From positions 1-44,628 of the forward strand of contig JASKKX010000004.1 of NCBI GenBank assembly GCA_030153935.1: a DNA stretch of 44,628 nucleotides, in the 5' to 3' direction. The DNA comes from Verrucomicrobiota bacterium. Lineage in GTDB: Bacteria; Verrucomicrobiota; Kiritimatiellia; Kiritimatiellales; Tichowtungiaceae. Positions 1 to 44,628 of this stretch are shown here, piece after piece. The notes under the pieces are model-generated. The model searched no databases. It had not been told where the DNA came from and saw nothing but the letters and a program-made list of their open reading frames with translations. Both the position numbers and the translations under genes were made by a program. How positions within the stretch are numbered: the first letter of the stretch is position 1; the number at the start of each line of letters is the position of its first letter.

Positions 1-783
1 GTTCTGCTCGAATTCCGCCCAGGAAACATCGCGCAGGGCAATGACAGGATGAGGCAGAATCCCGGCGAATTGGACGGCGGCCTGTTCGCAGTATTCTCTC
101 CGTTCGTTGTAGGGAGAGTCGGCGAGACTGTGTTTGATATGCGGATTAATGACGAGGAATTCAATATCATCGGCCAGGTCGGTTGTATAAACATCCAATG
201 TCCGGAAATCTGAATGGATGAGTCCGTGTTCGCGGCCGAAGATACTGGAAAACTGATCCAGCAGACCGCAGTTGGTTCCGGCAAACCGGTGTTCCGCTTT
301 GCGGCAGAGACGCGCAATTTCTTTTTTATCGACGACGGCATCAAGTATTTTTAATACAGCGTAAGCCGCAGCGACTTCAAGTGCTGCGGAACTGGACAGT
401 CCGGCACCCATGGGAATGGATCCGAAAAAGGTGCAGTCAAGGCTTTCAATTTTCTGTCCGAGATGTTCCTGGACGAAATGAAACACACCCTTGATATAGT
501 TTGCCCACCCGCATCCGGGAACTTTATCTGTATCAGCGGTATTAAAGTCGGCGATCCGATCGACATCAACAGCGAGCAGGCGGATACCGATGCGGTTGGA
601 ACGCGAAATACAGAAACAATGTCCGCTGTCAATTGCTGCCGAGAGAACCGTTCCGTCGTTATAATCGGTATGGTTGCCCACGACTTCAATGCGCCCCGGT
701 GCCCAGGCGACACTCTCCGGTCGGTTTCCGAAATTCTTGAGATGGGCGGCAACGGCTTTTTCAATAACAGCCTCTTTATTCAT
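1..783 (-). CDS. galK: Galactokinase, C-terminus cut by window edge
   Basis: GHMP-family sugar kinase that phosphorylates galactose at C1 with ATP in the Leloir pathway, in the cytoplasm. The 261 visible codons run open to base 1, so the C-terminal part is missing. The start at 783 gives MNKEAVIEKAVAAHLKNFG and has a clear AGGAAGGG ribosome site just upstream. Near residues 32-40 is GRIEVVGNHTDYNDG, the galactokinase signature, with Asn where the classic form has Glu (GEHTDY). Near residue 125 is the GHMP ATP-binding loop PMGAGLSSSAALE. The GNHTD variant is known from a subset of bacterial galactokinases, so another sugar substrate cannot be excluded. It is divergent from the EIIA/ATP synthase operon. 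The family call is firm; the exact sugar is less so. Confidence 0.9.
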   Translation of the reverse strand, partial: MNKEAVIEKAVAAHLKNFGNRPESVAWAPGRIEVVGNHTDYNDGTVLSAAIDSGHCFCISRSNRIGIRLLAVDVDRIADFNTADTDKVPGCGWANYIKGVFHFVQEHLGQKIESLDCTFFGSIPMGAGLSSSAALEVAAAYAVLKILDAVVDKKEIARLCRKAEHRFAGTNCGLLDQFSSIFGREHGLIHSDFRTLDVYTTDLADDIEFLVINPHIKHSLADSPYNERREYCEQAAVQFAGILPHPVIALRDVSWAEFEQN

Positions 784-1205
784 GAGAAAACCCTTCCTGT
801 TTCAATCGTCAATACCATGTTCTGTGAAATCAAACTCCCACTCGGTTATTTGTATACAACCGGACCGCTTCGATTAGCTGCACAGCAGAGATAGTGTTTT
901 TTAATCTGTAATCAAGTTTGAGAAAAATTCCTGCAAGTTGAAAGAAAAGTTTCTGCCGAAATATAACTCAATGGGTTGATTTTTACGGAAGGCGCTGTCC
1001 ATTGAATTTCCGGCGGCAAGGTCTGTGCGGCGGCGGACGGCCTTCATATCACTGAAATAATTATTCCTGAAAAATAAAAACCGGTCTTGACGTGCAGTAA
1101 CAGTTTTTATAAACCCAATCTGGTTTTTTATATTTTGCAAAGGAAAATGCTTATTAATGACTCATGTTTTCCCGGTGCAAACGATTTGTTTTAATCAGGA
1201 TTCTT
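784..1205. promoter_or_regulatory. Divergent intergenic region, galK / EIIA-atp operon
   Basis: This 422-bp stretch holds no convincing gene; a 79-codon minus-strand reading frame inside it has no family resemblance. It must contain the promoters for galK (leftward) and the EIIA-atp operon (rightward). A weak rightward candidate is TTGACG at 1087-1092 with TATAAA at 1108-1113; the 15-bp spacer is shorter than ideal. An AT-rich TATATT follows near 1129. No clear operator was seen. Confidence 0.35.
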
Positions 1206-1676
1206 ATGACAAATGAAGCTTTAAAGAGCGGTCTCGATCCGGCCTGTATCAAGCTGGAGCTGACCGCGACGACCCGCGATGCGGCTATTACCGAGCTGAT
1301 CGGGCTCATTCATGCGAAGCACAGGCTGCGCAATGTCGAGGAAGCGATTCGCGTGGTGATGGAACGCGAGCAGAAGATGAGCACCAGTCTGGAAAACGGT
1401 ATCGCGGTGCCGCATGGGAAGGTCGCTTCGGTTGACAGACTTCTCGTGGCGGTCGGACTGAAGCAGGAAGGCATCGATTTCAAGAGCTCGGATGGCCAGC
1501 CTTCAAGAATCATCATTCTGATTCTTTCTTCGGCGGCGCAAAGCGGACCGCATGTACGCTGCCTGGCAGAAATCGGCCGGTTGTTGCAGTCGGAGGAAAA
1601 CCGCGCAAGGATTTTGGCCGCCAAGGATGCGGATACGGTCTATCGAATTCTGACCGATCCGGGAGGCGGATTATGA
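1206..1676 (+). CDS. PTS EIIA domain protein (PtsN/fructose type)
   Basis: A 156-residue single-domain EIIA of the fructose/mannitol/Ntr type (PTS_EIIA_2). It carries GIAVPHGK, in which His70 is the expected phospho-acceptor. The start at 1206 (MTNEALKSG) is preferred because AGGA sits about 6 bases upstream; an in-frame ATG at 1164 is possible but poorly supported. The gene stops inside the first codons of atpB (ATGA overlap), so it is the first cistron of the ATP synthase operon, where atpI/atpZ would often be found. No EIIB or EIIC domain is nearby, which fits a regulatory EIIA (EIIA-Ntr-like) rather than a sugar transporter. The family call is strong; its role is inferred from position. 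Confidence 0.85.
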   Translation: MTNEALKSGLDPACIKLELTATTRDAAITELIGLIHAKHRLRNVEEAIRVVMEREQKMSTSLENGIAVPHGKVASVDRLLVAVGLKQEGIDFKSSDGQPSRIIILILSSAAQSGPHVRCLAEIGRLLQSEENRARILAAKDADTVYRILTDPGGGL

Positions 1677-2704
1677 TGCGGACGATTTTCCAGCAATTCT
1701 TCCGTCATTGTCGGCCGACAAAGAAAAAGGCGCGTCTTCTTCTCTGTGCGGTTCTGCTCGGTTCTTTCGGCATGCTGATCGCGACCAGCGGTGACGCCGC
1801 GGAAGATGTACAGTCTCCGGTCGCAGAACAACAGGCAGCCGTTGCCGGGAATCCGACCACCGGTCGGTCGACGGAGAAGTTAACGATCAATGCGCCCCGG
1901 ATTTTTATGATCGCCGGTCTGCCGGTCACCAATTCCATGATTACCGGATGGCTGTCCGCCGCTTTTCTGGTTTTGGCCTCTGTACGGTTCAGACAGCAGC
2001 TGCGCGCCGGGCGAAATACAAAATTCACCGTTGCGGTGGAATCGCTGGTGATTGCCATGGATGATTTACTGGTCGATATCATGGGAAAGAAACTGGCTCG
2101 GCAGACTTTTTGGCTGCTCGGGTCTTTTTTTATTTTCATTTTCTTTTCCAATCTACTGGGACTTTTCCCGGGGGTGGGCAGCATCGGCTGGGGGCATCCT
2201 GCGGGCGCCATGTTTCAAGTGACGCAGCCTCTGTTCCGCAACGTGAATGCCGATTTGAACACCACCATGGCGCTGGCCGCGCTTTTTTTCCTTTTTTGGT
2301 TCATCTGGGCCTGGAAAGAAAGGGGGCCCCTCGGCATCCTGAAATACATTTTCGGCGCCGAGGGTGACATGCAGGGCGCGATGCGGATTGCGATGGTCGT
2401 CGTGTTCTTCGCGGCGGGTTTCCTTGAACTGCTGTCCATTTTTATCCGGCCGTTCGCATTGGCCGTTCGACTGTACGGAAACATGTTCGCAGGGGAAGTG
2501 ATGCTGGGCACCATGTTGCACAAGATTCCGGCGCTGGCCTGGCTTCTGCCGGTTCCGTTTTATTTGATGGAAGTGCTGGTCGCCTTGATTCAGGCGCTGG
2601 TTTTCGCATTGCTTTCCGCTGTTTTTATTATGCTGATTTGCGGCCGTGAGGAAACGGAAGAGTACGCGGGACATGAGATGGTCCCGAATCGACAGGAACA
2701 TTAA
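1673..2704 (+). CDS. atpB: F1Fo ATP synthase subunit a
   Basis: Membrane stator subunit of the Fo motor that forms the two proton half-channels. It has 343 residues, longer than E. coli AtpB (271) because of an N-terminal extension of about 75 residues. That extension includes a hydrophobic segment near residues 22-42 ending in DAAE, which looks like a cleavable signal peptide, then a polar stretch. The hallmark RPFALAVRLYGNMFAGE lies near residues 260-276 and contains the essential Arg that faces the c-ring. The hydrophobic segments that follow match the family fold. The start overlaps the EIIA stop by 4 bp; an ATG one codon later is equally possible. Confidence 0.97.
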   Translation: MMRTIFQQFFRHCRPTKKKARLLLCAVLLGSFGMLIATSGDAAEDVQSPVAEQQAAVAGNPTTGRSTEKLTINAPRIFMIAGLPVTNSMITGWLSAAFLVLASVRFRQQLRAGRNTKFTVAVESLVIAMDDLLVDIMGKKLARQTFWLLGSFFIFIFFSNLLGLFPGVGSIGWGHPAGAMFQVTQPLFRNVNADLNTTMALAALFFLFWFIWAWKERGPLGILKYIFGAEGDMQGAMRIAMVVVFFAAGFLELLSIFIRPFALAVRLYGNMFAGEVMLGTMLHKIPALAWLLPVPFYLMEVLVALIQALVFALLSAVFIMLICGREETEEYAGHEMVPNRQEH

Positions 2705-2722
2705 CAGGGAAGGGAGATAACA

Positions 2723-2908
2723 ATGGATCCATCAATTCATATAGGTATTGCCGCCGCCGGCGGAGCGCTCGGTATCGGGCTGATCGGTCTGGGATCTGTG
2801 CTGGCGGTAGGCCGGAATCCTGGTGCGCAGAGCAAAATCATGGTTCAGGCAATTTTGGCGATCGCTTTTGCTGAAGCCTGCGTATTTTATGCCATTTTCC
2901 TGAAATAG
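2723..2908 (+). CDS. atpE: F1Fo ATP synthase subunit c, very short
   Basis: Rotor-ring proteolipid, 61 residues forming one helical hairpin. Helix 1 has the small-residue pattern AAGGALGIGLIGLGS, the polar loop is RNPGAQ (31-36), and helix 2 carries the ion-binding carboxylate Glu51 in AFAEACVFYA. Glu51 is 20 residues after the loop Arg, the same distance as R41-D61 in E. coli. The protein is therefore intact but trimmed by about 10 residues at each end relative to E. coli (79). No longer start is possible, because an in-frame TAA lies at 2702-2704. GGGAGA gives a good ribosome site. There is no helix-1 Gln and no Ser/Thr after the Glu, so the sodium-binding pattern is absent and proton coupling is likely. 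Confidence 0.95.
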   Translation: MDPSIHIGIAAAGGALGIGLIGLGSVLAVGRNPGAQSKIMVQAILAIAFAEACVFYAIFLK

Positions 2909-2930
2909 GATTGCGGCGGGACGGAGTATT

Positions 2931-3512
2931 ATGAGTATAGCACTCATGCAGGCCGCAAACGGATGGGTCGCCGGCATCGCCGGAGCGCCGGTCCTGGCAT
3001 TTGTGAATCCATTGGAACGATTCGGTGTCAACTGGTATGACTTCACATCACAGGTCGTTGCATTTCTCATCATTGCCTGGATTTTGAACCGGTTTGTTTT
3101 TCGAACGGTCATGAAAAACATGGAGGAGCGCCAGAAAGCCATCGATGAGGTTGCGGCGAACCGCGAACGGATTGCCCGTGAACTTCAGGCGATTGAAGAG
3201 ACGCGGAACGACGTGCTCCGTAAAGCGCATGAAGAAGCAGACCAGATTGTCGCCGACACCAAAGCCCTTGTCGCGGAGCTGTTGAATCAGGAGAAAAAGC
3301 GCTGTGAACGGCTGGGATCCGAACTGCTCGTCAAGGCGCGCGAAGATGCGGAGCTTGACCGCGCCCGTCTGCGAACCGAACTCAAATCTGAAATCGCAAC
3401 GATGATTGTGAATCTGACAGCGAAGCTGACTCAAATGAATCTGGGTGCGGCAGACCGGGAACGGATGCTGCAGTCGGCAATTCAAGAGATTTCCGTGATG
3501 TCACAGGATTGA
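2931..3512 (+). CDS. atpF: F1Fo ATP synthase subunit b
   Basis: Peripheral stalk subunit of 193 residues. One transmembrane helix (about residues 36-57, WYDFTSQVVAFLIIAWILNR) is preceded by about 35 residues, a longer leader than E. coli b (156 residues in total). It is followed by a long charged coiled-coil (about 60-165) rich in E, K, R and A, which forms the stalk dimer. A GGAG ribosome site precedes ATG 2931; a second Met at residue 6 is a weaker alternative. It lies 22 bp after atpE and its stop adjoins the next cistron, consistent with one transcript. No second b-type gene is present, so the stalk is presumably a homodimer. Confidence 0.93.
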   Translation: MSIALMQAANGWVAGIAGAPVLAFVNPLERFGVNWYDFTSQVVAFLIIAWILNRFVFRTVMKNMEERQKAIDEVAANRERIARELQAIEETRNDVLRKAHEEADQIVADTKALVAELLNQEKKRCERLGSELLVKAREDAELDRARLRTELKSEIATMIVNLTAKLTQMNLGAADRERMLQSAIQEISVMSQD

Positions 3513-3517
3513 CCGTT

Positions 3518-3919
3518 ATGAAACTTACCCGTCAGCATCGTCGCAAAGCCCGGCTTCTGTGGCAGACCGTTTTAGTCAATGGGGTCCCCGACGGAGACCG
3601 TATCCGGGAGGCCGTTCGGGTTGTTCAGCGGCACGGCGGCCGTGATACCGAGGCCGTATTGAAATGTTTTGTGCAGCGGCTGGAGGTTTATATCCGTTCG
3701 AATCAGGTCCGGGTGATCAGCGCAGACGATTTGTCGCCGCGGCAGCAGGAAGAGCTCGTCGCGCCGTTCCGTGGAACGGAAGCCGCCACGATCGGGATTT
3801 TGTTTGTTTCCGACCCTTCCGTCATCGGTGGATTGCGGGTGGAACAGGGATATCAGGTCACGGATTTGACGGTGACGCGCCAACTGGAACTATTGCAGGA
3901 CAGACTGCTGAGCAATTGA
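3518..3919 (+). CDS. atpH: F1Fo ATP synthase subunit delta, shortened
   Basis: Delta/OSCP subunit that clamps the b stalk to the top of the alpha3beta3 head. It has 133 residues against about 177 usually. The C-terminal part is typical: ISADDLSPRQQEEL, then DPSVIGGLRVEQGYQVTDLT and a closing leucine-rich helix. The loss falls in the N-terminal helical bundle that binds the alpha subunits, which seems reduced by about 45 residues. The ATG at 3518 is preferred; a TTG at 3509 overlaps the atpF stop and would add three residues. The identification rests on the C-terminal pattern and on its place between atpF and atpA. Confidence 0.87.
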   Translation: MKLTRQHRRKARLLWQTVLVNGVPDGDRIREAVRVVQRHGGRDTEAVLKCFVQRLEVYIRSNQVRVISADDLSPRQQEELVAPFRGTEAATIGILFVSDPSVIGGLRVEQGYQVTDLTVTRQLELLQDRLLSN

Positions 3920-3951
3920 AATTTTGTATGGAAAGGATCGGTTAACACAGC

Positions 3952-5484
3952 ATGCAATCTATCGTAGAAGATATCGAACAGGTGATTGAGGAGTTTCATC
4001 CGGAAGCTCATCATGAAGAAACCGGCAGGATCATGGAAATCGGAGACGGTGTGGCTCATATCGAAGGATTGCGCAACGTCCAGCTGAACGAAATGATTGA
4101 TTTCGGGCACGGCATCACAGGCATCGCCCTGAATCTGGAAGAGGACAGCGTGAGTGCGGTGGTGCTCAGCAGCGCGGAAACCGTGCGGGAAGGTCAGATC
4201 GTGCGCTCCACCGGCCGGTTGCTCGAAATTCCGTGCGGTCGGGCCCTCCTCGGCCGCGTAGTCGACCCCCTCGGCCGCCCGCTGGACGGCAAAGGTCCGA
4301 TTGCAACCCAAGAAGTAAACCCGATTGAGCGTCCGGCGCCGGGAATCATCGCCCGGGCATCGGTTTCCTCTCCGCTGCAGACCGGGATTCTGGCCATCGA
4401 TGCGGTGATTCCCATCGGTCGGGGCCAGCGCGAATTGATCATCGGCGACCGTTCGACCGGCAAGACGGCGATTGCGATCGACACCATTATCAACCAGGCG
4501 CGTCTGAACCAGGATGCCGAAGCCGCTGACGATACGACGGAGACGCATCCGGTGTATTCCGTGTATGTCGCGATTGGTCAGCGGCAGTCCAGTGTGGCTC
4601 AGGTGGTGCATGCCCTGGAGGAATGCGGGGCATTGAAGTATACGGTCGTAATCGCCGCCACGGCGGCCGATTCTGCGGCGATGCAGTACCTGGCGCCCTT
4701 CAGCGGTGCCGCGGTTGGCGAATGGTTTATGGACCGGGGCATGGATGCGCTGGCGGTATATGACGATCTCTCCAAACACGCCGTGGCCTATCGCCAGATG
4801 TCGCTGGTGCTGCGCCGGCCTTCCGGACGGGAAGCCTATCCGGGGGACATTTTTTATCTGCACAGCCGCCTGCTGGAGCGTTCCGCCTGCATGTCGGCCG
4901 CCGCCGGCGGAGGCACCCTGACGGCTCTGCCGATCATTGAGACGCAGACCGGCGATGTGTCCGCGTATATTCCCACCAATGTTATTTCCATCACCGACGG
5001 TCAGATTTATCTGGAAAGCGATTTGTTCCATGAGGGAATCCGTCCGGCGATGTCGGTGGGGATTTCCGTATCGCGGGTCGGGTCGGCCGCGCAGATCAAG
5101 GCCATGAAGGAAGTGGCGGGAAAAGTGAAGCTGGAGCTGGCGCAGTATTATGAACTGAAGGCGTTCGCCCAGTTCGGTTCGGATCTGGATGCGAAAACCG
5201 TGGCTCAGATCGAACATGGCCGGCGGATCACCGAGCTGTTTAAGCAGGGCCAGTACAGTCCCTTCCCGGTGGAGGATCAGGTGGTTCAGCTGTGGGCGGC
5301 CCAGCAGGGCTTCTTCGATCAGGTCCCCGTGGAGAAGACCCACGAAATCCGCATGAAATTTCTCGAATTCGTTCATGTGCAGGCAAAGGACCTGCTGGAA
5401 GAAATCGGCCGGCAGAAGAAGCTGACCCCGGACATCAAGAAGTCTCTCGAAGAAACCGTGGCAAACTATCAGAGTTTGACCTGA
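3952..5484 (+). CDS. atpA: F1Fo ATP synthase subunit alpha
   Basis: Regulatory (non-catalytic) nucleotide-binding subunit of the F1 head, 510 residues, the usual length. The P-loop is GDRSTGKTA (Lys171), where most bacteria have [27 protein letters not shown] and [16 protein letters not shown] are alpha-subunit signatures, and the Arg finger region [14 protein letters not shown] lies near residue 375. An AAAGGA lies about 17 bases before ATG 3952, so initiation may depend partly on translational coupling. It sits between atpH and atpG in the standard bacterial order. Confidence 0.98.
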
Positions 5485-5497
5485 TTGACAGGCAGTT

Positions 5498-6397
5498 ATG
5501 GCAAATTTACACGACATCCGGCAGCGCATCAAAGCGACCCGTTCCATGGGCAAGATCACCAAAGCCATGCAGATGGTGGCGATCTCGAAGATGAAACACG
5601 CTCAGCAGGCCGCATTGGATGGCATTCCCTATGCCGATATGCTCAATGATATATTAACCCAGGTCACCCGGCATGTCGGAGCCTATCGGCATGGATTGAT
5701 GGAAGAGAGAAACGGCCCCCGGAAACTGAACATCCTGGTCGGTACGGACCGCGGATTGTGCGGGTCTTTGAATACCAACATTTTCCGTGAGGTCGCCGGC
5801 GACGATCCCCGCGAAACGCTGTATGTGACGCTTGGTTCCAAGGCGGCGCAGTTCGTGCGCAAGACCGGCCGGCAGCTGATTGTGGATTTCGACTACGGGG
5901 ATCCGCCGAAGCTTTCCCAGGCACGGCTGGTCTGTCGGTTCGTGACCCAGCTGTTTCTTGATGATGAAATCGATTCCGCCAACATTATTTTCAGCAACTT
6001 TGTTTCGACGTTTAAACAGATGCCCCTGACGTGGCGGTTCCTGCCGGCAGGACAGTCGCAGGAATATTTCGATCTGATGCCGGATCCGGTGAAACGAACC
6101 CGAATCGCCGATGGCGAGAACAGTGTCCAGGGCATTGCGGAATTCGATTTCGAACCGGATGTTCATACCGTTTACGAATCGCTCCTGCTGCACACTCTGG
6201 ACCATCAACTGCTGCAGATCATGCGGGAAGTGCGGGCCAGCGAGCACAGCGCGCGCATGGTTTCGATGAAGCAGGCGTCGGACAATGCCAAGGAAATGGA
6301 TGAAAAACTGCAGCTGATTCACAATAATCTGCGGCAGGCGTCGATTACCGCGGAGCTTTTGGAACTCGGCAGCGCGGCCGGAGCGGAAGGATCATGA
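5498..6397 (+). CDS. atpG: F1Fo ATP synthase subunit gamma
   Basis: Central rotor shaft of F1, 299 residues, close to the family norm. The N-terminal helix ANLHDIRQRIKATRSMGKIT followed by KAMQMVAISKM is the classic gamma start. The Rossmann-like middle contains ILVGTDRGLCGSLNTNIF, and the C-terminal helix contains EHSARMVSMKQASDNAKE, both diagnostic. The start lies 13 bp after the atpA stop. No cyanobacterial or chloroplast regulatory insertion is seen. Confidence 0.97.
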   Translation: MANLHDIRQRIKATRSMGKITKAMQMVAISKMKHAQQAALDGIPYADMLNDILTQVTRHVGAYRHGLMEERNGPRKLNILVGTDRGLCGSLNTNIFREVAGDDPRETLYVTLGSKAAQFVRKTGRQLIVDFDYGDPPKLSQARLVCRFVTQLFLDDEIDSANIIFSNFVSTFKQMPLTWRFLPAGQSQEYFDLMPDPVKRTRIADGENSVQGIAEFDFEPDVHTVYESLLLHTLDHQLLQIMREVRASEHSARMVSMKQASDNAKEMDEKLQLIHNNLRQASITAELLELGSAAGAEGS

Positions 6398-7873
<1,476 letters not shown>

Positions 7874-7875
7874 TC

Positions 7876-8139
7876 ATGGCGGCGCAGTTGAAAGTGAAAA
7901 TCATCACGCCGAAAGAAGTGGCCTGGGATGAAATGGCGCTGGCCGTTACTTTTACGGCGGAACTGGGTGAAATGCAGGTCTATCCGGGTCATATGCCGAT
8001 CCTTTCAAAAATCGTTCCGGGTTTTGTCCGCATCGAAAAGCCGACTGCTTCCCCGGTCAGCTTTAAAGTGGACGAAGGATTTGTCCGGGTGACCCAGAAT
8101 GAAGTCTGTCTGCTGGTCGATTCCGTCCTGCCGGCATAG
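7876..8139 (+). CDS. atpC: F1Fo ATP synthase subunit epsilon, beta-domain only
   Basis: An 87-residue epsilon subunit that matches only the N-terminal beta-sandwich (VKIITPKEVAWDEM, LGEMQVYPGHMPIL, FKVDEGFVRVTQNEV). The C-terminal two-helix domain, which in E. coli (about 139 residues) inhibits ATP hydrolysis, is absent. Similar short epsilons are known in green sulfur bacteria. The gene starts 2 bp after the atpD stop and ends the operon. A stop codon and about 130 bp of non-coding DNA follow, with no remnant of a helical domain, so this is not a recent truncation. Confidence 0.93.
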   Translation: MAAQLKVKIITPKEVAWDEMALAVTFTAELGEMQVYPGHMPILSKIVPGFVRIEKPTASPVSFKVDEGFVRVTQNEVCLLVDSVLPA

Positions 8140-8269
8140 GATCCCGCGGCATGTTTCCGCGACGGTGACGTCTTCGTCTTCTTTCTTTTTGCAGAGCGGT
8201 AAAATTCCGCTTGTTTCCGGTACAGGAAAGAATATACAGCATTTCTGAATTCTGTGCAGGAGACTCTGT

Positions 8270-8494
8270 ATGGCGAAACAAAAAGACGATCTGATTTCTC
8301 TCGAGGGAACCGTCATCGAGGTGCTTCCGGCAACCATGTACCGGGTGCAGCTGGAGAATGGACACAAAGTGCTCGCCCATGTGTCGGGCAAGATCCGCAA
8401 AAATTTCATCCGCATTTCCATCGGCGACAAAGTGACGGTTGAAATTTCTGCTTACGATCTGACCAAAGGCCGTATCAGTTACCGCCACGCCTGA
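8270..8494 (+). CDS. infA: Translation initiation factor IF-1
   Basis: A 74-residue S1-type OB-fold protein that binds the ribosomal A site during initiation. [39 protein letters not shown] and [18 protein letters not shown] follow E. coli IF-1 almost residue for residue. The N-terminal MAKQKDD is also typical. A CAGGAGA ribosome site lies about 8 bases upstream. It is separated from atpC by 130 bp that include two small hairpins (AGCGG/CCGCT near 8195-8211 is one), so it probably has its own promoter, though none is obvious. Confidence 0.97.
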
Positions 8495-8583
8495 CCGGCA
8501 TGGCCGGGCTGTCTGTTTTCCATTTCAGCACCAGACTCACGATTTGACGTGCAATCAGCCGGTGCGGACGCTAAAACCGCCGC

Positions 8584-9699
8584 ATGAATTTTCAAACCGT
8601 TCCAACGCCCTGTTACATCGTTGATGAAGCCGGACTTCAGTGCAATCTCGATACACTGGCTCTGGTGAAAGAACGCACCGGATGCCGGATTTTACTGGCG
8701 CTCAAAGGATTCGCGATGTGGTCACTTTTCCCAATCATTAAAAAGGTTCTGGACGGCGTCTGCGCCAGCTCGCCGTGGGAGGCCCGGCTCGGTCGCGAAG
8801 AATTCGGCGGCGAGGTCCATGTTTTCGCCGCCGCTTATTCGGATGCCGATTTCGCGGAGCTTTTAACGCTCTGCGATGAGATTGATTTCAACTCGTTCGC
8901 GCAATTCAAAAAGTTCCGACCTTTGCAAAAAAACATTCGTTTCGGCCTGCGGATCAACCCGGAATGCTCAACGCAGGACCACGCGATCTACGATCCCTGC
9001 GCGCCGAAGTCGCGCCTCGGCATCACACGCGATCAGTTCGAGGGCGAAAGCCTCAGCGGAATCAGCGGGCTCCATTTTCACACGCTCTGCGAGCAGAATG
9101 CCGATGCGCTGGAAACCACACTAACAGCCGTTGAAGAAAAGTTCGGGGAATTTATTCCGCAGATGGAATGGGTCAACTTCGGCGGCGGGCATCATATTAC
9201 GCGCTCAGACTATGATATCGATCTGCTCTGCAGGCTCATCAATAATTTCAAGGCGAAGTACGGCGTGCAGGTGATTCTGGAGCCGGGTGAAGCCGTTGCG
9301 CTGAACATCGGCGTACTGGTAACGACGGTGCTCGATATTATCGAAAACGACGGGCCGATTGCCATTCTCGACTGCTCCTGCACTTGTCATATGCCCGATG
9401 TCATGGAAATGCCGTATCGGCCGAACATCATCGGCGGCGCACCGGCGGGAGAAAAAAAATACACATACCGTCTGGCGGGGTTGAGCTGTCTCGCGGGCGA
9501 TGTCATCGGCGACTATTCTTTCAGCCATTCACTCCAGCCGGGTGACCGTTTGGTTTTTGAAGACATGGCGCATTACACGATGGTAAAAACCACCCTGTTC
9601 AACGGGATCCGCCATCCGTCCATCGCGATTCAGCGCGGCGATGATGTCGACCTTGTTCGCGAATTTCATTACGAAGATTATAAGAACCGGCTTTCATGA
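8584..9699 (+). CDS. nspC: Carboxynorspermidine/carboxyspermidine decarboxylase
   Basis: PLP-dependent fold-III (alanine-racemase-like) decarboxylase, 371 residues. It removes the carboxyl group from carboxynorspermidine or carboxyspermidine, the last step of the alternative bacterial polyamine pathway. ILLALKGFAMWS carries the PLP Lys (Lys41). SGLHFHTLCEQNADAL, WVNFGGGHHI, VILEPGEAV and DCSCTCHMPDVMEMPYRP are NspC-type motifs. The pathway partner, carboxyspermidine dehydrogenase, is not in this window. The gene overlaps the next by ATGA, so the two are probably co-translated. The family call is strong; norspermidine versus spermidine cannot be told from sequence. Confidence 0.93.
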   Translation: MNFQTVPTPCYIVDEAGLQCNLDTLALVKERTGCRILLALKGFAMWSLFPIIKKVLDGVCASSPWEARLGREEFGGEVHVFAAAYSDADFAELLTLCDEIDFNSFAQFKKFRPLQKNIRFGLRINPECSTQDHAIYDPCAPKSRLGITRDQFEGESLSGISGLHFHTLCEQNADALETTLTAVEEKFGEFIPQMEWVNFGGGHHITRSDYDIDLLCRLINNFKAKYGVQVILEPGEAVALNIGVLVTTVLDIIENDGPIAILDCSCTCHMPDVMEMPYRPNIIGGAPAGEKKYTYRLAGLSCLAGDVIGDYSFSHSLQPGDRLVFEDMAHYTMVKTTLFNGIRHPSIAIQRGDDVDLVREFHYEDYKNRLS

Positions 9700-10466
9700 A
9701 AATTACTTTTTTAGGCACAGGCACCTCGCACGGCGTTCCGATGATCGGATGCTCCTGCGCGGTCTGCCGGTCGGACAATCCGAAAAATTACCGCCGGCGG
9801 TGCAGTATTTATATTCAGGCGGACGAAACGCATCTGCTGTTCGATACGCCGCCTGATCTGCGCGATCAGGTACTGACTTTCGGGGTAAAGCAGGTGGACG
9901 CGGTGTTCATTACCCATCCGCATGCCGACCATATTTTCGGTTTTGATGATATCCGCCGTTTCAGCGATCTGCAAAAGAAGCATCTTCCCGTGTACGGTTC
10001 GCCGGACACTATCGCTTCAATGCGCTCTAAATTTGATTATGTTGATCGTCGGAGCCACTCGTTCGGCGGCGTGCCGCGCGTGGTTTTCACGGAGATGACC
10101 GCGCCGGTGGAAATCGGCGGAATGCGGATCACGCCCGTCCCGGTAATGCACGGCACAGACCGGATTTACGGCTTTCAGGTTGAATCAGACAGAGGACGAC
10201 TGGCCTATATTCCCGACTGTTCGGGCATTCCGCCGGAAAGCTTCCAAGCTCTGGAAGACCTGGATGTGATGATTCTCGACGGCTTGCGCCCCGGTAAACA
10301 TGCAACGCATTTTTCGATTGAGGAATGCGTTGCTCGCCTGCAGCGAATCGGTGCAAAAAAATCTTTTATGACCCACCTGACACACGACTCAGATCATGAT
10401 GCTCTGCAGGCATCGCTGCCGCCCGGCATCGAGGTGCCGTGGGACGGGCTGGCTCTTTCGGTCTAA
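9696..10466 (+). CDS. PhnP-like metallo-beta-lactamase-fold hydrolase
   Basis: A 256-residue MBL-fold hydrolase. MKITFLGTGTSHGVPMIGC-x-C and the following Cys pattern match the PhnP/cyclic phosphodiesterase subgroup. The metal motif HPHADH (His74, His76, Asp78, His79) is intact; VMHGTDRIYGFQV, AYIPDCSGIP and a late His (MTHLTHDSDH) supply further ligands. It overlaps nspC by 4 bp and its stop codon overlaps that of the opposing antiporter gene. A perfect TTCCA-N5-TGGAA palindrome (10241-10257) lies in the coding region and encodes SFQALED. A phosphodiesterase role is likely; the substrate is unknown. Confidence 0.85.
   Translation: MKITFLGTGTSHGVPMIGCSCAVCRSDNPKNYRRRCSIYIQADETHLLFDTPPDLRDQVLTFGVKQVDAVFITHPHADHIFGFDDIRRFSDLQKKHLPVYGSPDTIASMRSKFDYVDRRSHSFGGVPRVVFTEMTAPVEIGGMRITPVPVMHGTDRIYGFQVESDRGRLAYIPDCSGIPPESFQALEDLDVMILDGLRPGKHATHFSIEECVARLQRIGAKKSFMTHLTHDSDHDALQASLPPGIEVPWDGLALSV
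10241..10257. repeat. Palindromic repeat, copy in MBL hydrolase gene
   Basis: CTTCCA-AGCTC-TGGAAG, a perfect 6-bp-arm palindrome with a 5-bp centre, inside the PhnP-like gene. Read in frame it gives F-Q-A-L-E. It is a member of the TTCCA-RNNNY-TGGAA family described in the findings. Confidence 0.7.
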
Positions 10467-11440
10467 GCGGTTTTGTAGAGTGTAAAGAGCCCGAGCAGAT
10501 AAAAGGTGATCATCAGCAGTGATTCCCACGCAATGAACCGGGCTCGTTTTTTCTGCCGCATGGCGACGAGCGCGGTGCAGGTCATGGCGATCGAACAGCC
10601 GCCGATAAAGAGCAGGCCGGGACTGATGTTGAGCGGAATATGGAAGGCCTCTTTCCCGTAAACGAGATCGGCAACTGCAGTGATCAGCACATTGAACATG
10701 TTGGATCCGAAGATATTGCCGAGCATCAGATCGAAGGCTCCGATCCGGACTGCGGTGATGCTGACGGTCAGTTCCGGAAGCGAGGTGACCAGCGCAAGAA
10801 ACAGGCTGCCGACAAAACTCTGTTCAAGACCGGTGCGTTCGGCAATCCGGTCGCCGAGCCGGGCAAGAATTATTCCGGCGACAACAATCACCACGGCAGC
10901 GGCGGTGAACTGGATTACGGTTTTTGTCAGTTCTGAACGGTCTGCTGAGACCGAAGTCTCCGTTTCCGCGCTCTGCCCGTCCCGGTGGGTGCGGAAAAAA
11001 ATGAAGAGATAGATTGCGATGACCAGCAGGCTGCCGATATTGAAATGCATACCGAAGAACGCCACGCTGTCGGGCAGGGTGAGCGTCATCAGGATGGCGA
11101 TGATCATGACCAGATAGTGAAGAAGCGGAGTGATGCGATGGCGGGTCTGCCGCAGAATGCCGCCCCTTCGGAACAGCAGGTCGCACAGCGCGATAATCAT
11201 CAGGTTGAACAGATCGCTGCCCAGATTATTGCCGACCGCCAGATCCGGGCGTCCGACCTCGATCACCGCTCCGAGCGAGGTGGAGAGTTCGGGCAGGCTG
11301 GTGATAACGCTGACCAGCAGCAGACCGACGGTCGAACTGGAGATATTCAGCAGATTCGCCAGCTTCTCGGCCAGAACCGAGAGTCGGGAGCCTGCCAGAA
11401 TGATGACGGCCGCGACGGTGATAAATTCAATCCAGATCAT
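10463..11440 (-). CDS. Calcium/sodium antiporter family protein (CaCA)
   Basis: Inner-membrane cation exchanger of the CaCA (YrbG/NCX) family, 325 residues. It has two inverted halves of hydrophobic helices joined by a short polar loop (about residues 150-170). The alpha-repeat motifs are VSVITSLPELSTSLGAV near residue 45 and LALVTSLPELTVSITAV near 215. Each is followed by a GN-x-x-GS-[DN]-x-FN motif (GNNLGSDLFN, GNIFGSNMFN). The conserved acidic residues of the exchange site are present. The ATG at 11440 is chosen because AGAGGAG lies 7 bases upstream; a start 15 codons earlier is unsupported. The stop overlaps the convergent hydrolase stop. The exact ion is not determinable. Confidence 0.92.
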   Translation of the reverse strand: MIWIEFITVAAVIILAGSRLSVLAEKLANLLNISSSTVGLLLVSVITSLPELSTSLGAVIEVGRPDLAVGNNLGSDLFNLMIIALCDLLFRRGGILRQTRHRITPLLHYLVMIIAILMTLTLPDSVAFFGMHFNIGSLLVIAIYLFIFFRTHRDGQSAETETSVSADRSELTKTVIQFTAAAVVIVVAGIILARLGDRIAERTGLEQSFVGSLFLALVTSLPELTVSITAVRIGAFDLMLGNIFGSNMFNVLITAVADLVYGKEAFHIPLNISPGLLFIGGCSIAMTCTALVAMRQKKRARFIAWESLLMITFYLLGLFTLYKTA

Positions 11441-11667
11441 GTAACACTCCTCTGCGGAACAGGGTTGCATCTTCCTATAATACACACCGTGCTGCTGTCT
11501 TCCTATCTTACCTGAAGCGGCCCGTCTCAGGGCAAGAACTTTTCATTGCCTGCCGGCTTAAAAAATAAGCGGTAATGCCAATTGACACCGCAGATAACCC
11601 CATGCTAAAAGCGCCCCTCATTTTTCGTTTGAGAATGTGACCCGATAGAACGGAAGGGCGTTAAGAC

Positions 11668-12201
11668 ATGGATGAAAAAAAGAGTTTAAAAAAGACCGTG
11701 GTGACCCAACCCACCGAAGAAAAGCCGATTGTAAAAACAGCAGACTCAGTGAAAAAAGTGGAAAAAATTCCCATGGAAACGCCCCCGCCGGCTCCCGTCA
11801 TACCGGGCGTGAAAAAACTGACGGACAAGCAGATTTCTGAATTTAAGGAACGGCTGTTGGCTTTGCGTGATCGTGTTTCAGGCGAGTACAGTACGCTTTC
11901 CCGTGACAATGTCGCGGCTAATCAGCGCGATGCGTCACTCTCTGACCAGGGAACGGATACTTTTGACCGCGAAATGGAACTCAACATGATGGGTTCCGAG
12001 CAGGAAGTGCTTTTTGAAATCGATGCGGCGCTGCGCCGCATCGAAAAAGGCACTTTCGGTATTTGCGAACTCACCGGCCAACCGATCGACATCGAACGTC
12101 TTAACGCGCTGCCCTATGTGCGATACACCGTACGTGCTCAGTCCGAACTCGAAAAAGGCCGTGCCCGCTACCGCCCTTTTGGCGGCACGATGCGCGGCTG
12201 A
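11668..12201 (+). CDS. DksA/TraR-family protein with degenerate zinc finger
   Basis: A 177-residue DksA/TraR-like protein. A Lys/Pro-rich N-terminal tail (about 1-50) is followed by a coiled-coil (LTDKQISEFKERLLALRDRV and onward), the DQGTDTFDRE segment, and a C-terminal domain FGICELTGQPIDIERLNALPY. In classical members four cysteines bind zinc; here only the first (GIC) remains and the second pair is replaced (YTVRAQ), so zinc binding is probably lost. Such proteins bind the RNA polymerase secondary channel and alter transcription of stress and ribosomal genes. It directly precedes lspA with an 18-bp gap, an arrangement common in several bacterial phyla. Confidence 0.85.
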   Translation: MDEKKSLKKTVVTQPTEEKPIVKTADSVKKVEKIPMETPPPAPVIPGVKKLTDKQISEFKERLLALRDRVSGEYSTLSRDNVAANQRDASLSDQGTDTFDREMELNMMGSEQEVLFEIDAALRRIEKGTFGICELTGQPIDIERLNALPYVRYTVRAQSELEKGRARYRPFGGTMRG

Positions 12202-12219
12202 CTGAAAAAGGAGACCTCC

Positions 12220-12702
12220 ATGCTGGTGCTCATTCTCGGGTTGGTCGTTGTTGTGCTGGATCAGCTGACCAAGCTATGGGTGCGGGGGTCTTTTATTTAC
12301 GGCGGGGAGCCGCACGCTGTCGTTCCCGGTCTTTTGAATCTGGTTTATGTCCGCAACGAAGGCGCAGCGTGGGGGATGCTCGGCGGGCAGCAGCTTCTGC
12401 TGGTCCTCCTTTCGTTCGCAGTACTGATCTTTCTTGCGGTTTATCGCCGCAAGGTGCTTAGTCCGACGTTCGACCATCGTATTGCGCTCGGTTTGATGGT
12501 CGGCGGCATCTGCGGCAACCTTATCGACCGCATTCGTCTCGGCTGGGTCACCGACTTCCTCGATTTTCATATCGGGGCGTACCACTGGCCCTCCTTTAAC
12601 GTTGCCGACTCAGCGATCTGTACGGCGGTCGCGATTTACCTGCTCTCTTCGCTCTGGCACAGCCGCCACCCGCTGAAACACTCCGTCGATGAACCGGAAT
12701 AA
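12220..12702 (+). CDS. lspA: Lipoprotein signal peptidase (signal peptidase II)
   Basis: A 160-residue inner-membrane aspartyl protease that removes signal peptides from prolipoproteins. It has four hydrophobic helices and the family motifs DQLTKLWV, NLVYVRNEGAAWG and GGICGNLIDRIRLGWVTDFLDF. The second catalytic block is WPSFNVADSAI; the two catalytic aspartates lie in WVTD and NVAD. AAGGAG stands 7-12 bases before the ATG. Its 3' end overlaps miaA by 14 bp. This indicates that the cell makes lipoproteins. Confidence 0.96.
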   Translation: MLVLILGLVVVVLDQLTKLWVRGSFIYGGEPHAVVPGLLNLVYVRNEGAAWGMLGGQQLLLVLLSFAVLIFLAVYRRKVLSPTFDHRIALGLMVGGICGNLIDRIRLGWVTDFLDFHIGAYHWPSFNVADSAICTAVAIYLLSSLWHSRHPLKHSVDEPE

Positions 12703-13609
12703 CCCCAGCGCATTTGTGCTGGTCGGCCCGACGGCGTCGGGTAAAAGCGCAGTGGCGCAGCTCTTTGCCGAACAGACCGGTGCGCCGGTGGTTTCCGCCG
12801 ACTCCATGAACATTTATCGGAACATGAATATCGGCACGGCCAAACCGTCGCCTGCGGAACGCCGATCGGTTCAGTATTTCGGTATCGATCTTGTCGATCC
12901 CGTCGAATCTTTCAGCGTAGGAGACTGGCTCAAGGCTGTCCGTCCGGCTTTCTATGGCCCGCAACCTCCCGTCGTTGCAGGGGGGACAGGGCTTTATGTG
13001 AGATGTCTTCTGCAGGGACTGGACGATTTGCCTGCCGCTGATGAAGCTCTCCGCGAGCGCACAGAAAAAATGACACGTGCTGAGTTGCAGGCCGAGGTGA
13101 AAAGAACCGCGCCGGAAGCCTACGAAGCACTTGCCGATAAAGAAAATCCGCGGCGTCTCGTTCGGCTTTTGGAAAAAGTTTCCAACATCGGAAAAAAAAG
13201 AGCAAAAGGTTCCAATGCCTGGAAAAAAGAGCAGCCGGCAGTGATCGGCCTGCACGTTGAGCGTGAGGTGCTTCACCAGCGGATTGCGGAGCGGGTCGGG
13301 AACATGTATAAGGGCGGACTGCTCGATGAGGCGCGCGGCCTTTTGGCGCTTGAGCTTTCTTCAACGGCGCAGCACGCCATCGGCTATGCCGAGGCGTTCG
13401 CTGTTCTGCGCGGCGAGATGAGCGAGAGTGCAGCTCAGGAAAAAACCATGATCCGAACCCGTCAGCTCGCAAAACGCCAGATGACCTGGTTCCGGCATCA
13501 GCTGAATGTCGAATGGATCGATACGGCTGATTTCCCGAATCCTGAAAAACTTCTATTGGAAATTTCCAGGATCTGGAAAAAACAGGGAGCGGTCCCCGTT
13601 ACGATTTGA
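12689..13609 (+). CDS. miaA: tRNA dimethylallyltransferase
   Basis: Transfers the dimethylallyl group to the N6 of A37 in tRNAs reading UNN codons. It has 306 residues, the normal length. The P-loop is VLVGPTASGKSAVAQLFAE; VVSADSMNIYRNMNIGTAKPS and VAGGTGLYVRCLLQGL are diagnostic, and ENPRRLVRLLEK leads into the region usually reading TGKP. In that region the protein instead has SNIGKKRAKGSNAWKKE, encoded by two copies of the palindromic repeat. A third copy encodes ISRIWKKQ at the C-terminus. The gene overlaps lspA by 14 bp. The function is secure; the repeat-encoded segments are unusual. Confidence 0.95.
   Translation: MNRNNPSAFVLVGPTASGKSAVAQLFAEQTGAPVVSADSMNIYRNMNIGTAKPSPAERRSVQYFGIDLVDPVESFSVGDWLKAVRPAFYGPQPPVVAGGTGLYVRCLLQGLDDLPAADEALRERTEKMTRAELQAEVKRTAPEAYEALADKENPRRLVRLLEKVSNIGKKRAKGSNAWKKEQPAVIGLHVEREVLHQRIAERVGNMYKGGLLDEARGLLALELSSTAQHAIGYAEAFAVLRGEMSESAAQEKTMIRTRQLAKRQMTWFRHQLNVEWIDTADFPNPEKLLLEISRIWKKQGAVPVTI
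13179..13194. repeat. Palindromic repeat, first copy in miaA
   Basis: TTTCC-AACATC-GGAAA, one mismatch from the TTCCA-N5-TGGAA consensus. It overlaps a reversed-arm palindrome TTGGAAA-AAG-TTTCCAA just upstream. Translated in frame it gives S-N-I-G-K-K. Confidence 0.6.
13210..13224. repeat. Palindromic repeat, second copy in miaA
   Basis: TTCCA-ATGCC-TGGAA, a perfect match to the consensus and followed by an A-run. Translated in frame it gives S-N-A-W-K-K. It begins only 31 bp after the start of the previous copy. Confidence 0.7.
13563..13579. repeat. Palindromic repeat, third copy in miaA
   Basis: TTTCCA-GGATC-TGGAAA, perfect 6-bp arms followed by an A-run. Immediately upstream the reversed form TGGAAATTTCCA shares its left arm. 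Translated in frame it gives I-S-R-I-W-K-K close to the MiaA C-terminus. Confidence 0.7.
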
Positions 13610-13632
13610 TTCTCAGCCGGGCGTCGGCCGGT

Positions 13633-14004
13633 TTAAATAATCAGGCCGCTTTCTTTTTTGAGATCCGCGGGGGTAACAATCTTCCCTGCCTGTTCGCGCT
13701 GGTACTGCTGTGCTTCTTCAATCATGCGGGTCATGGCATCTTCCATCGCCTGCGGGAATTTTTCGACGGCTTCTTCCAGTGTTTTTGCTTCGATTGTTCC
13801 CTGGATCGGGAGCGGTCCCTGCGGGCTCATGATCTGAGTATGTCCGGTGAAAACCGGATCGCGGGAAGGATCTTCGGTGCCATCGGCTTTTACCGGGACA
13901 AGTTTACGAATGCTGCCGGTTTTTAAATCGGTGTAGGCTTCTTCGCGGCAAAGGCCGGCGGCATCCATTTTAACATCACTGAGTTTTTCGGGCTGATTGC
14001 TCAT
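13633..14004 (-). CDS. Conserved hypothetical cytoplasmic protein
   Basis: A 123-residue soluble protein without signal peptide or membrane segment. It resembles a small conserved family of unknown function found in several Gram-negative phyla. Recognisable blocks are the start MSNQPEKLSDVKMDAAGLCR, then SIRKLVPVKADGTEDPSR, TQIMSPQGPLPI and FPQAMEDAMTRMIEEAQ, ending in a helical charged tail. The start at 14004 is chosen from the AAGGAA ribosome site and family resemblance; a 30-codon upstream extension is open but has no such support. It is convergent with miaA (23-bp gap) and divergent from the YihY gene. No function can be assigned. Confidence 0.8.
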   Translation of the reverse strand: MSNQPEKLSDVKMDAAGLCREEAYTDLKTGSIRKLVPVKADGTEDPSRDPVFTGHTQIMSPQGPLPIQGTIEAKTLEEAVEKFPQAMEDAMTRMIEEAQQYQREQAGKIVTPADLKKESGLII

Positions 14005-14127
14005 AGGGTTTCCTTTCTGAAATGAGAGACAATTAAGCCACAGACGTAAACCGGGTGAAACCCTGTTTTGGGGTTTTCTTTCCAAAGAGAACATCCTATG
14101 CTTGATGAACTGAAAGGGAATTGCCTC

Positions 14128-15453
14128 ATGAACAATAGGTTATCCGGAATCCTGCAGCGGGCCCGGCGGTTTTTAAAACAGGATCTCCAGCGGTTTTTTA
14201 AGCATGATCTCTGGAATCTGGAGCCGTCTTCGCTTTCCAAAGCGCGACGAAGCGGGCTTGAATTCCTGCGCATTTGTGCGCTCGTTGTCAAAGGTTTCAG
14301 AGAAGATAATTGCCCGCTGCACGCTTCGGCGCTCACATTTACCGCCGTGATGGCAATTGTTCCTTTTCTTGTCATTCTTCTGGCGATTGCCAAAGGGTTT
14401 GGGTTTGAAATCGCCAGTGAGAAGGTGATGCTCTGGTCCGTTAACTACGGTTTGCCGGACGCGGCTCAGCAGATTATCGGCAATTTGCTTTCCACGGTTG
14501 AATCAGCCAGTGCAGGGGCGATCGGATCGATCGGTACGGCCTTATTTCTCTGGGTAGCCATCCGGATGCTCAGCAACATTGAAGAAACCTTTAATCTGGT
14601 CTGGGGAGTAAAAACTCCGCGGCCGTTGATCGACAAAATCCGCAACTACATTGTGATTATGGTAGCCGCTCCGGTTCTGATGATTATCGCTTCGGCCGGG
14701 CAGCCCATTGTCATCAATATGACAAACCGCCTGGTGTGGATGGGTCCGCTGCTCACACTCTCACTGCGCCTCGTTCCCATACTGATCATGGCCCTGGCCT
14801 TCAGCATCGTTTACATTTTTCTGCCGAATACCAAGGTGGAATTCACGGCGGCACTTACCGGCGCATTCTTCAGTGCGCTGCTGGCCATTCTGTTCCAGCT
14901 GGCCATCATAAAGCTCGGTGTGGGAGTCAGTAAATACAACAAGATTTACGGTGCACTGGCAGCCATTCCCATCTTTCTGTTCTGGGTTCAAATGAATTGG
15001 ATGATTCTGCTGATGGGAGCGGAAATCGCCTTTTCGGTCCAAAACACCGGCACCTACTCCCGGGAAAAGCTTGCCATTGATCCAAGCACCTGTTCGCGAC
15101 TCTGTCTCGCGTTTGCCTTGATGAAAAAGATCGCCGAAGCATTCAAGTTCGACCGCGGGCCATTCAATACGCTGGCATACGGAACAGAAAACCGCATTCC
15201 GGTCCGGCTCGTCAACGACGTGATTAATATTCTTGCTAAAAACAGACTTGTAGCAGAAGCCGCCGAATATCCCGGAAGCTATATTATACTGCGTGATCCG
15301 GCCGATATTTCCGCACGCAGCATCGCAGATGCCATTCTTAACGAGGGTGCCGCGCCCGATGAACTGGGGCTGGCCGACAACTTTCCACTGTTTGTAAAAA
15401 TCACGGACGAAAGTTTTAAAGCGCTGGAAAAACAGACTCTTCAGAACTTTTAG
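14128..15453 (+). CDS. YihY/BrkB family inner membrane protein
   Basis: About 441 residues. A basic, soluble N-terminus (about 1-75) is followed by roughly six transmembrane helices (about 75-320) and a soluble C-terminal domain with winged-helix-like character (about 330-441). CPLHASALTFTAVMAIVPFLVIL, LWVAIRMLSNIEETFNLVWG and IYGALAAIPIFLFWVQMNW are the YihY/UPF0761 (once misnamed ribonuclease BN) signatures. Possible starts are 14068, 14098 and 14128; 14128 is preferred because AAAGGGA lies about 9 bases upstream. The function is unknown; a membrane role is secure. The C-terminal SFKALEKQ is encoded by a sequence two bases off the palindrome consensus. Confidence 0.88.
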   Translation: MNNRLSGILQRARRFLKQDLQRFFKHDLWNLEPSSLSKARRSGLEFLRICALVVKGFREDNCPLHASALTFTAVMAIVPFLVILLAIAKGFGFEIASEKVMLWSVNYGLPDAAQQIIGNLLSTVESASAGAIGSIGTALFLWVAIRMLSNIEETFNLVWGVKTPRPLIDKIRNYIVIMVAAPVLMIIASAGQPIVINMTNRLVWMGPLLTLSLRLVPILIMALAFSIVYIFLPNTKVEFTAALTGAFFSALLAILFQLAIIKLGVGVSKYNKIYGALAAIPIFLFWVQMNWMILLMGAEIAFSVQNTGTYSREKLAIDPSTCSRLCLAFALMKKIAEAFKFDRGPFNTLAYGTENRIPVRLVNDVINILAKNRLVAEAAEYPGSYIILRDPADISARSIADAILNEGAAPDELGLADNFPLFVKITDESFKALEKQTLQNF

Positions 15454-15473
15454 AGAGGGTTCCGTTCACGTTT

Positions 15474-16373
15474 TTAATCAGCCATTGCCCTCATTCTGGC
15501 GGCATCATCGGCCGGACTGGTGCCGAAAAAACGTTTAAATTCACGGCTGAACTGCGACGCGCTCAGGTAGCCGACCCGATCTGCGGCTGTGCCGGCATTC
15601 AGACCGTCCTGCACCATCAGGATTCGTGCCTTGTGCAGCCGGATATTCTTTAAATACTGCAGAGGAGAGGTGGAGGTGACCGCCTTGAAATTATGATGAA
15701 ATGTAGACACGCTCATATTTGACTCTTTCGCCAGAGCTTCTACATTGATTTCTTTGTCATATTCCTGGTGGAGCAGACGCAGCGCTTTAGCGATCTGGCT
15801 GAAACGGCTGTGCCGGGCAGCCACTGCACGCAGCGCCGCGCCTTGTTCCTCGCAAAGTGCCCGATAGATAATTTCCCGTACAATCTGGGACCCGAGAATG
15901 CAGCTGTCCACGGGAGACTTCAGGCATTCCAGTAATCGAACGGTGGCACTTGTCATCTGATCAGTCAGTTCTGTCGAATAGACCCCGCGCACGGTGCCTT
16001 TAATCTTCATGTCGTCATCCATTTCCATGAGCAGTTCAACCAGCATGGAAATATCCACTTTGATGGAAAGGGCCAGAAGAGGTTTCTGCGGAGTCGCTTC
16101 TGTCTCGCACTCAAATGGAAGCGGTACAGAAAGAACCAGGTAGTTATACGGATCATAATTATAAACCTGATCGCCAAGAAAAACCCTTTTCCGTCCTTGT
16201 GCCACAATGATAATACTAGGCTCATAGATAATGGGAGCCCGGGGATGCGATTTACTCGCTCGTATAAATTGTACCTCTTTCAGATTGGAAGCAGAAAATC
16301 CTTCTTTGACTGCCAGCGTTTCAAGCAATTCGGCTAATCGGGTTTTCTGCATTTTCACCACGGCGTCCACCAT
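15474..16373 (-). CDS. AraC-family regulator, YqhC-like
   Basis: A 299-residue transcription factor. The N-terminal part (about 20-190) is an AraC_N-type cupin with EVQFIRASKSHPRAPIIYEP and IIIVAQGRKRVFLGDQVYNYD, as in E. coli YqhC. The C-terminal part (about 195-295) has two helix-turn-helix motifs (INVEALAKESNMSVSTFHHN and AADRVGYLSASQFSREFKRF). YqhC controls the aldehyde reductases yqhD and dkgA. Here the gene is divergent from an aldo/keto reductase and an iron-dependent alcohol dehydrogenase, the same functional pairing. The start at 16373 has a GAGGAG ribosome site. It probably acts on the shared intergenic region and on the duplicated 41-bp element. Confidence 0.9.
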   Translation of the reverse strand: MVDAVVKMQKTRLAELLETLAVKEGFSASNLKEVQFIRASKSHPRAPIIYEPSIIIVAQGRKRVFLGDQVYNYDPYNYLVLSVPLPFECETEATPQKPLLALSIKVDISMLVELLMEMDDDMKIKGTVRGVYSTELTDQMTSATVRLLECLKSPVDSCILGSQIVREIIYRALCEEQGAALRAVAARHSRFSQIAKALRLLHQEYDKEINVEALAKESNMSVSTFHHNFKAVTSTSPLQYLKNIRLHKARILMVQDGLNAGTAADRVGYLSASQFSREFKRFFGTSPADDAARMRAMAD

Positions 16374-16473
16374 ATCTCCTCATCTCCTTTCGGTGTCTGA
16401 ACTAATATTTCGTTTATCAGAGAGAAATTAGCAAGCTTTTGGCCTAGAATTCATATTATTTTCGTATAGTTAA

Positions 16474-16514
16474 ACAGAAACAGGCAAATGTTTAACAGGA
16501 ATGTGTATTGAGAA
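16474..16514 (+). promoter_or_regulatory. Putative operator, 41-bp element, copy 1
   Basis: This 41-bp sequence, between the AraC gene and the first aldo/keto reductase, recurs at 17788-17828 with 35 of 41 bases identical and every difference a transition. It contains two ACAGG half-sites 15 bp apart and the invariant core AATGTGTATTGA. It lies about 65 bp before the reductase start. Its position suggests a regulator site and/or core promoter; that is inferred. Confidence 0.6.
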
Positions 16515-16578
16515 ACCAGTCTGTAATCTTACAATAAGTGACAAATACAGATGGAAAAAATCGAACCAAGGAGATCTC

Positions 16579-17622
16579 ATGCAGTACAATCGGCTTGGCA
16601 ATACAGGATTATTTGTTTCGGAACTGTGCCTTGGCACCATGACCTTCGGAGGAGAAGGCGATATGTGGCACCATATCGGTTCATTGCAGCAGCGGGATGC
16701 CGAACAGCTGATCGGCCGTGCACTCGAGTCAGGCATCAACTTCATCGATACCGCGGATGTCTACTCGAACGGCATTTCCGAGGTTATCACAGGACAAGCC
16801 CTGAAAAACCTCAAAATGAAGCGTGAGGATGTTATTCTTGCCACCAAAGTGTTCGGTGAAACGGGACCGGGGCCCAATGCCCGCGGAGCATCCCGTGCTC
16901 ATATCCTGGATGGAGTCAAAGCCAGCTTGAAACGGCTTGATCTTGAGTACATCGATCTTTACCAGATCCATGCATTCGATCCGGCGACGCCGATCGAAGA
17001 AACGGTGCGGGCGCTGGAGATGCTCGTGCAGCAGGGCCTTGTCCGTTACGTCGGGGTATCCAACTGGGCGGCCTGGCAGATCATGAAAGGCCTCGGCATT
17101 GCAGACCGGCTCGGATTCAGCCGTTTTGTCTCCCTGCAGGCCTATTATACGATTGCCGGCCGCGATCTGGAACGCGAAATTGTGCCGATGCTGAAGAGCG
17201 AAGGAGTCGGTCTTCTGGTCTGGAGTCCACTGGCAGGCGGGCTGCTCAGCGGCAAGTATGACCGGGATCACTCAGGGGAGGAAGGTAGCCGGCGACGCAA
17301 CTTTGACTTCCCTCCGGTCAATCTCGACCGGGCCTATACCGTGATTGACGCCATGCGGAAGATTGCGGAGGCCAAAAAATGCTCTGTCGCCCGCATTGCA
17401 CTCGCCTGGCTGCTTCATCAGCCGCATGTGACCAGTGTCATTATCGGTGCCAAACGCCTGGAACAGCTTAATGACAACATCCTTGCCGCGGAAATTTCGT
17501 TGTCTCAGGACGAACTTGAAATACTTGATAAAGTCAGCGCTCTTCCGGCGGAATATCCGGGGTGGATGTTCGCACGCCAGGGGGCGGGCCGAATTCAGCA
17601 GTTAAAAGAGTCCGGACGATGA
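16579..17622 (+). CDS. Aldo/keto reductase
   Basis: A 347-residue NADPH-dependent (beta/alpha)8-barrel oxidoreductase acting on aldehydes or ketones. The catalytic Asp and Tyr are in FIDTADVYSNG, the Lys in VILATKVFGE, and the His in YIDLYQIHAFD. The cofactor site is suggested by SPLAGGLLSGKY and by SVIIGAKRLEQLNDN near the C-terminus. The start MQYNRLGNTG at 16579 is supported by AAGGAG; an upstream in-frame ATG at 16501 lies within the regulatory element and is rejected. It is the first gene of the reductase cluster, divergent from the YqhC-like regulator. The substrate is unknown. Confidence 0.93.
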   Translation: MQYNRLGNTGLFVSELCLGTMTFGGEGDMWHHIGSLQQRDAEQLIGRALESGINFIDTADVYSNGISEVITGQALKNLKMKREDVILATKVFGETGPGPNARGASRAHILDGVKASLKRLDLEYIDLYQIHAFDPATPIEETVRALEMLVQQGLVRYVGVSNWAAWQIMKGLGIADRLGFSRFVSLQAYYTIAGRDLEREIVPMLKSEGVGLLVWSPLAGGLLSGKYDRDHSGEEGSRRRNFDFPPVNLDRAYTVIDAMRKIAEAKKCSVARIALAWLLHQPHVTSVIIGAKRLEQLNDNILAAEISLSQDELEILDKVSALPAEYPGWMFARQGAGRIQQLKESGR

Positions 17623-17914
17623 CCTTTATCTGCGGCCAGTCCCCCTTTCAGACAGCAGGGTTCTGAAGAAATAAAACCGCAGCAGGGACCCCGTTTGTTT
17701 TTGCCTGATTCGATCCAAGCATTTCGTGTACTTTTGTAGAATGCAGCAAGTATTTGAATGAAATCAAGCACAATTCTGCGAAAATCGACAAAAACAGGCA
17801 AGTATTTGACAGAAATGTGTATTGAAAACACACCCTTAAACTTATTTACTTAAAGCCGTTCGAAACCGGAAGTTTTCGGCGCACACAGGAAATGAATAAA
17901 AAAGGAGAAACCCG
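17623..17914 (+). promoter_or_regulatory. Intergenic region with 41-bp element, copy 2 (17788-17828)
   Basis: This 292-bp non-coding stretch separates the first reductase from the alcohol dehydrogenase. Its 5' part can fold (CTGCGG near 17629 with CCGCAG near 17687; GTCCC with GGGAC), followed by a T-rich run near 17693-17704, so a terminator is possible. The second copy of the 41-bp element spans 17788-17828, about 87 bp before the dehydrogenase start; it has a TTGACA at 17806-17811 where copy 1 has TTAACA. The dehydrogenase and following genes thus probably have their own similarly controlled promoter. Confidence 0.55.
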
Positions 17915-19096
17915 ATGAAATTCACTTATTTTTTACCTTCCCGCATCCTTTTCGGCTCAGGAATGCTTGAGGAACTCGGCAAAATGAAACTTCCCGGCAA
18001 AAAAGCCCTCATTGTTATCTCGGCAGGAACTTCCATGAAAAAACTCGGATATCTTGATCGAGTGGTCAACCTGCTTCGACAAAACGGTGCAGAAAGTGTC
18101 GTGTTCGATAAAATTCAGCCTAATCCGGTGAAAACACACGTCATGGAAGGCGCAGCAATCGCCAAACAGAACAAATGTGATTTTGTTGTGGGACTCGGCG
18201 GCGGCAGCAGTATCGACTCCGCCAAAAGTATCGCTGTCATGGCTAAGAATCCGGGCGATTACTGGGACTACGTGGGCGGCGGCTCCGGGAAAGCTCAGCC
18301 GGTGACAAACGGGGCTCTGCCTGTCGTCGCCATTACCACCACTGCCGGAACCGGTACGGAAGCCGATCCCTGGACAGTCATCACGAAGGAGGAAACCAAT
18401 GAAAAGATCGGCTTTGGCAATGAGGATACGTTCCCTGCACTCTCTATTGTCGATCCAGATCTGATGATGTCTGTTCCGCCGACACTGACGGCCTACCAGG
18501 GTTTTGACGCCTTCTTCCATGCTGCCGAAGGGTATATCGCCTCCTGTGCCACACCCGTCAGTGACCTGTTCGCGCTGAAGAGCATCGAGCTGATTGCCCG
18601 CTGGCTGCCGACGGCTGTAAAAGACGGCAGCAACAAGGAGGCCAGGACAAACATGGCTCTCGCCAATACCTTTTCCGGGATCGTCGAATCCACTTCATCC
18701 TGTACCTCGGAACATTCACTGGAGCATGCCATGAGCGCCAACCATCCCGAGCTGGCTCACGGTGCCGGACTGATTATGGTTTCGACAGCCTACTTCGAAT
18801 TTTTCCTCGGGAAAATTCCGGCAGAACTCTTCGAAAACATGGCTGAAGCCATGGGCGAAGACATCGAATCCATGCCGCCGGACAAGCGTCCGGAAGCATT
18901 CATTACGGCCTTGAAAAAGATGATCTCCGCCTGCAATCTGGATGAATTAAAAATGTCTGATTTCGGAATCAAAAAAGAAGAATGCTCCAACCTCGCCCGG
19001 AATGCCCGGGAAACGATGGGGGGGCTGTTCGAATTCGACCGTTATAAACTCTCGCTCGAAGAAACCGTGACGATCTTTGAACGGGCATACCGGTAG
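17915..19096 (+). CDS. Iron-containing alcohol dehydrogenase
   Basis: A 393-residue group III (Fe-type) NAD(P)H-dependent alcohol dehydrogenase. The nucleotide-binding half contains FVVGLGGGSSIDSAKSIAV and ITTTAGTGTEADPW. The metal ligands are expected in QGFDAFFHAAEGY (Asp and His), SLEHAM and ELAHGAG. Length and order match butanol-dehydrogenase-like and YqhD-like enzymes. AAGGAG precedes the ATG. It lies downstream of the second 41-bp element and is followed within 70 bp by another reductase, so it probably leads a three-gene unit for reducing aldehydes. The physiological substrate is not evident. Confidence 0.93.
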   Translation: MKFTYFLPSRILFGSGMLEELGKMKLPGKKALIVISAGTSMKKLGYLDRVVNLLRQNGAESVVFDKIQPNPVKTHVMEGAAIAKQNKCDFVVGLGGGSSIDSAKSIAVMAKNPGDYWDYVGGGSGKAQPVTNGALPVVAITTTAGTGTEADPWTVITKEETNEKIGFGNEDTFPALSIVDPDLMMSVPPTLTAYQGFDAFFHAAEGYIASCATPVSDLFALKSIELIARWLPTAVKDGSNKEARTNMALANTFSGIVESTSSCTSEHSLEHAMSANHPELAHGAGLIMVSTAYFEFFLGKIPAELFENMAEAMGEDIESMPPDKRPEAFITALKKMISACNLDELKMSDFGIKKEECSNLARNARETMGGLFEFDRYKLSLEETVTIFERAYR

Positions 19097-19164
19097 AATT
19101 GCAAAAAATGCCGCGGTGAACGGGAATCCGAATCGTTCGTCGCTCCATTGGAAAGGAAAAAATG

Positions 19165-20046
19165 ATGGCAACATACGGTTTTCTCGGTCTGGGTATTATG
19201 GGCCGCAACATGGCCGCCAACCTGATCAAAGCGGGATTTGATGTCATGGTCTGGAACCGCAGCCCCGGGAAATGCACTCCGCTGACAGACCTCGGCGCCC
19301 GGCAGGGCAGCAGTCCGCGCGAGGTGGCCGCTGCGTGTGACATCACTTTCGCCATGCTCGCCGATCCTGCGGCTGCACAGGAGGTCTTTTTCGGTCCGGA
19401 GGGTGTCCAGAAAGGGATTGGAGGCGGTCGGGGGTATATCGATATGTCGACCGTTGACGATCATACAGCCCGCTCCATTGCCGAAGCGGTTTCCGTTTGC
19501 GGCGGCCGATTTCTTGAAGCTCCGGTCTCCGGAACAAAAAAACCGGCAGAAGACGGAACGCTGATTTTCCTTACCGCCGGGAACCGCGATCTCTATGAAA
19601 CAGCCAGTCCCGCTCTCGATAAGATGGGAAAAAAAAGGCTCTATCTGGGCGATGAAGTCGGGCAGGGCGCCCGTATGAAACTGGTTGTAAACATGATTAT
19701 GGGCGGCATGATGGCGGCGTTCGGCGAGGGAATGGCTCTTGCTGAAAAAAGCGGTCTGTCCGGTGAGCAGGTTCTGGATGTCCTTGATGCCGGAGCCATG
19801 GCCAACCCGATGTTCAGAATCAAGGGCGGGATGCTGCTGCAAAGAGAATTTCCCGCCAGTTTCCCGCTGAAGCATATGCAGAAAGACCTGCGTCTGGCTG
19901 TTGCGCTCGGGGACGAACTGGGCCAGCCGCTGTATTGTGCCGCTGCCGTCAGCGAGACATTCAAACGGGCCCGTGCAGCGGGATATGCTGATCAGGATTT
20001 TGCAGCGGTTTCTCAGGTGATTCAATCAAACGAAATGCAACACTGA
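19165..20046 (+). CDS. NAD(P)-dependent oxidoreductase, 3-hydroxyisobutyrate dehydrogenase family
   Basis: A 293-residue beta-hydroxyacid dehydrogenase. The N-terminal Rossmann fold opens with YGFLGLGIMGRNMAANLIKAG, followed by VWNRSP. The substrate loop is FLEAPVSGTKKPAEDG, and the catalytic Lys is in MKLVVNMIMGGMM (residue about 170). These motifs fit the glyoxylate/succinic semialdehyde reductase (GLYR) branch, which detoxifies small aldehydes; that sub-assignment is inference. The second ATG of a tandem pair is chosen for better spacing (7 bases) from AAAGGA; 19162 is the alternative. It lies between the Fe-dehydrogenase and the second aldo/keto reductase. Confidence 0.9.
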   Translation: MATYGFLGLGIMGRNMAANLIKAGFDVMVWNRSPGKCTPLTDLGARQGSSPREVAAACDITFAMLADPAAAQEVFFGPEGVQKGIGGGRGYIDMSTVDDHTARSIAEAVSVCGGRFLEAPVSGTKKPAEDGTLIFLTAGNRDLYETASPALDKMGKKRLYLGDEVGQGARMKLVVNMIMGGMMAAFGEGMALAEKSGLSGEQVLDVLDAGAMANPMFRIKGGMLLQREFPASFPLKHMQKDLRLAVALGDELGQPLYCAAAVSETFKRARAAGYADQDFAAVSQVIQSNEMQH

Positions 20047-20061
20047 AATGAAAGAGAAGCG

Positions 20062-21021
20062 ATGACCACGAAACATATCGAATACGCACAATTAGGCTCC
20101 AGCGGAATCACAGTAAGCAAAGTCTGTCTGGGCACCTGGGCCATTGGCGGATGGATGTGGGGCGGAACGGATGAGGACGAATCCATCCGCACCATTCAGG
20201 CTGCAATTGACCGCGGCATCACCTTTGTCGATACCGCCCCCGCCTATGGCTTCGGCCTTTCGGAACAGATCGTCGGCAAAGCCCTGAAAGAATATGTGCC
20301 GCGCGATCAGGTCGTCATCGCCACCAAAGCGGGACTGGAATGGGACAATGCGGGCAACATATCCAGAAACTCCTCCCGCGCGCGTCTTCTGAAAGAGATC
20401 GACGACTCGCTCCGCCGGCTCCAGACCGACTATATCGACCTCTATCAGATTCACTGGCCCGACCCGAAAGTACCCATTGAGGAAACGGCTGAGGTTCTGT
20501 CTGAGATTCTTGAGTCCGGAAAAATACGCGCCATCGGCGTAAGCAACTATTCGCCGGAGCAGATGGATGTTTTCCGGAAAGTCGCCCCGCTGCACTCCGT
20601 CCAGCCGCAATACAACTTGTTTGAGCGTCAGATTGAACAGGATGTGCTTCCTTACGCAAAAGAGAACGGCCTCGCTATTTTGGCCTACAGCTCGATCTGC
20701 CGGGGACTGCTTTCCGGGAAAATGAAACCGGACACGGAGTTCAAAGGGGACGATCTGCGTCTGGAAGACCCTAAATTTCAGGAACCGAAGTATTCCCGCT
20801 ATCTGAAAGCCGTTTCCGAACTGGAAACGCTGGCTACAGAAAAATACGGTCGGCACGTCCTTGAGCTGGCTGTGCGCTGGGTACTGGATCAGGGCGCTGT
20901 CGCCCTGTGGGGGGCCCGCCATCCTCATCAGGTGAGCCATGTCGATCAGGTTTTCGGCTGGTCGCTGGCCGCTGAAGACCTCAACGAAATCGACCTTATT
21001 CTCGACCGGAACATTGGATAG
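20062..21021 (+). CDS. Aldo/keto reductase
   Basis: A 319-residue (beta/alpha)8 reductase of the YghZ/Tas-like branch, distinct from the first reductase of the cluster. Catalytic residues are seen in FVDTAPAYGFGLSE (Asp, Tyr), VVIATKAGLEW (Lys) and YIDLYQIHWPDPK (His). GVSNYSPEQMD and LAYSSICRGLLSGK are typical. AAAGAGAAG precedes ATG 20062, and the gap to the previous gene is 15 bp, so the two are co-transcribed. It is the last gene of the cluster; a palindrome-containing region follows its stop. Confidence 0.93.
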   Translation: MTTKHIEYAQLGSSGITVSKVCLGTWAIGGWMWGGTDEDESIRTIQAAIDRGITFVDTAPAYGFGLSEQIVGKALKEYVPRDQVVIATKAGLEWDNAGNISRNSSRARLLKEIDDSLRRLQTDYIDLYQIHWPDPKVPIEETAEVLSEILESGKIRAIGVSNYSPEQMDVFRKVAPLHSVQPQYNLFERQIEQDVLPYAKENGLAILAYSSICRGLLSGKMKPDTEFKGDDLRLEDPKFQEPKYSRYLKAVSELETLATEKYGRHVLELAVRWVLDQGAVALWGARHPHQVSHVDQVFGWSLAAEDLNEIDLILDRNIG

Positions 21022-21036
21022 CTGCCGTAAAAACGG

Positions 21037-21084
21037 TCCAATGGTTGGAAACTTTCATCCCGATTTTTTCCAACCATTGAAAAC
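21037..21084. repeat. Paired palindromic repeats forming a 13-bp stem
   Basis: Two near-consensus copies lie after the second aldo/keto reductase: TCCAA-TGG-TTGGA (21037-21049) and TTTTCCAA-CCA-TTGAAAA (21066-21083). Together they form a perfect 13-bp inverted repeat, CAATGGTTGGAAA (21039-21051) with TTTCCAACCATTG (21067-21079) and a 15-base loop. It could end the reductase transcript, but there is no U-tract after the stem. This is an intergenic member of the family also found inside genes here. Confidence 0.7.
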
Positions 21085-21121
21085 AGTAGATTGGTACGGG
21101 TGAGGGAGGTATAACCTGCCC

Positions 21122-21901
21122 ATGAAACGAATTGCACTGCTTTTGCTGCTGCTGTTCTCCGTTGTGCGGTCGACAGCGGATGATTCTCTGTTTTTTGTGC
21201 AGATAACGGATACGCATTTTGGGCAGGGGGATCATTTGGAACGGGCCCGAACGGTCGTGAAGGCAATCAATGCGCTTCCGGTGGACATCGCGTTTGTCGC
21301 TGTGACGGGCGACATCATGGATGACTGTATCACAGACTCCCATACGGTGGATGCGGCACGGACTGTTCTGAACAGATTGAAGATGCCGGTTCACTTTGTT
21401 CCCGGAAATCATGACCTTCTGACCGCGGCTCCGGAAAAAACGGCGGCAGCATTCACGAATCGGTTTGGTCCGCTGATTTCGGATGCGGAGTATGGCGGGG
21501 TTGAGTTTGTATTTGTCTGCACAGAGCCGCTGGCGGGCGGAGCCCGGCCGAAGGGATATGACCCGCTGAAGGAACTCGAAAATCGATTCAGGTCCTATGC
21601 CCCGAATCAGCCGATTGTGGTTTTCCATCATACGCCGTCCGTCGGCAATTTTTATCAGAATATTTTTCATCCCGGATGGGGCCGGTCTGAAGCAGGCCGT
21701 CAATGGACCGAACGGCTCAACCGCTATCCGGTTAAAGCGGTCATTGCGGGGCATTTCCATCGTGACGAATTCCACTGGCTGGGTGACATCCCGCTGTTTG
21801 TATGCCCTCCGCTTTCCGGACGGTTTGGGCGACAGGCGGCATTTCGAGTCTATAAATATCATGACGGGAAGGTCGAGTATCGCACACAGTATCCTGAATA
21901 A
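21122..21901 (+). CDS. Secreted calcineurin-like metallophosphoesterase
   Basis: A 259-residue protein with a signal peptide (about 1-20, MKRIALLLLLLFSVV...TADD) and then a calcineurin-type phosphoesterase domain. Metal ligands are in QITDTHFG, VTGDIMDD, FVPGNHD, VVFHHTPS and IAGHFHRDEFHW, the full set for a dinuclear centre. It is likely periplasmic or exported and hydrolyses a phosphoester; the substrate is not evident. It precedes a PstS-like protein by about 95 bp, which suggests, without proving, a role in phosphate scavenging. Confidence 0.88.
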   Translation: MKRIALLLLLLFSVVRSTADDSLFFVQITDTHFGQGDHLERARTVVKAINALPVDIAFVAVTGDIMDDCITDSHTVDAARTVLNRLKMPVHFVPGNHDLLTAAPEKTAAAFTNRFGPLISDAEYGGVEFVFVCTEPLAGGARPKGYDPLKELENRFRSYAPNQPIVVFHHTPSVGNFYQNIFHPGWGRSEAGRQWTERLNRYPVKAVIAGHFHRDEFHWLGDIPLFVCPPLSGRFGRQAAFRVYKYHDGKVEYRTQYPE

Positions 21902-21995
21902 TAGCTGATGCACGGCCTTAACAGGGATCTAACACCAAAGCGCTGGCTTTCATTTTCAGCATCCCTGAAACTTTCATTCTCTCAAAGGGGGGAGA

Positions 21996-23030
21996 ATGTC
22001 GAAGTTACTTGCAGTACTGCTTTTAGCGGCAAACAGCTTCGCTGTGTTTGACAGCCTGGCGGAGGATATGATTCTGAAAGGAGCCGGGGCGTCTTTTCCT
22101 TATCCGCTTTATAAACACTGGATTGACCTTTACAGCGCAAAAACCGGGACGCGTATTTCTTATGAATCGGTTGGATCCGGCGAAGGAATCCGGCGGGCCC
22201 TGGCCGGAGAAGTCGACTTCGGGGCAACGGATGCCTTTCTTGCTGATGAGCGGCTGGCCTTGATTCCCGGGCAGATATTTCATCTGCCGACCTGTGCGGG
22301 AGCGGTGGTTTTAGCGTATAACCTTCCCGGGGAACCGCAGCTCAGACTGACCGGCGAGGTCATTGCTGATATTTTTATGCGACGTATCCGCAGGTGGTCG
22401 GATCCGGCAATCCGGGCGCTGAATCCGAAAATCTATCTTCCCGATATGGATATTGTAGTCCTGCATCGTTCGGACAGCAGCGGGACTACATTTGTTTTTA
22501 CAGACTATCTGAGCAAAGTGAGCCCGAAATGGGAGGCGGAAGTCGGGCGCAGCAAAGAGGTCCGCTGGCCGACAGGACTGGGGATAGAGCGCAATGACGG
22601 AGTCGCGGATTTTATTACAAAAATTCAGGGAAGCATCGGCTATATCGAATACGGATATGCGCAAAGGGACCGGCTCGCCTGCGCTGCTGTCCGTAATCGG
22701 AGCGGACAGTATATTTATCCATCGGCGGAAACGATTACCGCTGCCGCCGCTGTGGAGATTCCCGACGATACCCGGGTGATGATTACCGATACAGCAGCAG
22801 CAAACGGTTACCCTATTTCGACATTCACCTGGCTGATTTTTTTTAAGCACAAAGATGGCGAGCTGACCGGTTCAGAGGCAAAGGACAAAGAACTCCACCG
22901 GTTTCTTGAATGGATACTGAACGACGGACAGCGTCATTTCGGACCCTATCATTACGCACCTCTTCCGTCCCGTGTGATCGGAAAGGCACGGGACGTCATA
23001 CGCCGCATCTACGAAGAGGGTGGACGGTGA
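21996..23030 (+). CDS. PstS-like phosphate-type substrate-binding protein
   Basis: A 344-residue periplasmic binding protein. The signal peptide is about residues 1-21 (MSKLLAVLLLAANSFAVF...LA). LKGAGASFPYPLYKHWID, YESVGSGEGIRRALAGEVDFGATDA and VLHRSDSSGTTFVFTDYLSK are characteristic of PstS, including the GSG and SDSSGTT phosphate-contact loops. No pstC, pstA or pstB gene is adjacent. Instead its last base is the first base of a sensor kinase start codon (TGATG), so the two are translated together. It may deliver phosphate to a transporter elsewhere or act as the ligand-sensing partner of the kinase. Confidence 0.88.
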   Translation: MSKLLAVLLLAANSFAVFDSLAEDMILKGAGASFPYPLYKHWIDLYSAKTGTRISYESVGSGEGIRRALAGEVDFGATDAFLADERLALIPGQIFHLPTCAGAVVLAYNLPGEPQLRLTGEVIADIFMRRIRRWSDPAIRALNPKIYLPDMDIVVLHRSDSSGTTFVFTDYLSKVSPKWEAEVGRSKEVRWPTGLGIERNDGVADFITKIQGSIGYIEYGYAQRDRLACAAVRNRSGQYIYPSAETITAAAAVEIPDDTRVMITDTAAANGYPISTFTWLIFFKHKDGELTGSEAKDKELHRFLEWILNDGQRHFGPYHYAPLPSRVIGKARDVIRRIYEEGGR

Positions 23031-25894
23031 TGAAAAGATGGATCCCTGTGATCCTGCCGGCGCTGCTGCTGCTTCCGGCGTGGCCTGCGTCGGCTTCAGA
23101 AGAGTCGTCTGATGTGCGGGTTGTGTTGTGCCGGACATCGGAAGATTTCGTCGACAGCGAATCGACAGCATCCGGCACAGATCGTTTTCTGACAGCTCTG
23201 CTTGAATATATTGCCGATCAGGAGGGCTGGAATCTTCAATATCAGGATCAATGGGTCAAGACGGACGTGCTGCCAGATGCTGAGAATGCCGATCTTCTTT
23301 TCGGCGCGGCTTATACGGATCAATTGTCGGATCGGCTGCAATTCTCCAAAGAGGCGATCCTGTCGACATGGGCCGAAGTGGTTGCGTCCAGCCATTTGAA
23401 AATCAGTACATTTATTGATTTGGCGGACCGTACGGTCGGACTGGTGAAGAATGATCCTTACAATAAGGACTTTCGGAATATTATCCATAATTTGAATATG
23501 GAATGCAGATTTGTCGAATTCAGCAGCTACAGTCAGATTCTGGATGCGTTGCAGAAAAGCTGGATTGATGCAGGAGTGCTGGATCATCTCAGTCTTCTCG
23601 GTCTGTCTGTTCCAGATGGTGTTTTTGTTACGCCGATTATTTTTTCACCGATCACACTGCGGGCGGCGCAGCCTCCCGGAAGCAGTTTGCATCTGCTCGA
23701 CGTTGTGGATTACCAGCTGGCCCGCCTGAAAAAGACACCCAACTCGATTTATCACCAGCTGCTGGAAAAATTTCTTGATCAAGAGCATTCGACCGTGATT
23801 CCTCCGGTAATCGGCTGGCTCCTGGGCGGAGCCGGTCTGCTGGCCGTATGGTTCGGCATTTTCAGCTCGGTTTTACATCGGCGGGTGCGGACGAAAACCC
23901 GGGAGTTGTTTGATAAAAACGAAGAGCTTGAAATGAACCGGGCACGGCTGCAGCTGGCGCTGGATGTGGCAAATGACGGGTTATGGGAATGGGATGTACA
24001 GTCGGACAGACTTTACATGAGTCCGCGCTGGCATACGATGCTTGGTTATGAGTACGGGGAGTTCCCCCCTGAATCCGGTGTGCTTACAGAGATGGTTCAT
24101 CCGGAGGACAAGGTGCGTTTTGAGCAGCAGATACAGGCGCTGCTGACTTCCCGGCAGAACGCATTCGAGACGGACTTTCGTCTGATGCAGAAAACCGGCG
24201 GCTGGAAATGGGTGGCTTCACGCGCGAAAACAGTGGAACGGGATGAAGACGGCCGGCCTCTGCGGATTGTCGGCACAAACCTGGACATTGATTCCCGTAA
24301 AGAGACCGAGTTTGAACTGGAAGAGGCCAAGCGCCGGGCAGAAGCGGCCAATGTGGCCAAGAGCGCTTTCCTGGCTCATATGAGCCATGAACTGCGCACG
24401 CCGTTGAATGCGGTAATCGGCCTGACCAGTCTGCTGCTTCGTTCCGAGATGCCTGATGAACAGCATGAATATGTCAAAACCATCCAGGTGAGCGGCGAAA
24501 TGCTGCTGACGATCATCAATGATATTCTTGATATTTCCAAGGTGGAAGCCGGAGAACTCAAACTGGAGAACCACATCTTTAATCTGCGTAAATGCGTTGA
24601 GTCCACGATGGATCTGGTTGCCCCGCGTGCTGCGGAAAAACAGCTTGAACTCAGCTATCATGTGGAGCCGGATGTTCCCTCCAACGTGATCGGGGATGTC
24701 GTCCGTTTACGCCAGGTTCTGCTGAACCTGCTGAATAATGCGGTCAAATTTACAGAAGAAGGCGAAGTGGTATTTATCCTGCGTGCCGAGCCGCATCCGG
24801 ATGCCGAAAAATGCCGTCTTTATTTCACGATACGGGACACCGGCATCGGCGTTACTCCGGAGCAGATGAAGCATATTTTTCATCCGTTTCGGCAGGCTGA
24901 TTCCTCTACAACCCGTCGCTATGGAGGAACGGGACTCGGCTTGACCATTTGCGACAAGATGGTGCGCCTCATGCACGGCGAGTTTGATGTGAAAAGCACT
25001 CCGGGACAGGGCAGCAGCTTCAGTTTTTGCATTGAAGCAGGGACCGCCCCAGCAGAAGACGAAGAAGATGAAAGTCTGAAAAGTGATCTGCCCCTGCTGA
25101 GCGGCAAGCCGGTTTTAGTCGTGGATGATAACGGAACCAACCGGCATATTCTGGAAAAGTATCTCCGGCTCTGGGGAGCAAAGCCGGTTCTGGCTTCGAA
25201 CGGTTTGGATGCGTTGGTCCTTCTGGAAAATCATCCACCGTTTGAACTCGTTCTTCTCGACCTGCTGATGCCGGGAATGGACGGAATCGCGCTGGCCCGT
25301 ACCATTCGTGAACGGCCTGCTTTCAAGAAACTTCCACTGGTGATGCTCACTTCATCCATGGGACATGATGCGGAGCTCCGGCAGGGGGACTTTGCCGCAA
25401 CGATTTTTAAACCGGTCAAACCGGCCGTGCTTTGCAAAACCATACTGCAGATCTTTTCCGGGAAGACCGCCCGGGAGCAGACTGCACAAAAAGAGCCGGT
25501 TTCGGCGAATCAGACTTTTCCGTTGCGGATTCTGATGGCGGAAGACAACCGGGTCAACCAGCGGGTCTGCATGCTGCTTCTCAAAAATCTCGGCTATACA
25601 GCCGATGTCGCGGCCAACGGAGAAGAAGCCCTGCTGGCTGTGGAACGGTCTTTCTATGATGTCATCCTGATGGATATACAGATGCCGAAAATGGACGGCC
25701 TGGAGGCAACCCATAAAATCTGCAGGCGCTGGCCGGAAGGAGTGAGACCGTATATCATCGGTGTTTCCGCCCACGTCCTGCCGGAGGAACGCGAGCGGGC
25801 GCTGGCCCAGGGTATGAATGACTACCTTACCAAACCGATTCATATCGACGAGCTGCGCTATGCTTTGTTGAAAGTTCCGTCTTTACAAGTCTGA
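23030..25894 (+). CDS. Hybrid sensor histidine kinase with periplasmic SBP domain
   Basis: A 954-residue kinase. In order: signal peptide (1-22), periplasmic solute-binding domain type 3-like (about 26-235), one transmembrane helix (about 262-284), PAS (about 305-430), HisKA with SHELRTP (His453), HATPase_c with NLLNNAVKF, DTGIGV and YGGTGLGL (about 555-670), then two receiver domains (REC1 acceptor Asp744 in LLDLLMPGMDG; REC2 acceptor Asp882 in LMDIQMPKMDG). The start at 23030 is chosen because MKRWIPVILPALLLLPAW is a good signal sequence and overlaps the pstS-like stop by one base. No Hpt domain or DNA-binding response regulator is nearby, so the output partner is elsewhere. Confidence 0.93.
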   Translation: MKRWIPVILPALLLLPAWPASASEESSDVRVVLCRTSEDFVDSESTASGTDRFLTALLEYIADQEGWNLQYQDQWVKTDVLPDAENADLLFGAAYTDQLSDRLQFSKEAILSTWAEVVASSHLKISTFIDLADRTVGLVKNDPYNKDFRNIIHNLNMECRFVEFSSYSQILDALQKSWIDAGVLDHLSLLGLSVPDGVFVTPIIFSPITLRAAQPPGSSLHLLDVVDYQLARLKKTPNSIYHQLLEKFLDQEHSTVIPPVIGWLLGGAGLLAVWFGIFSSVLHRRVRTKTRELFDKNEELEMNRARLQLALDVANDGLWEWDVQSDRLYMSPRWHTMLGYEYGEFPPESGVLTEMVHPEDKVRFEQQIQALLTSRQNAFETDFRLMQKTGGWKWVASRAKTVERDEDGRPLRIVGTNLDIDSRKETEFELEEAKRRAEAANVAKSAFLAHMSHELRTPLNAVIGLTSLLLRSEMPDEQHEYVKTIQVSGEMLLTIINDILDISKVEAGELKLENHIFNLRKCVESTMDLVAPRAAEKQLELSYHVEPDVPSNVIGDVVRLRQVLLNLLNNAVKFTEEGEVVFILRAEPHPDAEKCRLYFTIRDTGIGVTPEQMKHIFHPFRQADSSTTRRYGGTGLGLTICDKMVRLMHGEFDVKSTPGQGSSFSFCIEAGTAPAEDEEDESLKSDLPLLSGKPVLVVDDNGTNRHILEKYLRLWGAKPVLASNGLDALVLLENHPPFELVLLDLLMPGMDGIALARTIRERPAFKKLPLVMLTSSMGHDAELRQGDFAATIFKPVKPAVLCKTILQIFSGKTAREQTAQKEPVSANQTFPLRILMAEDNRVNQRVCMLLLKNLGYTADVAANGEEALLAVERSFYDVILMDIQMPKMDGLEATHKICRRWPEGVRPYIIGVSAHVLPEERERALAQGMNDYLTKPIHIDELRYALLKVPSLQV

Positions 25895-25990
25895 TCTCAG
25901 GCCGGTCTGATTTTCCTTCAAAAAATAACAAGGCAGTATTAAAGTACACCTCTTTCAGTGCGGAGACGTCCGTCTCTGCCGGGAGTGTGT

Positions 25991-27277
25991 ATGAAAAAAA
26001 TGAAGGCGACCGATCCGCAGGTGCAGGAGCGCGCAATGCTGGTCGGGGTGATGATTCGCGGGCGCGATGAAGAATGGGACATTCGCGACACGCTCGACGA
26101 GCTGGCGCAACTGGCTGAAGGTGCGGGCGCCGTGGTACTCGAACGGGTTCTCTGTAAACAAACGAAGATTCATGCGGGGCATTACATCGGCAGGGGAAAG
26201 GCGGAGGAGATTTCCCGGCAGATCAAAGAACTCGGCGCCAATTTGGTGATTTTTGACGAAGACCTGACCCCGGCACAGGGGCGCAACCTCGAAGAGGTGC
26301 TGGATGTCCGTGTGATCGACCGCACCCAGCTGATTCTCGACATTTTCGCCCAGCGCGCGCAGACGCGTGAAGGGTGTCTTCAGGTTGAACTGGCTCAGCA
26401 TCGCTATCTGCTGCCGCGCCTGCGACGCATGTGGACCCATCTCGAACGGCAGGCCGGTGGGATCGGCCTCAAGGGGCCGGGTGAAACACAGATCGAAATG
26501 GACCGCCGGCGCATTCAGATGCTTATCCGCACACTGACAAAGGAGTTGGAACTGGTGCGTCAGCGCCGGGCTGAACAGCGGCGCGGACGCCAGCGTCACG
26601 GCTGGGCGCTGGTTTCACTGGTCGGTTACACCAATGCGGGCAAATCCACTCTGCTCAACCGGCTCGCCGGAGCCGATATTTATGCGCAGAATCAGCTTTT
26701 TGCCACATTGGATCCGACGACGCGGCAGGTCGAGCTGCCGAACGGTGACCCCTGTCTGCTGACCGATACCGTCGGTTTTATTCGCAAACTGCCGCACCAC
26801 CTGGTTGAATCGTTCAAAGCAACACTGGAAGAAGTGGTGGAGGCCGACTTGATTCTGCATGTCATCGACAGCGCGCATCCGCAGGTTGAGAAACAGATCG
26901 ATGCGGTCAATGCGGTCCTTCAGGAGATCGGGGCGGAAAATAAACCGGTGCTCTGTGTGCTGAATAAAATCGACAAAATCGAAGGAGCCGGTGCCGCAAA
27001 GCGGCTGGCCCGCACGCTCGGCCGGTCGGCCGCGGTTTCGGCCGTAACCGGTGAAGGAATCGAAAATCTGCTGAACGAACTGGCGGACTGCCTCAAAGGC
27101 GACAAACAGCTGATGCGACTGAATATCCCACTCCGTGAAGGGCGTTTGCTGGCGTTGTTGAGAACCTCGGCAACGGTGCTCGAAGAAAAATATGAGGGCG
27201 AATTTGCTGAACTGCTCGTCCGGGTTCCCGTTGCGCTTGCTCCGCGCTGCGAAGCATACCTTGTGGAGAAGGATTGA
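25991..27277 (+). CDS. hflX: GTPase HflX
   Basis: A 428-residue ribosome-associated GTPase that splits stalled ribosomes. The N-terminal domain has AGHYIGRGKAEEI, VIFDEDLTPAQGRNLE and IDRTQLILDIFAQRA. A coiled-coil linker precedes the G domain: G1 VGYTNAGKSTLLN, the switch segment FATLDPTTRQ, G3 LLTDTVGFIRKLPHHLVESF and G4 LNKIDKIE. GIGLKGPGETQIEMDRR is also diagnostic. The start at 25991 follows GGGAG. A small perfect hairpin (GAGACG/CGTCTC, about 25962-25975) lies just upstream and could affect initiation. Confidence 0.96.
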   Translation: MKKMKATDPQVQERAMLVGVMIRGRDEEWDIRDTLDELAQLAEGAGAVVLERVLCKQTKIHAGHYIGRGKAEEISRQIKELGANLVIFDEDLTPAQGRNLEEVLDVRVIDRTQLILDIFAQRAQTREGCLQVELAQHRYLLPRLRRMWTHLERQAGGIGLKGPGETQIEMDRRRIQMLIRTLTKELELVRQRRAEQRRGRQRHGWALVSLVGYTNAGKSTLLNRLAGADIYAQNQLFATLDPTTRQVELPNGDPCLLTDTVGFIRKLPHHLVESFKATLEEVVEADLILHVIDSAHPQVEKQIDAVNAVLQEIGAENKPVLCVLNKIDKIEGAGAAKRLARTLGRSAAVSAVTGEGIENLLNELADCLKGDKQLMRLNIPLREGRLLALLRTSATVLEEKYEGEFAELLVRVPVALAPRCEAYLVEKD

Positions 27278-27342
27278 ATTCCGGAGCAACCTGTCCGATA
27301 ATTACCGATAATTACAGACTTTCAATGACGAGAGGAGAAGCA

Positions 27343-27699
27343 ATGGCATATGATTTGACCGGGAAAATCAAGGTAATCCAGGAGCCGCAGACCTTTGCGA
27401 GCGGATTCACAAAACGCGAATTCGTGGTAACGGTCGAGGACGGAAAATATCCGCAGGAAATCGCGCTGGAATGTGTGCAGGATAAAGTGAAACTGCTCGA
27501 AGAGTTCAAAGAAGGGCAGACCGTAACGGTCAGTTTCGATATCCGCGGACGCGAATACAACGGACGCTATTTCAATAATCTGCAGGCGTGGCGCATCCGG
27601 GCGGAAGAGACCGGTGCACCGGCTGCCGACGATGAGCGCCCGCCGATTCCGGATGATTCCGAGGCTCCCGCCGATTTTGATGACGATATCCCGTTTTAA
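27343..27699 (+). CDS. DUF3127 OB-fold-like protein with SSB-type tail
   Basis: A 118-residue protein of the DUF3127 family. [38 protein letters not shown] and [20 protein letters not shown] are family blocks that suggest an OB fold. The acidic C-terminus ends in DFDDDIPF, the same tip as single-stranded DNA-binding protein, which recruits repair and replication partners. This suggests that it competes for or joins SSB-interaction sites; that is inference. The start at 27343 follows GAGGAG. It lies 65 bp after hflX and 29 bp before argG. No family function is established. Confidence 0.85.
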
Positions 27700-27728
27700 A
27701 AACCGAACCGATTGAATTGGAGAAAAAA

Positions 27729-28934
27729 ATGAAAGTTGTATTGGCATATTCCGGCGGCCTGGACACCACGGTGCTCCTGACCTGGCTTCAGGAACAGTTT
27801 GACGCAGAAGTGATCTGCTACTGTTCAAATGTCGGGCAGGAAGAGGAGCTCGACGGGCTTGAGGAGAAGGCGCTTAAACACGGCGCAATCAAATGTGTGG
27901 TGGACAATGTTGAAGAGGAATTCGCCCGCGATTTTATTTTTCCGATGATGCAGGCCAATGCCATCTATGAAGGAAGCTATCTGCTCGGTACTTCCATCGC
28001 CCGTCCGCTGATTGCCAAGCGGATGATGGACATTGCCATTGCCGAAGGTGCGGAAGCGATCTGCCATGGAGCAACCGGGAAAGGCAACGATCAGGTCCGC
28101 TTCGAGCTGACGGCTTATTCCATGAAACCGGACATCAAAATTATCGCCCCGTGGCGCATGCCGGAGATTTTCAAATTCAAGGGGCGCACCGACATGATTA
28201 AATATCTGGAAGATCACGGGATTCCCTGTGCGGTTTCCAAATCGAAACCCTACAGTACAGACCGCAATCTGCTGCACATCAGCTTTGAGGGCGGAATTCT
28301 CGAGGATCCGTGGACTGAACCCGATGAGAATATGTGGTGCATGACCAAACCGCTGTCGCAGTCCGCTGATCAGCCCGAATATGTCGAAGTCAGCTTTGAA
28401 AAAGGCATTCCGGTGGCGGTGAACAGCGAAAAACTGTCTCCTGCCGCCTTGATGCATAAACTGAATGCGCTCGGGTGTGAACACGCGGTCGGCCGCATCG
28501 ATATGGTCGAAAACCGTTTCACCGGCATGAAAGATCGCGGGATTTACGAAACGCCCGGCGGTACGATCCTGCATCATGCGCACCGTGCGATGGAGTCGAT
28601 CACGATGGATCGCGAAGTGATGCATCTGCGTGATTCACTGATTCCTAAATATGCCGAACTGGTCTACAACGGTTTCTGGTTTGCCCCGGAGCGTGAAATG
28701 CTGCAGGCCGCGATCAGCAAGAGTCAGGAAACGGTCACCGGCGATGTCCGCGTGAAACTGTTTAAAGGCGGAGTGCATGTTTGCGGACGTCGTTCGCCAA
28801 ACTCGCTCTACAATCCTGAACTGGTCAGTTTCGACGAAGCAGGCGGCTATGACCAGACCGATGCGACGGGCTTCATCAAGCTCAATGCGCTGCGTTTGCG
28901 CGTCCGCGCCGCCATGCGGGCCAAACAGAACTGA
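27729..28934 (+). CDS. argG: Argininosuccinate synthase
   Basis: Joins citrulline and aspartate with ATP, the penultimate step of arginine synthesis. It has 401 residues, the usual length. [20 protein letters not shown] is the PP-loop; [25 protein letters not shown] and [19 protein letters not shown] are diagnostic. The ATG at 27729 follows GGAG; a TTG 12 bases upstream is rejected. argH is not in this window. The gene is convergent with the BI-1-like gene, with a strong hairpin between the stops. Confidence 0.97.
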
Positions 28935-28969
28935 CCGGGGATTTTCCGCGGATTCCCCGTCTGTGAAAA

Positions 28970-29000
28970 AACTGAACCGCCTTTCACCGGCGGTTCAGTT
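28970..29000 (-). terminator. Rho-independent terminator of the BI-1-like gene
   Basis: Perfect 12-bp arms AACTGAACCGCC and GGCGGTTCAGTT around a 7-base loop. On the minus strand the stem is followed by a run of six T. The stem overlaps the last codons and stop of the minus-strand gene (stop at 28984-28986). It may also limit read-through from argG, although the plus-strand side has only three T. Confidence 0.75.
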
Positions 29001-29709
29001 TAGAGAGCAGGCGCAGAATTTCCATGTAAAGCCAGACGAGTGTGACAATCAGTCCGAAGGCGGCGTACCATTCCATGTATTTCGGTGCGCCCTGTTCCGC
29101 GCCCTGCTCGATAAAGTCAAAGTCGAGCACGAGATTGAGCGCCGCGATAACCACCACCACCGCGCTCAATCCGATGCCGATCGGTCCGCTGCCGTAGATC
29201 ATCGGAATGCCGATTCCGAAAAAGCCGAGAATCCACGACGCCATGTAAAAGAGCGCGACTCCGCCGGTCGCGGCGCAGACGCCGAGTTTAAAGTTTTCAG
29301 TGGGGCGGATCAGGTGCGACGTATAAGCGAGCAGCAGCGCGCCGAGTGTTCCGAACGTCAGCAGAACCGCCTGCATGACGATGCCGGGAAAGCGTGCCTC
29401 GAAAAGGCTGGAAATGCCTCCGAGCAGGAGACCTTCACAGACCGCATAAATCGGAGCTGTTACCGGGGCCGATTTTTTGTTGAAGATGGTGATCAAGGCA
29501 ACAATGAAACCGGCAATTCCGCCGATCATGATCCATCCGGTCCCGTTCTGCGGTGCCGCCGGATTCCAGGTAAGCAGCGTGGATGCAAAAAGAAGCGCCA
29601 GCAGCATGGCGGTTCGGCTGACCGTTCCCTGGATGGTCATTACCCCGCTGCCTGTGCTGGCCAGATCAAACGTTTTGGCATTCAGTGCCGGATTAGCTGT
29701 ACGCATCAT
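28984..29709 (-). CDS. Bax inhibitor-1/YccA family membrane protein
   Basis: A 241-residue inner-membrane protein with about seven hydrophobic helices after a 25-residue soluble N-terminus (MRTANPALNAKTFDL). The N-terminal ANPALN-x-K-x-F segment and the ending NLVLDFDFIEQGAEQGAPKYMEWYAAF match the BaxI_1 (YccA-like, DUF with acidic pore) group. The conserved Asp pair expected near the C-terminal helix is present (LDFDFIE). AAGGAG lies 9 bases before the start at 29709. These proteins are proposed cation (calcium) leak channels; the role in bacteria is unsettled. The last codons form the terminator stem. Confidence 0.9.
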   Translation of the reverse strand: MMRTANPALNAKTFDLASTGSGVMTIQGTVSRTAMLLALLFASTLLTWNPAAPQNGTGWIMIGGIAGFIVALITIFNKKSAPVTAPIYAVCEGLLLGGISSLFEARFPGIVMQAVLLTFGTLGALLLAYTSHLIRPTENFKLGVCAATGGVALFYMASWILGFFGIGIPMIYGSGPIGIGLSAVVVVIAALNLVLDFDFIEQGAEQGAPKYMEWYAAFGLIVTLVWLYMEILRLLSKLNRR

Positions 29710-29823
29710 AATTCAACTCTCCTTGTGCAATTTCCCGATAATTAAACGGATTCGACCCGTAAAATGCAAAACTGTTCACGGATCAAACTTGAGTCGGAAA
29801 AAACGATCCGCAACGCATGGTCC

Positions 29824-29842
29824 GTTTCCAAACCTTGGAAAC
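29824..29842. repeat. Palindromic repeat upstream of serC
   Basis: GTTTCCAA-ACC-TTGGAAAC, perfect 8-bp arms with a 3-bp centre, the longest palindrome of the family in this window. It is intergenic, 69 bp before the serC start. It could be an operator or a mobile repeat; the family's spread inside genes favours the latter. Confidence 0.75.
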
Positions 29843-29910
29843 ATTCGGTTTGCCCGGGCGGGGGATTCTATGTTAAATATACGCTCATTTTAATTGAAAG
29901 GAAATCTATC

Positions 29911-30993
29911 ATGGCGCGTGCATATAACTTCAGTGCAGGGCCGGCGATTCTGCCGGAAGAGGTTCTTAAACAGGCTCAGGCCGAACTGCTGGATTTCAAC
30001 GGAACCGGCATGTCCATTATGGAGATGAGTCATCGCGGCAAGGATTACTCCGCGGTGCATCAGGAAGCCAAGGACAACCTCAGGAAGCTCCTGAATATTC
30101 CGGATAACTACAGCATCCTCTTTATGACCGGCGGCGCGAGCACGCAGTTTTCGTTGATTCCGATGAATCTGGTCGGAGAAGGACAGACCGCTGACTATAT
30201 CAATGCCGGAGCATGGGGAACAAAAGCCCTCAAAGCGGCCAAAAAGCTCGGCGTGAAAGTTAATGTGTCGGCGGATGTCTCCAAAGAGATTCCGGCCCGT
30301 ATGCCGGCCCTTGAAAATCTTCAGTTCACTGAGGGCGCCGCCTACGTGCATATTACGTCCAACGAGACCATTTCCGGCGCACAGATGAAGGAATTTCCTG
30401 AAACCGCCGCCCCGCTGATTGCCGATATGTCTTCGGACATCCTGTCTCGTCCGCTCGACGTGTCGCAGTTCGGCATGATTTACGCCGGTGCACAGAAAAA
30501 TCTTGCTCCGGCAGGCGTGACCCTGGTGATCATTCGCAATGACCTGGCGGAAAAATCGCCGGAAACGCTGCCGGACCTTTTTCAGTACAGGCATATGATG
30601 GAAACCGATTCGCTTTCCAACACGGCACCGACCTTCCTGATTTACATGATCATGCTCGTCACCCGCTGGCTGCTGGCCAAGGGCGGACTCGAGGGGATGC
30701 AGAAAATCAATAAGGAAAAAGCGGACAAGCTCTATGCCGCCATAGACAAGTCGGATTTCTATAAAGGCACTGCCGTTCCGGAATATCGCTCCACGATGAA
30801 TGTGACCTTCCGCCTGCCGAGCGAAGAACTCGAAACACAGTTTATCAAAGAAGCTGCGGCGCAGGGGATGACCAGCCTCAAAGGGTATCGCTCTGTCGGC
30901 GGTATTCGCGCTTCCATCTACAATGCCTTTCCGACAGAAGGGGTGGATGTGCTGATCGGCTTCATGAAAGAGTTCGAGAAAAAGAACAGCTGA
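29911..30993 (+). CDS. serC: Phosphoserine aminotransferase
   Basis: PLP enzyme converting 3-phosphohydroxypyruvate and glutamate to phosphoserine, in serine biosynthesis; it can also serve pyridoxal phosphate synthesis. It has 360 residues. YNFSAGPAILPEEVL is the family start; ILFMTGGASTQF, SSDILSRP and MIYAGAQKNLAPAGVT with PLP Lys196 are diagnostic. The end RASIYNAFPTEGVD is also conserved. The start at 29911 follows AAAGGAAA. The upstream region carries a perfect 19-bp palindrome. No serA or serB is in the window. Confidence 0.97.
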   Translation: MARAYNFSAGPAILPEEVLKQAQAELLDFNGTGMSIMEMSHRGKDYSAVHQEAKDNLRKLLNIPDNYSILFMTGGASTQFSLIPMNLVGEGQTADYINAGAWGTKALKAAKKLGVKVNVSADVSKEIPARMPALENLQFTEGAAYVHITSNETISGAQMKEFPETAAPLIADMSSDILSRPLDVSQFGMIYAGAQKNLAPAGVTLVIIRNDLAEKSPETLPDLFQYRHMMETDSLSNTAPTFLIYMIMLVTRWLLAKGGLEGMQKINKEKADKLYAAIDKSDFYKGTAVPEYRSTMNVTFRLPSEELETQFIKEAAAQGMTSLKGYRSVGGIRASIYNAFPTEGVDVLIGFMKEFEKKNS

Positions 30994-31327
30994 TGATTTT
31001 CGCGGCGGTTACTCCTGCTGATGTGATGCGGCGGGGTAACCGTCCGGACTTTGCCGCTGTTCCTGACCGGTTTTCTGCCGTGCGCGGATTGCCTCAATGA
31101 CGATGGGCTCACACACTGTGCCGCGGCCAGAATCAATGCCTCTGTTGCGCAGCGGGCACGGACGAGGTGATCGGAGACTATACCGGAACGAATATAACCG
31201 GTTTAGGCCGCACAGCCGGCAGGGCTGGGTTAGGCCCGGTCCCACAGAGACGAACTGCCCGTCGCTCGGGTTAAACTGCGGATAATCTTTGGAGTAACGG
31301 AGGCCTTTTTGCCTCCGTTGTCACGGG
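30994..31327. other. Non-coding region after serC with two hairpins
   Basis: No gene is convincing here. Just after the serC stop a 10-bp stem (CGGTTACTCC 31006-31015 with GGGGTAACCG 31033-31042, one wobble) could stabilise or end the message. A second perfect 9-bp stem, AACGGAGGC/GCCTCCGTT at 31296-31319, has a CTTTTT loop but no U-tract after it. The stretch between is GC-rich and could hold an RNA gene, but I recognise none. A short minus-strand reading frame (about 31009-31245) has no family resemblance. Confidence 0.4.
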
Positions 31328-31521
31328 TGTCCGGTAAAAGTAAGTTTATGACCCAGGCCGATATGAGCCTGACAACCATGGCGCGACGGGTCAAAGGCGG
31401 GCGGATGATGCGTATGGACCGAATGGAACGGCTCTGTTTAAGTCCGGGCAAACCCGTTCACCCGCCCGATGGACAGGATGCCGCCCGGAGGGTATTTATC
31501 CTCTGAAACTTTTACCGGACA
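31328..31521. mobile_element. 194-bp element with 14-bp terminal inverted repeats (MITE-like or structured RNA)
   Basis: The ends are perfect inverted repeats: TGTCCGGTAAAAGT at 31328-31341 and ACTTTTACCGGACA at 31508-31521. The inside holds further hairpins, including CAGGC/GCCTG, GACCC/GGGTC, CGGGCGG/CCGCCCG and GGAGG/TCCTC. The outer ends TGT...ACA and small size fit a non-autonomous MITE or an internally deleted insertion sequence. A short open frame from 31348 (MTQADMSLTTMARR...) could be a transposase start. No target-site duplication is clear. Alternatively the ends close a structured RNA of about 200 bases, as a T-rich tract follows at 31529-31538. I cannot decide between these. Confidence 0.5.
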
Positions 31522-31786
31522 GTCGTGCTTTTTCTTTTAAAAAATCCGGCCTCCGGATCAGGCAAACAGCAGGATTCCCGTTCCCGTGTTTCATCGGCAA
31601 CCCTGTTAATGGCCGTCCACGTTCAATACAGCTTCTGCCGAATTCCCGAAAGCATAGTGAATCGGAACTTGCTCCATTCTCTCAGCTCCGGTAAATTCTT
31701 CTGTTTTACAAAACGCGTCACCAGCCCATTCTGTTGTCTGATTGTAACGGTGCCGCAGTAACCCTGAACCAGAGAAAGGAAGAACC
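31522..31786. other. Leader region of the NYN-like gene
   Basis: 265 bp without a convincing gene. It begins with a T-rich tract, then a perfect small hairpin ATCCGG-CCT-CCGGAT near 31544-31558. It must contain the promoter of the following gene or its leader; no strong -35/-10 pair stands out. The ribosome site AAAGGAAG precedes the ATG at 31787. Confidence 0.35.
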
Positions 31787-32359
31787 ATGGGGCTCTTCGG
31801 AACAGCAAAACCGGTACTGGCAGTCGATTTCGACGCCATACTTCAAACCAAAGGTGTGCGCGGACGCGCCGCGCCGCGCCAGCAACTCCAGATTCTGCGC
31901 TCGCTTTCCCGCTTTGTGCAGCGCGAGAAAATCAAAGTCATCGCCGTAATGACCGGCCAGCCACTTGATAAAGCACCGCACAATAAAGTATTTGAGGGGG
32001 TGCGTGTACGCTATGCCCAGTCTGCGGAAATGATGGCGGGAGAACTCCTCAAAGCACTCAAGCAGGCCGGCTCGTCAGGAATTCTGGTGACTGACAATAT
32101 TGAACTCGAAAAGAAAGTACGTCAAGGCGGCGGCGCAACATTGCGTATTTCCACGTTCCGCAAGCTGCTTGATGACAGCAACGAATCGTTGTCCGGCAAT
32201 AACAACGGAGGGAATGGCGGAGGCCGTTCAAACGGACGGCGTCCACGCCGCCGGAAGCCCGCAGCAAAGACGCAAAACTCCTCTGTACCGGCGGAAAACG
32301 CCAGGAACGAGAACAGTAACGCCGACACCATCAGCCAAATGATAGATCTGGTCGACTAG
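31787..32359 (+). CDS. NYN/PIN-like domain protein with Gly/Arg-rich tail
   Basis: A 190-residue protein not firmly recognised. Residues 1-130 look like a small Rossmann-type NYN (YacP-like) domain: LAVDFDAIL near the start, a helix rich in R and Q, then ILVTDNIELEKKVRQGGGATLRIS, which resembles the 'VVTSD...A...GA' strand and loop of YacP nucleases. Residues about 141-165 are low complexity (GNNNGGNGGGRSNGRRPRRR), typical of RNA-binding tails. A role in RNA metabolism is therefore plausible but inferred. It stands alone and is convergent with hpt, with a long hairpin between them. Confidence 0.6.
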   Translation: MGLFGTAKPVLAVDFDAILQTKGVRGRAAPRQQLQILRSLSRFVQREKIKVIAVMTGQPLDKAPHNKVFEGVRVRYAQSAEMMAGELLKALKQAGSSGILVTDNIELEKKVRQGGGATLRISTFRKLLDDSNESLSGNNNGGNGGGRSNGRRPRRRKPAAKTQNSSVPAENARNENSNADTISQMIDLVD

Positions 32360-32380
32360 GACCGCTCTGACGAGAATACG

Positions 32381-32420
32381 GAAACGGCTTTTTCTGTACT
32401 TTTCAGAGAAAGCCGGTTTC
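32381..32420. terminator. Bidirectional hairpin between convergent genes
   Basis: Arms GAAAC-GGCTTTTTCTG and CAGAGAAAGCC-G-GTTTC pair over 16 bp with one wobble and one bulged G. It sits between the stops of the NYN-like gene and hpt, and T/A-rich segments lie in the stem. It probably ends both transcripts. Confidence 0.6.
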
Positions 32421-32436
32421 GTTTCTGCAGGCATCT

Positions 32437-32982
32437 CTATTCCTCCAGAAATGTGACAGTGGCGATATAAGGCAGCTCGCGATAGCGGTTGTCATAATCA
32501 AGGCCATACCCGACTACAAAGACATCGCCGACAGGGAATCCCGCATAGTCGGCGTCCATGTCTACCGCCCGGTTCGTTTTTTTGTCCAGCAGCACACAGG
32601 TGCGCACCGACCGCGCCCCGCGTTTCAGAAAGAGTTCTTTGGCAAAAGAGAGAGTCCGCCCGCTATCGAGAATGTCATCCACAATCACCACATCCGCCCC
32701 GGTCAGATCTTCGTTGGTATCATGCGTGATTCTGACTGTACCGCTCGATTCAGTTCCTGCGCCGTAACTTGAGAGTATAATAAAATCGACACGCGGATGC
32801 AGATTGTGCTGGGAAAATCCGCGCACAAGATCTGCCAGAAAAATAAAACTTCCGCGAAGAATGCCCAGCATCACCAGATTTTCCGCCTCACAGTCCTGTG
32901 CGATCTCATCAATTAACGTATGAACACGCTGCTGAATCTGCTCGCTGGTTAACAATACGTTGTGAATATGATGCGATTTCAT
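32437..32982 (-). CDS. hpt: Hypoxanthine phosphoribosyltransferase
   Basis: Purine salvage enzyme joining hypoxanthine or guanine to PRPP. It has 181 residues, a standard length. VDFIILSSYGAG and VVIVDDILDSGRTL (the PRPP-binding motif) are diagnostic, and the base-specificity region DVFVVGYGLDYDNRYRELP is intact. The start at 32982 has GGGAG about 9 bases upstream; an extension of 18 codons is possible but unsupported. It is followed upstream by 273 bp of non-coding DNA shared with the divergent gltX, in which no clear site was seen. Confidence 0.95.
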   Translation of the reverse strand: MKSHHIHNVLLTSEQIQQRVHTLIDEIAQDCEAENLVMLGILRGSFIFLADLVRGFSQHNLHPRVDFIILSSYGAGTESSGTVRITHDTNEDLTGADVVIVDDILDSGRTLSFAKELFLKRGARSVRTCVLLDKKTNRAVDMDADYAGFPVGDVFVVGYGLDYDNRYRELPYIATVTFLEE

Positions 32983-33255
32983 ACAGGATTCTCCCTTATC
33001 ATGCGATATGGACTTTACGGTTAATTGCTCCCGCATGGAATGTCAAATTTACAGATAGATTTTCGCGATGGCACCAATGACTGCATGTATAAAGAGCGAT
33101 CATTGTTCACGCAGGCAGTTTTTCAGGGGCCCGGGATTGCAGTTTGCCGACAGAAGATGAGCTGTCCGCCGGAATCTTTATTCTGCGGCAACGAAAAATT
33201 AATCGGCTGCAGGATTTTTATCGCCTCTGTTCAGAGATTCGGTAAAACGTAGAGC

Positions 33256-34557
33256 ATGAATACACGTACACGTTTTGCTCCCAGTCCGACCGGCCATGTC
33301 CATATCGGTAACATGCGGGCGGCGATCTTCAATTGGCTTTACGCCCGCCATACCGGGGGAAAATTCCTGCTGCGTGTTGAAGACACCGATATCGAACGTT
33401 CCACTCCTGAAGCAATTAAAACCCTCCTGGAGGCGCTGGACTGGCTCGGTCTCGACATCGATGAGGAACCCCTTTATCAGACGACCCGCATGGAGGCCCA
33501 CCTCGCCGCTGCCGAACAGCTCCTTGTTGCGGGACACGCTTACAGAGAAGATAAAGGCGGGCTGGGGCAGGGCGAATGCATTATTTTCAAAATGCCCGGT
33601 ATCGATATGGAATTCCATGACGAAATTAAAGGCACCCTCCGAAAGCCTGCCGCCGATATGGCCGACTTTGTCATCGTCCGTTCTAACGGAACGCCTGTTT
33701 TTCACATTGCCAATGTTCTCGATGACATCGAACAGGGTGTCACGCATGTGATTCGCGGCGACGACCACGTCGAAAACACGTTTCGCCACATTGCCCTCTA
33801 TCAGGCGCTCGGGGCGCCTGTCCCGAAATTTGCCCACCTGCCAATGATCATCAATGCGCAGGGCAAACCCTATTCCAAACGCGACGGCGACGCGTTCATC
33901 GGCGATTTTCAGAGCAAAGGGTTTTTAGGAGACACGCTGTTCAACTATCTCGCGCTCCTCGGCTGGTCGCCCGGCGATGACCGCGAAATCATGACCCGCG
34001 AAGAGATGATTGAAGCCTTCGATCTTTCCGCCGTCCGCTCATCGCCCGCGCAGATGGATTTGCGTAAACTTCTGTGGATGAACGGCGAATATATACGTGC
34101 GATGAAGCCGGAAGATTTTGCGGCTCTGGCCCGCAAAGAACTGTCCGCCGCCGGCATCGACCCCGGCCTCGACGCCGAGGCCGTTTTTGCACTCATGCAG
34201 CCGCGCACCAAACTGACTGCGGATATTGTCCCGGCGGTCACCTTCTTTTTTACCGAGGACTACGAATACGATGAAAAAGCTGTACAGAAAAAGCTTCTTA
34301 AAGACGGCGCTTTCCAGACCCTGGAAAAAATCATCGAAATCTTCCAGGGATTGGAAAACTTCGCGACCGAAACCATAGACAAAGCTCTGCATGAGTTCGT
34401 CGAGCAGAGCGGTCTGGGGTTCGGCGTCGTTATGCCGCCGATCCGTATCGCCGTCTCCGGTCAGCCGTCCGGCCCGGATCTCGCACCCACTCTCGCTATT
34501 CTGGGCAAGGATACCGTTCTGGCCCGCATTCGCAGAACCATTGAACAGTTCGGATGA
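33256..34557 (+). CDS. gltX: Glutamyl-tRNA synthetase
   Basis: Charges tRNA-Glu (or tRNA-Gln). It has 433 residues, at the short end of the family (about 465-485). TRFAPSPTGHVHIGNMRAAI holds the HIGH-type motif and KPYSKRDGDAFI near residue 206 the KMSKS-equivalent. VEDTDIERST and VIRGDDHVENT are also typical. The C-terminal anticodon-binding region (about 350-372) is encoded by two palindromic repeats, giving AFQTLEK and IFQGLENF. No ribosome site is strong before ATG 33256, but the N-terminus fits the family. A second gltX paralogue elsewhere cannot be judged. Confidence 0.95.
   Translation: MNTRTRFAPSPTGHVHIGNMRAAIFNWLYARHTGGKFLLRVEDTDIERSTPEAIKTLLEALDWLGLDIDEEPLYQTTRMEAHLAAAEQLLVAGHAYREDKGGLGQGECIIFKMPGIDMEFHDEIKGTLRKPAADMADFVIVRSNGTPVFHIANVLDDIEQGVTHVIRGDDHVENTFRHIALYQALGAPVPKFAHLPMIINAQGKPYSKRDGDAFIGDFQSKGFLGDTLFNYLALLGWSPGDDREIMTREEMIEAFDLSAVRSSPAQMDLRKLLWMNGEYIRAMKPEDFAALARKELSAAGIDPGLDAEAVFALMQPRTKLTADIVPAVTFFFTEDYEYDEKAVQKKLLKDGAFQTLEKIIEIFQGLENFATETIDKALHEFVEQSGLGFGVVMPPIRIAVSGQPSGPDLAPTLAILGKDTVLARIRRTIEQFG
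34311..34327. repeat. Palindromic repeat, first copy in gltX
   Basis: TTTCCAG-ACC-CTGGAAA, perfect 7-bp arms, inside the gltX anticodon-binding region. It reads F-Q-T-L-E-K in frame. Confidence 0.75.
34342..34356. repeat. Palindromic repeat, second copy in gltX
   Basis: TTCCA-GGGAT-TGGAA followed by AA, beginning 31 bp after the start of the previous copy. It reads F-Q-G-L-E-N in frame. The 31-bp offset equals that between the first two copies in miaA. Confidence 0.7.
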
Positions 34558-34602
34558 TTGAATTTCATCCTGTGGATAAAAGAAAAATCAGGGGGAGGAA
34601 AA

Positions 34603-35094
34603 TTACATTTCCCTGAACTGAGAAGCCCGTAATGGGCTTCCTTCTGCACCCCAGATCCGAACCGGCCGGCCGGAAGGAAGGTTCAGTTCGCAGAGCGTTT
34701 CGTCAGAGTGCTCTTTAAAGTCCTCCGCTTCAGCGGGATTTTTCTTAATGTGAACCGGACGCGGCTTCTTCAACGCCCCGGAGAGTTTTCCCAGCCAGTA
34801 CTTTATGCAGGAAACAGAGCGGGATATATCCAGTTCGGTCTCCAGCCACTTGCGGGCCTGTCCCGCCGTACACCAGGTTCCTTCTTTCAGGTTCTGTTCA
34901 ATAGCCCGCTGTACATCCGGATGGCGGCTCGGACTCGGTCGACCTCCGCCTTGACCCTGCCGGCAGAGCAATGCATCCGGGGCCTTGGTCGCAAAACCGA
35001 TCGATCCGCTGCCGGAGGTGGAAGAGGCTCTGCCGATTAAAAACCGCATCCCGTCGGTGTCATTTATTTTTGAGGCAACGCGACCCATGCTCAT
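34603..35094 (-). pseudogene. IS630-type transposase remnant
   Basis: A 163-codon frame that resembles only the N-terminal DNA-binding half of an IS630-family transposase. LLCRQGQGGGRPSPSRHPDV, GTWCTAGQARKWLETELDIS and VSCIKYWLGKLSGALKKPRPV match the winged-helix pattern. LPSGRPVRIWGAEGSPLRAS is the expected lead into the catalytic domain, which usually reads like 'vriWvaDEsRyGL'. The frame then stops at once, so the DDE catalytic domain is absent. The ATG overlaps the lipB stop (ATGA), suggesting past insertion at the lipB 3' end, or a domesticated DNA-binding fragment. No inverted repeats were recognised. Confidence 0.65.
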
Positions 35095-35783
35095 TTCAGA
35101 ATTGCAGCCAGCGGAGAGTTCTCCAAGGATTGGAAAATCTCGAGATCACGGGCGCAGACTTCAGCAAAATTGGTTAAAAGCCGGTCGCGTACGGCATCCT
35201 GCACAGGACAGGCATCGCCCAGTACCGTCTGCATGGAGGCAACCGGCTGGCCGACGAGACCGCACGGCACAATGGTTTGGAAACCGGACAGGTCCAGACA
35301 GACGTTGAAACTCATGCCGTGGAAGGAGACCCAGCGTTTCAGACGAAATCCGATGGCGGCCACTTTCCCCTGCTCCGTCCAGGCTCCGTTTTTGCCTTCA
35401 CGGCGAAACCCGGCAATGCCGAAATCGGCCAGAGTACGCAAAGCCACCTCTTCGAGATTCCAGAGATAGCCATGCGAATCGGCACCCCTGCCGCCCAGAT
35501 AAATGATCGGATACAGCACCCATTGTCCCGGCGCATGATACGTAACATCACCGCCGCGTTCGACGTGGAAGAGTTCGATCCCGCGCGCAGCGTATTCCTC
35601 ACGAGACAGCAGCAGGTAATTATCGCGGCCCCTGTTGCCGAGAGTCACTGTGGGCGGATGCTGGAGAATCAGTACCGTATCAGGGATTTCCTCTGCCTGT
35701 CGTGCCGCAAGCAGCTGATGCTGAAGCTCAAGCCCGCGCTGATATGGGACCGGCTCGTTAAACTGTATGGTCCACGTATTCAT
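35091..35783 (-). CDS. lipB: Octanoyltransferase
   Basis: Transfers octanoyl from ACP to lipoyl domains, the first step of lipoate synthesis. It has 230 residues. LILQHPPTVTLGNRGRDNYL, HVERGGDVTYHAPGQWVLYPI and GKVAAIGFRLKRWVSFHG (catalytic Lys140) are conserved, and Cys174 lies in IVPCGL. The C-terminus, EIFQSLENSPLAAILK, is encoded partly by a palindromic repeat and echoes the repeat-encoded peptide of gltX. lipA is not nearby. The gene ends at the IS630 remnant. Confidence 0.95.
   Translation of the reverse strand: MNTWTIQFNEPVPYQRGLELQHQLLAARQAEEIPDTVLILQHPPTVTLGNRGRDNYLLLSREEYAARGIELFHVERGGDVTYHAPGQWVLYPIIYLGGRGADSHGYLWNLEEVALRTLADFGIAGFRREGKNGAWTEQGKVAAIGFRLKRWVSFHGMSFNVCLDLSGFQTIVPCGLVGQPVASMQTVLGDACPVQDAVRDRLLTNFAEVCARDLEIFQSLENSPLAAILK
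35119..35138. repeat. Palindromic repeat in lipB 3' end
   Basis: TCCAA-GGA-TTGGA core (35122-35134) in the extended form TTCTCCAA-GGA-TTGGAAAA, one base off perfect 8-bp arms. On the coding (minus) strand it reads I-F-Q-S-L-E-N. Confidence 0.65.
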
Positions 35784-35903
35784 GATCTATTTTCTTTAAC
35801 CGTTCATGCCGTTAAAGTCGAAATAAAAAAATCACTGCGCTCTGCTTTAAGTTTATCTGCGCGTTCGGTCTCATATCATTGGCGCCCAGGGCGTTTAAAA
35901 CCA

Positions 35904-36533
35904 TCAGACGATCAGAACGGCAAGTTCGTGCCAGAGTTTGATAAATACACTTTCCAGTGCGTAGCCGAAGCCGAAAATAAAGGAGCTTAAGGGAGTGCTC
36001 CAAAGCAGCAGGATAAAAATCAGGAAGACGGCCGTTGCATGTTTCTGCGCAAATTGATCCAGACCGGGGTGGATTGCCGATATGACGGCGAAACCGTCCA
36101 GTACCGGAACAGGCAGAATGTTAAAGATGAAAAGAATTCCGTTCACTGCCCCGCCGATGAGAAGAAACGAGACGACCTGCTGTGCGCCGGCGATTTGAGC
36201 AATTACCGTCAGCAGCGAAAAAAACAGACACAGCAGAAGATTCATCAGCGGCCCTGCCAGTGCAATCATCGCCCGGCTGCGTGCGCTGTCCGTGGATCGG
36301 CACACCGGAACCGCGCCCCAGGCGATGCCGAAAAGCGCCAGCATAATCAGCGACTGCATGCCCATCTGGACCAGCGGGTTCAGCGTCAGGTGCCCGTTTC
36401 GCGCGGCGGTATCATCGCCGAATCGCAACGCGGTATATGCATGTGCATATTCATGGCAACAGATGGAAAAGATCACAAAAACCATCCAGCCGAAGTAGAG
36501 AAACGGATTACTCAGAGCCTGTTGAATGAACAT
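35904..36533 (-). CDS. Site-2 protease family membrane metalloprotease (M50)
   Basis: A 209-residue intramembrane zinc protease with about five hydrophobic segments. The zinc motif is HEYAH (His27, Glu28, His31) in ICCHEYAHAYTALRFGD, and the third ligand is Asp146 in NILPVPVLDGF. NGHLTLNPLVQMG is also typical of the small bacterial subgroup without PDZ domain. The substrate is unknown. It lies between lipB (120-bp non-coding gap) and the CNNM gene, 18 bp downstream of the latter, so it may be the last cistron of the phoH operon. Confidence 0.92.
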   Translation of the reverse strand: MFIQQALSNPFLYFGWMVFVIFSICCHEYAHAYTALRFGDDTAARNGHLTLNPLVQMGMQSLIMLALFGIAWGAVPVCRSTDSARSRAMIALAGPLMNLLLCLFFSLLTVIAQIAGAQQVVSFLLIGGAVNGILFIFNILPVPVLDGFAVISAIHPGLDQFAQKHATAVFLIFILLLWSTPLSSFIFGFGYALESVFIKLWHELAVLIV

Positions 36534-36551
36534 AAGAACAGTCCTTTTTTT

Positions 36552-37802
36552 TTACCGGGCCGGGGTGATCAGCAGTGTGTTAATGCGTCGCGGCGTGGCA
36601 CTGTGCACAGTGATCTCAATGCCCGGCGCGGCAACCTTGGTTCCGATTTTCGGGATATTGCCCAGCTCGTTGAGGACGTAGCCGCCGACAGAATCGTATT
36701 CGTCACTCTCCGGAATCTGCAGGTCCAGCTCTTCATTCAGGTCCGCTACGGCAAGACTGGCTTTTACCAGTACAGAGCCATCAGAACGTTTCTGAATCTC
36801 TTTTTCCGCGAGATCGTATTCATCGTTGATTTCGCCAATGAGTTCTTCGATGATGTCTTCCATACAGATGATGCCGGCGGTGCCGCCATATTCATCAACA
36901 ACAAGCGCCATCTGAAACTGAAGTCCCTGCATCTGCCGCAGCAGATCGTTGATCGGCATCGTTTCGGGCACGACGCTCAGTCTTTTAATGATGTCGGAAA
37001 CAGAGGCCTCCCCATCACCGCGCACCAGCAGGCGCAACAGGTCTTTTACATGCACGATGCCGCAGACGTTATCGATGGTTTCTTCATAGACCGGAAAGCG
37101 GGAATGACGAGAGTGCTGTATTTTCTCTGCACATTCTTTCACTGTGCTTTCAGCGCGCAGCCCTTCAATGTCGACACGCGGGGTCATGATTTCACGGGCG
37201 ACAGTTTCCCCGAATTCAAAAACGCTGCGGATAATGTCGCGTTCGTCTTTCTCCAATTCCGCGTCATCGGCTTCATCGACGAGCGTCATGATTTCCTCTT
37301 CAGAGGAAGGACGGTCATCTTCATCGGCCGAGGAAAGAGCGTGAGCAAGCAGTCCGCGCTCCAACGCATAGACCGGCCAGACCAGCGGCATAAGTAAACG
37401 GGTGCAGCCGATAACCAGCGGCAGAAAAAACAGGGAAAGCCGGTCGGCATAGCTTTCGGCCAGTACGAACGGAATGACACGGATGAAAAGCATATACAGC
37501 AGCGTCATCAAGAACATCAACACGATCCATTCCACGGCCCGGGTGAAAGGAAAAATGCGGACGGCAAAATAGACCGCCATGATTTCAAACAGCGTCAGGC
37601 AGAAACGCAGGGTGGTGCGCAGCAGGTGCCATCGTCCGGCCCATCGGGTGAAGACTTCTTTGGCATGCGGCTTTTTTTCGGCCAGACGGATAACCCCCGC
37701 GTTTCCGGTTTCGCGGAAAGCGGCGAAGAGCACGGCCCAGAATCCGGCGAAGCCCAGTGCGGCGAGACTATAGATCAGACAGGTGATGTCAGGTCGTTCC
37801 AT
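36552..37802 (-). CDS. CNNM/CorC-HlyC family membrane protein
   Basis: A 416-residue protein. The N-terminal DUF21/CNNM membrane region (about 1-165, four hydrophobic segments) is followed by an acidic linker, two CBS domains (about 205-325, beginning VAREIMTPRVDIEGL and including VVPETMPINDLLRQM), and a C-terminal CorC_HlyC domain (about 340-416, VGGYVLNELGNIPKIG). Homologues are linked to magnesium/cobalt efflux and envelope integrity. VVDEYGGTAGIICMEDIIEELIGEI is the typical CBS2 signature. It starts 1 bp from the ybeY stop, in the phoH-ybeY-corC order known from many bacteria. Its transport role is inferred from homologues. Confidence 0.93.
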   Translation of the reverse strand: MERPDITCLIYSLAALGFAGFWAVLFAAFRETGNAGVIRLAEKKPHAKEVFTRWAGRWHLLRTTLRFCLTLFEIMAVYFAVRIFPFTRAVEWIVLMFLMTLLYMLFIRVIPFVLAESYADRLSLFFLPLVIGCTRLLMPLVWPVYALERGLLAHALSSADEDDRPSSEEEIMTLVDEADDAELEKDERDIIRSVFEFGETVAREIMTPRVDIEGLRAESTVKECAEKIQHSRHSRFPVYEETIDNVCGIVHVKDLLRLLVRGDGEASVSDIIKRLSVVPETMPINDLLRQMQGLQFQMALVVDEYGGTAGIICMEDIIEELIGEINDEYDLAEKEIQKRSDGSVLVKASLAVADLNEELDLQIPESDEYDSVGGYVLNELGNIPKIGTKVAAPGIEITVHSATPRRINTLLITPAR

Positions 37803-37803
37803 A

Positions 37804-38265
37804 TCAGTGCAGTATCAGGTTTCTAATGTCCGCTGCCAATTCTTTAAGCTGTCGCATTTCCGTGCGGCGCATGGCGACGCGACGGGCCGGCGTATTGTCA
37901 TCGGCACCGGAAAGATGATCGAAGCCGTGGGCGATGTAGAGCGCGAGTTCCTCGTCAATCCCGCCATGATACGGACCTTCCTGCACCGCCCGCTCGACAT
38001 TGACAATCAGGTCGCCGGTGCAGCCTTCTTCGCCGGGAATCGCTTCACTGCGGAAACTGATGACATCTGTGGGGCAGTCTTTCCCGAAAAACCCGCGGTT
38101 GGTCTGTGTAATTCCTTCATCGTCTGTAAGAAGCAGAGTGACCTCTTCCCAGACGCTGTCCGGACTGGCGACCTCAAGCAGAGCAGCTAATTTACCGGTC
38201 AGCCGGCGGATTGCCGGCAGATTCAGTCGGTGTTTCCGTTGCAGATTCCTTACGGTTGTTTTCAT
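37804..38265 (-). CDS. ybeY: YbeY-like endoribonuclease, variant metal motif
   Basis: Putative single-strand endoribonuclease for 16S rRNA maturation and ribosome quality control. It has 153 residues from ATG 38265. VTLLLTDDEGITQTNRGFFG, PTDVISFRS, GDLIVNVERA and the metal region ALYIAHGFDHLSGADD match YbeY. The usual motif is H-G-x-x-H-L-x-G-x-D-H; here the third His is Asp (HGFDHLSGADD), so metal binding may be altered. The start overlaps the preceding HD gene by 74 bp; no strong ribosome site is seen, so coupling is likely. The genomic context (phoH, HD, corC) supports the call. Confidence 0.87.
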   Translation of the reverse strand: MKTTVRNLQRKHRLNLPAIRRLTGKLAALLEVASPDSVWEEVTLLLTDDEGITQTNRGFFGKDCPTDVISFRSEAIPGEEGCTGDLIVNVERAVQEGPYHGGIDEELALYIAHGFDHLSGADDNTPARRVAMRRTEMRQLKELAADIRNLILH

Positions 38266-40525
38266 CTTTAGGGTAAGCGACGCGGCCATGAAGCATATTT
38301 GTGAGTGAGAAAATAAAGGATTGTTTGATTTTATTGAGTTCTGCCAGCGTGAGATTGCATTCATCAAGCTGGCCGTCACGAAGTCGTGAATCGAAGATAT
38401 CATTAATCAGATTGGTGATGCGCACCGATGAAGGTTTGTCAAGAGAACGCGAGGCGGCTTCGCAACCGTCTGCCAGCATCAGGATTGCCATTTCCCGGTT
38501 CTGCGGGCGGGGGCCTTCGTAACGAAAGTCTTCCGCGTTGATGGGTTGTGAGGATCCGTCGCCGTCTTTCTGCTGCTGGGTTTTGGCGCGGTGATAAAAA
38601 ACGGAGACAAGCCCGGTACCCTGATGCTGCTGAATCCCGTCGATAATCACTTGCGGAAGTTTATATTTTCTCGCCAGTGTAACCCCTTCTTTAATATGAG
38701 AAACAATGACAAGCGTACTCATACTCGGAGAGAGCTCGTCATGAGGATTTTCAGTAAACTGGATATTTTCACTGAAAAACCCGGGTTTAACCAGTTTCCC
38801 AATATCATGGAAATACGCGCAGACACGCAGCATCAGGCCGTTCGCACCAATGCTTTCGGCGGCGCTTTGTGCCAGGCTGGCCATCATCAGCGAATGGTGA
38901 TAGGTGCCGGGGGCATTGACGGCCAGGCTTTGAAGCAGCGGGTGGCTGAGATCGGACAGCTCCAGCAGAGTGATATCGGTTGTGACTTTAAAAAGATGTT
39001 CGAACAGCGGAATCAACAGAACCGCCAGCAGCGCAGAGCAGAATCCGCTCAGCAGGGCCCCGCCGAGCTGGGGAATCAGCACTCTCCACGCCGGTTGGGT
39101 AAGCACAGCCACAATCAGTGCAAAAAAGATTTTGACGGCACCCACCCAAAGTCCGGCGCGAAAGAGTGCCATACGGTGTTTGACATCACGTGTGGTGTAG
39201 ACCGCGGTCAGAGAAACCATCAGGCCGACAATAAATACATAAAAATTTCCTTCAAGCAGTACAGCCAGTGCAAAGCTGCTTCCCATTCCGACGATTATCC
39301 CGGGGATACTGCCAAGCAGCACAGAAGCAAGAATCGGCGCAATAGCCAGCGGCAACGCAAAGTCGAGTGATGACGCCGGCAGAACACTTAGATCGACAAT
39401 CATATACAGAAGCATTTTCCCCAGCAAAAGGGGCAGGAACGAAAGGACGAACATCAGCAGAACATCCCGCCGGCTGCGCAGCAGATTCGGTTTTACAATG
39501 CCGGCAACCGCGGCGGTCACTACCAGACCGATCAAAAGAAGCAGTCCGCTGCCGGCCACCCGCTGAATCCGTTCGGCAGGTGTTTCGAGCTCACTCAGCC
39601 TTTTTTCATGCGCGTTCAGCCAGCGGAGAGTCTGCTCGCTGACCCGGTCGCCGGTACGCACAAGAATTGTTCCGGCGCTAATCGAATCGAAAACCGGTTC
39701 AACCAGTTCCATCACCTGCGCACGACGCGCGGCGGTTTCGGCCGCATCATAAATTATGTTGGGATGAAGCCACGGCTTGATCAGTTTGCGAACGACCATT
39801 TCATCGCGGTTTTCCGGCGGGAGCCGGTTGCAAATCTCGACAACCGCCGCTTGCAAGGCCTCCGGCTGAGTCGTAAAGCTGCTGAGTTCACGGATAGTCT
39901 CCGCGGTTTGCCCCCGGATCGTGATTTTCCCTGTCGGCGCAAGGCCGTTGAATTGCGAACTCTGATCCTTTTCAGAAAGAATGCCGTTTTCAACTCTTGA
40001 GGAAACCGCACTGAGCACGACCGCCTGCAGGTCGGTATCATCTTCAGGCACAATCCGGGTCAGCTCATCCATGGTGAGCGAGATGGCCAGCAGATCGAGC
40101 AGATCATGAAGGGATGATTCAATCAGGGCATTCTGTTCCGGAACGGTGGTCGTCCGGAGCGTCTGCAGCCGTGGAATCAATTTAGTCAGCGCCTGCCGCG
40201 CACGTTCGATGCCGGAGGATTCGATTTTGAATACCGGCAGAATTTTGTCTGCAGCCGCGCGTTTCTTCATCTCTGTGGCGGCAATGCTTTCTGCACGGAA
40301 GTCCACAGCGGCCACGATGGTTTCAGGAGCCCGCTGCCCGAGAACCAGCTTTTGCGGACGAGTCAGCCGCCCGCTGTAAAACAGCGCCACGACGGCCAGC
40401 CAGAACAGCAGGGCGATCAGCAGGTTAAAGACCGGCCAATGCTGTTTCGTCTTGTGAACCGTCACGTTTTTTGTCGCAGCAACACGCTCCGTCGTTTTTT
40501 TAGACTTGGAGAATTTCTGTTTCAT
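38192..40525 (-). CDS. 7TM-HD phosphohydrolase, PgpH-like
   Basis: A 777-residue membrane phosphohydrolase. An N-terminal TM helix (about 33-51) is followed by a large extracytoplasmic 7TMR-HDED domain (about 60-325), then about seven TM helices (about 325-520) and a cytoplasmic HD domain. That domain has NAPGTYHHSLMMASLAQSAAE and FHDIGKLVKPGFF (His573-Asp574). PgpH of Listeria is a c-di-AMP phosphodiesterase with this architecture; c-di-AMP as substrate here is inference. No diadenylate cyclase is in the window. It lies between phoH and ybeY, overlapping ybeY by 74 bp, as in many genomes. Confidence 0.93.
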   Translation of the reverse strand: MKQKFSKSKKTTERVAATKNVTVHKTKQHWPVFNLLIALLFWLAVVALFYSGRLTRPQKLVLGQRAPETIVAAVDFRAESIAATEMKKRAAADKILPVFKIESSGIERARQALTKLIPRLQTLRTTTVPEQNALIESSLHDLLDLLAISLTMDELTRIVPEDDTDLQAVVLSAVSSRVENGILSEKDQSSQFNGLAPTGKITIRGQTAETIRELSSFTTQPEALQAAVVEICNRLPPENRDEMVVRKLIKPWLHPNIIYDAAETAARRAQVMELVEPVFDSISAGTILVRTGDRVSEQTLRWLNAHEKRLSELETPAERIQRVAGSGLLLLIGLVVTAAVAGIVKPNLLRSRRDVLLMFVLSFLPLLLGKMLLYMIVDLSVLPASSLDFALPLAIAPILASVLLGSIPGIIVGMGSSFALAVLLEGNFYVFIVGLMVSLTAVYTTRDVKHRMALFRAGLWVGAVKIFFALIVAVLTQPAWRVLIPQLGGALLSGFCSALLAVLLIPLFEHLFKVTTDITLLELSDLSHPLLQSLAVNAPGTYHHSLMMASLAQSAAESIGANGLMLRVCAYFHDIGKLVKPGFFSENIQFTENPHDELSPSMSTLVIVSHIKEGVTLARKYKLPQVIIDGIQQHQGTGLVSVFYHRAKTQQQKDGDGSSQPINAEDFRYEGPRPQNREMAILMLADGCEAASRSLDKPSSVRITNLINDIFDSRLRDGQLDECNLTLAELNKIKQSFIFSLTNMLHGRVAYPKDENNRKESATETPTESAGNPPADR

Positions 40526-40546
40526 GGCAGACCTTTGGCTCCAGGA

Positions 40547-41491
40547 TTATACCTTCTGTCGGCGGTAGGCGCGGATGATTTTCTGCACCAGCGGATGGCG
40601 CACCACATCCTCCTCGGTCAGTTCGACAAACGTAAGGCCGTGGATTTCCCGGAGAATGCGATGTGCGTCGAGCAGGCCGGATTTCTTCTGTTCCGGCAGA
40701 TCGATCTGAGTGGGATCGCCGGTAATCACTGCGCGTGATTCGAAGCCGAGGCGGGTCAGCAGCATCAGCATCTGCTGCGGCGTGGTATTCTGGGCTTCGT
40801 CAAGAATCACAAATGCATGGTTGAGAGTACGTCCGCGCATATAGGCCAGCGGGGCAACTTCAATGATGCCGCGCTCCATGAACTGCTGAATATCTTCCGG
40901 CGGGAGCATATTGTAAAGCGCGTCGTAGAGCGGCCGCAGGTAAGGATCAATTTTCTGCTGCAGATCACCGGGAAGAAAGCCGAGCGCCTCCCCCGCTTCA
41001 ATCGCCGGACGGGTGAGGATAATGCGACTGACCTCATCCTTCAGCAGCGCCGAGATCGCCGCCGCCATCGCCAGATACGTCTTGCCGGTTCCGGCGGGAC
41101 CGAGGCCGAATGTAATCGGGTGATTTTCAATCGCGTCAAGATACATCTGCTGACCGAGTGTGCGCGGAAAAACCGGGGTCTTGCGCGGACTCACATTAAT
41201 CCGCATTGCGGCAAACTTCTCGAGAATATCTTCACGGCCGTCGGCGAATGCCCGCAGGGCGTAATCGACCAGAGGTGGGCTCAGCGGCAGCCCGCGGGCA
41301 CGGGCAATCTGCAGGCTTTCGAAAAAATGGGCAGCATTTTCCGGCTGTTCGCCGGTGATCTTCAGCCAGATATCACGGGCGGTCAGCGACACACCGAAAA
41401 GTTTTTCCGCCGCTTCGAGCGTATGTGCGGGAAGAGCAGTAAGATCCGATGCCTCACGGGCATTATCGAAATGGAGAGTGATTTCACTCAT
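40547..41491 (-). CDS. phoH: PhoH family ATPase
   Basis: A 314-residue PhoH-like P-loop ATPase/predicted RNA helicase. The Walker A motif is GPAGTGKT (Lys137), Walker B VILDEAQN, with ILTRPAIEAGEALGFLPGDLQ and VITGDPTQIDLPEQKKSGL typical of the family. The N-terminal region (1-110) is the YbeZ-like RNA-interacting part. The start MSEITLHFDN at 41491 is preferred; an upstream extension of 57 codons is open but unlike the family. No clear ribosome site precedes it. It is the first gene of the phoH-pgpH-ybeY-corC operon. Confidence 0.93.
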   Translation of the reverse strand: MSEITLHFDNAREASDLTALPAHTLEAAEKLFGVSLTARDIWLKITGEQPENAAHFFESLQIARARGLPLSPPLVDYALRAFADGREDILEKFAAMRINVSPRKTPVFPRTLGQQMYLDAIENHPITFGLGPAGTGKTYLAMAAAISALLKDEVSRIILTRPAIEAGEALGFLPGDLQQKIDPYLRPLYDALYNMLPPEDIQQFMERGIIEVAPLAYMRGRTLNHAFVILDEAQNTTPQQMLMLLTRLGFESRAVITGDPTQIDLPEQKKSGLLDAHRILREIHGLTFVELTEEDVVRHPLVQKIIRAYRRQKV

Positions 41492-41987
41492 ATACGGGAG
41501 GTGAATATACGCCTTTTGCCAGCCTCCGGTCAATTTTAAAGGACGTTTCCGAATCCTGTAAAAATCCGGTGGACAGAGAGAATGGACGCAGGTCCGACAG
41601 TTTCTCCGAGGCGACAGGCGCCTGTGGTTGTCGGCAGTGACCGCACTGATGATCGGAGTCAACCGGCTGCAGGATTGGCGGTTTTCGGTGTATTCATACA
41701 GTTCCGGACTCTCGGCTCAACTGCCCGGCGGGTTTGGTCGTAGCGTTCGATCGCTGTATTGCCGCTCTGACAACGTGTGCAGTCCCGGCCCTTCCATGTA
41801 GTATTTGTCCCAGAATCCCTCCCTGGATGGAAAATCACTGTGTCAGGATTCCCTCACACCGTGGGACTGAAAACATCTACCGGCCCTATTCTGCTATGGG
41901 GAAAAAGTCAGCAGAAGCCCGCGGCTGTTTTCAACTGAAATGAAAAGTTTCGACAGAGCAGCTCATTCGTGATTTAACAGCGCGCTT
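41492..41987. promoter_or_regulatory. Divergent intergenic region, phoH / rlmD
   Basis: 496 bp without a convincing gene; a 69-codon frame at about 41734-41943 has no family resemblance. It must hold the promoters for the phoH operon (leftward) and rlmD (rightward). A perfect palindrome ACAGGCGCCTGT lies near 41616-41627. No clear promoter pair, RNA gene or repeat-family copy was recognised. Confidence 0.35.
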
Positions 41988-43415
41988 ATGGTTAAAAAAG
42001 GTCAGATCGTTGAGGTGGAACTCTTTGATACTGCGGATAAAAACCGCTGTGTAGCGGCAATGCCCGACGGAATCCGCGTATTTGTCGAAGGACCCGCCGC
42101 CGTCGGCGACACGGTCCGGGCGCAGATTTTTAAAATCAAGAAACGTTATCTGGTCGCGCGGCTGACGGATATTCTGAAATTTTCAGATCGCCGCACGGAA
42201 CCGCATTGCCGGTTTTTCGGTGTTTGCGGCGGCTGCAAATGGCAGCATCTCGACTATCGCGAGCAATTGCGCATTAAACGCAAGCAGGTGGTCGATGCGC
42301 TCGAACATCTCGGAGGTTTCGAGAACCCGAACGTGGCGGAGTGTATTCCGGCCGAAACCGTTTACGGCTATCGCAACAAGGTTGATATGGATTTCACTGA
42401 CCGGCGCTATCTGACCGCCGATGAAATGGATATGCCGGAAGAACAGCTGAGCAAGCCGCTCGACTTTGCGCTCGGCTTCCATGCTCCGGGCTGTTTCGCC
42501 AAGGCGATTGACATCGACCATTGCGATCTTGCTTCCGAAGAGATGAACCTCGCTGTTGAAACCGTCCGCCGTTTCTGCCGTGACCGCAAATTACCGATTT
42601 ATTCCACGTTTACGCATGAGGGTTTTCTGCGCAATCTCGTTGTCCGGCGAGGCGAACGCACCGGCGAACTGATGGTTAATCTGATCACTTCATCGTACAA
42701 TCCGGAACTGATGCAGGAACTCTGCACCGAATTGCAGTTCACACTCGGCGAAAAACTGACCACCTTTATTAACGCCACCACCGACCGGAAAAACAGGGTG
42801 GCCTTCGGCGACGAAGAACATGTGCTGTGCGGGTCGGGCCGTATTTCTGACCGGCTGGGAGAATACACCTACCGCATTTCGCCCAACTCTTTTTTCCAGA
42901 CCAATACGGTGCAGGCCGAGAAGTTATATAATCAAATTCTGGAACAGGCTCGTTTTCAGGGTTCGGAAACCGTCTACGATCTGTTCTGCGGAGCCGGTTC
43001 GATTGCGCTGTTTGCCGCCCGGCACTGCGCGCGCGTGCTGGGCATTGAACGGGTTGAGAGCGCCGTTGCCGATGCACAGAAAAACGCAGGAGAACACGGC
43101 GCTTCGAACTGTTCCTTTCGGCAGATGGATCTGATGCACTTCGGAAAAATCCGCGCAGAGCTGGAGGCGTTCGGCCTTCCGGATATCGTCATCACCGATC
43201 CGCCTCGCGCGGGCATGCATCCAAAAGCAGTGGAAATGCTGTGCGAACTTGCCCCGCCGGCGATCATTTATGTCAGCTGCGGTCCGGCCTCCCTGGCTCG
43301 CGACGGACAGCTTCTCTGCGCCGACGGGCTCTATAGGCTTGCCGGCGTGCAGCCGGTTGATCTCTTTCCGCAGACCAACCATATTGAAAGTGTTGCCCGC
43401 TTTGAGCGTTCGTAA
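41988..43415 (+). CDS. rlmD: 23S rRNA (uracil-5-)-methyltransferase, RlmD/RumA type
   Basis: A 475-residue SAM-dependent methyltransferase. The N-terminal TRAM domain (about 1-60) is followed by an iron-sulfur site: Cys74, Cys80 and Cys83 in HCRFFGVCGGCKWQ, with Cys179 in DIDHCDL. The SAM domain has VYDLFCGAGSIALFAARH and DIVITDPPRAGMHPKAV, and the catalytic nucleophile Cys431 lies in YVSCGPASLARD. This fits the RlmD/RlmC/TrmA group; RlmD is favoured by the TRAM and four-Cys pattern. The exact uridine target is not determinable. It is convergent with the 2-hydroxyacid dehydrogenase. Confidence 0.88.
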   Translation: MVKKGQIVEVELFDTADKNRCVAAMPDGIRVFVEGPAAVGDTVRAQIFKIKKRYLVARLTDILKFSDRRTEPHCRFFGVCGGCKWQHLDYREQLRIKRKQVVDALEHLGGFENPNVAECIPAETVYGYRNKVDMDFTDRRYLTADEMDMPEEQLSKPLDFALGFHAPGCFAKAIDIDHCDLASEEMNLAVETVRRFCRDRKLPIYSTFTHEGFLRNLVVRRGERTGELMVNLITSSYNPELMQELCTELQFTLGEKLTTFINATTDRKNRVAFGDEEHVLCGSGRISDRLGEYTYRISPNSFFQTNTVQAEKLYNQILEQARFQGSETVYDLFCGAGSIALFAARHCARVLGIERVESAVADAQKNAGEHGASNCSFRQMDLMHFGKIRAELEAFGLPDIVITDPPRAGMHPKAVEMLCELAPPAIIYVSCGPASLARDGQLLCADGLYRLAGVQPVDLFPQTNHIESVARFERS

Positions 43416-43487
43416 CCTGAGCTTTGGGGACATCTCCGCAGCAAACCGCGGAGCATTCTGCGTCAATTCCGTAAACCGCTCCGGGAA

Positions 43488-44513
43488 TCAGGAATGAGCC
43501 GGCTTGCTGGAAAAACGCATCACCGTTTCGGGCTGAGCGGCCTGCATCCGTACCGGAGCGAGACCGCGCATGAGGAGTTTGAAATCATCAAGAACCATAT
43601 CCCCTATTGCGAAGAAAGCCTGCGGAATGCCCCCGGCTCGATGAGGGGAAAGGATGATGTTGTCGATTTTCCTGATCGGATGGCTCACAGGAAAAGGTTC
43701 CGAAGGGAAGACATCGGTTGCCGCCTTAAAACGACCGCGGGAAACCTGCGAGACAAACTCTTCAAAGTCCACAACCGCAGCACGACTCATCAGCAGCACG
43801 TGGGACCCGGGACGAATAAGATCAAATTCTCTTTTTCTCAAAAACCCTTTATTTTCGTCGGTTACCCCTGCGAGTATAAATATATATTCACAGCTTGATA
43901 ACAAATCATCCAACCCTGCCGGAATACAATCATGTTCTATTAATACACTTTCAGGAAGCCATGGATCATACGCCTTCACTTTGCACCGGAAGGGCGCAAG
44001 CAGCGGTCGTAAGCTCCGGCCAAGCATTCCGAAGCCGATCATTCCCACCGTGGATCCACTGAGGAGTTTTGATTCTGAATTTCCATCGGCGACATAGCGT
44101 TCCGTCCCTGCCGTAAACCGCATGTGTTCCCAGGTTATCCCTCTGGAGAGATCAATGGCCATTGCCAAAGCCATTTCGGCGACCGGCCGAGCGTATACTG
44201 CGCCGCAATTCAAAACCCGGATATTTCTCTTAAAGCATGCGGCATAATCTATGTTCTGATAGAAGTTGCCTTCAACATTGAAAATTACCCGCAGCTTCTT
44301 GGCCCGTTCAATGCGTTCTGTCGGCATGGGGGTTTGTCCGATAATCGCAACGGCTTCCGGAAGCAGTTCATCAAACTGATCCGGTTGCATTTGCGGCTTA
44401 TCACTGGAAACTATTTCTGCAATTTCATCCATTGCTTTCCGGGTTTCGGCTGTGAAAATCCGTTCCAGTGTCTGCGGGAAAGGGTCTGCAATCACTAAAG
44501 GTTTCTTGTTCAT
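43488..44513 (-). CDS. D-isomer-specific 2-hydroxyacid dehydrogenase
   Basis: A 341-residue NAD-dependent dehydrogenase. GSTVGMIGFGMLGRSLRPLL near residue 155 is the GxGxxG Rossmann motif. LLMSRAAVVDFEEFV holds the catalytic-site Arg, and the active-site His is in IILSPHRAGGIP. The N-terminal part, with NCGAVYARPVAEMALAMAIDL, matches the family; the usual length is 310-340. A GAGGAG ribosome site precedes ATG 44513. The preceding gene ends 33 bp upstream, so the two are probably co-transcribed. The substrate is unknown; sugar-acid or glyoxylate metabolism is possible. Confidence 0.9.
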   Translation of the reverse strand: MNKKPLVIADPFPQTLERIFTAETRKAMDEIAEIVSSDKPQMQPDQFDELLPEAVAIIGQTPMPTERIERAKKLRVIFNVEGNFYQNIDYAACFKRNIRVLNCGAVYARPVAEMALAMAIDLSRGITWEHMRFTAGTERYVADGNSESKLLSGSTVGMIGFGMLGRSLRPLLAPFRCKVKAYDPWLPESVLIEHDCIPAGLDDLLSSCEYIFILAGVTDENKGFLRKREFDLIRPGSHVLLMSRAAVVDFEEFVSQVSRGRFKAATDVFPSEPFPVSHPIRKIDNIILSPHRAGGIPQAFFAIGDMVLDDFKLLMRGLAPVRMQAAQPETVMRFSSKPAHS

Positions 44514-44546
44514 ATCTGATCTCCTCGTTTCCGATTTTTTCTGTCG

Positions 44547-44627
44547 TCAAAAATTAAATTTCCCCCAGACTTTTTCAAGGGCGGCGGATACGTCTTTATA
44601 AAGTTGATATTTCCGCATATAGATTTC
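44547..44627 (-). CDS. C-terminal end of an unidentified gene (possible sugar kinase)
   Basis: On the minus strand an open frame enters from the window edge and stops at 44547-44549. The 26 visible residues, EIYMRKYQLYKDVSAALEKV then WGKFNF, form a charged amphipathic helix. This resembles the last helix of FGGY carbohydrate kinases (typically '...Y..Y..LY.AL...'), but the evidence is thin. It ends 33 bp before the 2-hydroxyacid dehydrogenase in the same direction, so a sugar-catabolic operon is possible. Confidence 0.4.
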   Translation of the reverse strand, partial: EIYMRKYQLYKDVSAALEKVWGKFNF

Positions 44628-44628
44628 G

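Follow-up and report, generated by a model that had tools for sequence, protein, structure and literature searches.

Why should one 15-bp palindrome recur so often in a short stretch of bacterial chromosome, both within and between genes, and what might recognize it? The window analysed here, meaning the whole stretch of DNA under study, comprises 44,628 nt of contig JASKKX010000004.1 (positions 1 to 44,628, forward strand) from the Verrucomicrobiota bacterium assembly GCA_030153935.1 (class Kiritimatiellia; Kiritimatiellales; Tichowtungiaceae), hereafter the source genome. The motif, TTCCA-N5-TGGAA, is composed of two 5-bp arms that flank a 5-bp centre. A sequence-only reading of the window had proposed that the motif is either a proliferating palindromic repeat or a genome-wide recognition site for a protein or an RNA. 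We assign a probability of roughly 70% to the interpretation that TTCCA-N5-TGGAA is the putative binding site of a single dimeric and cooperative protein that resembles nucleoid-associated proteins.

Copies of the palindrome in the window

Six perfect copies begin at exactly the positions reported in the sequence-only reading, and their number is indeed far above chance, given that dinucleotide-shuffled versions of the window yield a mean of 0.05 and a maximum of 1. The first copy, TTCCA-AGCTC-TGGAA (10242..10256), resides in frame 0 of a gene for a metallo-beta-lactamase-fold protein (9696-10466, plus strand), where it encodes F-Q-A-L-E. The next two (13210..13224 and 13564..13578) are both in frame 2 of a miaA-like IPP transferase gene (12689-13609, plus strand), and the fourth (29826..29840) separates divergent genes for a Bax-inhibitor-like protein (28984-29709, minus strand) and a class-V aminotransferase (29911-30993, plus strand). 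The remaining two lie 30 bp apart (34312..34326 and 34342..34356) within a glutamyl-tRNA-synthetase-like gene (gltX, 33256-34557, plus strand) and read F-Q-T-L-E and F-Q-G-L-E, respectively. Copies therefore occur both within genes (five of six) and between them, as had been claimed, according to gene calls from our own hexamer script, whose called starts are rough.

Imperfect copies proved more mixed. Three of the reported one-mismatch copies were recovered, two of which (21036..21050 and 21068..21082) form a 32-bp pair whose members end 71 bp and 39 bp before the start codon of a gene called at 21122 (plus strand), whereas the third (CTCCAAGGATTGGAA, 35121..35135) is inside a minus-strand ORF (35091-35783). 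The copy listed near 13180 (TTCCAACATCGGAAA, 13180..13194), which precedes the 13210 site by 30 bp, carries two mismatches and thus does not belong in this group. A scan for sites with no more than one mismatch revealed an additional copy (TTCCACTGTTTGTAA, 15383..15397) that had gone unreported. Likewise, the rule that the centre begins with a purine and ends with a pyrimidine holds for all six perfect window copies, but only for 80 of 102 copies in a larger sample of the source genome, where the centre is mostly R-N-S-N-Y.

Genome-wide excess and its distribution among lineages

The phenomenon is larger than initially described. The source genome carries 243 perfect copies of TTCCA-N5-TGGAA compared with 1 copy of the reversed pattern, which is far from random expectation. 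When 30 arms of equal composition were compared within 793,016 bp of this genome, TTCCA produced 102 perfect palindromes, whereas each of the 29 unrelated alternatives, the type of control on which the sequence-only reading had staked its claim, produced at most 9 (mean 0.83). TTCCA arms separated by other spacers yielded no more than 4 copies in the same 793 kb, and the enrichment is thus specific to both arm and spacer. A codon-preserving control gave a mean of 13.4 coding copies, compared with the 89 observed.

These sites show little regard for gene boundaries. Perfect sites are equally dense within genes (0.129/kb) and outside of them (0.128/kb), 89 of the 102 sampled sites reside in called genes, and coding copies occupy all three reading frames. 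Intergenic sites are present in both divergent and convergent gaps. Within the 100 bp that precede genes, sites with no more than one mismatch reach approximately 2.5 times the density seen in the middle of genes.

Many genomes of the same class carry the motif, with up to 2,297 copies, whereas none of 130 sampled genomes from other classes of the phylum exceeds 30 copies. Arrays of three sites were found in 62 of 240 class genomes, and a control pattern gave 0. Site numbers differ more than 100-fold between relatives, and motif-poor genomes (G015 and G016) exist within the same family. Such variation is odd for an essential chromosome organizer and counts against a nucleoid role. The centre of the palindrome also differs by lineage to create ‘dialects’, and in one genome (G046) even the outer base has drifted while 32-bp pairs are retained among its 152 variant copies. 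In the samples from the window’s genus and a neighbouring family, sites are scattered over the chromosome largely irrespective of genes. Several other families have their sites concentrated in arrays that are mostly intergenic and advance in 31- or 32-bp steps, as exemplified by a sample (G048) wherein 27 of 28 sites are intergenic. Because the sample from G053 consists partly of N, it was excluded from the coding and palindrome figures.

Helical phasing, arrays and site conservation

The spacing between neighbouring copies follows the pitch of double-stranded DNA, and this helical phase is newly described here. Pooled samples that had not been chosen for spacing show pair distances between 70 and 260 bp that peak at 10.5-bp intervals (n=44, R 0.63). 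Samples of the source genome, G009, G014 and G048 were selected independently of spacing, although the pooled test omits the G048 set as well as the gltX loci, in which a single conserved 30-bp pair recurs. Pairs in which both sites fall inside genes are likewise phased at 10.5 bp (n=53, R=0.82), despite the existence of off-phase distances such as 44, 48 and 100 bp. Synonymous-codon shuffling abolishes this phasing: across 20 shuffles, the 230 sites dropped to 88.9 on average and the 50 pairs to 5.3, and nR2, initially 35.0, never exceeded 5.6. A second test that paired perfect sites with looser neighbours detected phasing at distances of no more than 150 bp, with R values of 0.72 and 0.59, whereas beyond this distance there is no excess of neighbours and weak phase (R 0.35, p 0.07). 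Rayleigh p-values throughout count pairs from one cluster as independent.

Among the matches listed, at least 117 array loci were collected by searching for pairs with 31- or 32-bp spacing, and consequently their peak at these distances is not independent evidence. However, G048, whose selection ignored spacing, has intergenic arrays with 31- and 32-bp steps. More elaborate grammars are found in loci L268-L278, where steps of 22-31-30-22 and 22-30-31-31-31-22 place 22-bp steps as caps. Arrays are often located just 5ʹ of start codons.

Sites are conserved better than the DNA that joins them. Both arms of the first gltX site (34312) are unchanged in all 12 genus loci examined, including that of the source genome. 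The second site (34342) is perfect in 7 of these loci, has one mismatch in 3 and is lost in 2, while its position 30 bp downstream is identical in all 12. Conservation among the array loci listed extends no further than the T/A edges of the palindrome, and two related phages retain most arms despite much change in the linker DNA. Linkers mostly differ between copies, with a likeness of 0.50 for neighbouring linkers versus 0.30 for those from different loci. Given this greater likeness of neighbours, of which 10 of 57 pairs reach 0.8, some arrays grew by duplication.

A putative cooperative DNA-binding protein and its alternatives

Together, the 10.5-bp phasing, the array grammar and the preferential retention of arms support the earlier suggestion of a genome-wide protein recognition site. 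One sequence-specific protein would bind as a symmetric dimer, contacting two 5-bp arms that are one helical turn apart. Dimers on the same face of the DNA might then act together at 2, 3, 5, 6 and more turns, perhaps by bridging, wrapping or filament formation. Since nearby copies share a helix face, the protein probably binds in rows and thereby organizes or regulates the chromosome. The number of sites and their phasing would be compatible with a nucleoid-associated protein, the abundant type that bends, bridges or wraps DNA at many genomic sites, and the candidate is predicted to organize the chromosome while tuning many promoters.

Several characterized systems offer partial parallels. 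The matS sites bound by MatP in gammaproteobacteria are also odd-length palindromes with an R...Y centre, and there a dimer able to bridge DNA organizes a chromosome region. However, matS numbers only some dozens of copies, all within a single macrodomain, whereas the current motif reaches up to 2,297 copies, forms phased arrays and occurs in another class. Lrp/AsnC proteins wrap DNA as octamers at 15-bp 5-N5-5 palindromes approximately three turns apart, and the same length, layout and spacing (approximately 31-32 bp) are found in our arrays. The ComK boxes (AAAA-N5-TTTT) of the Bacillus competence regulator also resemble our sites in being 5-bp-spaced palindromic boxes at whole helical turns, albeit with far fewer sites. 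AbrB sites can take the inverted form TNCCA-N4-TGGNA, and our palindrome similarly presents two inverted TGGNA half-sites about one turn apart at many genomic locations. AbrB sites have been described as bipartite TGGNA (PMC11135676).

None of the four protein families examined tracks the motif. A match to AbrB-like PF04014 is absent (E<=0.001) from motif-rich genomes G000, G009, G010, G020, G023 and G057, a set to which the source genome belongs and in which G009 and G023 are each a single contig. HU/IHF (PF00216) is present in 57 of 58 genomes, whether motif-rich or motif-poor. Lrp (PF01037) occurs in 52 of 58, mostly as one copy, and its presence and recognition region do not follow the sites: motif-poor G015 and G016 have nearly unchanged Lrp-like proteins with near-identical N-termini, and the copy in the source genome lacks a Pfam HTH match. 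MraZ (PF02381) is likewise found in 52 of 58 genomes, including motif-poor G015, G016 and G021, and only 1 of 21 mraZ genes read has a perfect motif within 160 bp upstream. A search for a single regulator gene downstream of arrays encountered many unrelated genes instead. Inspection by eye of 206 small proteins from the source-genome sample (39% of the genome), each read over its N-terminal 75 residues, revealed only ordinary-looking regulators, and the proteins common to array-bearing viral contigs likewise looked by eye like phage structural or replication types. A listing-level literature search of openly licensed papers found no description of the motif.

An unlikely competitor is a conventional transcription-factor regulon of very wide reach, in which promoter sites for an activator or repressor are functional and coding copies are by-products. 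The upstream enrichment in the source genome and the intergenic bias in G048 are consistent with this arrangement, as is the presence, in 9 of 14 genus members, of a site (no more than one mismatch) in the 200 bp preceding lrp, often near -38, which recurs in 0 of 34 other genomes read. However, equal density inside and outside of genes and the phasing of in-gene pairs argue against it, as do the lack of constant spacing to a TATAAT-like box (with few matches in this test) and the unrelated kinds of downstream genes. This last observation upholds the statement that the copies do not fit a simple operator.

The remaining alternatives are much less probable. Copies of HIP1, the palindrome of cyanobacteria, also occur in genes, and CCAN5TGG, the core that a DNA methyltransferase or repair system could read to make or keep such an element, is the restriction site of PflMI. 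The motif is HIP1-like in its genome-wide excess within and between genes and in being a short, highly iterated palindrome in coding DNA that is patchy among relatives, with alternative versions in some lineages (PMC4390886). We nevertheless consider this explanation very improbable. The core occurs 318 times versus 155 reversed, a difference that full sites and those mismatched at an outer base roughly account for, which leaves no enrichment beyond the full motif. One-base deviations in HIP1 are described as biased to the outermost bases (PMC4390886), whereas deviations in the source genome, counted inward from position 1 to 5, number 25, 28, 46, 20 and 62, and are thus commonest at the inner A and middle C. 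Moreover, HIP1 is a continuous 8-bp element tied to a methyltransferase, whereas our arms are split by five bases, and a methylase predicts neither 10.5-bp phasing nor arrays. A mobile REP/BIME-type repeat spread by a RAYT transposase is slightly less credible still, even though the palindromes are dispersed and arrayed, Y1_Tnp matches occur in 51 of 58 genomes, and the 10 similar linker pairs noted above are at least 80% alike. Two draft genomes that lack a Y1_Tnp (PF01797) match nonetheless carry phased copies, namely G057, which is 88% complete and has 54 three-site matches, and G046, at 98% completeness; conservation stops at the palindrome edges, and the extragenic location characteristic of such repeats is seen in G048 but contradicted by the source genome. 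These data and the differing linkers disfavour the proliferating repeat proposed earlier. Least probable is a function in RNA, as a terminator, stability element or protein target. The palindrome could form a short hairpin, and arrays frequently adjoin start codons on their 5ʹ side, but the spacing matches the DNA pitch, all reading frames and both divergent and convergent gaps are used, an Rfam search of the window returned no match, and the invariant arms of the first gltX site offer no compensatory changes in its 12 loci. The RNA half of the earlier proposal is therefore not sustained.

If a protein does read these sites, it would be a nucleoid protein with a strict, readable and genome-wide code, and questions about bacterial chromatin would become directly testable. 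Site positions would predict complexes, dialects would represent matched changes in site and reader, and motif-poor relatives would serve as natural knock-outs. A bolder extension, which we consider somewhat less likely than not, is that large parts of the class possess a sequence-encoded chromatin lattice. A putative dimer would read the palindrome in helical register across one hundred to several hundred bp, coding DNA included, such that packing selects codons and amino acids, with a code that drifted into lineage dialects and is carried by phage contigs probably from these hosts. The peptide F-Q-x-L-E occurs 42 times compared with 2.3 in shuffled proteins, whereas eight related peptides occur at 0.8 to 3.3 times expectation, which suggests that selection at the DNA level is strong enough to lift a peptide motif approximately 18-fold.

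A palindrome enriched within and between genes

Six perfect copies of the palindrome TTCCA-N5-TGGAA lie in the window where the sequence-only reading had placed them (beginning at 10242, 13210, 13564, 29826, 34312 and 34342), against 0.05 expected from shuffles. Three of the four one-mismatch copies that it listed are also correct (near 21036, 21068 and 35121), but the fourth, near 13180, carries two mismatches, and a further one-mismatch copy at 15383 was absent from its list. The family was held to be far above chance, and this extends genome-wide: the source genome, 93% complete with 2,035,175 bases in 100 contigs, contains 243 copies versus one of the backwards pattern. In a sample of 793,016 bases (39% of this genome, window included), we counted 102 perfect and 181 one-mismatch copies. 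Palindromes with 29 other arms of the same composition are not equally enriched there (at most nine perfect copies each, mean 0.83), and TTCCA with spacers of 2-4 or 6-9 gives at most four copies. When 5-bp palindromes with spacers of 0-12 were ranked in an earlier sample of 185,741 bases, TTCCA-N5 came first (36 copies), and ranks 2-4 were its shifted forms.

The centre is mostly R-N-S-N-Y. Among the 102 perfect sites of the sample, 80 have a centre that begins with a purine and ends with a pyrimidine (R...Y), 22 break this rule, and the dyad base is G or C in 93. One-mismatch copies in this genome deviate most commonly at the inner A (62), then at the middle C (46), and less at the outer T's (25 and 28).

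Copies occur both within and between genes, as originally described: 89 of the 102 perfect sites fall inside called genes, and site density is 0.129/kb inside genes versus 0.128/kb outside. Codon-preserving shuffles leave far fewer in-gene copies (mean 13.4, maximum 20 in 30 synonymous shuffles), shuffles of codon order leave a mean of 1.3, and the frame-0 reading of the motif, F-Q-x-L-E, occurs 42 times versus 2.3 in shuffled proteins. Two other genomes, G009 and G014, resemble this one, with 12 of 14 and 19 of 24 sites in genes. In the source genome, sites with at most one mismatch are 2.5-fold in excess within 100 bp upstream of genes (0.87/kb versus 0.35/kb). A glutamyl-tRNA-synthetase-like gene (gltX, 33256-34557) carries two sites. 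Fourteen genomes were searched for this gene, and with the fragments in G006 and G011 left out, both arms of the first site are unaltered in all 12 genus loci, own included, whereas the second is perfect in seven, has one mismatch in three and is lost in two. Arrays or pairs also lie upstream of pheS-like genes, named by eye, in three genomes (L323, from the source genome, L106 and L114).

Helical phasing and arrays

Distances between copies track the helical pitch. Stretches from the source genome, G009, G014 and the lrp loci of the genus, none picked for spacing, were pooled, and copies with at most one mismatch were paired. The strength of phasing, R, is 0.78 at 16-70 bp (n = 58), 0.59 at 70-150 bp (n = 27), 0.68 at 150-260 bp (n = 17) and 0.36 at 260-400 bp (n = 48), with no significant phase above 400 bp (R 0.19, n = 45), and these Rayleigh values are optimistic in that pairs within one cluster are counted as independent. 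For pair distances of 70-260 bp the best period is 10.5 bp (R 0.63), and a period of 3 yields just R 0.12. In the source genome, pairs with both members in genes are phased (R = 0.82, n = 53), their distances including 22, 31, 53, 63, 74, 84, 95, 126, 147, 168 and 179 bp, with 44, 48 and 100 bp off phase.

A second test took the 102 perfect sites as centres and counted neighbours that match at least 8 of the 10 arm bases. At 16-70 bp it found 41 neighbours versus 10.8 expected (R 0.72), at 70-150 bp 23 versus 15.9 (R 0.59) and at 150-260 bp 22 versus 21.6 (R 0.35, p 0.07); long-range phasing therefore rests on the better sites. Synonymous-codon shuffling lowers the number of sites from 230 to a mean of 88.9, pairs from 50 to 5.3, and nR2 from 35.0 to at most 5.6. 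Thus, the phase is set at the level of DNA and not by the encoded proteins. The 29 other arms show no comparable phasing (nR2 at most 1.6).

In an 80-kb sample of the relative G048, of which 92.5% is called coding, 27 of 28 sites nevertheless fall between genes; all 28 keep both the R...Y centre and the G/C dyad, and they are spaced by steps of 31 and 32 bp, with offsets of 62-64 bp. Of 240 class genomes, 62 carry three-site arrays, against none for the reversed control, and several of 30 fetched loci are capped by 22-bp steps that lay outside the search pattern (22-31-30-22, 22-30-31-31-31-22 and 22-32-31-31-31-22). A pair-pattern search listed at least 117 array loci in named genomes. Among these listed matches, steps outside the pattern measure 21/22 bp (18), 30 and 33 bp (6), 41/42 bp (2), 51/53 bp (2), 61-66 bp (5), 94, 125 and 134 bp, most, not all, close to whole turns. 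Their flanks lean towards T before and A after the site, so the palindrome is often longer than 15 bp.

Neighbouring linkers are more alike (0.50) than those of different loci (0.30), reaching at least 0.8 in 10 of 57 cases, and therefore some arrays grew by duplication, with most linkers since diverged. In the related phage contigs L153 and L154, the arms are mostly preserved but the linkers differ over much of their length. Phased arrays in viral contigs comprise L153:3034-3164 (31, 22 and 63 bp), L154:2786-2946 (31, 31, 22, 31 and 31 bp) and L161:650-767 (31, 31 and 41 bp). Because viral contigs bear the same phased arrays, phages that probably infect these hosts may be using or imitating their code.

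Distribution and dialects

Copy numbers range from 3 to 2,297 in 58 relatives (controls, 0 to 9). Of 194 genomes sampled across the phylum, 64 belong to the class, and 24 of these hold at least 61 copies; none of the 130 others exceeds 30. Array-bearing named genomes among the matches listed are labelled Kiritimatiellae, Kiritimatiellia, Kiritimatiellales and Pontiellaceae, and further Lentisphaerae, Verrucomicrobia, Verrucomicrobiota, Spartobacteria, one Firmicutes and some ‘uncultured bacterium’. We infer that the motif-bearing class is Kiritimatiellia. The few copies sampled in motif-poor G015 and G016 all lie in genes, three of four in the F-Q-x-L-E frame, so codon background may make up a share of the low counts. 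A 2.4-Mb genome from another class of the phylum (G108) has 55 copies of the control pattern AAGGT-N5-ACCTT versus none of the motif, perhaps an independent palindrome family.

G046 holds four standard copies, yet 152 of TCCAA-N3-TTGGA (control, 0), including two pairs at 32 bp in 80 kb, which amounts to drift of the outer base. A pair pattern requiring R...Y centres matches 80 of 240 genomes (control, 0) but misses some genomes rich in three-site matches: G115 (61 three-site matches, 0 pairs), G305 (77, 0), G096 (35, 0) and G232 (59, 1), two congeners of the last having 81 and 78 pairs. Y...R centres are the majority in loci L270-L279. Among the 117 listed loci, 62 of 68 non-R...Y sites belong to 14 loci with at least two sites that hold such centres only, and the other six occur singly. 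Arms and spacing are constant, and the preferred centre shifts by lineage, which suggests that a putative reader protein changes with it. G026 has seven three-site matches and no R...Y pair, though its family (f2) is otherwise R...Y; either a dialect or contamination of the bin by foreign contigs would account for this.

Possible readers and known systems

Symmetric half-sites one turn apart suggest a dimer, and phase-locking across several turns suggests dimer-dimer contacts, by bridging, wrapping or filament formation. A general role is suggested by the mixture of genes downstream of sites and by the lack of a fixed distance to promoters, in a test with few hits. The resemblance to matS, Lrp and ComK concerns mode of working, not membership.

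No examined candidate follows the motif. Several rich genomes, among them single-contig G009 and G023, yield no match to AbrB-like PF04014; HU is present in 57 of 58 genomes; and MraZ is found in rich and poor genomes alike. An Lrp-like protein occurs in 52 of 58 genomes, in most as a single copy, and its N-terminus is nearly the same in motif-rich G014 as in motif-poor G015. The copy in the source genome (L177, contig C32; L178-L228 elsewhere) is an Lrp/AsnC-like protein of ~159 aa in which Pfam detects the ligand-binding domain only, without an HTH match. A site with at most one mismatch lies within 200 bp upstream of lrp in 9 of 14 genus members versus 0 of 34 other genomes read. In L177, L179, L180, L182, L186, L188, L189 and L190 such a palindrome lies at about -37 to -41 from the start codon; a TATAA-like box adjoins it in several genus members, and two have a further copy 22 bp upstream.

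Listings from an open-licence literature library include no publication on the motif. The cyanobacterial palindrome HIP1 (PMC4390886) is the closest known system in numbers, but the motif does not match its pattern of deviations, and the putative methylase core shows no enrichment of its own in the source genome. An origin as REP elements spread by RAYT is unlikely, since two genomes lacking any Y1 transposase match carry phased copies. Many class genomes contain Y1_Tnp-like matches (profile ~36-121) within very long open frames (~600-1,200 aa), for example at G003:C74:31899-32132, G010:C34:3522-3773 and G037:C315:4880-5119.
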